50,552 nt of DNA, from assembly GCA_012799645.1 (NCBI GenBank), contig JAAZKV010000028.1, forward strand, positions 1 through 50,552, given 5' to 3'. Position numbers and translations under genes: made by a program. Under the pieces are notes generated by a model that saw only the letters and a program-made list of their open reading frames with translations, made no database searches and had not been told where the DNA came from. Each line of letters begins with the position of its first letter. Within the stretch, counting starts at the first letter, position 1. This DNA is from Candidatus Iainarchaeum sp. GTDB lineage: Archaea > Iainarchaeota > Iainarchaeia > Iainarchaeales > JAAZKV01. Of this stretch, positions 1 to 50,552 are shown in pieces.

Positions 1-32
1 CAATACTCAAACTAACCAATACTCAAACTAAC
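1..32. repeat. Two perfect 16-bp direct repeats at the window edge
   Basis: The first 32 bases are two identical 16-bp units (CAATACTCAAACTAAC) and the next five bases begin a third. There is no gene here. The repeat lies downstream of the minus-strand pilin operon, and the array may continue to the left of the window. Confidence 0.8.
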
Positions 33-191
33 CAATTATTGTTCTTTATAGTATAAAAAACTTGCTTTACAAAAAAAGAAAAAAACAAATACTGAAAACA
101 AATGCAGAAAATGAAAAAATTGAAAACAAAAAATAAAATAAAAAAATAATTAAAAAAATAAAACAAAAACAATTAAAAAATAACTAATGAT

Positions 192-231
192 AAAAAAAAG
201 AATTTGTTAGAGGTTGTCCCCGAACAAATTC
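192..231 (-). terminator. Hairpin plus U-tract downstream of the pilin operon
   Basis: Read on the minus strand, just after the stop codon of the last pilin gene, there is a perfect 9-bp inverted repeat (GAATTTGTT / AACAAATTC). Inside it, after a C/U mismatch, are four more pairs (GGGG with CCUC, one a G-U) closing an ACAA tetraloop. Eight T residues follow immediately. This is the layout of a bacterial-type intrinsic terminator. Archaeal termination depends mainly on the U-tract, so the hairpin may instead protect the 3' end or stall the polymerase. The position directly after an operon supports a 3'-end role. Confidence 0.7.
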
Positions 232-246
232 AAACTAAATTACTAT

Positions 247-798
247 TTATGCATTTCTTAGTATTACTACACAAACTTTTGAGTAATCATTAGCGAATGA
301 ATCCTCACCCCATGGAACTTCAATTTCATTAAATTGCGCATCTTTTATCATAGCGCCTAATTCTGCTGGAGATACTGCACAAATAATTGTGGCTTTTGCT
401 CTCACAGGCGAATTTATCTGATTAATTACTTTTGATGTACAAGACATACCCCCATCAGGAGTATCCATATTCACTTGTGCAACCAATTTGTTTCCAGAAC
501 CACCTTCAAATTTAGAAGTGTCAAAGAATATTGCACATTCATCTATTCCACCCTTACTTGCTAACATTGAAGCACGTATTGTTTCCCTTGGTTCAAAAGT
601 AAAAGCTTGAGTAGTTTGAAGCCCATTACTATTTGAAGTAATTGTTTTTGATATTTCATCCAATGCTTTACCTGAAGGCATTATTATCCCACCTATTATT
701 GGCAATAATACAAATAGTATTGTTACTGCAACGATTGCTGCAATTAGTAATTCAAATACACTAAATGCTTGTCCCTTACTATTAATCAAAAAAATCAC
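247..798 (-). CDS. Small type IV pilin-like protein with class III signal peptide
   Basis: A 183-residue protein that starts with a short basic leader ending in SKG, then QAFSVFELLIAAIVAVTILF, a single hydrophobic helix. This is the archaeal class III (prepilin) signal: cleavage would fall after KG, leaving Gln at +1, and the helix would pack in the pilus core. The exported part is about 145 residues and contains four Cys (near 88, 119, 140 and 175) that could form disulfides. It is the last gene of a minus-strand group with the pilus ATPase, the F-domain protein and a second pilin. The start is uncertain. GTG at 798 sits 24-28 nt after a TATA box and would be leaderless. TTG at 789 lies four bases after a perfect AGGTGAT ribosome-binding site and would give a leader of only MINSKG. 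The pilin-like assignment is firm; whether it is a major or minor pilin is unknown. Confidence 0.82.
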   Translation of the reverse strand: MIFLINSKGQAFSVFELLIAAIVAVTILFVLLPIIGGIIMPSGKALDEISKTITSNSNGLQTTQAFTFEPRETIRASMLASKGGIDECAIFFDTSKFEGGSGNKLVAQVNMDTPDGGMSCTSKVINQINSPVRAKATIICAVSPAELGAMIKDAQFNEIEVPWGEDSFANDYSKVCVVILRNA

Positions 799-818
799 CT
801 AAACTAGAAACGATAAAG

Positions 819-830
819 AAGTATTTAAAT
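819..830 (-). promoter_or_regulatory. TATA box for the small pilin gene
   Basis: The minus strand reads ATTTAAATACTT. Its centre lies about 26 nt before the GTG at 798, the spacing expected for an archaeal promoter with transcription starting at or next to the start codon. This implies that the last pilin can be transcribed independently of the upstream pilus genes. Confidence 0.6.
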
Positions 831-874
831 CTAAGTGTTTGGATAGGGAAAAGAATTTTAGTGGTTTAAAAAAA

Positions 875-1459
875 CTAATCAATTATTTTTTTTCCAAAAG
901 AAACTATACAAAAATACGGACACTCATCACTAAAACTTGGCTCGCATTGTCCATACACTGTTACTTGTATTCTTTGCGAAAACTCCACTATTCTTTCACC
1001 AGTTACTTTTATTGAACCGAGTCCGCTTTGGATAAAAAAACAATCTCTTGGGTGTTGGGTTAGTGCTTCAAAACTTGTGGTATTATACATTGTTCCTTTA
1101 TTAAAAGTTAATGCTGGGGATTCAATTATTTTTCCGTCAGGAGAATTAACGATTGAAACCAAAAATGATTCAAATTCTTTAGTTGATAATGAAAGTTGTT
1201 GTTGTTCAAAGTATGAAAGCGCGGAGAGTATTGCTAAAAGTATTACGAGTCCAATTATTGCGTCAATCAATAATCTAAACACTGCTCCTGCTTGGGCTTT
1301 GTTTTCTAAAAAAAAATTTCTCAAATTCCTCTCCCCCAAAATTTTTTTCCCAAAATTTTTGTTTCCTACATTTCTGTTCCCCAAAATTTTGTTCCTCATA
1401 TTTTTGTTCTCCACAATTTTGTTCCCCGTATTTTTGTTCTCCACAATTTTGTTTTTCAT
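875..1459 (-). CDS. Pilin-like protein with a repeat-expanded 55-residue leader
   Basis: A 194-residue protein. Residues 53-56 read NKAQ, followed by a hydrophobic helix (AVFRLLIDAIIGLVILLAIL, 59-78). This matches an archaeal prepilin signal cleaved before Gln56. What is odd is the N-terminal leader of about 55 residues, made of imperfect decapeptides of the type NKIVENKNTG and encoded by 30-bp DNA repeats. Typical class III leaders are much shorter. The mature part is about 140 residues and has Cys near 153, 175, 182 and 186. The gene begins 17 bases after the stop of the F-domain gene. A GGAGG lies at the end of that upstream gene but 21 bases from this ATG, so the true start could be the internal ATG at 1399 (residue 21) or a non-standard codon. 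Co-transcription with the pilus machinery is likely. Confidence 0.75.
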   Translation of the reverse strand: MKNKIVENKNTGNKIVENKNMRNKILGNRNVGNKNFGKKILGERNLRNFFLENKAQAGAVFRLLIDAIIGLVILLAILSALSYFEQQQLSLSTKEFESFLVSIVNSPDGKIIESPALTFNKGTMYNTTSFEALTQHPRDCFFIQSGLGSIKVTGERIVEFSQRIQVTVYGQCEPSFSDECPYFCIVSFGKKIID

Positions 1460-1470
1460 GTTTTTGTTTT
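1350..1470. repeat. 30-bp tandem repeats inside the prepilin leader
   Basis: About four imperfect 30-bp units, each pairing a CCA(C/A)AATTTTGTTCC half with a TATTTTTGTTCT half. They encode Asn/Lys-rich decapeptides on the minus strand. The unit length is a multiple of three, so gain or loss of a unit keeps the frame. Confidence 0.8.
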
Positions 1471-1476
1471 CTGTTT

Positions 1477-3906
1477 TTATCCTCCGCCCATTACTAGTGA
1501 GATTGCTGTGTTTGCTATTATTACTGTTATTACGAATACTGCTACTGCTATTGGTAAGCTTGTTGCTAAGTTTATTCTAAACAACAAATCGTTATCTTCT
1601 TTTATTTTTGTGGTGAAGTATAACAAAATTATTACTATTTCTATTACGTATATTGCTATGATTATAAAGAATATTGTGGGGGTAGCGAATGTTTGGAATG
1701 TTGTTGCATCAATTTTGAATAATGAATCAACATTTATTGCTGATGTTCCTGTAAAATCTGCTATTGAAGAACTATCAAATCCTGACATGTTTTCAAATGA
1801 AGGATCTGCTACTACGCTTGCTAGTGTGGTCATCACTACTTTTTGTAAAGCTACAGTGATTCCTAAAACCATTGGTCCAATAAATATTGCCATTGTTGTC
1901 ATGGTTGCTGTCACATCACTCACCATGTTTTTTAGTGATTTGTTTACTTTGTCCATGTTTTCCATTTGGAGTGAGAGTGACATTAGTGTTCTTGAAGCAA
2001 CTTCTACTCCTAAATTTACTGAATCAACTAATAATCTCATCGCGGTGTCTAGTGTTTTTGAAGGAATGTTTTTCATTGAACCATAAATTGGATCAAATAT
2101 TGCGTTTTCAAGTGAGAGTCCCATTAGTTCAATGTTTTCAACTGTTTTTCCAAATATTCTTTGACTTATCACTAAATTGGGTAAAAAGTTTTTTGCACTT
2201 TTTAAAGCGTTTTCCACCGGTTTGTTTTCACCCATTCTTGAAGCAATCACATACATTGATTCTTTGAACTCGTCCTCCATCGCTATTATTGCTAGTTGGG
2301 ATTTTCTTTTGTAAATATTTCTGTAATAAAGCAAGAAACACGCTGCGAGGGTGATGGTGAGCATCATTCCTGATAATAAAATTAATCTTGATGGATCGGT
2401 TTTTGGATCACTTGTGAATTTTAAATAATCAGAACTTACTTTTGCTTTTGCTGAAATTGGGTCAACTCCTTGACTAATTAGTTCTTTGTAATATGATCCT
2501 TCTTCTACCACAATATAGTCAAAGAAAATCAAGTTTGTTGATTTTCCAAAATAATCTTTTTCTTTAAACTCTTGGACTAGTAATTCTTCTATTGATTTAT
2601 CCGGACCCAATAATTGCATTGGGGGGTTGTATTCGTCAGAAGTGTTAAGCAATATTAGTGGTGGAATTCCTTGTGTTGAAATTATTAGTGAAACAATGAA
2701 ACCAATTATTAGTATTCCAATTGCTCCCACTCTTGCGTCTAATTTTATTCCCATTATACTCATTTGCCATTTTTTTGGTAACTCTGGGTAATCATCGTTT
2801 ATCATTGGTGGTTCGTATGTTGGTGGGCGTTGTTTGATAACTTTTTTTGCAAAAGAAAAAGCAACGAATGGGATTGCTACACAATAAATCATTATTAGTA
2901 TTATTGGTTGGGCAAAGGGCGCTCCTGAAAATGCTGATCCTACTGGGAGAATAATAATCAAAATTAGTGGGAGCAATATTCCTAAATAGAACAACATTAT
3001 TGATGGTTGGTTAAGTGATCTTGCATAATCCTCCATTTTTGATTTCACACTATTTAACACTTCAAGCATTGTTTTGTCTAAGAGTTGGTATCTGTTTGAT
3101 TCTATTGGTTCCATTACACTTGCACGTATTTTCATTAGTGATTCTTTTAGTTCGGTTGAATACGCGCCCCACCTATATGCTAGTGCATCAAGTCCTTCTG
3201 ATACTGAACTATACACTCCTATTTGGAAATCCCAAATCAATCTCTTAAAATCTGTCGCAACTTTTCCTCTTCCGTGTTTTGCTGAAAACTCTATTGCTTT
3301 TTCTAAATTAGGAACAAGCTTCATTGACATTATCATATACCCAATCATTTCCGGAACATAAGTGAGGGCTTTGTTTTTTTCATCCTCTGCTGCAATAATT
3401 GGAATGTTGTATATTGAGTAAATAAATAATCCAATTATTGTTGCTACAAAAAAAACTAATCCGAAAAAAATTATTGCTGCTGTGTCAGCACCAAACAAAT
3501 TTGTTAAAAATGGAGTCATTCCAAATAGTTCTTCAGTACTAAAATCCCCAAACTCTATTCCTACCCCAAAAACAAAAACAAGAATCAAAAAAATTACTGC
3601 AGGAATTAATGCTAACACAAAAGATCCTTTTATTGCTGCAAAAAAATCCCCTGCACTTAATCTCCACCCCAAAAAACGAACTGCTTCGGCGTGTTTTTCT
3701 GGAAACACTGCATCTTTAGCGAACTCTGGAAATCGTGCCCTCATCCCTTTACAATATTTAACAAACTCTGGATCCGGTTCAATTACTGATTTTGTTTCAC
3801 CATCAAAATCCTCACTAACAGTAGTGATTCCTCTGTATATTTGTCCAGGAGAAAGAGTAGGGCCTTGATTCATTCCGAAATCTTTTTGACTTATTTTTCT
3901 AGCCAT
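1477..3906 (-). CDS. Type IV pilus/T2SS F-type membrane platform protein, two F domains
   Basis: An 809-residue polytopic membrane protein of the FlaJ/TadC/GspF (T2SSF) type. By family knowledge it is the inner-membrane platform that the assembly ATPase acts on. Two membrane segments (about 90-117 and 143-171) precede a cytoplasmic helical F domain (about 172-300, with PEMIGYMIMSMKLVPNLEKA). Further membrane helices lie around 303-355, 391-417 and 507-530, followed by a second F domain (about 540-680, with MYVIASRMGENKPVENALKS) and C-terminal membrane helices. The repeated M-x(2-5)-S-x-K/R ... A pattern shows an internal duplication. Family members with one F domain are about half this length. 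The start ATG at 3906 is clear. It lies downstream of the ATPase gene across a 370-bp low-complexity gap and is followed after 17 bases by a pilin. The family call is confident; the surface structure it builds is not known. Confidence 0.88.
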   Translation of the reverse strand: MARKISQKDFGMNQGPTLSPGQIYRGITTVSEDFDGETKSVIEPDPEFVKYCKGMRARFPEFAKDAVFPEKHAEAVRFLGWRLSAGDFFAAIKGSFVLALIPAVIFLILVFVFGVGIEFGDFSTEELFGMTPFLTNLFGADTAAIIFFGLVFFVATIIGLFIYSIYNIPIIAAEDEKNKALTYVPEMIGYMIMSMKLVPNLEKAIEFSAKHGRGKVATDFKRLIWDFQIGVYSSVSEGLDALAYRWGAYSTELKESLMKIRASVMEPIESNRYQLLDKTMLEVLNSVKSKMEDYARSLNQPSIMLFYLGILLPLILIIILPVGSAFSGAPFAQPIILIMIYCVAIPFVAFSFAKKVIKQRPPTYEPPMINDDYPELPKKWQMSIMGIKLDARVGAIGILIIGFIVSLIISTQGIPPLILLNTSDEYNPPMQLLGPDKSIEELLVQEFKEKDYFGKSTNLIFFDYIVVEEGSYYKELISQGVDPISAKAKVSSDYLKFTSDPKTDPSRLILLSGMMLTITLAACFLLYYRNIYKRKSQLAIIAMEDEFKESMYVIASRMGENKPVENALKSAKNFLPNLVISQRIFGKTVENIELMGLSLENAIFDPIYGSMKNIPSKTLDTAMRLLVDSVNLGVEVASRTLMSLSLQMENMDKVNKSLKNMVSDVTATMTTMAIFIGPMVLGITVALQKVVMTTLASVVADPSFENMSGFDSSSIADFTGTSAINVDSLFKIDATTFQTFATPTIFFIIIAIYVIEIVIILLYFTTKIKEDNDLLFRINLATSLPIAVAVFVITVIIANTAISLVMGGG

Positions 3907-4276
3907 AACAAAACCAAATCCATTTTCAAATCATTTTCAAATCATTTTCAAATCATTTTTTTAATTTTAAATTTTGATTTTTAATTCAACTATTTTAATT
4001 TTAATTTCAAATTTTAATTTCAAAATTTTTAATTTTAATTTCAAATTTTAATTTCAAAATTTAATTTTCATTTTTTCAAATCATTTTTTTGTTTCCAATC
4101 CCTAATTTTAAATTTTTTATTTCCAAAATTTTAATTTTCTTTCTAATTTTTTATTCTTCTTTCAATTTTCAATCATTTTTTTATTTTTTTTTACTTTCAA
4201 TTTTTTTCTTTTTTTTTATTTTATTTTTTTTATTTTTTTATTTTTTTTATTTTCTGTTTTTGTTTTTTTGTGTTTT
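3907..4276. other. Low-complexity AT spacer between pilus ATPase and platform genes
   Basis: This stretch holds no gene. It is almost pure A/T with C on the plus strand, built of degenerate repeats: four near-perfect 11-bp units (TCATTTTCAAA) at 3920-3961, then loose repeats of ATTTTAATTTCAAA to about 4080, then long T runs. On the minus (sense) strand it is A-rich with some G. T-rich minus-strand runs that could end transcription are not evident, so read-through from the ATPase gene is possible. Confidence 0.7.
3920..3961. repeat. 11-bp tandem repeat TCATTTTCAAA, about four units
   Basis: Three and a half to four consecutive 11-bp units begin just upstream (minus strand) of the platform gene's ATG at 3906. 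They may set the distance to the promoter or ribosome-binding site of that gene. Confidence 0.75.
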
Positions 4277-6577
4277 TTATTCTTCAACTTTTTTTTCAGG
4301 TTTTTGTTTTTGGATTTTTGGGAGGAGGGTGGTGGTTACCCAGTTTTTCCATTTGCCTAGTAATTGGTCGTAGTCTATTTTTCCTGTTTCTTCTAGCATT
4401 TCTTCTTTTAGTAGTAGTAGTTTGTTGTTGCACAAACTAGTGTTTTCTGATTCTAGTAGGTGTGGGATTTTGTGTTGGTTTTTTAGTTCTACTAAAAATA
4501 ATTTCGCGCTTCCTCTCATTTTTATATCCGCCCAAATATCGTTTATTGATAGTCCTGATGTTTTTTGGATTTTTTTCAACAATTCACTTTCTTTCAAATT
4601 GTCTTCCATTAGTTCTAGTGAATCTTTTCCTGCATCGTATTTCATTAAATCAAGGAGTCCTCCTTCTCTTTGTGGTTCTTCGTTCCAATATTTTTTTATC
4701 TCTGTGATCTCTGTTATTCTTCTGTGTCTTTTTAAACTTCCTTTGAATCTTATTGGACGTGCTACTATTACTAGATCGGTTGCTTTGAATGAAGTGGTTG
4801 GTACTTCTAAATCATTTACTACTCTGTCCCACACCGCGTATGCACTGTCAGCGTGGATTGTTCCCATTACCACATTTCCTGCTGCTCCTACTCTCATTGC
4901 TTCGTAAAGCACTTTTGCTTCTTTTGATCGAACCTCTCCTACTATTATTGCGGAGTCACCTAAACGCAGTGCTGTTCTTAACGCTTCTTCTGGAGATACT
5001 TCTGTTTCTGTTTTTGATACACTTATCGCTGATTTTGTTTTCAAACTTTGAATATTGAATCCAATGTCTTTCATGTACCCAACAGGTATTTCTAAAGTAT
5101 CTTCGGTTGTAATTATTCTTGAGTTTTGTGGGATCTCTAACATTAGTGCTTGTAAGAGCGAGGTTTTTCCTGATCCTCTTGAACCCGCAACAAGAGTGGT
5201 TGATTGCATATCAATAAAGAAAGACAAGAGTCCTGCTGCTAGAGGGTTTAAGAAATTCACGTCAATGAATTGTTCAAGAGTCCATGGAGTGGTTTTGTGT
5301 AAACGAAAAGCAAAAGCTGTTCCGCTTGGAGAAAGCGGAGGACCGATCACTGCTACTCTTGTTTCTAGATCAGGCAAATCAAAATCAAGCACTGGGTGAG
5401 CTTCATCAAATGGTCTTGAACTCATTGCACGAAGTTTTGAGATTAAAGAATTTGCTTCACTTTCTGTGAAAGTTACGTTTGTTTGGCATTGTCCATAATC
5501 AGAGTGAACAATATAAATTGGTTTTCCTCCAATTGGCGAATCCAAATAAATATCAGTTATTTTTCTATCGTTCAATAAAACTTCCAAAATCCCATAACCC
5601 ACAGTGTAACGAGCAACCACTTTACTTAATGAATTCATATCAGCAGGAGTTAGTGTTATTTTGTGAAACTCTGCAACCTCTCTTATTGTTGCTTCGTAAA
5701 GTCTTTCAAAATATTTTCTAGAAGTAGCAACAGTGCTTAGAGAAATTCTTCCAGGTTTGTAAGAAGCAACTATTTCTCTTGTTTTTGATAAAACAAAGTA
5801 CTGGTCAGGGGCTAAAGAGTATTCTGGGGGATTTACGTAATAAAGTTTTTCTACTTTTGTGGAATCAGAAAAAATTTGCACACTTGATTCTCTAACCGCG
5901 TACTCGTCAAGCAAATCAAGTTCTTCCATTCCTTTGAAGGATAATTTTGATCCAATAAAACTTGGTTTAATATCAGCTTCTAAAAGTGATTTGTAAATTT
6001 GAACAGTGTCAGGAACCTCTCTTAGTTCTGTTAAAATTTTTTTTGCCCTAATAACTAAAAGAGTGGAATCAAACCTGTTTCTTAAATTCACAAGAGTGGC
6101 TAAATAAGGTTCTGAACAATTAGTGTATCTCGCATCCCCTTGTTTCATTTTTCCTTCTTCTCTTCTAAGTTCATTGATTAGAGTAAGGTAAGCTAATAGA
6201 GGATCGTAAGTTATCATATCATTAGTGATTTTTACTATTACTTGATGGCGTTCTGGAAAAAACGCTTCACACTCTTGAAGAGGTTTTCCTAAATGATTAT
6301 AACTCCAAACATTTTCTAAAACAAATTTTTGACCAAGGTTAGCAATCTCTTCAAGCATTTTTGTTTGTGATTCCTCATACACTCTTTCATAAACCTCGGA
6401 AAGAACTATTTTATCAGCTTCAACTTCTTGCAAAATTTTTATTGCGTGAAACCTACACCGATGATCTTCGGCCAAACTAGCTCCAAATACACAATGTTTA
6501 CAATCAAAAATCAGTGCTCGTTTTCCACCAACATCTTTAACAATAAATTCCCCAACCTTAAATCCACCAATCTTCAT
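4277..6577 (-). CDS. Type II/IV secretion (pilus assembly) ATPase, GspE/FlaI superfamily
   Basis: A 766-residue protein. By family it is the hexameric cytoplasmic ATPase that drives pilin assembly. The motor motifs are complete: Walker A GSRGSGKT (465-472), the Asp-box segment ITTEDTLEIP (about 489-498), the Walker B region SAIIVGEVR (about 542-550) and the His box GTIHADS (about 572-578). The N-terminal domain before the motor is unusually long and begins with C26-x2-C29-x11-C41-x2-H44, a likely metal-binding cluster. About 60 lysine/glutamate-rich residues close the C terminus. It heads the pilus gene set, with the F-domain protein next downstream. The ATG at 6577 lies in a 32-bp sequence duplicated 116 bp upstream, so translation may be affected by a short leader ORF (6634-6693). 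Whether it serves a pilus, an archaellum-like filament or secretion cannot be told from sequence; no other archaellum genes are present. Confidence 0.93.
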   Translation of the reverse strand: MKIGGFKVGEFIVKDVGGKRALIFDCKHCVFGASLAEDHRCRFHAIKILQEVEADKIVLSEVYERVYEESQTKMLEEIANLGQKFVLENVWSYNHLGKPLQECEAFFPERHQVIVKITNDMITYDPLLAYLTLINELRREEGKMKQGDARYTNCSEPYLATLVNLRNRFDSTLLVIRAKKILTELREVPDTVQIYKSLLEADIKPSFIGSKLSFKGMEELDLLDEYAVRESSVQIFSDSTKVEKLYYVNPPEYSLAPDQYFVLSKTREIVASYKPGRISLSTVATSRKYFERLYEATIREVAEFHKITLTPADMNSLSKVVARYTVGYGILEVLLNDRKITDIYLDSPIGGKPIYIVHSDYGQCQTNVTFTESEANSLISKLRAMSSRPFDEAHPVLDFDLPDLETRVAVIGPPLSPSGTAFAFRLHKTTPWTLEQFIDVNFLNPLAAGLLSFFIDMQSTTLVAGSRGSGKTSLLQALMLEIPQNSRIITTEDTLEIPVGYMKDIGFNIQSLKTKSAISVSKTETEVSPEEALRTALRLGDSAIIVGEVRSKEAKVLYEAMRVGAAGNVVMGTIHADSAYAVWDRVVNDLEVPTTSFKATDLVIVARPIRFKGSLKRHRRITEITEIKKYWNEEPQREGGLLDLMKYDAGKDSLELMEDNLKESELLKKIQKTSGLSINDIWADIKMRGSAKLFLVELKNQHKIPHLLESENTSLCNNKLLLLKEEMLEETGKIDYDQLLGKWKNWVTTTLLPKIQKQKPEKKVEE

Positions 6578-6708
6578 CCAACATCACAACACAAAAATTA
6601 TACAAATCACACAACACACAACTTACACATAAATTACACACAAGCCTCGCATCGCTCTGCCGAAACTGAGCCTTTGAATCCACCAATCTTCATCCAACAT
6701 CACAACAC
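6561..6708. repeat. 32-bp perfect direct repeat around the ATPase start codon
   Basis: Positions 6561-6592 and 6677-6708 are identical over 32 bases. On the minus strand each copy spans about 15 bases before the ATG and the first six codons of the ATPase (MKIGGF). The upstream copy therefore presents a second, decoy start. The spacer includes a GC-richer island at about 6642-6674 that stands out from the surroundings. Confidence 0.85.
6634..6693 (-). CDS. Possible 19-residue leader peptide made from the duplicated ATPase start
   Basis: On the minus strand the upstream copy of the 32-bp repeat opens a 19-codon ORF (MKIGGFKGSVSAERCEACV, then TAA). It begins with the same seven residues as the ATPase and ends 56 bases before the true ATPase ATG. 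A TATA-like element at about 6741-6748 would place transcription start near 6720, so the ORF would lie in the ATPase 5' leader. It could be a regulatory leader peptide, the debris of a tandem duplication, or an assembly artefact. Nothing shows that it is translated. Confidence 0.35.
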   Translation of the reverse strand: MKIGGFKGSVSAERCEACV

Positions 6709-6740
6709 GAATAATTGCTCATAATAAAAATACTTTACTA

Positions 6741-6750
6741 ATATAAAAAG
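6741..6750 (-). promoter_or_regulatory. Probable TATA box for the pilus ATPase transcript
   Basis: The minus strand reads CTTTTTATAT. Start would fall about 26 nt further, near 6720, giving an ATPase 5' leader of about 140 nt that contains the short ORF and both copies of the 32-bp repeat. A weaker alternative TATTTTTATTA lies at about 6724-6734. Confidence 0.4.
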
Positions 6751-6822
6751 AAAACTATTGAATGATTTTTTGGGTTTTTTGAACAAACAAAGTTTTTAGA
6801 GATTTTTTTTGATTCTGAAAAG

Positions 6823-6832
6823 ATTATTAAAC
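6823..6832 (+). promoter_or_regulatory. TATA box for the archaeosortase gene
   Basis: TTATTAAAC is centred about 26 nt before the ATG at 6854. That is the distance for a leaderless archaeal transcript, and no ribosome-binding site precedes the ATG. Confidence 0.5.
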
Positions 6833-6853
6833 AGTTTAATGTAGTTTTTTGTT

Positions 6854-7501
6854 ATGAAAAAAAACAAAAAAAGTGCTTTTTCTAAAAACAAAAAAACAAC
6901 GAACAATAATTCAAAAAGTTTTTTTGAAAAAATAAAAAATTATTATTACAAAATAGAAGAGAGTGTTAAAAAGAATCCAAAAAAACAATTTATTTATTTT
7001 GTGTTAGGGTTTGTTTTGGTTTATTTAATATTAACAGAAATTGTTTATGCGTTTCCGAAAGGATTTTTTGAAAATTTTGTGGGAGAGCAAGTAAATTTTT
7101 TACTAAACCTAAGTGGAATAAAAACTATTGTTACTAATGGGCAAGTGTTTGAAATGTTTTTGCCCGAAAGCGAAAAAACAATAATAATTTCTTGGCTATG
7201 CAGCGGAGTGTTGGAAATAATAATTCTAATATCAACAATGATAGTGACCTTTGGGGTACGCGCGAGAGAAAAAATAATCGGAATAATTTCAGCGTTAATT
7301 CTTGGACACTTTTTTAATTTATTACGAATTATGATAACTATTCAAATCATCATCACTCAAAATGCTCAAACTTTTGAACTCGCTCACGATTTACTTTTTA
7401 GAGCAACTTTGTTTTTGTACATTGTAATTGTTTACACTTTGTGGTTTGGTTGGGGAATAAAAAAAACGAGCGAAGAAAAAATTGAAAAAATAAAAAAATG
7501 A
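6854..7501 (+). CDS. Exosortase/archaeosortase-family transpeptidase
   Basis: A 215-residue membrane protein with a 40-residue Lys/Asn-rich cytoplasmic start and several hydrophobic helices (about 46-67, 108-133, 138-166 and 180-201). The catalytic residues of the exosortase/archaeosortase family are recognisable: Cys116 in SWLCSGVLE, Arg158 in FNLLRIM and His178 in FELAHDLLFR. Family members cleave proteins near a C-terminal tripartite sorting tail (short motif, membrane helix, basic end) and transfer them to another anchor. No protein in this window carries such a tail at its C terminus, so its substrate lies elsewhere or has an unfamiliar signal. The gene is divergent from the pilus ATPase and stands just before GP1. 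ATG 6854 is supported by the leaderless promoter. Fairly sure of the family, not of the role. Confidence 0.8.
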   Translation: MKKNKKSAFSKNKKTTNNNSKSFFEKIKNYYYKIEESVKKNPKKQFIYFVLGFVLVYLILTEIVYAFPKGFFENFVGEQVNFLLNLSGIKTIVTNGQVFEMFLPESEKTIIISWLCSGVLEIIILISTMIVTFGVRAREKIIGIISALILGHFFNLLRIMITIQIIITQNAQTFELAHDLLFRATLFLYIVIVYTLWFGWGIKKTSEEKIEKIKK

Positions 7502-7907
7502 AAAATTGAAAAATAAAAAATTGAAAAATCCACAAAATTCAATTAAAAAGGTAAGTTTATTAATAACGGCAATTAGTTAATATATAAATAAATGATTGAA
7601 AATGATTTATTGATCACAAAATGTGAAAGTGCAAAAAGCAAGCACAAAAAGTAACTTGTACAAAAATAATTTGGGAGAATAAAGGAAAATAAAAATAATT
7701 TGGGAAATAATTCGTAAAATATGTAAAATAATTTGTATTTAATTGAATTGTGATTTGTGATTGTATTGTGATTTGTATTTGGTTGTAATTTGTGATTGAA
7801 TTGGGTATTTGTATTTATAATATTTTATATATAAGAAATTTATATATAATAAGAATATAATATAGAAATTTTTGGTATAAGAATTTTAGTGTGTTGGGTG
7901 AAGGTTT
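7502..7907. other. 406-bp gap before GP1: C-free repeats and promoter
   Basis: This stretch holds no gene. From about 7715 to 7913 the plus strand has essentially no C. It includes loose repeats of TGATTTGTGATTGTATTG (7748-7805) and several TATA-like blocks. The best placed is AATATAATATAG at 7854-7865, which predicts a start near 7885 and a short leader containing GGGTGAAGG (7896-7904) ahead of the TTG start of GP1. Confidence 0.6.
7854..7904 (+). promoter_or_regulatory. Promoter and ribosome-binding site deciding the TTG start of GP1
   Basis: A TATA element is followed at 7896-7904 by GGGTGAAGG, a match to the anti-Shine-Dalgarno complement GGTGA. An in-frame TGA at 7899-7901 overlaps it, so the TTG at 7908 is the first possible start in the frame. 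Confidence 0.55.
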
Positions 7908-10900
7908 TTGATTTCAGAAAAATTATCTGCGTGGTACACAAAAGCCGAGGATAAGTATTTTGATTTACTTGATTTTTTGGATAAGAAAGGAGTTCCTGTT
8001 TATAAGTACTCTGATTTTTTTGAAGAAAAGGGTATCCCTAGTTTTGTTGTTACTGTTTCAATTATTTTACTAATACTTATTCTACTAATGATGCTTTTTG
8101 CTTCACAAAATGCGGCAACCACTGAAATGGTTTTAACAATTAAAGATGGAGCAGGAAATAGTTTACTCAACACTAAAGTGAATATTGTTCTTTCTGATAG
8201 TCAAGGAACTTATTTAATTAAAGATAAAGTTGTTAGTAGTGGGGACACTATTACTATTCCTCAATATCCACAAGGAACAAAAATCAGGTTATCAATAACT
8301 AAGGATGGGTATCAATCTTACGGTGAGGAACTCCAACTTGGAAAAGAAAAAGTAACAAGAACTATTAGTCTTCAAAGGGATTTTGAAGGAATTGAAGCAA
8401 AATTATTACTAATTGATGCTGAAACTAAAAGTAAAATAAAAGATGCAATAGTTTTGGTGTCGTGGGAAGGAAAGGATTATTCTTTCGCTATGGATTCCAA
8501 CGGATTTTACCGAGCACCTAATTTCCCTAATGAAACAAAAGTTGTGCTAAAAATCAAAGCAAGTGGATATAATGATTTGACACAAGAAACCAATTTTGTT
8601 AAAGGAACACACAGAACTTTTACTCTCACCCCTTCAAACGCTAGTTTTGTAGGAAAAGCATCAGTGCTAATTAGTGTTAGTGATATTGAAGGATTAGCAA
8701 TTGATGATGCGAGAGTTACTATTTACAATAAAGAATCAGGAGTAATTTTACTTGATGATTACACAAAAAATGGTTCTATTGCTGGATCAATCCAAGCAGG
8801 AATTCCTCTAAGAATTGTTACACAAAAAACAGGGTACTTAACCAATGATAGTGATGTTTTAGGAACAACTTACACTATTAGAAAAAGCGAAGACAAAATT
8901 GATATCCTAATGAGACAAGGAGGAACAAAACTCGTAGTTGATGTGCTTGATAGTGGAGCAGTGCAATTAGCTCTATCAGGAAGTGTAGTTCAATTATTCA
9001 CTTTGAGCGGAGAAAGAATTGACAAAAAAACAACCACTACAAGCGGAGCAGAGTTTAACGGGCTTGATCCAGAAAAAACAATACTAATCACTGCACACAA
9101 AGAATTTTACTTACCACAAAGAAGAGAGGTGCTTGTAGGAGCAACCGAGAACGAAACTTTCCTACTAACAAAAGCTGATAGCACTAACTCGTTCAGACTT
9201 GATATTTACTCAATTGATTCTTTTGGGGATAGTGTAGGTGGAGCAAAAATCAAAGTTAATCTAATTAGTGACGGAAACAAAATCCCTTACGGAGTTGATG
9301 ATCTAGAATCAAGCATTGCAGGGTATGTTGATGTTGTAGTAGAGAGAGGAAAAACTTATGAAATAATTTCAGAAACAGAACACCTAATAGGATCAACAAT
9401 AGTTGAAGTAACAGAAAACACTATTGAAAACAAAGTGTATGTGAAACTAGAAAAAAAACCAAACATTGTTGAAATAAAATTCGTTGATCCAAGAGGAGCA
9501 AACATTAGTGGGAATGTGAGAATAGATACTCTTAGCGGAACAAAAATCCACGATGGAGAAATAATTAATTCAAGAGTTTTTATTAACTCAACTGATAATG
9601 AAACCGTAGAAGTAACAGTAATAATGAATGATGGAAACAAGTTTGTTGAAAATGTTTATGTGAGAGGAAAAAATTACGTTGAAGTAGTGGTGTACAACAA
9701 AACCGCGAGCGAACTTGTACCAGTAATAGAGTTTGTTGGACTTGAAAACGAAACAGGAAACGCTGTGCAAGGAATCACTCCTAACGAATTTTATTACGCA
9801 AAATTCAGTGTAGCTTTCCCACTCGTTGCAACCAGTGGAGGAGTTCATTTCAGAGCAGGAAATGATTCAATAGAACACGTTGAGAGTGATAATTTTGCAC
9901 TCTTTGAACTAAACTTATCAGGAGCACAAAACTATTACGGAAAAAGTTACACAAAAGATCCAGCACCAGGAAACGAAATACTTGACAGAAGTAATGTAGG
10001 AGAGATGGGAGAACCAAACAAGTGGATTGAAGGAGTAATACAAAAACCAAAAGGAACATACACAGTTAAAGTAAAAGTAAGAGCGAGTGAATTCATATTA
10101 GGAAAAGCAAAACTCCACTACAGAGCGTGGTCATCTGTTGGGGATGAATTTTACAGAACACCAGAAGACACTGAACTAACAACTAATGCTACAAGCGAAC
10201 AAAAAACAACCCTCTACGCAACCACTCTGACAAAAGAACTAACAATGTACGATTCACTACCAGAATGCACAGAAAATATTTGCATGACAACAAACTTTGT
10301 TGATGAAGAAGGAAAAACTTACATTGAAGAAAATTTTGAAGCACAAATGAAAAAAAATTACGCACTAGAAGTAGAGTTCAGCTCTGTGGAAAGTGATTAC
10401 TTACAAGTAGTTGTATCTTCTCCAGAAAATTTAAAATTCATTGGAACACAAGTAGGAACATTCTCTTTCATAAAAAGCGAAGGCGGAGAACAAAGCACGA
10501 GTGATCCTTACACAAATTACGAAGGGTTCACTAAAGCACAACACAACAATAATGAAACAACCACAAGTGATACAACAAACAACACAAGTACTGCGAGCGA
10601 AGCAAGAACCACTGTTTCTTTAACAAAAGAAAGTAAACAAAAAGTAAGATTTTATTTTACCGGAACAAATGAAGGAGCAGGAGAAATAAAACTAACCGCA
10701 ACAGGAAACACTAATATTGAAAAAAATTTATCATTCAAAATTGTTTCAGAAAAAGAACTAATAGTAGAGTTAACAGAACAAAATGTTTTACTTGGAAAAA
10801 ATTTTAGTGTAAAAGTTTATGATACTAAATTAACAGGAATCCCTAATGCGCTAATAAAAATACTTGACAAAGATGGAAAAGTAGTGAAAAGTTTGGCGGG

Positions 10901-13900
10901 GGATAATAGTGAAGGAAACGGAGCGAACGGAAACTACAAAATACAAAATGATTTACCTGTTGGATTATACACTATTGAAGCTAGTGCCCCAACATACGGA
11001 ACAAAAGCAGTATCACTACTAATTACTACACAAAAAGTATTGAGTTTCGCTGATAATATTAGTGTAAAAATTTTACAAAACCAAAAAATTGGGATCGCTA
11101 GTGAAGAACTAACAAACAACTCTGATTTCACTGTAAACAACATTAGTATAGAAACAAGCGAATCAACAAACTTCAAAATAAACGCGATCGCACCAGGAAT
11201 GCTTGGAGCACTACAAAAACAAGGAGTGCAAATAGAAGTGACTTATATTGGAGAGGATAAAGAAGCAACAGTAACAGAAAATGTTACCCTAAAAATTAAC
11301 GGAATGGTTGAAGGAAAATTCCTAACCCAAATAAGTTCAACACTCGAAATTAGTTATAACGAAAAACTTGAACAAAGTTGTTTAAAAATAGAACCAGCAT
11401 CACTAAAAATTAATTTAATAGGAAACGCAGGAACAACAGAAACTGACACTATTGAAGTTACAAATAATTGCGGACAAGACATATACCTAACTCACAGAGT
11501 TAAAGAAGTTACAAAAAGATCAGGAGTGATTGTTACCGCTGAAGATATTTCAATAGGAGAGGGACAAACACAAACAATCACTATCACTGCAAACAATTTA
11601 GTTGATAGACAATATAGTAGGAACACAAATTACGGATATGAAATTAGTTGGGATTCAAATTACTTAACAAAAAAACTAAACCTAACAGTAGGGTTAATTA
11701 ACCCACTACTAGCATTATCCTATCCAGGACAAATCACTCTTTGGCTTGCTCAACCAAACATATCAGCAAAAGCAAGCGCAGCACAACCACTATACATCAC
11801 TAACATGTCACAATTCCCAATAGAAGGAATTAGTTTTAGTGTGAACACTGATTATGCTACTGGAAGTAATATAAAAATCACTGTGGAGCCAGGAACTGAA
11901 ACCAATCTACAACCAAAACAAACAATGGTTCCAACAAAAGTTGTTTTCGCAGAAGCATCATCAAGCGTATCAGAACCAGTGAAAGCACAAATAATGATAA
12001 ATGGAAGAATGGCAAACCTAATGAACTACGAAGGAACTGACAAGTATGATTACTCAAACAATTACTACGGAAAGGATGGGTATAGTAATCCAAAATCAGT
12101 ATCATACTATGCTCCAAAAAATGTTAGCACAGGATACTCAAACACTTCAAGCACTCTCGGAGTAATTGATGTAATGGTGTACTATTCAGGACACAATTGT
12201 TTGAAAGTTTATCCAATGGATGACCTAACCTACAACCTATCAGTACAAGGAGCACAAATCTCTAAAAGAATAAAACTACAAAACTCTTGCGCAGAACCAG
12301 TAACAATCCTTGGAGTGAGTGCATCATCAAGAGATATTGCGTTCATGATACCAAGAATCACTATTCCAAACGATAATTCAGAAACAGTAGCATACTTATC
12401 ACTAGCAACCACAAGAAATAATTTGAACCTACAAGGATACCAAGTAACTGTTCAAGGAATAACAGAAATGAGTCAAACACTAATAGGAACAGAACCACTA
12501 AAAGTAAATATTTTGAGCGGAGAACACTCCGAGTTCACAAAAACAATAAAAGGAATCCAAGTAAATGTTTGCGGAGAAGAAAGCAAAGGAAAAATAAGTA
12601 TTGATGTGCCAAAACCAGCAAGAGGAAAAGATTGTGCTAATGGTTATTGTGATGCAAAAGAAGCATCAGAGTATATTGGACAAAGAGTAGAAAAAATAAT
12701 CCAATCATCACAATCAAAAGCAATCGGAAACCAAAACAAACAAGAAACACACAGTTGTTTAAATAGAGGGTATTGCACATTCGGAGAACTAGGAATCCAA
12801 ACAGATACATTTGATTTATACCTACAAAGTGATGTGGTTAGTGGAGAAGTAATAGAAGAAGTAATGAACAAAACCACAGGATACAGCACAGGGTTTAGTG
12901 GCGGAGCAACAGGAAATTTTAGAGTAGAAATGAGACCAATAGATGAAGGCACTATAGAAATGATATCAGGACTAGGGTACGGAAGAGTAATATTTGTTGA
13001 TAATAGAATAGAAGGATGCGGACACTACAGATTACAAATAACTGGTGCATTTAACGCGACAGGAGGAGCAATACAATTTGATTACCCAACAATAATGGTT
13101 AGATTAATTGAAGGATCAAAAACAATACCAAAAGAATGCTCAAACAACATAGTGAATATAACAAACCTAACTCCAATAGACACAGGATTCACTCTATCAA
13201 CAACAAAAGGAACCTGGCTAACAAGCGTAGAAAGTGACTCAACACTAAAAACAATAGCGGAAAGAATAGCTGAAAAACAATTCGGAGCAAAAGAAAGAGC
13301 AGGAAGCGGACCAGGAAACAAAATAATACTAAAACAAGGAGCACTAAACAATGCGCTAGCAGAAATGTGTGTAGGAACAGGAACAGGAAAAAGAACAATC
13401 ACTGTAACAATAAACTCTTCATTCCAACTAAACAAAGACACCACAAACGACAAATTCGCTGACCAAATAGTGAAACTAGTAACAGAAGGACTCAACGCTA
13501 ACTTTGGAGAAAACTGTTTAGTAAAATCAATAGAAGGATACAGTTGTTTACGATTAACTGAAAGCGGAGGAACCACCGAACCAAAAATGAAAATAGAAAA
13601 CAAAACACTCCTACTCGCAATGAACCAAAAAGAAGTTTGCACAAACACCACCCTCTACTCACGAGCACCAGAAGCACTAAACTTTGAACTAGAAAAAGGA
13701 GAGAAATTCAGTGGAATAAAAAACATTACAGTGTACAACACAAAAGAAAAAACAACAAACCAAACAACAACCACAACAAACAATAATACAAATGAACAAA
13801 CCACAAACCAACCAACAACAAATTCCCAAAACACCACAAACAACCAAACCACAACAAACACTTCAACAACCACTACAACTGCAACTACAAATACAAACAA

Positions 13901-16289
13901 GGTTAGTGGAGAAAAAATATTTGAAATAAATTTTGAAAACAACCCAGAAGGACAAATAATTACTGATAAAGCAATCCAACTAATCACAAACACTAATACT
14001 GATACTAAAAAAGAATTCCCTTTCAAAAAAGAAATTAAAGTATGTGCAGAAGTAATGCTAACAGCAAACGAAACAGGAAACCACGCAAAACCAGCACTAA
14101 TCAGTAGAATGGAAGGAAGCAACTTTTACCTAACCGCAATAAACAAAATTGCTGGAAAAAGCGAAGGAACAAAAAAAGAAGACGGACACATCACTATTAG
14201 AACAAACACCATCCACCCAGATGATTTAATAAAACTAATAAGCAAAAAAGAACTAAAAACAGGAGAAGAAAACCCACACTACGCAACAATCACTTGGGAC
14301 AATGACATTGAAGAAATACCAAGCATTGAAGAATACAGAAACAAACTAATCCTACAAGGAGAACTATCCGACACCGTACAAGCAAACTCTGACGGATCAC
14401 TAAACGCTACAGACAAATCTTTTATTGAAACAGACAATGCGAGAAAAAACGCAGTACTAACCTACCTAGGAGTGTGTATGATAAGTTCAGCAGGATGCAA
14501 CCTAGCAGTAGATGGATTAATTTACTTACTCGCAGGACCAGTAGGATGGGCATCAGCAATAAAAAACGGTGGATTCAGCCCAATATTTGATTGCATAGTA
14601 CCAGCAGTAACAATATTCTCATCAGATCTAAGAGCAGCATGGGGAATAGTGGACACAACATACGAAACATTCTTTGAATTCTTGTCAAATGCCCCAGTAA
14701 TAGGAGAATGGGCAAAGAAAAAAGTACAAATAGAACCATTTGAAGAAAAAAATTGGGTGCCTGCAGCAACAACAGCAGCAACCACAAAATTAACAACAAG
14801 ACTAAGACCAGCAATACTAGAATACAAAAAAACCGGAGCAATAAAAACAGAAATGGCAACCGCAGAAGCAACCGCACTAGCAAAAAAAACAGCTGCAAAA
14901 GCAGAACTAGAAGAACTACTAGGAACCATAGTAGATGGCGGTGCTATAAATGGAATAGCTGATGATGGAGTAGAAGACGCACTAAGCGCATTAATAACTC
15001 AAAAAAATATGGCAACCGAACTTGTTAGACAAAATCCTGACTTATCAAGAATAACTCAATTAGATGGAGGAATTAAACACCTTGATGATGCAATAACCAA
15101 CCTAACAGCAGTGCAAGAAAATTTAGGAGTAGCAAAATCAATAGAAGATCTAGCCGAACAAAAAGTATTACTTAACAAGACACAAAGATTATTTGACCAA
15201 GCAGCAGAAAACACAAAACTCGCTGCAGGAACATTTGATGATGCGGCAATAGCAGGGGGTACAAGAACCACAAATTTAAGAAGAGGAGAAGAAATACTAG
15301 TAAGGAATAATGAACTGGATGCATTAGCAAGGGGAACAAACAGAGTTCAAGAAAAAGTAGTAACAAAATCAAAATCACTACAAAACACAAGACACGCACT
15401 TGAAAACTTGGATGAAGCAACAGAAGCTGCTACCAAAGCATCAAAAGAACTAAGCAAAGTTGGTGGAATTAGCAGAGCAAAAGAAGTGCTAAAAGGAGGA
15501 CTAAGATTAGGAGGAGGACTAATTTGTTCAGCAGTATCAAACATTATGGGAATAAAGGCTTACAACAAAACAATGAGCACTGCAACAGAAGATCTAAAAA
15601 AACAAGCAACCTCACTAATGAACACTCCAATCAAAAAAGACACAACATACAGAATAGTAATTTTGGACAAAACAACAAAATTCGAAGAAGTGAACAAAGA
15701 AAATCAACTAATAATTGACCAAATGAATGAAGAACTAAAAATTGATCCAACCACAAACAAATCAAAAGGAACAATACTATACTGGGAACCAACAAAAGAA
15801 AACCCACTCCCACCATACCAAAGAAAATTATCAAACTACGAAATTAATCTAGATACAAGAATGCTATACACAATGCTAAAAAACAGTGGAATACCTGATG
15901 ATGGATCACGCGAAAAAATAAGAGAAAAAATAGCAAGCAAAGATTCACAAAAAATAATTAAAAGATACTCAATGGATCCTGAAACAAGATTAAGCGAAAA
16001 CGAAATATTTGCAGGACAAGAAATGGTAGCAGCAATAATCGCAGCAAGCGACACAACACCAAAAGAACTAGAAGAAGAAGCACTAAAAGGAGAAGGAAAA
16101 ATAAAAACAGCAACCCAAAAATTATTACAAAACCTTGGAAAACAATTAGAGGAAATACAATTCAACAAAGATAACAAAGCAAAAGTAAAAATAGATTCAC
16201 AAGTAGCAAAAGAAATATTTAAAGACGAAAAAAGAGCAACAATACTATATGTACTATCAAACGCTTGGAACCTAACCGTGTTCAAATAA
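7908..16289 (+). CDS. Giant membrane-anchored surface protein GP1 (2793 aa)
   Basis: Unrecognised as a whole. Residues 1-45 form the cytoplasmic module shared with GP2-GP4 (AWYTKAEDKYFDLLDFLDKK, then GVPVYK and IPSF). A single anchor follows at about 46-66, and the rest should be outside. Residues 70-600 hold about six carboxypeptidase-regulatory-like beta-sandwich domains (ISVSDIEGLAIDDARVTIYN type). Next come the hFRAG / YRAW domain (about 610-790), a C-x4-C domain (PECTENICM), another regulatory-like domain (about 965-1050) and Cys-paired beta domains beginning near 1155 (SCLKIEP ... NNC) and 1428 (HNCLKVYP ... NSC). Residues 1948-1998 are a Thr/Asn/Gln linker likely to be glycosylated. 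A weak version of the family C-terminal module is near 2150. Unique to GP1 is a final segment of about 600 residues, mostly helical, with hydrophobic stretches at about 2182-2216 and 2530-2550. The start is TTG with a good ribosome-binding site. Confidence 0.85.
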   Translation: MISEKLSAWYTKAEDKYFDLLDFLDKKGVPVYKYSDFFEEKGIPSFVVTVSIILLILILLMMLFASQNAATTEMVLTIKDGAGNSLLNTKVNIVLSDSQGTYLIKDKVVSSGDTITIPQYPQGTKIRLSITKDGYQSYGEELQLGKEKVTRTISLQRDFEGIEAKLLLIDAETKSKIKDAIVLVSWEGKDYSFAMDSNGFYRAPNFPNETKVVLKIKASGYNDLTQETNFVKGTHRTFTLTPSNASFVGKASVLISVSDIEGLAIDDARVTIYNKESGVILLDDYTKNGSIAGSIQAGIPLRIVTQKTGYLTNDSDVLGTTYTIRKSEDKIDILMRQGGTKLVVDVLDSGAVQLALSGSVVQLFTLSGERIDKKTTTTSGAEFNGLDPEKTILITAHKEFYLPQRREVLVGATENETFLLTKADSTNSFRLDIYSIDSFGDSVGGAKIKVNLISDGNKIPYGVDDLESSIAGYVDVVVERGKTYEIISETEHLIGSTIVEVTENTIENKVYVKLEKKPNIVEIKFVDPRGANISGNVRIDTLSGTKIHDGEIINSRVFINSTDNETVEVTVIMNDGNKFVENVYVRGKNYVEVVVYNKTASELVPVIEFVGLENETGNAVQGITPNEFYYAKFSVAFPLVATSGGVHFRAGNDSIEHVESDNFALFELNLSGAQNYYGKSYTKDPAPGNEILDRSNVGEMGEPNKWIEGVIQKPKGTYTVKVKVRASEFILGKAKLHYRAWSSVGDEFYRTPEDTELTTNATSEQKTTLYATTLTKELTMYDSLPECTENICMTTNFVDEEGKTYIEENFEAQMKKNYALEVEFSSVESDYLQVVVSSPENLKFIGTQVGTFSFIKSEGGEQSTSDPYTNYEGFTKAQHNNNETTTSDTTNNTSTASEARTTVSLTKESKQKVRFYFTGTNEGAGEIKLTATGNTNIEKNLSFKIVSEKELIVELTEQNVLLGKNFSVKVYDTKLTGIPNALIKILDKDGKVVKSLAGDNSEGNGANGNYKIQNDLPVGLYTIEASAPTYGTKAVSLLITTQKVLSFADNISVKILQNQKIGIASEELTNNSDFTVNNISIETSESTNFKINAIAPGMLGALQKQGVQIEVTYIGEDKEATVTENVTLKINGMVEGKFLTQISSTLEISYNEKLEQSCLKIEPASLKINLIGNAGTTETDTIEVTNNCGQDIYLTHRVKEVTKRSGVIVTAEDISIGEGQTQTITITANNLVDRQYSRNTNYGYEISWDSNYLTKKLNLTVGLINPLLALSYPGQITLWLAQPNISAKASAAQPLYITNMSQFPIEGISFSVNTDYATGSNIKITVEPGTETNLQPKQTMVPTKVVFAEASSSVSEPVKAQIMINGRMANLMNYEGTDKYDYSNNYYGKDGYSNPKSVSYYAPKNVSTGYSNTSSTLGVIDVMVYYSGHNCLKVYPMDDLTYNLSVQGAQISKRIKLQNSCAEPVTILGVSASSRDIAFMIPRITIPNDNSETVAYLSLATTRNNLNLQGYQVTVQGITEMSQTLIGTEPLKVNILSGEHSEFTKTIKGIQVNVCGEESKGKISIDVPKPARGKDCANGYCDAKEASEYIGQRVEKIIQSSQSKAIGNQNKQETHSCLNRGYCTFGELGIQTDTFDLYLQSDVVSGEVIEEVMNKTTGYSTGFSGGATGNFRVEMRPIDEGTIEMISGLGYGRVIFVDNRIEGCGHYRLQITGAFNATGGAIQFDYPTIMVRLIEGSKTIPKECSNNIVNITNLTPIDTGFTLSTTKGTWLTSVESDSTLKTIAERIAEKQFGAKERAGSGPGNKIILKQGALNNALAEMCVGTGTGKRTITVTINSSFQLNKDTTNDKFADQIVKLVTEGLNANFGENCLVKSIEGYSCLRLTESGGTTEPKMKIENKTLLLAMNQKEVCTNTTLYSRAPEALNFELEKGEKFSGIKNITVYNTKEKTTNQTTTTTNNNTNEQTTNQPTTNSQNTTNNQTTTNTSTTTTTATTNTNKVSGEKIFEINFENNPEGQIITDKAIQLITNTNTDTKKEFPFKKEIKVCAEVMLTANETGNHAKPALISRMEGSNFYLTAINKIAGKSEGTKKEDGHITIRTNTIHPDDLIKLISKKELKTGEENPHYATITWDNDIEEIPSIEEYRNKLILQGELSDTVQANSDGSLNATDKSFIETDNARKNAVLTYLGVCMISSAGCNLAVDGLIYLLAGPVGWASAIKNGGFSPIFDCIVPAVTIFSSDLRAAWGIVDTTYETFFEFLSNAPVIGEWAKKKVQIEPFEEKNWVPAATTAATTKLTTRLRPAILEYKKTGAIKTEMATAEATALAKKTAAKAELEELLGTIVDGGAINGIADDGVEDALSALITQKNMATELVRQNPDLSRITQLDGGIKHLDDAITNLTAVQENLGVAKSIEDLAEQKVLLNKTQRLFDQAAENTKLAAGTFDDAAIAGGTRTTNLRRGEEILVRNNELDALARGTNRVQEKVVTKSKSLQNTRHALENLDEATEAATKASKELSKVGGISRAKEVLKGGLRLGGGLICSAVSNIMGIKAYNKTMSTATEDLKKQATSLMNTPIKKDTTYRIVILDKTTKFEEVNKENQLIIDQMNEELKIDPTTNKSKGTILYWEPTKENPLPPYQRKLSNYEINLDTRMLYTMLKNSGIPDDGSREKIREKIASKDSQKIIKRYSMDPETRLSENEIFAGQEMVAAIIAASDTTPKELEEEALKGEGKIKTATQKLLQNLGKQLEEIQFNKDNKAKVKIDSQVAKEIFKDEKRATILYVLSNAWNLTVFK
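13745..13905 (+). repeat. Low-complexity ACA/AAC-rich DNA encoding the Thr/Asn linker of GP1
   Basis: About 160 bases of nearly G-free A/C-rich sequence encode some 50 residues that are almost all Thr, Asn and Gln. Several N-x-T sequons occur. It separates the Cys-containing beta domains from the C-terminal part. Confidence 0.8.
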
Positions 16290-16511
16290 AAAAAAACTAA
16301 AAAAACTCTGAACAAAAACCTTAAACAAAAAACAATTTCTAAAAAAAATAATTAAACAAAAAAAACGAAAAACAAAAAAACCAACTAAAAAAAAATTACT
16401 TCAAAAAAAAACCATTACAAAAAAACAACTAAACAAAAACCACTAAAAAAACCAAGCACAAAAAAATCATTACAAAAATCACTCAACAAAACACAAAAAA
16501 ATAAATTAGTG

Positions 16512-16640
16512 AAAAAACAATTTCCAACAAAAAAATATTAACACCAAAAAAAATAAATTATTAAAAAACAACCCCTAACAAAAAAATATTAACACCAAAA
16601 AAATAAATTATTAAAAAACAACCCCTAACAAAAAAATAAT
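16512..16640. repeat. Tandem repeat, 50-51 bp unit, about 2.5 copies
   Basis: Units start at 16512, 16563 and 16613. Each contains AAAAAACAA(CCC/TTT)C(T/C)AACAAAAA followed by ATATTAACACC and AATAAATTATT. The second and third copies match almost exactly where they overlap; the third is cut short. Confidence 0.85.
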
Positions 16641-16688
16641 TTACTAAAACAAGATTTATTAAAAAATATTTTAAGAACAAGGATTTTC

Positions 16689-16711
16689 TTTTCTTAAGAA
16701 AAACCTTTTAA
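16689..16711 (+). promoter_or_regulatory. Perfect 14-bp palindrome next to the TATA box of the pilin-like gene
   Basis: TTTTCTTAAGAAAA (16689-16702) is a perfect palindrome, directly followed by the TATA-like CCTTTTAAG (16704-16712). The TATA centre is about 27 nt before ATG 16736, so the palindrome covers the BRE/TATA area where a dimeric repressor or activator could bind. Confidence 0.45.
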
Positions 16712-16735
16712 GCAAGAAAGGCAATTAATTGATTG

Positions 16736-18163
16736 ATGAAAAAATTTATTTACAAAAAAAAACCAAACACGAAAGGATTTAACCTATTTTCAAGTGTGGT
16801 AGCAGCAGTGCTCATAATGTCAGGAGTAGTGCTTGTAAATATACTCATCTCCACTGAAGAAAAAACAAGCAACCAAATTTATTTAATGGTGAATAGTTTC
16901 AGACTCAATGATGCTGCCTCACTCGCAAGAGCGGATTCATTACAAAACTTTAATTACTATTTTAGAGACTCAATGGAAAATTGGTTAGCGATAGATAAAA
17001 CACGATTAAACGATTACGGTGGACACCCACTAATAAACAAAAACAATTACAATAATTGGGATTTAATGGTTAGAAATTTTGAAAAAGTTATTCTACTAAA
17101 AGACACAGGCGGAAACACAGCAATAGGATTCGATGCCGCAATTAATGCAGTTGCAAAAAACACTGTTGAAAAATTTAGAGAGAGTTACTACGGAAGATAC
17201 CACATAACACTAAAAGATGAAGAAAGGACAGCAATAGAAAATATAAAATTTGTAATAAAAGAAGCATTACAAGAAAGTACAAATGATAATGAATCTTTTT
17301 TTGAAGTAATTGAATGCGATCTTGAAGAATGTGAAGGAGGTTCTTTTTACTTCAACATCCCACTAGACAAAATTAGTGATGAGAGTTACGAAAAATTACC
17401 AAGAATTATTGTAAAAGACACTGTAACTAATGAAGAAATAAGAACACCAATTTTGCCAAAAAGTAGATTAAGAATTTATGTCCCTTTAAGAATTTTTAAA
17501 GCACTACACTTATCAATGAAAAGAGCTGACGAAATATTCACTAATGCGGATAGTGATCTTAGTGAAGCACAACTAGGGTTTTGTGATGATGGATGTGTTC
17601 CAAGAAAAAACCCTGTTGAAGAACTTGAAGGAAGTTGGACAAAAAATTGTCCAACTGACACAACTGACAACATCACACAAGAACTACACTTACCAATGCA
17701 ATTAGGAAATTATGCTAATAATTACATAGTGGGTGGATCCCAGTTCGGACAACTCCCACTAAATTATTTTTCAATCTCAAAAATTTGTAGCATCTCTCTA
17801 CCAGAAACTGATAATCAAGAAGTATTTTCTGATTTTTATAATTACCAAACAGAACCAAATAATGGATTATTAACTATTAATGGAAGAGTAGAAAATTGCC
17901 CTTACCAAAAAATTAACGCCATAGTTGGTATTTATAGTACAAAAGAAATAGCAGGAAGTGCAGAAAAAATGTATTGTTCAAAAATACAAAATGTTCAAAT
18001 TGATTTAACTTACCGAGAAACAAACAAAAACTATATAATGAAAGGAGAAGAGTTGTTCCACAAAATAAGAATAGTTACAGGACCATACGACATACCTGGA
18101 GATATACAAAACCCACCCAAATGTAATAGTGGTGGGGGTGGAAACTATTGCAAACCACAATAA
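16736..18163 (+). CDS. Large pilin-like protein with N-terminal prepilin-type helix
   Basis: A 475-residue protein. A basic leader ending KKPNTKG precedes a hydrophobic helix (FNLFSSVVAAVLIMSGVVLV, about residues 17-36). This resembles a class III prepilin signal with cleavage after Gly, followed by a large exported domain of about 440 residues, far more than an ordinary pilin. The exported part is rich in charged residues, has Cys pairs (ECDLEEC, FCDDGC) and ends in a Gly-rich Cys tail (CNSGGGGNYCKPQ). The motif GQLPLNYFSI near 340 resembles GQLPLAYY in GP2, perhaps a shared fold. It stands between GP1 and GP2 in the same direction, with a promoter of its own. ATG 16736 fits the TATA spacing; a TTG codon one triplet earlier is possible. 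A tip or minor pilin linking the giants to the pilus is an inference. A simple type II membrane anchor is the alternative. Confidence 0.7.
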   Translation: MKKFIYKKKPNTKGFNLFSSVVAAVLIMSGVVLVNILISTEEKTSNQIYLMVNSFRLNDAASLARADSLQNFNYYFRDSMENWLAIDKTRLNDYGGHPLINKNNYNNWDLMVRNFEKVILLKDTGGNTAIGFDAAINAVAKNTVEKFRESYYGRYHITLKDEERTAIENIKFVIKEALQESTNDNESFFEVIECDLEECEGGSFYFNIPLDKISDESYEKLPRIIVKDTVTNEEIRTPILPKSRLRIYVPLRIFKALHLSMKRADEIFTNADSDLSEAQLGFCDDGCVPRKNPVEELEGSWTKNCPTDTTDNITQELHLPMQLGNYANNYIVGGSQFGQLPLNYFSISKICSISLPETDNQEVFSDFYNYQTEPNNGLLTINGRVENCPYQKINAIVGIYSTKEIAGSAEKMYCSKIQNVQIDLTYRETNKNYIMKGEELFHKIRIVTGPYDIPGDIQNPPKCNSGGGGNYCKPQ

Positions 18164-18458
18164 AACAAAAACAAAAAAAATTTAAAAATAAAAAAAAATT
18201 AAACAAAAACATTTTATTAAAAAAAACAAAAATTAAAAATAATAAAATTAAAAAAGAAAACAAATAATATTTCAAAAAATATTCGCAAAAAATTTCAAAA
18301 ATTGTTTAATAAAAAATATTTCAAAAAAACCCACAAAAAATTTCAAAAATTGTTTAATAAAATAAAAAAAATATTCAAATTACAAAAAAAATTCTCTAAA
18401 AATACTCTAAATAGTAAAGTTAATAAAGGAATCAAAGCAATAATATGTTATTAACTGC
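18164..18458. repeat. 295-bp gap before GP2 with a 48-bp direct repeat
   Basis: No gene. Two copies of a roughly 48-bp unit lie at about 18267-18360, both containing CAAAAAATTTCAAAAATTG followed by TTTAATAA. A TATA-like AATAATATG at 18440-18448 lies 20-28 nt before the GP2 start. Confidence 0.65.
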
Positions 18459-18467
18459 GTGGTGTTA

Positions 18468-21400
18468 ATGAGTTTTACTGATTCAATTAAGGACGCATAT
18501 TATTCTTTAGAAGATAAATGGTACGCACTTGTTGATAAAATATCAGAAAAAGTCCCTGTTTTTGGTAAAACAATTGATTGGATAGAGGACAAAAATATCC
18601 CTACTTTTCCACTAGCAATTATATTAGTTATTTTAATTATTTTATTAATTTTCTTTTTACTAACAATGAACAACACTCTTCCAATGACTATTGTTGTAGT
18701 GGATGAAAAAGAAATAGCTATAAGCGGAGCAACAGTAACTGTTTATTTGAATGGTTCTCCAGTGACACAAGTAGAAACAAATAGTGAAGGAAAAGCACTA
18801 TTCAAATTAGCGAGTGGAAAGTATGGTGTTAGAGCAGAAAAAAAAGGATTCACTATTGATAACGCGGATGTAGAAGCTGGGCAAAACAAAATAATGAAAT
18901 TAACCAACACCCAATCAAATGTAAAAACAATTTATATGAAAACCAGTGATGGAAAATTAATTACAGGGAGCGGAACAGTAAAGTATTATTGTGACGGAAG
19001 CGATATAGAAAGATCAGCGTTTTACAAAGATGGAACATTCCAAGTAGAGTTCAATGATGATTGTAAAGAAATTACAATAGAGTCAATTTCAGGATACAAA
19101 GTAGTGTCAGGAAAAGCATCATTCAGTGGATCAACAAACATAACCGTGGAAGAAGAAGAAACAATAACAGGAAATGTGAAAGTAAATTTAACATCAAGTG
19201 TAACAATCCCTTCAGGAATAAGAGTAATACTAACTGCAGAAGATGGGTTGCCACAACAAGTAAAAGTAACAGAAACTAGTGTTGTAGTGTTTAGTAATGT
19301 TCCAACAAAAAAATACTATGTTACTGTGTATGATCCAAGAATGGATGTTGCTCCAAAATTCGCTGATTATGATGGAAAAAAATTAGGAGAAGTGAAAGAA
19401 CTAAAACAAGGAGAAACAATTGAATTCACAATTAATTTAGAAACAATTAGTGCAAAAAAAATAGCAATAACCGTAACTGATGTTGATACCGGACTTGCTA
19501 TTAAAGGAGCGGAAGTTGGACTAAATTTGGTTAGTAATGGAAACAGAGTGGAGACAAAAACAACCGGAGCAACAGGACAAGTAGTGTTTGAAGTACAAGA
19601 AAACGAAATATACAATATTAGTGTTGATCACCCAGAGTATGTATTAGGAACAACAAAAAATGTTAGTTCAACAAACACTGATATTGCGATTAGTTTAGTG
19701 AAAGCAAGTCCAGAAAATTCACAATCAATAAAAGTGAATGTAGTGGATAGTGAAGGAAAAATTATTGACAACGCAAAAGTTACTCTAAAAAAACTTGACA
19801 ACACCATCATTGCTGAAAAAACAACCGGAGCGAATGGGAGTGCAGAGTTCTACAATTTAGAAATAAACCAAAGCTATTATGTGTATGTAGCGAAAGAAGA
19901 TTATTCAATAAATTCATCAACAATCACTGTTGCGCCAAGAAGACAAACAGTGGTTGAAGTTAAACTAAATATTGGAAAAGGAAAAATAAAATTATTCACT
20001 CTGGATTCTGAAAAAAATATTCTAAAAAACGCTAACATAAAAATGTACAATTATTACACACAAAATATAGAAGAACAAACAAACACTAATAGTGAAGGGA
20101 TAGCGGAGTTTGAAGTTAGAGCTGATAAGTTAGTTTACTTTGTAATAGAATCTAGCGACTACCTAAACTACACTACCGCAACAATTAAACCTGATGCTGA
20201 TTCAGTAATAGAAAAAGAAATCACTATGTATAGAAGTAGTGGAAAACTAGAAGTACTATTATCAATGAATCAAGGAAGTAGTGTGGTGCGAGGAGATGAT
20301 GCTAGTGCAACTGTGAGTGCAGGAACATACAATGTTAGTGCTGTTCTTTTAGTTCCGAAAGGAAATTATAGCGAAGCAGGAATACATTTACGAACAGGAA
20401 AAGCAGTTGTTGGAACAAGCAATTTACTGGAAGAGGACACTATTAGAATTATTGATACAAAAAGTGCAGGGTCAAGAACAATAAAAGGAACAACATACAC
20501 TCCAAACAATGGATATGATATTGATTCAAAAAATCTAACCACAGGAGACGCGAAATGGGTTAATGTTGTTTTTAGAAACGCAAAAGAAGGAGTGTACGAA
20601 CTTGACTCAACAATACTAATAACAGAAATAAACCAATTACAAGGATTAAGTGTATGGTATAGAGGATGGGCAAAAGGAGGAACTACTCTAAAATACCCTG
20701 CAAGTAATTTAACAGGAGTGAATGAATTATACTCAACAACAAACAATTACATACTAATGAGCGGAGCAACAGGATTATGCGCGAACGGTTATTGCAAAGC
20801 AAACACAATTGAAGTACTAACAGGAAAAGACACTGGAAAAAAATATTACATAAACAATACTTTCAACGGAAAAAAAGACACTACTTATTTACTAAAAACC
20901 GAACTAACAAACAATAGTGGAAAAAGCGTGAACGGAGCAACACTAAACCTAGAAACAGTTGGAGCGGATATTAATCTAGTAGTGATTGATGGAAAAGAAT
21001 ATGATACAAAAACAATTGAGCTTGGCACTCTACAAATTGATGCTTACAAAGAAATACTAGTGATCTTTACTCCAAAACTTGTTGGAAACAATTCAATAAA
21101 AATGAGAATTGATTCCTTAACAAAAACAGAGTTTGAACAAACAATCACTATCCCAGTTAAAGCGAACAAAAAATTCTCTCTTGATATTATTCCAAAAGAA
21201 ATAATTCCATACATTGAAAACAATATGTTCTTTGAAGTGGTGGATAAAAACACTCCACTAAGCGGAGTGCTAATTGAAATAAAAAAAGGAAACAATATTC
21301 TTGGCACTGTAGAAACTAGCGGAGAAGGACTAGCAACTTACGCCCTTGCTTCACCAAGCATAGGAGAAGAAATCACAATCACTGCAACAAAAGAAGGATA

Positions 21401-24400
21401 TGACACTATTAGTGTTACAAAAAAAGTGAACAAAACAATTCTATTAATCACTCCACCAGAAATTAGTGAAACAATAAAAATAGGAGAAACAGCAAAAATT
21501 AGTCAAACAGTGCTAATGCAAAACTCTACTGTTAAGGATATAAAAATAAGATCAGCGGAATTCAGTAATGAACTAAAAACTTACTTGGATATCAAATTCA
21601 CTACAAACCTAGCTGATGCATTAATAGAAAAAGACAAGGACAAAAACTTTACTCTAACCATAAAACCAAACACTCTTGCAAGAAAACTAACAGAACCAAA
21701 AACCATTAGTGGAGAACTAGTAGTGAGTACAGAAATTGAAGGAACAACCCAAGTGTTTGAAAACACAATTCCAATTAATGTAAGATTAAGTATGCCAGGG
21801 TATATTGATAACGCTAAATGCTTAAAAGTAACTCCAACATCACTAGAATTTATTACCTCATCTGGAAATGAAACAACAAAAACAATTGAAATAGAAAACA
21901 CTTGCACCGCAGAAGGAGTGCCAATTAATTTACAAAACATTGAAGCAAAAATAAACGAAGAAAACGCGCTAGGAAGCATACTAGTGAGTGGAGAAGGATT
22001 CAGTGGAGGACTATCAACAAAGTACACAAAAATCGGGAACACCCTAACCAATGGAGAAAAAGTAACTCTAAATATTAGATTTGTTCCAAGCGGAGCAGTG
22101 ACAAGCGGAACACAAGAAATAAAAATAACTTTCAAAGGAACAAACATTCCTGAAGAAGAAGAAAAAGAATACGTAGAAGCAACCACCACACTAAACCTAA
22201 CAATGAACAACTTAAACAAATGCATAGAAATAGTGAAACCTGAAGAAGGAATAACCCTAGAAGTAGCAGGGTGGAATTTAGGATACAACAGATTAATTAC
22301 AAGCAACATTAGTGCATACGCGAGAAATTATGAAGGGTTCGCAAACAGAGGAGGAACATCATACCCTTACGGATTTAATTCAGCAATCCCATTCATGGGA
22401 AGCGGAAACACTACAAGCACTTACGAACAAAGCAATTTTAGTATAAAAAATAATTGTGCAAGCGATGTACTAATAGACATTGATGCTGACTCAAAAATAA
22501 GTGTATCAGAAAACGAGTTCAGTATTGGGGCAGGATCAGAACAAATAATCACAGTGAGTCCAGGATACACACTTGGAAGATACAAAATAAAAGTAAATGC
22601 AAAACTAGACAACACTAATGAAACAAAAACCAAAATCGGAGAAGTGAACGTACTCGTTAGAAAACTAGGAGACATTGATGATGATTGCATAAAACTAAGC
22701 ACAAAAATAATTAATTTGAACTCATTCATTTACACTCCAAAAAAATACAAAGTATACAATTATTGTTACAACATGGGAGTGAATCTTGAAAGAACAAACA
22801 ACGCAGTAACAATAGAGTGCAACTCACCAAACGCAATAGTGAACCAACTTGGACAAATGCAACAAGCACAAATCGCAACAATCCAAAACTACAACAACAA
22901 TATTTACGGAAACAATGCGTACGGAAATATTTATGGAAACAATATATACGGAAACAATTATTTGAACCAAATGTACTCAACAAACAACCAATACACCCAA
23001 GGACAAAGTTGTTCCCCAACTAATTGTTCAGTGGTTACAGGAATAAGAACAAGTAACAGAAGTGTAACAGAAAGCACTGCACTAACAACAGAAGAAATAG
23101 AGTTCGAAGTACTACCAAACGCATCATACATTGCGCAAACAAAATTATTCAATGCGAGTTCAGGACAATACGGTTTGTTCCAAAGTTTAGGAGATTTTAG
23201 AAACTGGATGACACAAACCGATGCACGAACAAACATAACAGGAAATGTGAACGTACAATACAACAACCAATACGGACAAAAACAATGCATGACATTCCCT
23301 GTGGATATTGAAGATGATTGGAGAATGCTAGAAAGTATTGATTCAGCAATAAATTGGGGAGACCCAACAGCATCACCAGAAGAATGCGTAGGAACAGATC
23401 AAACAGAAAGCTCGCTTGACATTTACACTTACTGGTTAGAAAGAGGAGACAACAAAGGAGCAATCCCTGATACAGAATACACAAACAAAGGAAACTACAT
23501 CTACTATCCAAAAAAACCAGCAGTACAAATAGGACCAGCACCACACGGACAACTACCACTAGCATACTATCCAAACATTCAATACTTTAACTTCAACCAA
23601 AAAACAAACGACACAGAAAAAGAACAAACAGGAACAGCAAAAAATTGTGGACTACTTGACAAACTAAGCAACATCACCTACCAAAAAGTATTCTCAGGAG
23701 CAGTGCTAACAGTAGAAGGAACAACACAAGGAGGAAGCATACTAAACAACACAAAAGGACCAAACCTACTAGTAGAAATAAACAGAAACGGACTAACACA
23801 AAATTGTGTACTAATAAAAACCACAGTAATAGCAAAACTAACAAGAGCAATAAACTTCCAAAGCGGAGAAGTAAAATGGAACCTAACAGCACTAGTAACA
23901 AAACCTGATTACAAAATAAAAAGCGCAGAAGGAAACATAGAAGAACTAAAACAAGAATGTGAAATAATTGACGAAACAAACAAACCAATAATAATTGATC
24001 CACAAAAAACAACACCAAGTTGCAACACAAAACCGAACGAATACGGATTTGACAAAATCAAAGAAACAAACGCAGAACAAATGACTGAAATAGAAACATA
24101 TTGTACAAACCACTTTTGTAACCACGAAATGCTAGAAATATTTTTGAGAAACAAAATACAAAAAATAAACGACCAAATAAAAACAAATAATTTAACAGAA
24201 AAATGCGACACCAAAAAAACAATAATGTTGAGCAAATTATACGAAGCAGCAAAAACAACACAACTACAAATCTGCAACACAACTGATAATTACTATCTAA
24301 AAGAAGATGGAAATCTAATAGAAGAAACATACAACATCCCACAAGAAATAATAACTAAAAACCAAGAAAAAATAAATGAAATAAAAAAAGGAGCAGAAGC

Positions 24401-25700
24401 ACCTGACTCAAGTTTAAGTGATGTGGCAGAAATACTAGGAGAAATTAATAACAATAATAAAGAAAATGAAATTTATGTAAAAATAAAAACTAACGATAAA
24501 ATAACAGAAACAGAAATTACAAAACTTGGAGCAACAAAAATAGGAGAATATTACTATATTTCAACAACACACCTACAAGAACTAAACACAGGAATAAATA
24601 CTAACTTTGAGAATTGCAATAAACAACAACAATGCAATATAACAATGTGCGGAACACCTAATGTTGAAGTTAAAGCAGAGACAATTAAAGCAATGTGTGA
24701 GAACTTTGTTGGATTAGTAAAACTTGTGAATACAAAAAACCCAACTGAAAAAGAAATTGAACAAATATACGCTGGAAACCCTAAATTAAATGATGCACAC
24801 AAACTCGCAGTGTTTAGTACAGAAAAAAGAAAAACAAATAAAGACCTAATGGGTGATTTGTATCTAACACAAATAAATAAAGATAGTAAAGGAATTGGAG
24901 AAGGATTATTTGGAAAAGTACCAAACGGATACGGAAACAATAACTACAAAATAAATTACGAAAACACAATAAATGTTGGAAAATACGAACTAGAAATGGA
25001 TATGAATATTTGCAAAATTAATGATAAAGAAAACAAATCCCCAATCAATGTGGATTTGAAAATAAAAGAAATTGAAGACAAAACAATGATTAATGCAAAG
25101 AAAAACATTATTCTAACCAGTGGATTTGATATTGAAGTAATAAAAAGCACTTTGATTGATACAACAACAGGAGTGCTAATAAAGAAATACGATGGTAATA
25201 CAAAATTATTGTCAAGAATACCAATAAAACTAACAATTAGTGTTACACCAGAAGAAACAACACTAAACTATTATCCAAGCGACCAAACAATAAGAGCAAC
25301 TGCACAAAATTCTTTGATCAGTTGGACAGAACAAGGCAACAAAAAGAACGATACAAAAACAACAAACAATTTCGTGTACCAATTCAATAAAAGCAACGAA
25401 CAAAAAACAATTACCGGAATATACTATTACCCAGAAGGAGGAACACTAACATTCATTCCAGGAAATGGAAACGGAACATACACAGCCACAGTAATTGGAG
25501 TAGGGACAAATGAAACAAAAACCGAGACAGGAGAGTTACCAAAAGCAAGAATTGGAGCACCAGTAACACTACAAACAACCTACACCCCACTAACACTAAA
25601 AGAAGTGCTTGAACTAATAAAAGAAGAAAACGGAAAAGTATGCATAAGCACAGATGGACAAACAATACACTGGAACGAAACAAAACTACTATCCGAATAA
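18468..25700 (+). CDS. Giant membrane-anchored surface protein GP2 (about 2410 aa)
   Basis: Paralogue of GP1, GP3 and GP4. The N-terminal module reads DAYYSLEDKWYALVDKI, then PVFG and IPTF, with an anchor at about 48-67. Outside are repeated carboxypeptidase-regulatory-like domains to about 590 (for example VDSEGKIIDNAKVTLKKLDN), the hLRTG ... AKWVNV ... WYRGW domain (about 600-760), a C-x4-C domain (LCANGYC) and three Cys-paired beta domains starting near 1115 (AKCLKVTP), 1250 (NKCIEIVKP) and 1405 (DDCIKLST). Then comes an Asn/Tyr/Gly-rich tract (about 1480-1510). The remaining part has many Cys and no glycine-zipper. The end carries the family module (LIKEENGKVCISTDGQTIHW). ATG 18468 is preferred because it leaves ten residues before the YY, exactly as in GP3. 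GTG codons at 18459 and 18462 are in frame upstream. Function unknown; an adhesin- or S-layer-like role is inferred. Confidence 0.84.
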   Translation: MSFTDSIKDAYYSLEDKWYALVDKISEKVPVFGKTIDWIEDKNIPTFPLAIILVILIILLIFFLLTMNNTLPMTIVVVDEKEIAISGATVTVYLNGSPVTQVETNSEGKALFKLASGKYGVRAEKKGFTIDNADVEAGQNKIMKLTNTQSNVKTIYMKTSDGKLITGSGTVKYYCDGSDIERSAFYKDGTFQVEFNDDCKEITIESISGYKVVSGKASFSGSTNITVEEEETITGNVKVNLTSSVTIPSGIRVILTAEDGLPQQVKVTETSVVVFSNVPTKKYYVTVYDPRMDVAPKFADYDGKKLGEVKELKQGETIEFTINLETISAKKIAITVTDVDTGLAIKGAEVGLNLVSNGNRVETKTTGATGQVVFEVQENEIYNISVDHPEYVLGTTKNVSSTNTDIAISLVKASPENSQSIKVNVVDSEGKIIDNAKVTLKKLDNTIIAEKTTGANGSAEFYNLEINQSYYVYVAKEDYSINSSTITVAPRRQTVVEVKLNIGKGKIKLFTLDSEKNILKNANIKMYNYYTQNIEEQTNTNSEGIAEFEVRADKLVYFVIESSDYLNYTTATIKPDADSVIEKEITMYRSSGKLEVLLSMNQGSSVVRGDDASATVSAGTYNVSAVLLVPKGNYSEAGIHLRTGKAVVGTSNLLEEDTIRIIDTKSAGSRTIKGTTYTPNNGYDIDSKNLTTGDAKWVNVVFRNAKEGVYELDSTILITEINQLQGLSVWYRGWAKGGTTLKYPASNLTGVNELYSTTNNYILMSGATGLCANGYCKANTIEVLTGKDTGKKYYINNTFNGKKDTTYLLKTELTNNSGKSVNGATLNLETVGADINLVVIDGKEYDTKTIELGTLQIDAYKEILVIFTPKLVGNNSIKMRIDSLTKTEFEQTITIPVKANKKFSLDIIPKEIIPYIENNMFFEVVDKNTPLSGVLIEIKKGNNILGTVETSGEGLATYALASPSIGEEITITATKEGYDTISVTKKVNKTILLITPPEISETIKIGETAKISQTVLMQNSTVKDIKIRSAEFSNELKTYLDIKFTTNLADALIEKDKDKNFTLTIKPNTLARKLTEPKTISGELVVSTEIEGTTQVFENTIPINVRLSMPGYIDNAKCLKVTPTSLEFITSSGNETTKTIEIENTCTAEGVPINLQNIEAKINEENALGSILVSGEGFSGGLSTKYTKIGNTLTNGEKVTLNIRFVPSGAVTSGTQEIKITFKGTNIPEEEEKEYVEATTTLNLTMNNLNKCIEIVKPEEGITLEVAGWNLGYNRLITSNISAYARNYEGFANRGGTSYPYGFNSAIPFMGSGNTTSTYEQSNFSIKNNCASDVLIDIDADSKISVSENEFSIGAGSEQIITVSPGYTLGRYKIKVNAKLDNTNETKTKIGEVNVLVRKLGDIDDDCIKLSTKIINLNSFIYTPKKYKVYNYCYNMGVNLERTNNAVTIECNSPNAIVNQLGQMQQAQIATIQNYNNNIYGNNAYGNIYGNNIYGNNYLNQMYSTNNQYTQGQSCSPTNCSVVTGIRTSNRSVTESTALTTEEIEFEVLPNASYIAQTKLFNASSGQYGLFQSLGDFRNWMTQTDARTNITGNVNVQYNNQYGQKQCMTFPVDIEDDWRMLESIDSAINWGDPTASPEECVGTDQTESSLDIYTYWLERGDNKGAIPDTEYTNKGNYIYYPKKPAVQIGPAPHGQLPLAYYPNIQYFNFNQKTNDTEKEQTGTAKNCGLLDKLSNITYQKVFSGAVLTVEGTTQGGSILNNTKGPNLLVEINRNGLTQNCVLIKTTVIAKLTRAINFQSGEVKWNLTALVTKPDYKIKSAEGNIEELKQECEIIDETNKPIIIDPQKTTPSCNTKPNEYGFDKIKETNAEQMTEIETYCTNHFCNHEMLEIFLRNKIQKINDQIKTNNLTEKCDTKKTIMLSKLYEAAKTTQLQICNTTDNYYLKEDGNLIEETYNIPQEIITKNQEKINEIKKGAEAPDSSLSDVAEILGEINNNNKENEIYVKIKTNDKITETEITKLGATKIGEYYYISTTHLQELNTGINTNFENCNKQQQCNITMCGTPNVEVKAETIKAMCENFVGLVKLVNTKNPTEKEIEQIYAGNPKLNDAHKLAVFSTEKRKTNKDLMGDLYLTQINKDSKGIGEGLFGKVPNGYGNNNYKINYENTINVGKYELEMDMNICKINDKENKSPINVDLKIKEIEDKTMINAKKNIILTSGFDIEVIKSTLIDTTTGVLIKKYDGNTKLLSRIPIKLTISVTPEETTLNYYPSDQTIRATAQNSLISWTEQGNKKNDTKTTNNFVYQFNKSNEQKTITGIYYYPEGGTLTFIPGNGNGTYTATVIGVGTNETKTETGELPKARIGAPVTLQTTYTPLTLKEVLELIKEENGKVCISTDGQTIHWNETKLLSE
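22900..22960 (+). repeat. 15-bp tandem repeats encoding IYGNN units in GP2
   Basis: Imperfect units of TTTACGGAAACAA type encode NIYGNNAYGNIYGNNIYGNN, within a wider N/Q/Y-rich stretch ending near 23000. Such tracts are disordered and prion-like in composition. Confidence 0.75.
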
Positions 25701-26145
25701 AACAACAAGATTTTGTAGAACAGCGTGGTTGAACACTAAAACAAAACCACTAACAAAATTATTGGCGAAAAAAACAACCAAATAAAACAATTAACCCCCC
25801 ACTCTAAAACACTCACCCAAATAAAACACACAAAACTAACCCCCCCCACAAAACACATCTTTTCTTGGACAAAATTTTTGTTCAAAAAAATATTAATTAA
25901 AAAATTACCCAAAATTATTTAGAAAATAATCCACCAATTCAAGAAAATTAATTAATAAATTATTTTAGAAAATTAATCCATTAATTTAAAAAAAAAATTC
26001 AAAAAAATTAAGAATTTTTGAAAAATTGTTCAAAATTATTTTAAATAAAAAAAGATTTAGTGAAGAAATAGTAAAGAAACAAAGCATTTAAATACTACTC
26101 TAATCATTATTTTTATTATAGCGCTTTAATTTAACGTGGTTTCTG
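25701..26145. other. 445-bp gap between GP2 and GP3
   Basis: No gene is visible. The first 160 bases are A/C-rich and G-poor, with C6 and C7 runs near 25795 and 25845. An inverted repeat (TTGGACAAAA / TTTTGTTCAA around one T, one mismatch) sits at 25865-25885. The rest is AT-rich with loose repeats of AAAATTAATTAAT and TTAGAAAATAATCC. A TATA-like TTTTTATTATAG at 26110-26121 lies about 28 nt before ATG 26146. A second, CATTTAAATAC, lies at 26084-26094. Confidence 0.55.
25865..25885. repeat. 21-bp imperfect inverted repeat between GP2 and GP3
   Basis: TTGGACAAAA and TTTTGTTCAA are complementary with one mismatch (a G-U in RNA) and only one base separates them, so as RNA a tight hairpin would lose central pairs. 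It is not followed by a T run on the plus strand. An operator or a 3'-end structure for GP2 mRNA is possible. Confidence 0.4.
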
Positions 26146-29100
26146 ATGGGTGTGGGCGAATCACTGAAAGATATTTACTATAATTGGGAAGAAAAGTGGT
26201 ATGATCTTCTCGACAAGATTGATGCACGTGTCCCAATTTACAAAGTGATTGACCCTATTGATCAAGTTTTTCCAAGTTTTGCATTATTTTTGATCCTGTT
26301 TTTTATACTAATTTTGTTACTAACCTTAGGGTTTTTTGGTTTTGTTGGTAATGGACAAGCAACTTTAACATTAACAATAGTGACCGAAACCGGAGAAACA
26401 ATTAATGGGGCAGAAATAACTCTTAATGATGGAACAGAAAAATATTATTCGAACCAATTCGGTTTAGTGAAACCAATCACTGTTCAACTCGGAAAAGAAA
26501 TAAATATTAAAGCAAAAAAAGACACTGCTATTTCTACTTCAAAAATTTATATAGGGAGCACTAAAGAAGAAGCAGAGATTGTTTTGAAAGGATACGGAAT
26601 TGAATTAATGGAAGCAAAAACAATGACATTCACTAATGAACAAGGAGCAAAAATAACTAATGACAAATTAACACTGAATTTTGAGTGCAGTAGTGGAGAA
26701 GCACCTGTTGAGCGAACAAAAGATGTTTATAGCGGAATAGCTAATGTTGATGTTAAAGCGAGTTGTGGAAATTTACTCGTAACAGTGTTATCAGAAAAAT
26801 ATGAGAGAAAAAGCGTTACACTAATTAACCCATCAACCACAATCCCACTAACTTTGCTTGTTCCAACAGAAACAGGAAAAGCAATCATAAAACTAAAAGA
26901 CAAAAATGGGAGCACAATAACAGAGCCAGTGATTGTTCAAGCATTCAGAGCAACAAACCTTTACTCTGCTGCTGAAACAAAAACCTCAATGAACGGAGAA
27001 GCGATTTTTGATTTACCTGAAGGGGAATACAAATTCAAAACCAGTGGAGAGGGATACAAACTTGGAGAAAGCACAATACACAATATTAACAAAAACAATC
27101 CAACCACTGTTGAAATAAGATTAGAAAAAAGCACTGTTGGTAAAATAAAAGTAATAGTGAAAGCAGGAAGCAAATTAATTAATTCAGCGAATGTAGTGCT
27201 AATGCAAGGAACAAGTCAAATCGAGTCAAAAACAACAAACGCTAGTGGATACACTGATTTTGATGCATCAGATGTTGGACCATTCAATGTATATGTAACA
27301 AAAGATGGTTATTGTGAATCAATAACAACAACAAAAGCACCTAACGATATTAACATTAATTTAAAACCAAACACAGGAACTTGCGGAGGAAAACTAACAG
27401 CAAAAATAGTTGATGACACAGGAAAACCAGTGGTGTTTGCTAAAGTAATTATTTTCGGAGAAAAAGAAGAAGACGAATACAAAACAACATACATAGAAAA
27501 ACTAACTGATCATAATGGAATTGTTTCTTGGGAACCGGTTAATTATAGTGCGAGCGGAGAGAAATACAAAGTGTTCGCTTTCAAAGGAGCATACTCTGGG
27601 TGGAGCGCGCCAAGAGAATTCAAAAGCACTAACGAAACAGAAGAATTTTTAGTAACACTCAACATTCCAATGGGAAAAGTGAATATAATTGTTAAAGATA
27701 ATTACGGAGAACCAATAACTAGCGAAGACGGAGAACCAGTATACGTGCAACTATTTGGAGATTATGATAACTCAAAAGTAACCGGACAAAGAATCATTGA
27801 AGGAAGTGAAGGAAAAATAACTATTGAAACAAAAGCAGGTAGAAAAGTGTATGCAGTAATAAAAAAAGAAGGATACGAAACATACACCACTATTCCAAAA
27901 TTAATGATTGGTGATGGACAAATAACATTCAATGTTACTTTATCAAAACCACCAATAGAACAAATACAAATAAGATTGCTTGGATTGTACAAGAACGAAA
28001 CAAAAGCACTAACAGTGCAACCAGGACAAGAATACTTAGCACTATTTGAACTAATCGCTCCAATAGAATACGAAGAACTAGGATTCTTTGTAAGAGTAGG
28101 AAAAGACACTTACACAAAAACAGAACTGGATAATATGTTCATAAAAGAAATGGTTGGACCAGGAGTAAACAATATCTTAACAGGAGCAACTTACAACAAA
28201 CCAAAAGGAAACAACATTGATAATTTGTACTTGAATTTAGAGCAAAGCAAGTGGGGACAAGTAACTTGGGAAACACACGATTATGCTCCTGGAAAAATAA
28301 TTGTAGGAGCACTAATCAAAATAAAAGAAAACGCTAAAGAAGGAAGCGACACTATTGGTTACAGAGCGTGGGGAGTAAAAGAAGGAAGTTACGATAGACA
28401 CCTAACTGATGATGTGCTAGGAACAAGCCAAAGCAATTCACAAAGACAAGAACTATACGCAGCAACAATAGAACACCCAATCTCTATAGGAACAGAAACA
28501 CTATGCGAAGAACTGAACGGAGAACAATTCTGTATCTCATCATCATACACTGATGTTGATGGATTCACCACAGAGTTTGATACAAGCTTTGACGCAAAAA
28601 ACAATTCACCATACACCCTGAACATAAAAACAATGAACAATTCAGGAAAAACATTTGATAGCGCAGCAACAAAAATAGAGAACCCTCAAGAAAACCTATA
28701 CCTTGGAAATTACTCAATCATAAAACCAAGAGAAGGAATTGTGAGCGGAACAATTAATGGATACACTAGTGAATGGATAGAAACCAACAACTATGCTCCT
28801 GGAACATCAATAATAATTAATCCTCTACAATTAACTCCAAGAGAAGTTGGATCAGGAGAACTAAAACTAAGAATACGAAATGATAGCAAAATCGCTTTTG
28901 AAAAAACATTCAACATATTCGTAATGTCTGATAAGAAAATGAAAGTAGAGTACATGTACTTAAACGAGTTCCAAAGCGAAGTTCCAAAACTCGTTTCAGG
29001 AAAAATGCAACCAATCACTGTGAAAGTTTATAACACTGCTAACAATATAGAAATAGAGAACGCTTTAGTGAAACTATACGATAGGTTTGGAACAAAACTA

Positions 29101-32100
29101 GCAGAGAGTAGCACAAACAAAGTAGGAATAGCAACAATCACTCTCCCATCAGCTCTTCCAAGCGAAAAATTAACAATCAAAATAGAAAAACCTGAATACG
29201 AAACTTATGTTAAAGAAGTAACAATAAGCGAGGACGTGATAATTGTTTCCCCAACCGAACTAACATACACTCTAAACCCTCAAACAAAAGAAAACGAAAC
29301 AAAAACAATCAAAGTAGAGAACAAAACAGGACTTGATCTTGAAATCAAAAACATTAAATTAGTTGGAAAAATGAAAGGAAAAATCGCTGAATCAAAAACA
29401 GAAAGCGCACTAAGAGCATATAATGGAAAAATAATCAAAGCAAACAATTTTGAAGAACTTGATTTGAAAATATTCATTGCAAACAATGTAACAATCTCTG
29501 ATGATCTTGAAGGAAAAATAGAGATAACAGTGGGAAACGGATATAATGAGTGGGTAAAAGAAATTAACACAAAAATAAGAATAGGGTTAGGAAACGATGT
29601 TGATGACCCTAATTGTCTCGAACTAAGCCAAACCACTTGGAACGCTACCACAGAAGGAGAAGAAATACAAGCAGGGTTTAATTTAACAAACAACTGCACT
29701 GCGGAATCAAAACTAGTAGTGCTAAAAAACTTGGGTGCAAAAAATGACACCACTTCAAGCGTAGGAACAATGAGTGTTCAATCAACAAACGCATACGCTG
29801 AACTTTCAAGAAACTATACTAAAACATTCAGAACCACTCTTGAAGCAGGAGAAACAATCCCAATCACTCTAACATTCACTCCATTCTCTGGAACAAACGC
29901 GACAGCAACAGGAAAAATAGTGTTCGAAGCAAAAAACAAAACCGATTCAAAAGACCAAGTAATAACAACAACACTTGATTACACAATAGAAGCAATTAAT
30001 TTGAGTGAATGCATAACCCTAGGATCAGACCTTGTAGAAATAGAAGAGGAAAGCACAGGAAGCTTCACCATCACAAACAATTGTTCAAAACAAGTGGACA
30101 TCACTGTAAAAAGCGCAGAACTATCACTATCAGACAAAATATTCTCTATCCCTTCAAACGGAACAAAAGATGTTACAATAACAAGAAACACAGGAGAAAT
30201 ACCAGGAATGTACAACATCCTAATCAACGGAAGAGAAGGAACAAACAGAGAAAAAATACTAGGCAACGTGAAAGTATTCTTCCCAGCAACAGACAGTTGC
30301 ATAGAACTATCAAGATACGAATACGATGTTTATAACTCACAATACGAAGATTACGACGGAGAAGACCACGGATACTTGAAAAACAAATGCACAGAAAAAG
30401 TAGTAACAGTAAAAGTTAGCGGAGAAGAACCATACGACAAATCAAGAGTATTCCAACAAGCCCTAATCGGAGCAGTAATCGGATTCTTCAAATCAGATTG
30501 CAAAAGCCTAATGGGAAAACTAACAGGAATCAAATGCGACAACAACAACTGGATTGACAGCGGAGAAAAAAACCCTTCAAAAGCACTACAAAAAGCAATA
30601 AACAAACTAAAAACCGCGACAAAAGTAACAGCGACAAATATTTCTACACAAATAAATGAAACTAAAGAAAGAATAAATAACGAAATAAAAAAAGGAGAAA
30701 CAATAACAAACCAACACAAACAATCTGGAGAAAAATATATTAAGAGCCAATACAATAATATGGAAAATCATTGTAAAGAATTAAATGATGACGCAAAGAA
30801 ACAAAACTGTATAAGAATTGTTGAAAACGGAAGAAGTAATGCAACCAATAAACTTGAAACTTACATAAAAGAAAAAAATACTCAAAAAGAAAAAGTATTT
30901 AATCAACTTTCAACAACTACACAAGAAACAGAGAATTTAGTAAAACAAGCACTTGGAACTATTGAAAAAAATATTGACAATGATAAAGAACAATTACAAG
31001 CACTTATTAATCAAGGATCTATTACAATAAACGCATTAGAACCAAAAATCAATGAAAGTGCCCTGGATGCAGAAAAACAATTTGCAAAAACTTTACTTGA
31101 TTCAGATGAAGAAAGAATTGCAGCATATGAACAATTTAATACTTGGGTTGAAGAAGAAAAATACAAACTAACACAAGACGAAATAAACACGATTAAATCA
31201 ATAATACAAACAACAAAAAAAGAAATAGAAAAAATAACCAATTCACCAATTAGTGAAACAAAAGAAGATACAACTGAACTCGAAAACGAAAAAGATAAGA
31301 AACTGACACCACAAAAAGTTAGTGCAAAAGATGAAATAGACGAAACAATCAAGTACGCAATAGTTGTACCAAGTCCGACAGCACCACCTGTTCAAAAAAC
31401 AACAGCAAAAAAAGATAGAACAATTGAAGAAGAAACTGATGAAACAGAATCAACTCCAAAATATTATCAATATATATACTGGGGAGATGGAAGATTTTTT
31501 TCTAGAGCAGAAAAGTATTATTACAAAATTGAAAATGGGTTAGTATACACAAAAGATTTACGCAATAACTCACGTGCAGAATGGGAAAAAAGTGAATTAA
31601 CCCCCGAAGAAATTGAAAATGGAGTAAGGGGAGAAAATATAAAAGAAATACCCGCACAACAAATCACAACAAATTTCCTTTTGGCTCAGAATGTTGGGTT
31701 TGGTGGGTTTGGTAGTTTGTTTGGTGGGTTGAGTGATTTGTTTTCAGAGAATATGACTGGGATTGCTGGGGGGATTTTTTCTAATAGTGCTCTTGGGGGT
31801 GCGTTGATTAGTGCTTTGATTGAGATGGCTAGTGCTTCTGATACTTTGGTAGAGTATACTGATAGTTTTGTTGTTGATAAGGTTGTGATTGATAGTGTTT
31901 CGCTTGAGTCAGCTAATGGGGTTAGTATGAGTGTGGGTGAGGTTTCGTACGATTTTGATTCTAGCGAGGATTATACAAGTAATGTGGGTGAGTCGTATGC
32001 GGATGAAAAAGGAAAAAGGGTTTCTGGAAGGGATTCGCATAGTTATACTGGGGGAATTATTTACAATACAAGTAATTTGAGTGCTACGAGTTCTACTGTT

Positions 32101-34365
32101 GAGGTGAGAGAATTGACTTTCACTAATTCAGAGAACAACAATAATGATTCTCCTTATGAACCATTTTCTGGTATTGTGAGGGTTACTGCTACTGAGAGTG
32201 TGTATAATACTGATTACAATTATGATCAAGTAAAAAAAGCTGCCAAGGAGAGAGGAGAGTACAAGAAAGACAAGGGAGTGTTTGATGGTTGGTGGTTGAT
32301 AGAGGATTTATTCAAAGGAAATAGTGCCAAAGATGATTTTGTTTACGCGGATATTACAGAAAAGGAGTTAGAAGTTAAAGAGGTTAGGGATTACTCAAAA
32401 GAGTTCCACGTGTTGTTTGACTCTTACGAGTATGTAGAGTGTGGGCCTAATACTTATCCTTGTTCTTCACAAACATTTGGTAGTTGTGTTGTTGGAGCAA
32501 AAACAGGGGTTACTGGGAGAGAGAATGCTCCTAAACTAAAATTTAATTGGAATTGGACAGGAAGAGGAGAGAATGTAATCAATACTGATACTTGTGATGA
32601 GTTTAAGTGTAGTGGAATAAATTGTGGTATAGAGAACAAAGAGTATGTGTATTGTGATGTTACCCAATTCACTATTGCTACTTTAAAGAAAATAATGGAG
32701 ATGAAAGAGTATTTCAAGACAACGAGTTTGCCTGCTTGTCCTCAAGCAATTACTGTGGCTGGAACAAAAACACAAGCAATTGAATCTAATGCTCTTGATG
32801 TTGCTGTTACACAAACCCAATTCAAACCAACAACTAACGGAGCTACTCTTGAAGCTATAGTAAAATCAAACAATCAACTAGAAATGGATGTGAAAGTGTC
32901 TTTCAAAATAACTAGAAGTAATGGAGAGGAAGTGTTTGTGCCACAATGCGAAATAACAAAAAAACTAGTTAGTGAACAAGTTTATTCGTGTGATGTGATT
33001 ACTAGCGAGCTTGGAAGCGGAACTGGGGGAAGATTTAATGTTCTTGTAGTGGCAGAACCAATTCTGTGCGAAGGATGCAAAAACACTAACACCAAAAACG
33101 ACAAACTAGCATCAATGCTTATTATTGGAAGCGAAAATGTACAAGATTGTTCAGAGTATTCAACAAAAAACACTCCTTACTTTACTACTGTGTTAGCAGC
33201 AAACAATCAATTAAGCACTCCTGATGGACAAAAAATATTACACTACACTAACTTCAAAACAAACCTAGTGAGAGATGCGTTTAGTAATGATTTCAGAAAG
33301 GACTTTGATGCATACTCACAAGTAATAGGAGGAGCACCAGTAGCATACACTACTGATAAGATAAGGGATTTGTTCCTTGATACTGAAAGATTCGAGTTTG
33401 ATTGGCCTAATGGACCTAGTGGAGCGTGGAGTGCAGGAAAGTATGATGCGAGAATTATTATAGAGTTCAATAATGATACTTGGACTTGGGACAATGACAA
33501 CAATAATATAAAGAAAATCACTGTGAAACTTGAACCACAAGGAGATCCAAAACCATACCACACAATATACAATGTGGGTTTTAATGGACTAGTGGGAATT
33601 GAAGGAGGAAGAAGTGGGTATGGAGTTAATTACACTCAACTAAGCGAAAAACCACTAAACATTGCAACAAACATTAGAGCATTACCAAACTCAGCAAATG
33701 ACGGAGTATCAAATGCAACAGTGGAAGTAACTAATTCGTTCTACAAATTAAACAACATTGCTACAAGAGGAAACTTAATGACTATTAGTAGAAGCGGAGA
33801 TGATGTAAAAATAGTGCTAAGCCCAAGCGTAGCAGTGCCAATGATACTAAGCATTAACAGAACACAAGCAATGGATGCATACGCATACTATATGGCTAGT
33901 GTTGATGGACACGAAGAAAACGAGTTAGGGCCAACATTTATGCAATGGACAGGAATAGGACAAGGGTGTTATGATTTCTTAGGAACAGGAATGGGGAACT
34001 GGGTGAATACAATTGATGGAAAAGCAGAGCCAAGCAATTTAGGTTACGGGTTAAGGTGGGGAAGTGCAACAAGAGCAGGGACAGTGAATTTATACGGGAC
34101 AATGTATGTGCCTGCAGAAAGTGCATCAAAAATAAGAATAACAGGACAAAGCGAAACAGCACTACTAGAAACACCACACGGAACAGGAACAGAAATACTA
34201 ATAGACACCACAAACGGAATGAATAGTATAGAATCAGTAATAGAAGGAGTAAAAAACGGAGAAATATGTGTAAGCGGAGGAGAATACTATTGGAATTCAG
34301 AACAAGTAATTGGACAAATCCAAAACAGTATTTTGGCAAAAGAAAACACTTGCATAGCGAACTAA
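26146..34365 (+). CDS. Giant membrane-anchored surface protein GP3 (2739 aa)
   Basis: The N-terminal module reads DIYYNWEEKWYDLLDKI, then VPIYK and FPSF, with an anchor at about 45-66. Regulatory-like beta domains run to about 600. The FFVRVG ... GYRAWG domain and a LCEELNGEQFC domain follow, then a further regulatory-like domain and three Cys-paired domains beginning near 1155 (PNCLELSQ), 1287 (SECITLGS) and 1383 (DSCIELSR). After a glycine/alanine-rich hydrophobic stretch (FQQALIGAVIGFF) comes an insert of about 370 residues, largely helical and probably coiled-coil (about 1480-1770), then a low-complexity acidic/Thr linker. A second Gly-rich hydrophobic region follows (about 1845-1900). 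The C-terminal 800 residues are Cys-rich and homologous to GP4, ending in GEICVSGGEYYWN. Codon composition switches abruptly near 31680. ATG 26146 has a promoter at leaderless distance. Confidence 0.85.
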   Translation: MGVGESLKDIYYNWEEKWYDLLDKIDARVPIYKVIDPIDQVFPSFALFLILFFILILLLTLGFFGFVGNGQATLTLTIVTETGETINGAEITLNDGTEKYYSNQFGLVKPITVQLGKEINIKAKKDTAISTSKIYIGSTKEEAEIVLKGYGIELMEAKTMTFTNEQGAKITNDKLTLNFECSSGEAPVERTKDVYSGIANVDVKASCGNLLVTVLSEKYERKSVTLINPSTTIPLTLLVPTETGKAIIKLKDKNGSTITEPVIVQAFRATNLYSAAETKTSMNGEAIFDLPEGEYKFKTSGEGYKLGESTIHNINKNNPTTVEIRLEKSTVGKIKVIVKAGSKLINSANVVLMQGTSQIESKTTNASGYTDFDASDVGPFNVYVTKDGYCESITTTKAPNDININLKPNTGTCGGKLTAKIVDDTGKPVVFAKVIIFGEKEEDEYKTTYIEKLTDHNGIVSWEPVNYSASGEKYKVFAFKGAYSGWSAPREFKSTNETEEFLVTLNIPMGKVNIIVKDNYGEPITSEDGEPVYVQLFGDYDNSKVTGQRIIEGSEGKITIETKAGRKVYAVIKKEGYETYTTIPKLMIGDGQITFNVTLSKPPIEQIQIRLLGLYKNETKALTVQPGQEYLALFELIAPIEYEELGFFVRVGKDTYTKTELDNMFIKEMVGPGVNNILTGATYNKPKGNNIDNLYLNLEQSKWGQVTWETHDYAPGKIIVGALIKIKENAKEGSDTIGYRAWGVKEGSYDRHLTDDVLGTSQSNSQRQELYAATIEHPISIGTETLCEELNGEQFCISSSYTDVDGFTTEFDTSFDAKNNSPYTLNIKTMNNSGKTFDSAATKIENPQENLYLGNYSIIKPREGIVSGTINGYTSEWIETNNYAPGTSIIINPLQLTPREVGSGELKLRIRNDSKIAFEKTFNIFVMSDKKMKVEYMYLNEFQSEVPKLVSGKMQPITVKVYNTANNIEIENALVKLYDRFGTKLAESSTNKVGIATITLPSALPSEKLTIKIEKPEYETYVKEVTISEDVIIVSPTELTYTLNPQTKENETKTIKVENKTGLDLEIKNIKLVGKMKGKIAESKTESALRAYNGKIIKANNFEELDLKIFIANNVTISDDLEGKIEITVGNGYNEWVKEINTKIRIGLGNDVDDPNCLELSQTTWNATTEGEEIQAGFNLTNNCTAESKLVVLKNLGAKNDTTSSVGTMSVQSTNAYAELSRNYTKTFRTTLEAGETIPITLTFTPFSGTNATATGKIVFEAKNKTDSKDQVITTTLDYTIEAINLSECITLGSDLVEIEEESTGSFTITNNCSKQVDITVKSAELSLSDKIFSIPSNGTKDVTITRNTGEIPGMYNILINGREGTNREKILGNVKVFFPATDSCIELSRYEYDVYNSQYEDYDGEDHGYLKNKCTEKVVTVKVSGEEPYDKSRVFQQALIGAVIGFFKSDCKSLMGKLTGIKCDNNNWIDSGEKNPSKALQKAINKLKTATKVTATNISTQINETKERINNEIKKGETITNQHKQSGEKYIKSQYNNMENHCKELNDDAKKQNCIRIVENGRSNATNKLETYIKEKNTQKEKVFNQLSTTTQETENLVKQALGTIEKNIDNDKEQLQALINQGSITINALEPKINESALDAEKQFAKTLLDSDEERIAAYEQFNTWVEEEKYKLTQDEINTIKSIIQTTKKEIEKITNSPISETKEDTTELENEKDKKLTPQKVSAKDEIDETIKYAIVVPSPTAPPVQKTTAKKDRTIEEETDETESTPKYYQYIYWGDGRFFSRAEKYYYKIENGLVYTKDLRNNSRAEWEKSELTPEEIENGVRGENIKEIPAQQITTNFLLAQNVGFGGFGSLFGGLSDLFSENMTGIAGGIFSNSALGGALISALIEMASASDTLVEYTDSFVVDKVVIDSVSLESANGVSMSVGEVSYDFDSSEDYTSNVGESYADEKGKRVSGRDSHSYTGGIIYNTSNLSATSSTVEVRELTFTNSENNNNDSPYEPFSGIVRVTATESVYNTDYNYDQVKKAAKERGEYKKDKGVFDGWWLIEDLFKGNSAKDDFVYADITEKELEVKEVRDYSKEFHVLFDSYEYVECGPNTYPCSSQTFGSCVVGAKTGVTGRENAPKLKFNWNWTGRGENVINTDTCDEFKCSGINCGIENKEYVYCDVTQFTIATLKKIMEMKEYFKTTSLPACPQAITVAGTKTQAIESNALDVAVTQTQFKPTTNGATLEAIVKSNNQLEMDVKVSFKITRSNGEEVFVPQCEITKKLVSEQVYSCDVITSELGSGTGGRFNVLVVAEPILCEGCKNTNTKNDKLASMLIIGSENVQDCSEYSTKNTPYFTTVLAANNQLSTPDGQKILHYTNFKTNLVRDAFSNDFRKDFDAYSQVIGGAPVAYTTDKIRDLFLDTERFEFDWPNGPSGAWSAGKYDARIIIEFNNDTWTWDNDNNNIKKITVKLEPQGDPKPYHTIYNVGFNGLVGIEGGRSGYGVNYTQLSEKPLNIATNIRALPNSANDGVSNATVEVTNSFYKLNNIATRGNLMTISRSGDDVKIVLSPSVAVPMILSINRTQAMDAYAYYMASVDGHEENELGPTFMQWTGIGQGCYDFLGTGMGNWVNTIDGKAEPSNLGYGLRWGSATRAGTVNLYGTMYVPAESASKIRITGQSETALLETPHGTGTEILIDTTNGMNSIESVIEGVKNGEICVSGGEYYWNSEQVIGQIQNSILAKENTCIAN

Positions 34366-34549
34366 AAAAATAATTTAGAAAAAAAATTGTGGGAAAAAGA
34401 AAAGAACAACAAAAATAATTTTTAAAATCGAAAAAAAACTTGAAAGAAAAAATTTTTTTAAACAAAATTATTAGAGTAAAAATTTACTCAAAAAAAATAA
34501 AACAAAAAGAAAAACAAAAAAATTGAAAAAAAATCAAAGAGTGTTATTA
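34366..34549. other. Short AT-rich gap between GP3 and GP4
   Basis: About 180 bases, nearly all A/T, with no gene and no clear TATA at leaderless distance from GP4. GP4 has a GAGTG ribosome-binding site at 34539-34543, so co-transcription with GP3 is plausible. Confidence 0.4.
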
Positions 34550-37500
34550 ATGTTTTTGAAAGAATTATATTATAAAGGAGAAGAAAAATGGTACGCTTTT
34601 TGGGATAAAATAAACGAACACTTGCCCGTGTATAAAATAATTGACAAAATTGATGCGATTGCTCCTAGTTTTTTACTATTCCTAATTTTATTATTATTCA
34701 TAATCTTGTCAGGATTATTTATTTTATTCGCACAAAGTAGTGCTGGTTATACAGCAGAGTTCAGTTTTGTTCAAAGTGACAAAAAAACAATCCTCGCTGA
34801 CTCGATAGTGAATATCCAAATAATAGAAGCTGGTGCTACTGTTTCGGACAAAAATTATCGAACAAACTCTGATGGAATAGTAAAACTAAAAGAACTAAAA
34901 TACGGGAATGAAATAAAAATAATTGTTGATCTAAAAAAAGGAACTTACAACAAATCTTTTATAATAGAAACACCAGAATTGAAAGAAAAAATAGTGTTGC
35001 TCCCAAAAATTATTCTTGAACCAAAAAAAATCTTTATCACCACTATTGATAATTCAGGAATGACTATTCAAGAACCAATGGAGATAGAGTTTTGGTGCGA
35101 AAACGGAGCAGTGAAAACAATACCACAAAAAGCAACTACTAACAGAGGGGTAGTAGAAATTATTGAACCCGTGAATTGTGTAAAACTAAACGCTACACCA
35201 AACTCAAGCACTTACGAAAAAAGAACCTATCATGTTAGTTCAACAAATTACTATATGACACTAGTAAAACAAGAAGTTCCAAAAACCGAACTCACAGTAA
35301 AAGTAAGACATAACAATTCGCCAATTAGTGACACTAGTTTTAATGTGAATGTTAATGGAAAAGAACACTATAACGAAAAAACACTCGCTTCTTCACAAGC
35401 AACGATTTCTGTTGTTCCAGGAACCTACACTGTATCAGTGAGTGACCCCACAAACAAATACGCGACAAAAATAGAAAATGTTACTGTTCAAACAAAAAAA
35501 GAAATAACAATCGAAGTGACAAAAGAAATAAGAGCAAGGATTAAAGTAAAAACAATTGATGTTTCAACAAAATCACTAATAGTTGATGCGATTGTTACAC
35601 TAAAAAACTCTACAGGAGCAATTGTTGATGAAAAAAGAACTAATAGTGCAGGAGTGGTAGAGTTCGCGATAATTGATGTTGGAGATTATTTAGTTAGTGC
35701 AAAAAAAGTAGGGGATTTGAACGGAGGGTATTATTCAAAAACAATAAACCTAACCCAAGTTAGTTCTGACATAAACACCACCATTGAACTAGAAAAAGTA
35801 ACTACTAGTAATGCCGGAAAAACAAGTGTTAGAGTGGTTGATCAACAAGAAAAACCTGTTAGTAATGCAAAAGTGTTTTTGAAATACAAAGAAACTGATG
35901 CGATCGTGGAACTAAACCAAAACAATAATTGGGGAATGACTGACACTAATGGGTATGTGAATTTGTTAGCAGGAAAAGTAGAAGGAACAATTTATGCTTA
36001 TGCAACAAAATACCCTTTCTCTGGGGTTAGTGAAACAAAAACAATTAGCGTGGATAGACAAAACGAATTCACTATAAGTATGAATGTAGGAGAAGCAACT
36101 ATTCTAATTAATTTAGTTGATGAGAGTGGAGAAAAAATAAACGGAACAGCAAGAATTCTACTAACAGAAGATAATAGTGATTTGAGTGGATTAATGCTAA
36201 TAGAGAACGGAACAATTCAAAGAAAAATAAAAGCAGGACAACAAGTGTATGTAGCAATACAATCAGAGGGTTTTGAAAACTACATAGCAGAGCCAAGAAT
36301 GTTATTCCCTAACAAAACCTACACTTACAAAATAGTGATGAAGAAACAAATAAACAAACCAATAATTGAGTTAGAAAATATTTACAACGAAAACGATACT
36401 GTTACAAGAACACTCCAAGCAGGAAAAAAATACTACGCAAAACTAATCCTCGAAGCCAACACTGATTACAAAACAGTAATAACACACTTCAGAGTAGGAA
36501 CAGAAAAATTACTAGAAAATGATTACATGGAAATAGACAAAGTAGAAGTGGCAGGAGTAGTAAAAGAAACAAGAGGAACGAGTTATGATCCAGAAAAAGG
36601 ATACTCTTATGATTCACAAAACACAACTGATGGTTACGCGAAATGGGTGAATGTAGAGATTAGTGATTTTGAACAAGGAACAAGAGTGCTAAAAGTTTGG
36701 TTCAATATTAAAAGAATCGCTCCGGGAAACAAAGAACTAAAATTCTTTTATCGCGCAAACTTTGATGGAACAAAAGACCCACAAACCACAAACACAGGGA
36801 ACGAATTGTATGATGATGCCAAACCATCAAATGTTTATTATGTTGGAGAAGAAGCAACTTGTGAAGAAAATTTTTGCATAACCAACGAAACACTATACTG
36901 GAACAAAGAAGATTTGTACATTAATTCTCCATACGAAGTGAGTCAAGCAGAAACATACACTTACAAATACCAATTAGTGAATAATTCAGAAACTAATTAC
37001 GGAACTAGTGTAAAACAAATGTACCTAAACATACAAGTACTAAACGATGATAAAGTGCCAATAAAAGTAATGGAGTACAAAATCAAGGACAATTCAAAAG
37101 AAGTGGGAGGAGATAGTTTTACCAAAATCAGTAATTACGAAGTGGGTTCGTTTAACAAAAACACTGCTATTGATTTTTCTTTCAAACTAGAAGGAAACGA
37201 AGTGGGGAGCGGAGTAATAAAACTTGAACTAAAAGCTGACGGAGTAGTGTTATACACTAAAGAATCAACATTCAGTGTTCCGAGCGAAAAAGAACTATAT
37301 GCACAAATTAGCCCAAGTTATATTCCTTCACTAGCAAACACTCCAATGATAGTAACCGTTATGGATGATAAAGGAGAACCAATAAACAAAGCAATAGTGA
37401 GGGTTTATGCAAAAGAACCAGGGTTCAGTGAATACTTAATTGATGAACAAGAAACAAACAGAGTAGGAAAAGCACAAGTAGAGTCAGGAGCACACTACAA

Positions 37501-40500
37501 GAGCACAAAAATAATTATAGAAATAACAAAAGAAGGATTTGCTAGAACAAGATTATCAACAACAATCACTGATGATGTAGTAGCATTCAATCCTGACACA
37601 GTAACACTATTACTAAACACTATTAGTAAAAGAGAGGACAAAAAAAGCATTGCTGTGGGTAACCAAACAACAAAAGACCTCAAAATTGTTTCAATAAGAT
37701 ATGATACTTTATTTGATGATGTAATAAATGAAGAAGCAATGAAAGCATACACAGAACTATTAGTGGGAACAATAATTCCAAGCGAAGAACTAAAAGATCT
37801 TGAACTTGTTAAAGTGAAACTAATCAATTCAATCACTCAAGATAATTTCATGGAACCAATTAATCTTGAAGGAGAACTTATTGTCACCTTCCAAATCCCA
37901 AACACAGGAGCGATTTATGACAAAACACTCCCAATAAAAATAATTGTTTCATCAGATGCTGATGTTAAAACAAATTGTTTAGTTCTAAAAAACTCTACTC
38001 AAACAAAAACCACCCAACTAGGACAAGTTAGTTTTGGGTTTGAAATACTAAACGATTGCGGAGTGGATTTAACAGGAATTTATGCTACATCAAGCGGAGA
38101 AATTATGGGAGAAGCTGATATTTCTCTTGTAAGTGCTTCAACAGGAAACTCGGGAAGAAGCGCACTTGATGGAGGTAAGAGAAAAACATTTGAAAAAATA
38201 AGAGCAGGAGAAACACTACTAGGAACAGTAACCTACACTCCTTCAACCAATGCTGTTGGAACCACTCAACCAATCAACATAGTGCTTGAAGGAAAATTCC
38301 AAGACACCACTATAAAAACAACTCCTAACGCACTAACCTTTACTACAAACGTTTTGAACCTAGCAGAGTGCTTGAGTATTAGTTCAAACACTACTCCTGT
38401 AGGATTTGATGAAACCACTGAACTAACAATAGATGCTTCTAATTGTTTAGGACAAAAAATAGAAGTGTATCTTTGTAGAAACGATGCAGGGTGTTCAGGA
38501 GGAGCAGAAGGAAAAATTAGTTTATCTAAAAGAACATTCTCGCTTCAAAACTCTGCAGAAACAATAACAGCATACTCTCCAACAATCCCCGGAACATACG
38601 GAGTAACAGTACACGCAAGAGTGAAAGGAAAATCATCATTCAGCTACATAGGGGAAGTACCAGTATCATTCAGAGAACAAGAAGACAAACACTTCAAACT
38701 AAGCAAATACGACATAATGATTGTTGGAAAAGGAACCGAAGACACAATCCTACTAGAAAACGAAATGCTACAACAAAAAGTAAGAGTAAAAGCAAACGAC
38801 TGCATCTGGGGAAAAAAAGACGCTGACTGGGGATCAAGCGAATGGCTAATGCTACTAACCACCACCGCAAGCGGAGCCGCACTCGGAAACATGATAGGAG
38901 AAAACTTCAACCCAGACAGAAAAACAACAATACCAAACGAAAAAGGAGAAGCAAGAGAACTAACTGCTGAAGAACAAAATATCGCCGGCCAAGTATACGA
39001 TCAAACATATGGAAGTGGCAACCCCGATGTATTAAAAGATAAAAGTATTTTAAGTCAAATTGATTTAATTAAAAATAATCCAACCAGCTTGCCCACAAAT
39101 TGGTTGCTTGATCAAAAAACAAATACTTATGTTGCTGGAACTACAGAAAATGGAATTAGAACAATAAGCACATACAATCCTTCATCTAACACAATTACTC
39201 AACAAGAAATTGGAAGAACAGTAACTGTAGGAAATGATACTTACACAATAATTAGACATCAAACAATTAATGGATACGACATTAAGTCACAAACTCAATC
39301 AACTACATTTACTTTCCACAACAATAGCACTGGGCGAGATTTTATTTACACAAATACAGATAGTGGAAAATTAAGCGGTACTTTTGTTCGTGATGCGATG
39401 GATTACTCCAACAGTTGGGTTAGAAAAATTGATAAAGTAACACCAAATTGGATTAGAGGATTAACAAGTAAAAAATATTCAGGAAACTGGAAAACAACCC
39501 AAATACCTACAACTACTCCTACTCCAGCACAAACTGCTACTTCATCACCACAATCTTTGGTTACATCTTCTTCAAATTTATTCACTGATTTTTCAACAGG
39601 ATTGTTATTGCCATCTTTGTATAATGTGAATGAGTTGAAAGATGGTTATGATTTTGGTTATTATTCTACCAAAAATGTTTTGAAAAACAACAACATTGCT
39701 AGTTTCGCTGAAGCACCTGCTGGCGGTATTAAGTGGGGTTCGGGTATTGGGAGTGTTGTTGGTGCTGTTATTGGTGCTGTTGTTGGTTATATTGCTGCGG
39801 AGGAAGGATTGTATAAGTGTAGAGATAATTTCCAAGTTGGAGAGTATAATGATTTTGTTATTTTGTTACAAGGAGAAAATTTAAGCGTGGTTTCTCCTGA
39901 TGGAGAGGTTATAGAAGAAAGGGTTGTTCCTTCTGATGCTGGCCCTCTTGGTTTTACTCTTGGGGGGGTGAGTGTTAATTGGGATTTTAGTGATGCGGAT
40001 TATGGAGAAACAGAAAATGTAGGGTTAAGGTTCACTAATAGTGGGATTAATGAAGCTAGTCCAAAGTATGGGACTTTAACTATTAATGCAACTAAACACA
40101 CTCATGGGAGAATTGCTACTGTTAAAGATAATTCTTCAACTAGTGGGGTTAATGATTATGATGTGGAGTGTCGTGCTAACACTTTTGGAGAGTATTGGAT
40201 TGGGGGCACTGAAGAGGATGGAGAGTGCAATAATATATGGACATCAGAGTATTCACAAAAGTACCACATTAGAGTAATTAGTGGTGATGTTGTTGATGAG
40301 TCGGCTTATTTAGTTAAAGAAAATTCGTGCAATAATGGAACATTAACAGGGAGTACTGGGAGTGATGCGTTACCAAGAATAAAACTTGGTTGGGATTGGA
40401 GTGATATAGAGTATGATACTTGTACTTACGAGAATGAAGATTATGTTTATTGTGATGCTACTCAAACAATGATTGGGATGGTTAAAAGGTTAGCACGGTT

Positions 40501-42232
40501 AGAAGAGTTTTTGAAATTGAATGCTCCTGCTGGTTGTCCGATTGATGCGATTAGTTCACAATTAGTACAAGTTACTGACGAACTTGACTCATACACTACT
40601 ACTGTTCCTGATGGGTTAATTGGGTTTGAGGATATACAAATCGAAATGGATCCTGATGATTTGAGTGTTAGAGCAATAGCGAAAGTGAATAACAAAACAG
40701 GGGGAACAATAAAAAGTTACTACTCTTATGCAGTTAAAGGAAGTGGAGAAGCGAGTGCTCCTGATCAACCAACAGAAAAGGATTTCCCAGAAGGAGTGAG
40801 TTACGAAACAATCGAGATTGGTGCAGTGCCGGTTTATGAAGGAGTGTATTTTTTCACTGCGGTGTTTAATGGAGAGAAAGGAACAAGAACCGCTATTACT
40901 AGAACATTCGCGAACAGAGAATCAAAACCAAATGATGAGTGTTGGATAAATAGAACTACAAGAAAAACAGGAGGAGTGTCTTCTCTTGCGTATTTCTACG
41001 CTGATAGTGATGTTATTGTTTGGACACACGATATCACTAATAGTAGTGATTTGTTTGATCACCTAAATTTTGGTTCATATTTGATTAGAGATAATTACAA
41101 TAGAGCGTTTTTAACTGATTTCGCAAATTATTACCTAACTAATTTCGGGGAACGAATTAGTGCAACAGAAAAAGAAATGCTAGAATTAATTAAAAAAGGA
41201 AAACTAAAATTCAGTAAAAGATATTCAGGAGACACAGAATTTGAAGCAGGGCTTTACGATACTTGGTTCTATATTGATTTCGGAGACAATTTCAGCATAA
41301 TTGATTCTGATGCGGACATAGAAGTGTCACTATTATCAATAAGAAATCCGGTAGAAAAATTCCCATTCTACTACATTCCTTTTGATGGACCAGTGGGAGA
41401 AAAGTTTTCAAGAAATGGGTATGGAGCGGTTTACAAAAACCTAACCGAAGGAAAAGGAAAAGAAATACAATTAAACGATTCCAGAGCACTAAATGTTGTT
41501 AAAACATTTGAAAACATTACTGGGACAGGAATTATTAATGTGAGTACAAAACAAGGAACAAATCTAGTAGCGGTTAATTCAAGTGTAGGAACAAGAGGAG
41601 AACTAGCAACAGTGAGTTATAGTGGAAACGAAGCAATGATTAATTTTACTCCAAATTACGCTACTCCAATAATAGTTAAAAAAACACTGGGTGGAACAAG
41701 CGGAGCACTAGGAGTTAACATACTAGAAAATCAACAAAAAAAAGACACTGGAGGGAACTTCACTTACTGGACAGGAGCAGCAAAAAGCAAGGACTTTTAC
41801 GGAACAAACGCGGTTGATGTGTACAACAACACTGCTGATACAAAACTAGACAACTTAGATGCTTATGGGTTTAGTTGGAGTGATGCAACACAAAGCGGAA
41901 ACTTATACCTAAAAACAATAATTTATGTACCAACTGACAAAGATTATATACTACAAACAGAAGACAACACTACCACACTATGGTCACCAAATGATCAATT
42001 CAGTCACTCACAACAAATAATAGGAATAAAAGGAATGGAAAAAAACGACAAACTAAACAACTCAAGTTTCACAACACTACAAGATTTGTTTGATCTAGTA
42101 AAAGAACAAAAAGTATGTGTAAGCAATGACGGAGCAAACATGTTGTTTTGGTGGAACACAAAAACACTAACAACCACCGAAGGAACACAAAGCAGTTTAG
42201 AGAGTTACGAAACAACACTAATTGGAAAATAA
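34550..42232 (+). CDS. Giant membrane-anchored surface protein GP4 (about 2560 aa)
   Basis: Closest relative of GP3. The N-terminal module reads ELYYKGEEKWYAFWDKI, then LPVYK and APSF, followed by one anchor. Regulatory-like beta domains follow, then the THFRVG ... AKWVNV ... FFYRANF domain, a TCEENFC domain, and Cys-paired domains near 1149 (TNCLVLKN) and 1281 (AECLSISS); residue numbers count from TTG 34523. A third near 1388 (DKHFKLSK) has lost its Cys pair. Glycine-zipper-like stretches at about 1447-1465 (TTTASGAALGNMIG) and 1735-1770 (IGSVVGAVIGAVVGYIA) bracket an insert of about 270 residues with a different base composition. The Cys-rich C-terminal region matches GP3 (YVYCDATQ / YVYCDVTQ) and ends with EQKVCVSNDGANMLFWWN. 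ATG 34550 is chosen because GAGTG lies six bases before it and it keeps the family spacing; the frame extends to TTG 34523. Confidence 0.84.
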   Translation: MFLKELYYKGEEKWYAFWDKINEHLPVYKIIDKIDAIAPSFLLFLILLLFIILSGLFILFAQSSAGYTAEFSFVQSDKKTILADSIVNIQIIEAGATVSDKNYRTNSDGIVKLKELKYGNEIKIIVDLKKGTYNKSFIIETPELKEKIVLLPKIILEPKKIFITTIDNSGMTIQEPMEIEFWCENGAVKTIPQKATTNRGVVEIIEPVNCVKLNATPNSSTYEKRTYHVSSTNYYMTLVKQEVPKTELTVKVRHNNSPISDTSFNVNVNGKEHYNEKTLASSQATISVVPGTYTVSVSDPTNKYATKIENVTVQTKKEITIEVTKEIRARIKVKTIDVSTKSLIVDAIVTLKNSTGAIVDEKRTNSAGVVEFAIIDVGDYLVSAKKVGDLNGGYYSKTINLTQVSSDINTTIELEKVTTSNAGKTSVRVVDQQEKPVSNAKVFLKYKETDAIVELNQNNNWGMTDTNGYVNLLAGKVEGTIYAYATKYPFSGVSETKTISVDRQNEFTISMNVGEATILINLVDESGEKINGTARILLTEDNSDLSGLMLIENGTIQRKIKAGQQVYVAIQSEGFENYIAEPRMLFPNKTYTYKIVMKKQINKPIIELENIYNENDTVTRTLQAGKKYYAKLILEANTDYKTVITHFRVGTEKLLENDYMEIDKVEVAGVVKETRGTSYDPEKGYSYDSQNTTDGYAKWVNVEISDFEQGTRVLKVWFNIKRIAPGNKELKFFYRANFDGTKDPQTTNTGNELYDDAKPSNVYYVGEEATCEENFCITNETLYWNKEDLYINSPYEVSQAETYTYKYQLVNNSETNYGTSVKQMYLNIQVLNDDKVPIKVMEYKIKDNSKEVGGDSFTKISNYEVGSFNKNTAIDFSFKLEGNEVGSGVIKLELKADGVVLYTKESTFSVPSEKELYAQISPSYIPSLANTPMIVTVMDDKGEPINKAIVRVYAKEPGFSEYLIDEQETNRVGKAQVESGAHYKSTKIIIEITKEGFARTRLSTTITDDVVAFNPDTVTLLLNTISKREDKKSIAVGNQTTKDLKIVSIRYDTLFDDVINEEAMKAYTELLVGTIIPSEELKDLELVKVKLINSITQDNFMEPINLEGELIVTFQIPNTGAIYDKTLPIKIIVSSDADVKTNCLVLKNSTQTKTTQLGQVSFGFEILNDCGVDLTGIYATSSGEIMGEADISLVSASTGNSGRSALDGGKRKTFEKIRAGETLLGTVTYTPSTNAVGTTQPINIVLEGKFQDTTIKTTPNALTFTTNVLNLAECLSISSNTTPVGFDETTELTIDASNCLGQKIEVYLCRNDAGCSGGAEGKISLSKRTFSLQNSAETITAYSPTIPGTYGVTVHARVKGKSSFSYIGEVPVSFREQEDKHFKLSKYDIMIVGKGTEDTILLENEMLQQKVRVKANDCIWGKKDADWGSSEWLMLLTTTASGAALGNMIGENFNPDRKTTIPNEKGEARELTAEEQNIAGQVYDQTYGSGNPDVLKDKSILSQIDLIKNNPTSLPTNWLLDQKTNTYVAGTTENGIRTISTYNPSSNTITQQEIGRTVTVGNDTYTIIRHQTINGYDIKSQTQSTTFTFHNNSTGRDFIYTNTDSGKLSGTFVRDAMDYSNSWVRKIDKVTPNWIRGLTSKKYSGNWKTTQIPTTTPTPAQTATSSPQSLVTSSSNLFTDFSTGLLLPSLYNVNELKDGYDFGYYSTKNVLKNNNIASFAEAPAGGIKWGSGIGSVVGAVIGAVVGYIAAEEGLYKCRDNFQVGEYNDFVILLQGENLSVVSPDGEVIEERVVPSDAGPLGFTLGGVSVNWDFSDADYGETENVGLRFTNSGINEASPKYGTLTINATKHTHGRIATVKDNSSTSGVNDYDVECRANTFGEYWIGGTEEDGECNNIWTSEYSQKYHIRVISGDVVDESAYLVKENSCNNGTLTGSTGSDALPRIKLGWDWSDIEYDTCTYENEDYVYCDATQTMIGMVKRLARLEEFLKLNAPAGCPIDAISSQLVQVTDELDSYTTTVPDGLIGFEDIQIEMDPDDLSVRAIAKVNNKTGGTIKSYYSYAVKGSGEASAPDQPTEKDFPEGVSYETIEIGAVPVYEGVYFFTAVFNGEKGTRTAITRTFANRESKPNDECWINRTTRKTGGVSSLAYFYADSDVIVWTHDITNSSDLFDHLNFGSYLIRDNYNRAFLTDFANYYLTNFGERISATEKEMLELIKKGKLKFSKRYSGDTEFEAGLYDTWFYIDFGDNFSIIDSDADIEVSLLSIRNPVEKFPFYYIPFDGPVGEKFSRNGYGAVYKNLTEGKGKEIQLNDSRALNVVKTFENITGTGIINVSTKQGTNLVAVNSSVGTRGELATVSYSGNEAMINFTPNYATPIIVKKTLGGTSGALGVNILENQQKKDTGGNFTYWTGAAKSKDFYGTNAVDVYNNTADTKLDNLDAYGFSWSDATQSGNLYLKTIIYVPTDKDYILQTEDNTTTLWSPNDQFSHSQQIIGIKGMEKNDKLNNSSFTTLQDLFDLVKEQKVCVSNDGANMLFWWNTKTLTTTEGTQSSLESYETTLIGK

Positions 42233-42532
42233 CAAAAACAAAATAAAAAAAAACCAACAAAACAAATACTAAAAAAACAAACCAATAATTGAACAAATAC
42301 AAAAAAAAAAACAAATCCAATAATGAAACAAACCCCCCAAAATTCACTAATTAAAACAAACCCTACAAAAAAAATCACTTTTACAAAAAACAAAAAAAAC
42401 TCTAGCACAAAAAAACACAAAAAATTACTTAAAAAAAAACAAAATTGATACAAAAATTATTCAACAAACAAAAAAAAGAACGAACAATGGTTTGTCACAA
42501 ATATTTTTATACTAGAGTTCCCTATTTAAAGT
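42233..42532. other. 300-bp A/C-rich gap after GP4
   Basis: No convincing gene. The sense strand is A/C-rich and very poor in G down to about 42450, like the region after GP1. A TATA box (ATATTTTTATAC, 42501-42512) serves the next gene. ACAATGGTTTG at 42484-42494 recurs at 42994-43004 ahead of the following gene. Confidence 0.6.
42501..42512 (+). promoter_or_regulatory. TATA box for the first small membrane gene
   Basis: ATATTTTTATAC is centred about 26 nt before ATG 42533, the distance for a leaderless transcript. Confidence 0.55.
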
Positions 42533-42907
42533 ATGGATTTTTTTGTATTAACAAATTTATTCCCAATTATTTTATTTTTTGGCGAACTATTCGGGGATCT
42601 AACTTTTATCCTAAAAATATTCGTACTAATGGCTATTTTTTCTTATGTAATGAATCACGTGGGAAAAGGAGCACTAGGAATATTTATTTTTGCACTAATA
42701 TCTTGGCTAGTTATTTTTGATTACTTTGCGATTTTTGGATCAATTTACATTTTACACATTTTACTAACAATGGGATTGATTTCAGTGATTATTGACTTCA
42801 TGTTCATTACACCAGGACCTGCTCCAAAAGCACCGGGAATGGGAGAACCTGTTGGGAGCGGAAAAGATTTCACTACACGACTAGGAGGACCACCATTACT
42901 TAGATAA
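42533..42907 (+). CDS. Small four-helix membrane protein, unrecognised
   Basis: A 124-residue protein. Hydrophobic segments at about 4-20, 25-41, 48-66 and 68-92 leave a short Pro/Gly-rich cytoplasmic-type tail (TPGPAPKAPGMGEPVGSG, then RLGGPPLLR). No family recognised. It is the first of five small genes in one direction right after GP4, and a TATA box at leaderless distance supports ATG 42533. The Pro/Gly tail resembles a flexible docking tail. A membrane partner for the giant proteins is a guess from position only. Confidence 0.7.
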   Translation: MDFFVLTNLFPIILFFGELFGDLTFILKIFVLMAIFSYVMNHVGKGALGIFIFALISWLVIFDYFAIFGSIYILHILLTMGLISVIIDFMFITPGPAPKAPGMGEPVGSGKDFTTRLGGPPLLR

Positions 42908-43018
42908 TATAAAGAAGAAATAAAAAAAATTAAAATAATGAAATAAAAAACAAATAAAAAAAAATAAATAAAAAAAATAAATAAAAAATTTGGACAATGG
43001 TTTGGATAAGGGATTTTT

Positions 43019-43354
43019 ATGAAAAGAGGATTTTTGAACGGATTACCACTAATTCCAACAGTAATACTAATTATGCTAACACTAATAATTATTTTACCGG
43101 TGGGAATGAGTTTATTTGAACCACTAAATATACTTGTAAGAATCATACTGGTTTTTGTAATATTCACTACTGTTAGAAACTATTTAGGGCCAGGAGTTAT
43201 TAGCATTATAATTTCAGGAATACTAATCTATTATCTTGTAATTAAATGGTGGTGGGTTGGAGCAATGGGTTGGTGGGGAATCACCTTACTAGGAATGGGA
43301 ATATTCGGAGTAATTGTTTGGGGATCAAGTAAAATAATTCCTCAAAGATACTAA
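43019..43354 (+). CDS. Small polytopic membrane protein, unrecognised
   Basis: A 111-residue protein with about four hydrophobic segments (around 9-28, 36-53, 57-76 and 83-103), a Trp cluster (KWWWVGAMGWWG) and a short basic end (KIIPQRY). No family recognised. ATG 43019 follows AAGGGA at a reasonable ribosome-binding distance (43008-43013), and no TATA is obvious, so it may share a transcript with the preceding gene 111 bp upstream. Confidence 0.7.
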   Translation: MKRGFLNGLPLIPTVILIMLTLIIILPVGMSLFEPLNILVRIILVFVIFTTVRNYLGPGVISIIISGILIYYLVIKWWWVGAMGWWGITLLGMGIFGVIVWGSSKIIPQRY

Positions 43355-43572
43355 ACAAACCATTAATTAAACAAAAATTCAAAAAAATTAATTAAATAAA
43401 CAAAAATAAAAAACAAACAAAAACGATTACCAAAAATAAACAAAAAAAATTCAAAAGTAAAAAAAAACTAAAAGCCAAAAGGTTTTTATTAAACAAAAAA
43501 CAGGTTTATTACAGAAATAACAAGTAAAAAAAACAACAATAAGGTTTTTGAAAAAAAAATAAGAGTGAAATT

Positions 43573-43833
43573 ATGGCTATAGATGTTTGGGCAGCGTTAA
43601 GCGGAGAAGATATTTTTAGTTCAATAGCACTAGTTCTTTTCATAATTTATTTTTTATGGTTATATAATTGGGGAAAAAAACAAATGGGGGCAAAATACGG
43701 ACTTGTATTAGCAGGAATTGTTTTTTATTTAATATTTTTCCTCTACCAAGATCTTGTTTGGGTGCCACTAGTATTGTTTTTGTTAGCGACTTTTGGTAAA
43801 GATATTTTAGAAAAAGTACCAAAATCAAAATGA
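43573..43833 (+). CDS. Small membrane protein, unrecognised
   Basis: An 86-residue protein with hydrophobic segments at about 13-31, 40-58 and 59-75 and a basic C-terminal end (LEKVPKSK). No family recognised. GAGTGA six to ten bases before ATG 43573 is a ribosome-binding site of the same type as seen at GP4. It stands 219 bp after the preceding small gene and 25 bp before the start chosen for the next, so it likely forms a pair with the next. Confidence 0.7.
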   Translation: MAIDVWAALSGEDIFSSIALVLFIIYFLWLYNWGKKQMGAKYGLVLAGIVFYLIFFLYQDLVWVPLVLFLLATFGKDILEKVPKSK

Positions 43834-43858
43834 TTAAAGAATTTTAGAGTTGATTGTC

Positions 43859-44170
43859 GTGGATTTGATGAATTATTTAATTTCAGTAACCATAATTGCT
43901 CTTGCTATTAGTTTTGGAGAAGGGTGGATGGCGTTAGGAGCAACACTAATACTTATTGTTGCTTCAAAAGAAGTCAAAGCAAGTTTGTTAATGGTTATTT
44001 CATACGTGGTTTTTTATGTAATAAACGGGATCGGGATGAAAGATTATTGGTTTTTTGGAGTGCTTGGATTAATTCTTCTCGGATACTTGTTTGGTTTCGG
44101 AAAAGAAGAAGCACCTGCTGATCCATACGCAGGATTACTTGGTGGGGGCGGAATGGAAGGAATGATGTAA
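43859..44170 (+). CDS. Small membrane protein with Gly/Met-rich tail, unrecognised
   Basis: About 103 residues with hydrophobic segments that fit three to four membrane helices, then a tail reading EEAPADPYAGLLGGGGMEGMM. No family recognised. The start is a choice: GTG 43859 lies five bases after GAGTTGAT, one mismatch from the consensus GAGGTGAT. TTG 43850 and ATG 43868 are in the same frame. The close spacing to the previous gene implies an operon. The Pro/Gly tail is similar in character to that of the 124-residue protein, which may mean a common docking partner. Confidence 0.65.
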   Translation: MDLMNYLISVTIIALAISFGEGWMALGATLILIVASKEVKASLLMVISYVVFYVINGIGMKDYWFFGVLGLILLGYLFGFGKEEAPADPYAGLLGGGGMEGMM

Positions 44171-44284
44171 TCCACTACACAAAAAAAACCACACACAAAA
44201 TAAATGAATTAAAAATAAATGAATTAAAAAAGGAAATACAAAAAAAGTATTAATTAAAAATAAATGAATTAAAAAAGTGAATTT
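44171..44284. repeat. Repeats of AAAAATAAATGAATTAAAA between small genes
   Basis: Three copies of a unit around AAATAAATGAATTAAAA occur at about 44197-44211, 44211-44232 and 44256-44278. The last abuts the GTGA ribosome-binding site of the next gene. No gene lies here. Confidence 0.7.
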
Positions 44285-44614
44285 ATGAACGAGTATGCAA
44301 TAATAGTTTTATTTTTATTAAGTATCTTTTTTTACACAATAGAAGCAGGAATATTAGGGCCCCTTTTTTTGATTTTCACAATAATTTTACTCCTTGATCC
44401 ACTATGGGATTGGTTAAAAAAAGGAAAAGAGGAAGCAAAAAAAATTGATGCGTATTATCCGGAAGATAAATTAAAAGAATACACAAAATTTGCTTCAAAA
44501 AAAACTGGTGAATTATTGGATTCAGAAACAAAAATTAATAACAAAAACTTATTACACAAAACACCAAGTGTAGCAAAAAATATTATAAGTGAAATAGAAA
44601 AAATATTCAAATAA
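44285..44614 (+). CDS. Small membrane-anchored protein with charged C-terminal half
   Basis: A 109-residue protein. Two adjacent hydrophobic segments (about 4-19 and 22-40) are followed by about 65 mostly charged, Lys-rich residues predicted to be helical and cytoplasmic. No family recognised. ATG 44285 follows GTGA at 44277-44280. It is the last gene of the small membrane group. Unlike the others it has a substantial soluble part, so it could tether a cytoplasmic protein to the membrane (inference). Confidence 0.65.
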   Translation: MNEYAIIVLFLLSIFFYTIEAGILGPLFLIFTIILLLDPLWDWLKKGKEEAKKIDAYYPEDKLKEYTKFASKKTGELLDSETKINNKNLLHKTPSVAKNIISEIEKIFK

Positions 44615-44670
44615 AAAAACAAAAAAACTATTCAAAAAAACAAAAAATTATTTGCAAACAACAAAATCAA

Positions 44671-44730
44671 CAAAAATAAAACAAATTAATAAAAAATAAA
44701 AGAAATTAATAAAAAATAAAACAAATTAAT
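44671..44730. repeat. Three 20-bp tandem repeats between convergent genes
   Basis: Three consecutive units of (C/A)AAAAATAAAA(C/G)AAATTAAT at 44671-44690, 44691-44710 and 44711-44730, differing at one or two bases. They lie in the gap between the last small membrane gene (plus) and the coiled-coil gene (minus). Confidence 0.85.
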
Positions 44731-44831
44731 AAAAAATACGAATAAAAAAAATAAAAGTAAAAAAAAAATAAAAATGCAAATAATAAAAACTAAAAATATT
44801 TAAAACAAGATTTAAAAATTATTCAAAAGAA

Positions 44832-45362
44832 TTATTTTTTTGCTTCTAGTTCGGTTAGTATTTTTCTATCTGTGTCTAAAACTTTTTTTACTACATCAAG
44901 AATTGCTTTTGTTTGGGCAGAAATATCATCAACTTTTGTTTCAAGCTCGGTTAGTTTTGTAGAAATTGTTGCATCAACCACTGGTTTTGAAGAACTAACA
45001 GCTTGTTTAACTTCGTCAATTTTTGAAGCAACTTCATCAATTTTGTGTTCGTGCATATTCAACATATTATAAGTGGTGGTGTCGTTGAGTTCTGCTTTTT
45101 GTGCTTCGGCTTCCATTTCATTTTGAGCAATTTCTTCACGAGTATCAACATACTCTTGTTGAGAACTCTTTTCAGTGGGAGTGCTTTGTTGAGTTTGCGG
45201 AGCACTAGGGGTTTGTGGAGGAGATTTTACTTTTTGAATAATGTTATTTGCTTCCTCTTCACTTAACCCAATATCTTTAAGAGTAGCGATTATTGTAGAA
45301 TTATCTATTCCGGAATCAACCATTCTTTTTACTGTATCAAGAATTATTTGTTCATTAACCAT
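44832..45362 (-). CDS. Cytoplasmic helical protein: UBA-like N terminus plus coiled coil
   Basis: About 176 residues with no signal or membrane segment. Residues 5-40 form a short helical bundle pattern (DTVKRMVDSGIDNSTIIATL, then GLSEEEANNII) that resembles UBA/CUE-like three-helix modules. A Pro/Gln/Ser/Thr linker follows, then a coiled-coil half with hydrophobic residues spaced as in heptads (KIDEVASKIDEV, LTELETKVDDI, VLDTDRKILTELEAKK). I do not recognise a family. ATG 45362 has GAGTGA seven to twelve bases upstream; a GTG at 45371 is also in frame. It is divergent from the HerA-like gene. Coiled-coil accessory proteins are found with archaellum and pilus systems, so a cytoplasmic partner role is plausible but unproven. 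Confidence 0.72.
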   Translation of the reverse strand: MVNEQIILDTVKRMVDSGIDNSTIIATLKDIGLSEEEANNIIQKVKSPPQTPSAPQTQQSTPTEKSSQQEYVDTREEIAQNEMEAEAQKAELNDTTTYNMLNMHEHKIDEVASKIDEVKQAVSSSKPVVDATISTKLTELETKVDDISAQTKAILDVVKKVLDTDRKILTELEAKK

Positions 45363-45674
45363 ACATTTCACTCAAAAAAAATAATAACTTAACAAATACC
45401 CACCAACAAATACTAAACCCCTAAATCAACAAACACTTAACTTCAAACCCTCAACAAACACACAACTTTAAACCATCAACAAACCATCAACAAATAATAA
45501 ACTCCAAACACTTAACCTCAAACACTTAACCAAAAATACATAACCCCAAACACTCAATCTGATTGTATTTAATACGAATTAATAATATTTAAATTATCGC
45601 TTTTTGAAAAAAATTGTTGATAAATAAAAAACAAATTGTTTTAATAGTAGAAAATTCTTAATAAATATGTTTTA
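45363..45674. other. Divergent intergenic region with a 190-bp G-free tract
   Basis: No gene. From 45371 to about 45560 the plus strand contains no G at all but plenty of C, with a degenerate repeat of CAAACACTTAACC and CCATCAACAAA. From 45565 it becomes AT-rich, with TATA-like elements (AATATTTAAATT at 45587-45598; GTTTTAATAG at 45638-45647) that could serve the plus-strand gene. Confidence 0.65.
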
Positions 45675-47162
45675 TTGGTGTTAAGCTTGGTTGATTTCAA
45701 AATTAATTACGGGCCTTGGGAAACTATTTTTCAAGGAAAAGCGTACGGGCATGAAGTTGAAATAGTGACGAATAAAGAAAGAATGTATCTTGTTTTTATT
45801 TATGAAGTGATTGGAGAACAAAAAACAGGGGCAATTGTTGAAGGGTATAAAGCTTTTTACGCGAGAGGACAAATAGAAGCATTCATTAACACTTTACCAA
45901 AAGCAAGTATGGGGATAATAAAAAATAATACGGAAAAAACACAAAAAGTATTTTTTTTAACTTTTGACACAATTTATTTAGATTTTACACAAGAGGATTA
46001 TTTAAAAAAACTGGATTATAATTTAGAACAAAATATTGATCGAATGAGAACCATTACTGATCTTGCGAGAACATCATCAATTGAATTAAAAGAACTTGAT
46101 GATGTGTCAGTAAAGGATTATTTCCAAATTATTGGGGATCCATTCGTAATGCAAGTATTGTTGTCTCCGAAAAGAACAAGCAAGTTAACCAAAGTAAATA
46201 TAAGAGAAAGTTTTGAAAACGAAAAACAACCAAAAATACAACTTGGATTAACAAAAAATAGAGAAATTGCGTTAGAAAAATCAAGATATCTATACAGAAC
46301 AAGTATAACAGGAGAAAAAGAATCAACAACCAAATATTGTGCATACATACTTGCTGAAAATTTACTCATAGAAGGAAAACAAATAATATTGTTTGACTCA
46401 TCATACTATTTTGATGGGTTAGGAACTGCTTCAAAAAATGAAACAAAACTAAAAGCACAATTAGTAGAATACGAACCCGCAGGGTTTCCAGTAAAAAAAA
46501 TTGTGGCAAAAGAAAATATGAAAGCATCAATGAAAAACACAGAAATGCATTTATTGTTGGACATTATTGGGTGTGGGGATGAGGAATTAGAAAAAGGATT
46601 AGTAGAGCTTAGCAAAGTAACTGAATTTAACACCCCTCTTCAATTAAGCTCAAATTTGATTAGCGCAACTAACTTGAATGATTTTCAAAAACTCAAAGCG
46701 GAAAGAGTACTAAACATAATTAACGATAATTTCAACAATATTTTTGGAGAAAATATTTCTTTACAAGAATTAATAAAAAAATGGCCAGGAACTCTTGGAA
46801 GAGCAACAATAATTGATACAAGCAAATTGAACAAAAATGAAGAACTAATTTTTATTCAAAGTGTAATGAATTATTTAGAAGAATCAATTACTGAAGAGAA
46901 AGTAAGCGAAATCGCACTCATCTTAATTAATGGGAACAGATTGTTCAAAGGAAAGGATACGGTGAGATTGATTAATGAACTTGAAAAAGACGGGTTTGGA
47001 ATTATTTTCACAGGAACAAGTTCAATTCCTGAAATAATTGAAGACACTTTAACCACAAAAATAAATATAATAAAAGATGATGATGTTGCAATCACTATTA
47101 GAGGAAAACCAAGTTATAGAGTGCAATTAAGACCAAGTTTGAGCGGAAACCCAACCTACTAA
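45675..47162 (+). CDS. HerA/VirB4-like protein with degenerate ATP-binding motifs
   Basis: A 495-residue cytoplasmic protein. Its middle reads like the start of a HerA/VirB4 ATPase domain: LGLTKNREIALEKS, then RTSITGEKESTTKYCAYILA, then EGKQIILFDSSYYFDGL, matching the usual Walker A strand, helix and the following 'fD..gef.gl' strand. The phosphate-binding GxxGxGK[ST] is replaced by TGEKESTT (about 212-219). The Walker B equivalent is ALILINGNRLF (about 415-424), with Asn-Gly where Asp-Glu is expected, and the next helix and GIIFTGTSS strand follow in the correct order. It is therefore probably a pseudo-ATPase. The N-terminal 170 residues are unrecognised. TTG 45675, GTG 45678 or TTG 45687 (six bases after GGTG) could be the start. 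Two coiled-coil genes flank it on the opposite strand. Confidence 0.65.
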   Translation: MVLSLVDFKINYGPWETIFQGKAYGHEVEIVTNKERMYLVFIYEVIGEQKTGAIVEGYKAFYARGQIEAFINTLPKASMGIIKNNTEKTQKVFFLTFDTIYLDFTQEDYLKKLDYNLEQNIDRMRTITDLARTSSIELKELDDVSVKDYFQIIGDPFVMQVLLSPKRTSKLTKVNIRESFENEKQPKIQLGLTKNREIALEKSRYLYRTSITGEKESTTKYCAYILAENLLIEGKQIILFDSSYYFDGLGTASKNETKLKAQLVEYEPAGFPVKKIVAKENMKASMKNTEMHLLLDIIGCGDEELEKGLVELSKVTEFNTPLQLSSNLISATNLNDFQKLKAERVLNIINDNFNNIFGENISLQELIKKWPGTLGRATIIDTSKLNKNEELIFIQSVMNYLEESITEEKVSEIALILINGNRLFKGKDTVRLINELEKDGFGIIFTGTSSIPEIIEDTLTTKINIIKDDDVAITIRGKPSYRVQLRPSLSGNPTY

Positions 47163-47331
47163 AAATAATAAAAAATAGGGAAAAAGAAAACAATGGAAAT
47201 AAAAAAAAAAGAACAACAAAAAATAGAAACAAAAAAAGTAAGGACAACAAAAAATAGGGAAAATAAAAAGGGGATAAAAGAATTTATTTTAAAAATTTAT
47301 TTTAAGAATTTATTTTTTTTTGTTTTCTTGT
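47163..47331. other. Short convergent gap with repeated AACAAAAAATAG
   Basis: A/G-rich on the plus strand. AACAACAAAAAATAG occurs at 47211-47225, and GACAACAAAAAATAGG at 47243-47258 repeats it closely. No gene is supported. Confidence 0.5.
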
Positions 47332-47856
47332 TTAGTTTTTCTTTTTTTCTTCTTTTTTTAGTTTTTCTTCAATTCTTTTATCGACTAGTTCTCTAACTTG
47401 TGATAGGGTTGCAAACTCTAATGGGTTTATTGAATCAATTATGTATTTTAGTTCTTTTAGTTCTTCTTTGAATGCGGCTCTTGTTCTCAAATCATCAATT
47501 TGTGCTTCAAGAAGAGCTACTTTTTGTTGCAACAATTGCACTTCGGCACTTGAAGCCCCACTAGAATCAGGAGAAACCGCGTTAAGAGCGGCTTTATCTT
47601 CAATTGATTTTATTTTTTTGTTCAATACAATCAAATTTCTACCCAAAATTTTTTCATTCCTCACAATATACTTCATTTTTTGGGTGATTAACAAAATACT
47701 AGAGTTAAGTGCACGAATATCTGCAGCAATTCCTCCAGTGAGTGGAACTCCACCAGGAATTGGTCTTTGAGGAGGGCCTGCTCTTTGAGGAGAACCCATT
47801 TGAGAAGAAGACGCCATATTTCTCAATCTAGGATTTGATCTATCCGGTCTAGCCAT
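47332..47856 (-). CDS. Coiled-coil cytoplasmic protein, unrecognised
   Basis: A 174-residue protein. The first 45 residues are basic and rich in Arg, Pro, Gly, Ser and Gln (likely disordered). A helical middle follows (ADIRALNSSILLITQKMKYI, then KKIKSIEDKAA), a Ser/Ala linker, a heptad-rich coiled coil (AEVQLLQQKVALLEAQIDDL) and a C-terminal element INPLEFATLSQVRELVDKRI ending in Lys/Glu. No membrane segment. ATG 47856 is preceded seven bases upstream by GGTGA. It is convergent with the HerA-like gene and divergent from polB. The last element looks like a conserved short domain, but I cannot name it. Similar overall character to the coiled-coil protein at 44.8-45.4 kb suggests a pair of partners. 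Confidence 0.72.
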   Translation of the reverse strand: MARPDRSNPRLRNMASSSQMGSPQRAGPPQRPIPGGVPLTGGIAADIRALNSSILLITQKMKYIVRNEKILGRNLIVLNKKIKSIEDKAALNAVSPDSSGASSAEVQLLQQKVALLEAQIDDLRTRAAFKEELKELKYIIDSINPLEFATLSQVRELVDKRIEEKLKKEEKKKN

Positions 47857-47951
47857 TAAATTTCACCAAAAAAACTATTACAAACAAAGTATTCCAAAAA
47901 TAATAAAACTTTATACTATTAAAAGGCATTTGGTGCTTATAAAATTATTGT
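47857..47951. promoter_or_regulatory. Divergent promoter region of polB and the coiled-coil gene
   Basis: A 95-bp gap. CTTTATACTATT (47909-47920) is a TATA candidate for polB, predicting a start near 47940 and a 12-nt leader. TTTGGTGC with GGTG at 47931-47934 would then lie upstream of the transcript. The coiled-coil gene has GGTGA on the other strand at its start. Confidence 0.45.
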
Positions 47952-50531
47952 ATGGGAACCAAAAAACTAATAAAAAAACAAAACAAGAAAATCGCGCTCC
48001 TCCTTGATGCTAGTTATGAAGATATTGATGGAAACTCTATTATTAGATTGTTTATTAATGATGGGGAAAAAAGATACTGGGTATATGATCCTAACTTCTC
48101 GCCATACTATTATGTTGGAGTGAATGAAAACGAGGTTAGTGAAAAAAAAGCATTTTTTGAATCATTTATTTTTGGAGAAGAAGAAAAATTCAAAATAAAA
48201 AAAATTAGTGAAGAAAATAAACTAAAATTCGCTGAAAAAGAAAAACAAAACAACTCAATACTAAAAATTAGTTTTAATTTGGTTAGTCACTTAGTTCAAT
48301 CAAGAAAATACTTAAACGAACTAAGAATTGAAAAATTTGAATACGATATTCCTTACCCAAAAAGATACCTAATTGATAAACGACTAAAACCCAGTGGATA
48401 CATTGAGTTTGAAGTGAATGAAAAAAACGAAATACAAACAATAAATGATATTGAACTCACTGAAACAAAAATTAAATCAAAAATAGAACAAAAAAATGAA
48501 CAAAAAACTGTTGAAAAAATTGAACAAAAAATTGAACCACTCAACCAAAAAATTGAACAAATCAAACCAATCATTGAACCAAAAATTGTTTCTTTTGATC
48601 TTGAAACTTGGGTTGGAGAAAAATTCGAAATCGGACTTGAACCAATCACTTTTATTAGTATTGTAAAAAACAAAACAACAAACAAAAAAGAAAAACAAAA
48701 AAGAGTTCTTTCTTACAACACCGGAGAAGTAAAAGGGCTTGAATTGTTTGAAGATGAGAAAGAAATAATTAAAGAACTAACAACCGAACTAAACGACACT
48801 GACATAATTGTTACATACAATGGGGATAATTTTGATTTTTCTTACACAAAAATCAGGGCCAAAAAAAATTACACTCCATTCTTAATTAATGATGAAGAGG
48901 TTCGGATTCGAAGAAACGGACTTGATAATGCGGCAAAAATTAGTGGAGTGCAACACATTGATTCTTTTCAAATAATACAATTTATGGAAAGAACAGGGGC
49001 AATTAATACTGTAAAACTTGATCTTGAAACAGTATCAGAAAAAGTTTTTGGAGTTAAAAAAGAAAAAGTGCAACCCCTAGAAATAAATGATGCGTATTCT
49101 AGTAAAGATGAAGAGAAACTTGAAAGAGTGGTTGATTATAATTTAAAGGATTCGGAAACTGCTCTTAGGATTGCTCAAGAATTTTTACCACTTTTTTCTG
49201 AAATATCAAAACTAACCTCACAAACACTTTATGATACGACAAGAAACACTACCTCGCAAATGGTGGAAGATCTTTTAATAAAAGAAGCACACTTGCGAAA
49301 AATAATTGCGCCAAACAAACCAAGAGAGAGTGTAGTAAAACAAAGAACAATGAATCCAATCAAAGGAGCATTTGTAAAAGAACCAACCGCAGGACTACAC
49401 GAAAACATAGCAGTGCTTGATTTTGCTTCACTATACCCAAGCATTATAATTAGTCACAATATTTCTCCCGACACATTGAATTGTGAACACGCGGAATGCA
49501 AAAAACAAAACACTAATCCTGACGGAACTTGGTTTTGTTTAAAAGAAAAAGGATTATTCCCAGAAATTCTTGAAACAATGATGAAAAAAAGACTTGCACT
49601 AAAAAAAGAATACAAAGAAAAAAAACAAAAAGGAAAAGATGATAAAGCACTTTACGCAAAACAATGGGCACTAAAAATCATACTAAACTCTGTGTATGGA
49701 TACTTGGGTTATCCACGAGCAAGATGGTATTCAAGAGAATGTGCAAGTGCAACCACTGCGCTAGGAAGAGAATACATAAAACGAACACTACAAGAAGCAG
49801 AAAAAGCAAAATACAAAACACTATACTCTGACACCGATTCCATTTTCTTACAATTTGTTGGACAAAGTGAGGTGGATGTTTTTATTTTCCTCGATAAAAT
49901 AAATTCTAAACTTCCTGAAGGAATGGAACTCGAATTTGATGGATTTTATAAAAGAGGAATTTTTGTTACAAAAAAAGAGGGCGGAGCGGCCAAGAAAAGA
50001 TATGCACTAATTGATAAAAAAAATAATCTAAAAATTGTTGGATTTGAGTATGTACGAAGGGATTGGTGTAATGTTGCTAAGGAAACTCAAAGAAAAGTTA
50101 TTGAACTTATACTAAATGAAGGGAAAACAAAAGAACCCGTGGATTATGTTAGGAATGTAATTAAGGATCTTCGAGAGGGCAAAGTGAAGAAAAGCGAATT
50201 AACTATTATGACTATGCTTCAACGAAAACCAAAAGATTATGTCGCTATTGGACCACACGTGGCTGCTGCAATGAAAGCAATTGAGAGAGGAAAAGATCTT
50301 GGAGTTGGGAGTATGCTTAGTTATATTATTACAAAACCAAAAAAAGACAAAGCAACCATTTCTGAAAAAGCAGAGCTTGAAGAATATGTTAACGAAGGAG
50401 ATTATGATCCTAATTATTATATTGAAAACCAATTACTCCCAGCAGTAATAAAAATAATGCAAGAACTAGGATACACTAAAGAAGATCTTTTATCCGGAGG
50501 AAAACAAACAGGACTAGGAAACTGGATGTAA
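47952..50531 (+). CDS. polB: Family B DNA polymerase with 3'-5' exonuclease
   Basis: An 859-residue replicative-type polymerase, complete in the window. Exonuclease motifs: Exo I FDLETW (Asp216, Glu218), Exo II YNGDNFDF (Asp295) and Exo III YNLKD (Tyr396, Asp400). Polymerase motifs: A DFASLYPSII (Asp490), B KIILNSVYGYLG (Lys575-Gly586) and C YSDTDS (Asp627, Asp629). All catalytic residues are present, so proofreading and synthesis should both be active. Just before Exo I, residues about 165-212 form a Lys/Glu/Gln low-complexity stretch with recurrent IEQK and IEPK, longer than in typical archaeal PolB. The C terminus ends in GLGNWM without an evident PIP-box-like motif. ATG 47952 fits the family N terminus (a short basic tail before the first strand). 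It is not functionally related to the pilus and surface genes beside it. Confidence 0.97.
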   Translation: MGTKKLIKKQNKKIALLLDASYEDIDGNSIIRLFINDGEKRYWVYDPNFSPYYYVGVNENEVSEKKAFFESFIFGEEEKFKIKKISEENKLKFAEKEKQNNSILKISFNLVSHLVQSRKYLNELRIEKFEYDIPYPKRYLIDKRLKPSGYIEFEVNEKNEIQTINDIELTETKIKSKIEQKNEQKTVEKIEQKIEPLNQKIEQIKPIIEPKIVSFDLETWVGEKFEIGLEPITFISIVKNKTTNKKEKQKRVLSYNTGEVKGLELFEDEKEIIKELTTELNDTDIIVTYNGDNFDFSYTKIRAKKNYTPFLINDEEVRIRRNGLDNAAKISGVQHIDSFQIIQFMERTGAINTVKLDLETVSEKVFGVKKEKVQPLEINDAYSSKDEEKLERVVDYNLKDSETALRIAQEFLPLFSEISKLTSQTLYDTTRNTTSQMVEDLLIKEAHLRKIIAPNKPRESVVKQRTMNPIKGAFVKEPTAGLHENIAVLDFASLYPSIIISHNISPDTLNCEHAECKKQNTNPDGTWFCLKEKGLFPEILETMMKKRLALKKEYKEKKQKGKDDKALYAKQWALKIILNSVYGYLGYPRARWYSRECASATTALGREYIKRTLQEAEKAKYKTLYSDTDSIFLQFVGQSEVDVFIFLDKINSKLPEGMELEFDGFYKRGIFVTKKEGGAAKKRYALIDKKNNLKIVGFEYVRRDWCNVAKETQRKVIELILNEGKTKEPVDYVRNVIKDLREGKVKKSELTIMTMLQRKPKDYVAIGPHVAAAMKAIERGKDLGVGSMLSYIITKPKKDKATISEKAELEEYVNEGDYDPNYYIENQLLPAVIKIMQELGYTKEDLLSGGKQTGLGNWM

Positions 50532-50552
50532 GCTTTATCAAGCGAGCTTCAA
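50532..50552. other. Window end after polB
   Basis: Twenty-one bases remain. With the polB stop they read AAGCTTTATCAAGCGAGCTT, with AAGCT and AGCTT as short inverted ends. This is too little to interpret. Confidence 0.3.

Follow-up and report, generated by a model that had tools for sequence, protein, structure and literature searches.

The window, meaning the whole stretch of 50,552 nucleotides analysed here, belongs to a genome of Candidatus Diapherotrites (assembly 779 kb), a phylum currently named Iainarchaeota (PMC10936187, PMC12892359). It is dominated by four giant genes, GP1 to GP4, which follow one another on the plus strand as uninterrupted open reading frames of 2413 to 2793 residues, just as the first-pass annotation had described them. 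Together they amount to 31.5 kb and fill 62% of the window (4.0% of the assembly), so that the large share attributed to them in a small archaeon is borne out. Three further family members (1654, 1716 and at least 2104 aa) are found elsewhere in the same genome, and bring the family total to about 6.2% of the assembly. Between 8000 and 26000 the coding strand is very A-rich (AT skew up to 0.45), which fits the Thr/Asn/Lys-rich giants. The features of the window are as follows.

247..798, minus strand: small pilin-like protein (KGQAFSVFELLIAAI); homologue in relative G020
875..1459, minus strand: small pilin-like protein; homologue adjoins the platform gene in G020
1477..3906, minus strand: probable pilus platform, an 809-aa polytopic membrane protein, TadC/FlaJ-like by place and layout
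4277..6577, minus strand: type IV pilus / archaellum-I-like secretion ATPase; T2SSE, P-loop GSRGSGKT
6854..7501, plus strand: exosortase/archaeosortase-family protein directly upstream of GP1; TIGR04178 40.7 bits (cut-off 23)
7908..16289, plus strand: GP1, 2793 aa; N-terminal helix and transmembrane segment (about aa 40-72), beta-domain rod, Cys-rich middle, helical-looking C-terminal part, lineage-specific tip
16733..18163, plus strand: PIL476, large pilin-like protein (ATG at 16736); N-terminus KGFNLFSSVVAAVLIM; conserved Cys-rich ectodomain
18459..25700, plus strand: GP2, 2413 aa; architecture as in the other giants
24012..25697, plus strand: C-terminal module of GP2, aa 1852-2413; profile A7 E 1.8e-118
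26146..34365, plus strand: GP3, 2739 aa; architecture as in the other giants
27943..30429, plus strand: GP3 aa 600-1428, chain of Ig-like beta-sandwiches including the FRxG/YRxW and Cys-pair domains; AlphaFold2 mean pLDDT 87.9
32335..34362, plus strand: C-terminal module of GP3, aa 2064-2739, ending in a C...WN motif; AlphaFold2 mean pLDDT 87.5, pTM 0.76
34523..42232, plus strand: GP4, 2569 aa; judged from homologues, the true start may be the ATG at 34550
40241..42205, plus strand: C-terminal module of GP4, aa 1907-2561; profile A6 E 1.3e-169
42533..42907, plus strand: small membrane protein, 124 aa, conserved (matches in 20 loci)
43019..43354, plus strand: small membrane protein, 111 aa, conserved (matches in 20 loci)
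43573..43833, plus strand: small membrane protein, 86 aa, conserved (matches in 18 loci)
43850..44170, plus strand: small membrane protein, 106 aa, conserved (matches in 16 loci)
44285..44614, plus strand: small membrane protein, 109 aa; tblastn of the loci searched gave no homologue
45675..47162, plus strand: P495, HerA-related pseudo-ATPase without a P-loop; conserved neighbour, functional link uncertain

The N-terminal 1400 residues or so of GP2, GP3 and GP4 are clearly related by BLASTP (GP3/GP4, E = 1.6e-78; GP2/GP4, 3.4e-45; GP2/GP3, 7.5e-43), and GP3 and GP4 also match at the C-terminus (2.5e-32). The pairing of GP1 is weak, as in its match to GP3 over residues 607-990 (6e-12); a profile of GP2-GP4 orthologues matches it at positions 3-1058 with E = 7e-81. 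On these alignments the four giants belong to a single family, with homology far beyond chance. They share an N-terminal helix, an anchor and the order of the beta domains. Each giant has a conserved N-terminal helix-like stretch (LKxxYYxxEDKYYxLLDKID..IPVYK.IDPIDK..PSF) followed by its one strong transmembrane segment; a further weak hydrophobic stretch lies internally in GP1 and in GP4, and none of the four has a C-terminal hydrophobic segment. Sorting of GP1-GP4 by the archaeosortase is ruled out, the C-terminal signal (a transmembrane segment with a basic tail) being absent. The only Pfam matches are to CarboxypepD_reg and macroglobulin-like beta domains. An apparent cupredoxin-like insert was seen in one of six GP1 sequences (L031, 2e-10; its assignment to G020 GP1 was read from the alignment).

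The single architecture proposed in the first-pass annotation applies to the front part of all four proteins. It fails for the back half of GP1, where only the front 1050 residues or so are common and the remainder is its own, with many Cys followed by a helical-looking part. The proposed FRxG/YRxW domain is confirmed, in that R650 and G652 (FRxG), K702 and W703 (a KW pair) and the Cys pair are invariant in 20 members of the GP2-GP4 family. The spacing of three to five residues proposed for the Cys pair is right for GP1, GP2 and GP4 (C-x4-C) and wrong for GP3 of the window (C-x8-C).

The C-terminal module is indeed common to GP2-GP4: profile A7 finds it in GP3 (1.6e-23) and GP4 (2.8e-25) as well as in GP2, in line with profile A6 and the BLASTP match noted above, and it was not found in GP1. 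The GP3 module as a whole has no counterpart in PDB (best TM-score to the query 0.15 among the matches listed) or BFVD, and the local structural matches are single CARDB/Ig-like sandwiches. Similarly, the rod region of GP3 retrieves only generic Ig chains from PDB, such as axonemal central-apparatus proteins, alpha-2-macroglobulin and PrgB. A viral origin was rejected, profiles A2 and A6 being without a relative in IMG/VR.

The genes upstream and between the giants resemble a pilus machine. The secretion ATPase has a T2SSE domain (PF00437, 77.1 bits; cut-off 24.9) with a Walker A motif, and scores far below the equivalog cut-off for archaellum FlaI (168.7 against 550). The 809-aa protein matches no TadC/FlaJ-type platform family in Pfam or NCBIfam; a homologue adjoins the cluster in G020 (617 bits), and a platform-like gene adjoins the secretion ATPase both in the window and in G018. 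PIL476 has no convincing Pfam family. Its 13 orthologues have a predicted prepilin-type N-terminus with the consensus KGFNLFTALVAF, from an alignment read by eye. In about 25 genomes, tabulated by hand, the ATPase lies on the same contig as GP1 and at most 18 kb from the GP1 match, including a genome of another order (G086); the exception is G012, where it is about 470 kb away. The orthologues of this ATPase are mostly 50-78% identical, other ATPase paralogues in the same genomes being at about 30-45%. In one relative (L130:731-4549, G032) an intein lies inside the pilus ATPase gene (Intein_splicing 85 bits, LAGLIDADG), and split ATPase matches suggest that inteins are present likewise in G018, G031, G033, G035 and G061.

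The other neighbours are also as first described, namely an archaeosortase scoring above the TIGR04178 cut-off and a series of small membrane proteins. Archaeosortase homologues are direct neighbours of GP1 in G020 and G011; in the complete genome GW2011_AR10 one is found in its vicinity. P495 has only a distant relationship to HerA (DUF87, best E 3.9e-5, found in 4 of 11 orthologues; HerA in PDB, E 0.027). None of the 11 orthologues compared has a P-loop at the conserved site, and an active motor was rejected on this ground; P495 is still kept next to the cluster.

The set occurs throughout the phylum. The N-terminal module of the giants was found in 84 of 87 genomes of the phylum, in all 25 near-complete ones and in 45 of 46 genera, with weaker matches in another order of the same class; the GP1-specific middle part is present in 63 of the 87. 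A GTDB-wide scan, limited by its search pattern, gave 39 loci, GW2011_AR10 among them; nearly all of the titles read Diapherotrites, ainarchaeum or plain 'archaeon'. Five loci titled Falkowbacteria, Chloroflexi, Micrarchaeota or Thaumarchaeota (L055, L062, L078, L084 and L087) carry the same giant genes, and their bins look mis-assigned. Most assemblies are draft metagenome-assembled genomes, with G020 and AR10 near-complete.

Gene order is likewise conserved. In relatives from different families GP1 is followed by PIL476, GP2, (small membrane protein), GP3 and GP4. After these come several small membrane proteins, then P495 with a coiled-coil-like gene on either side, and finally PolB. GP1 adjoins PIL476 in 7 of 7 cases, PIL476 adjoins GP2 in 17 of 17, and GP2 adjoins GP3 in 23 of 24; GP3 is followed by GP4 in 19 cases, and by a second piece labelled GP3 in 8 more. 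In L043, L057, L085 and L087, GP3 is apparently split into two or three reading frames. Synteny with the pilus, archaeosortase and small-membrane-protein partners, which had been put forward as a test in the first-pass annotation, is thus seen in relatives. In a tree of 45 N-terminal regions the position labels change three times, which is the minimum, against a mean of 25 for shuffled labels; some labels were taken from similarity to the window, which makes the test partly circular for those rows, and in G020, G021, G016 and G010 the labels of all four giants come from their position in the run. Position 3 has a support of 85, and position 4 is not closed. Because the tree groups by position, the four copies are ancient and have been kept apart, and on this phylogeny their split predates the diversification of the order.

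A further clue comes from the C-terminal end of GP1, for which 20 tail regions and several further tails were read. In G020 it ends in an Amidase_2 domain (101.6 bits, cut-off 26) together with a weak glucosaminidase match. In G022 the tip has Amidase_3 (72.9 bits), glucosaminidase (41.2 bits) and NlpC/P60 (28.6 bits) domains, all over cut-off, and residues of the catalytic type for these families are visible by eye. GP1 of G011 ends in a glucosaminidase. Related domains also occur outside GP1: in AR10 a 1016-aa Amidase_3 and glucosaminidase-like protein separates the archaeosortase homologue from GP1, in G020 the archaeosortase homologue has an 821-aa glucosaminidase-like protein as its neighbour, and G041, G043 and G044 have secreted-type proteins of about 1000 aa in which a glucosaminidase-like domain is combined with the C-terminal module of the giants. 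Five of 15 reading frames with Amidase_2, Amidase_3 or glucosaminidase-type domains are GP1 tips or cluster neighbours; if the giants make up 6% of the genome, at least five would be expected by chance with P = 0.0014, in a rough test on hand counts. Two other large proteins carry wall-degrading domains, one of 1766 aa with M23, GH3, Amidase_3 and a CBM_4_9 match that falls short of the family cut-off (L118, G023:C4), and one of 2291 aa with Amidase_2 and SLT (L117, G015:C10). We know of no archaea with peptidoglycan, and bacteria would thus be the likely target where, as judged from these domains, GP1 tips carry hydrolases.

Hydrolase-tipped GP1 occurs in three families only. GP1 of the window has no amidase, glucosaminidase or NlpC domain by Pfam, and no Amidase_2, Amidase_3 or glucosaminidase was found in the window genome (G000) or in its family (10 genomes). 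For the commoner GP1 tail (VPEALL...) a decayed lysozyme fold was considered and rejected (hhalign probability 0.2% against glucosaminidase).

It is useful to compare the set with known systems. Archaeal type IV pilus and archaellum-type systems (FlaI/TadA, TadC, class III pilins) are alike in the T2SSE ATPase with its P-loop, in the probable platform and in pilin-type N-termini, including that of PIL476 within the operon of the giants. They differ in that none was found described with four giant anchored proteins, and in the low FlaI equivalog score. The Kil apparatus of Myxococcus xanthus is a Tad-like machine with an established role in contact killing of bacterial prey (PMC8460266). It is similar in the way it works, with a Tad-type ATPase, platform and pilins acting on contact with prey; it is bacterial, has secretin and CpaB parts and, as described there, no giant anchored rods, and its killing of prey is demonstrated, which for the giants would be a hypothesis. 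Homology between the two was compared at the level of the ATPase family.

The SPEARE proteins of Nanohaloarchaeota, proposed to attack a partner cell (PMC6642349), are also giant anchored surface proteins of DPANN archaea. Their transmembrane segment is mostly C-terminal, in contrast to the sole strong anchor of GP1-GP4, which is N-terminal. They also have serine protease, laminin-G and restriction-enzyme-like domains, and Pfam scans of GP1-GP4 found no such domain. Archaeal peptidoglycan hydrolases that kill bacteria are established (PMC12352652), and likewise are peptidoglycan-cutting domains in archaea without peptidoglycan; those described here differ in forming the terminal part of a giant anchored protein or in bearing its C-terminal module, and Diapherotrites or Iainarchaeota are not mentioned in that paper. 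The Giant1-5 cluster of Apilactobacillus kunkeei (PMC12863079) also consists of consecutive genes for giant extracellular proteins, forming about 6% of a small genome, but it is bacterial, is built of beta-solenoids and alpha-repeats, and is limited to a few genera. We found no described S-layer or adhesin family with the domain order of the giants, and no description of the set in the open literature, to which the search was confined; the view that the architecture is undescribed stands to that extent.

On the basis of these observations, we favour with moderate confidence the hypothesis that GP1-GP4 and PIL476 form a pilus-coupled apparatus for cell-surface contact, with an exchangeable tip. 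What we say about the function of the giants we infer from the features described above. Each giant would be held in the archaeal membrane by its N-terminal anchor, with the conserved cytoplasmic helix serving assembly; about a dozen beta-sandwich domains would form its projecting rod. The rods would end in a docking module in GP2-GP4 and in the exchangeable tip in GP1. The pilus ATPase and platform may then assemble PIL476, or move it, through or along a complex of the giants; the GP1 tip would attach to the partner on contact, and tips bearing hydrolases would cut the wall of what may be bacterial partners.

The occurrence of the family throughout the phylum, the nearly constant gene order, the grouping by position in the tree and the presence of a pilin-type N-terminus inside the operon of the giants argue for such an apparatus. 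The earlier suggestion of a machine for attachment or attack gains indirect support from the hydrolases on the GP1 tips of relatives and from the coupling to a pilus ATPase. Against it stand the lack of these hydrolases in the window genome and its family, the restriction of hydrolase tips to three families, and the proposal that Diapherotrites are free-living (PMC6642349, PMC12892359). The commoner GP1 tail domain is unrelated to glucosaminidase by profile comparison, and in G012 the ATPase is far from GP1. Neighbourhood is no proof of a physical complex; PolB, too, keeps its place beside the cluster.

The main rival is an envelope scaffold or S-layer replacement, in which the four anchored rods would make up a regular outer coat that spaces the cell and holds proteins, the pilus passing through it or adjoining it. 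An orthologue of each giant in essentially every genome of the phylum is what a structural coat would need, and a phylum-wide invariant set would suit an envelope role equally well. Transmembrane-anchored chains of beta-sandwiches resemble S-layer stalks, and profile A2 has a generic single-domain match (E-value 1e-4) to the membrane protein 8qox_B, probably the Sulfolobus S-layer stalk SlaB. N-glycosylation sequons are slightly above shuffled expectation (48 against 34 in GP1). However, no S-layer domain family is among the Pfam matches of GP1-GP4, a set of four non-interchangeable paralogues whose order is fixed, together with a pilin and a pilus ATPase, is atypical of S-layers of one or two proteins, and peptidoglycan hydrolases on the GP1 tip would have no role in a coat. 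We regard this explanation as unlikely, while giving it real weight.

A surface-tethered digestion scaffold would have the giants hold peptidoglycan hydrolases or proteases and feed on dead bacteria or wall fragments, the cell being a scavenger rather than an attacker. The proteins of about 1000 aa that combine a glucosaminidase-like domain with the C-terminal module look as if that module were a docking domain, and the 1766-aa protein of G023 would fit as well. Such a scaffold leaves the coupling to the pilus unexplained, and most genomes, including that of the window, lack the hydrolases searched for; we consider it quite improbable. We give similarly little credence to ordinary adhesins, independent giants for biofilms or surfaces whose order is kept by slow genome rearrangement: beta-sandwich rods are the usual adhesin build and the housekeeping gene PolB is a stable neighbour too, as if the locus were stable in general, but adhesins usually vary in presence and copy number, whereas here there are four ancient orthologue groups across about 20 families, with tightly conserved N-terminal helix, anchor and C-terminal module.

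The pilus-coupled contact apparatus could be taken further, to an ancient phylum-wide machine for breaching cells, in which the four giant rods would form a crown and a pilus motor would drive the large pilin through it, with the GP1 tip as an exchangeable effector that in several lineages would be a peptidoglycan-cutting head used against bacteria. In that case Diapherotrites would parasitise or prey on bacteria in a contact-dependent way and would not be free-living scavengers. This extended form is tentative, and we consider it rather doubtful.

Cultivated DPANN archaea are ectosymbionts of archaeal hosts (PMC11291902), and no surface machine of Diapherotrites was found described in the open literature. 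The pilus-linked set of four giants is a concrete and testable candidate for how these archaea meet other cells, and the hydrolase tips of some lineages point to bacteria as their partners or prey. The set is an unusual investment of protein, at about 6% of the genome, and if it is a contact machine, it would represent an ancient and conserved division of labour among four paralogues.
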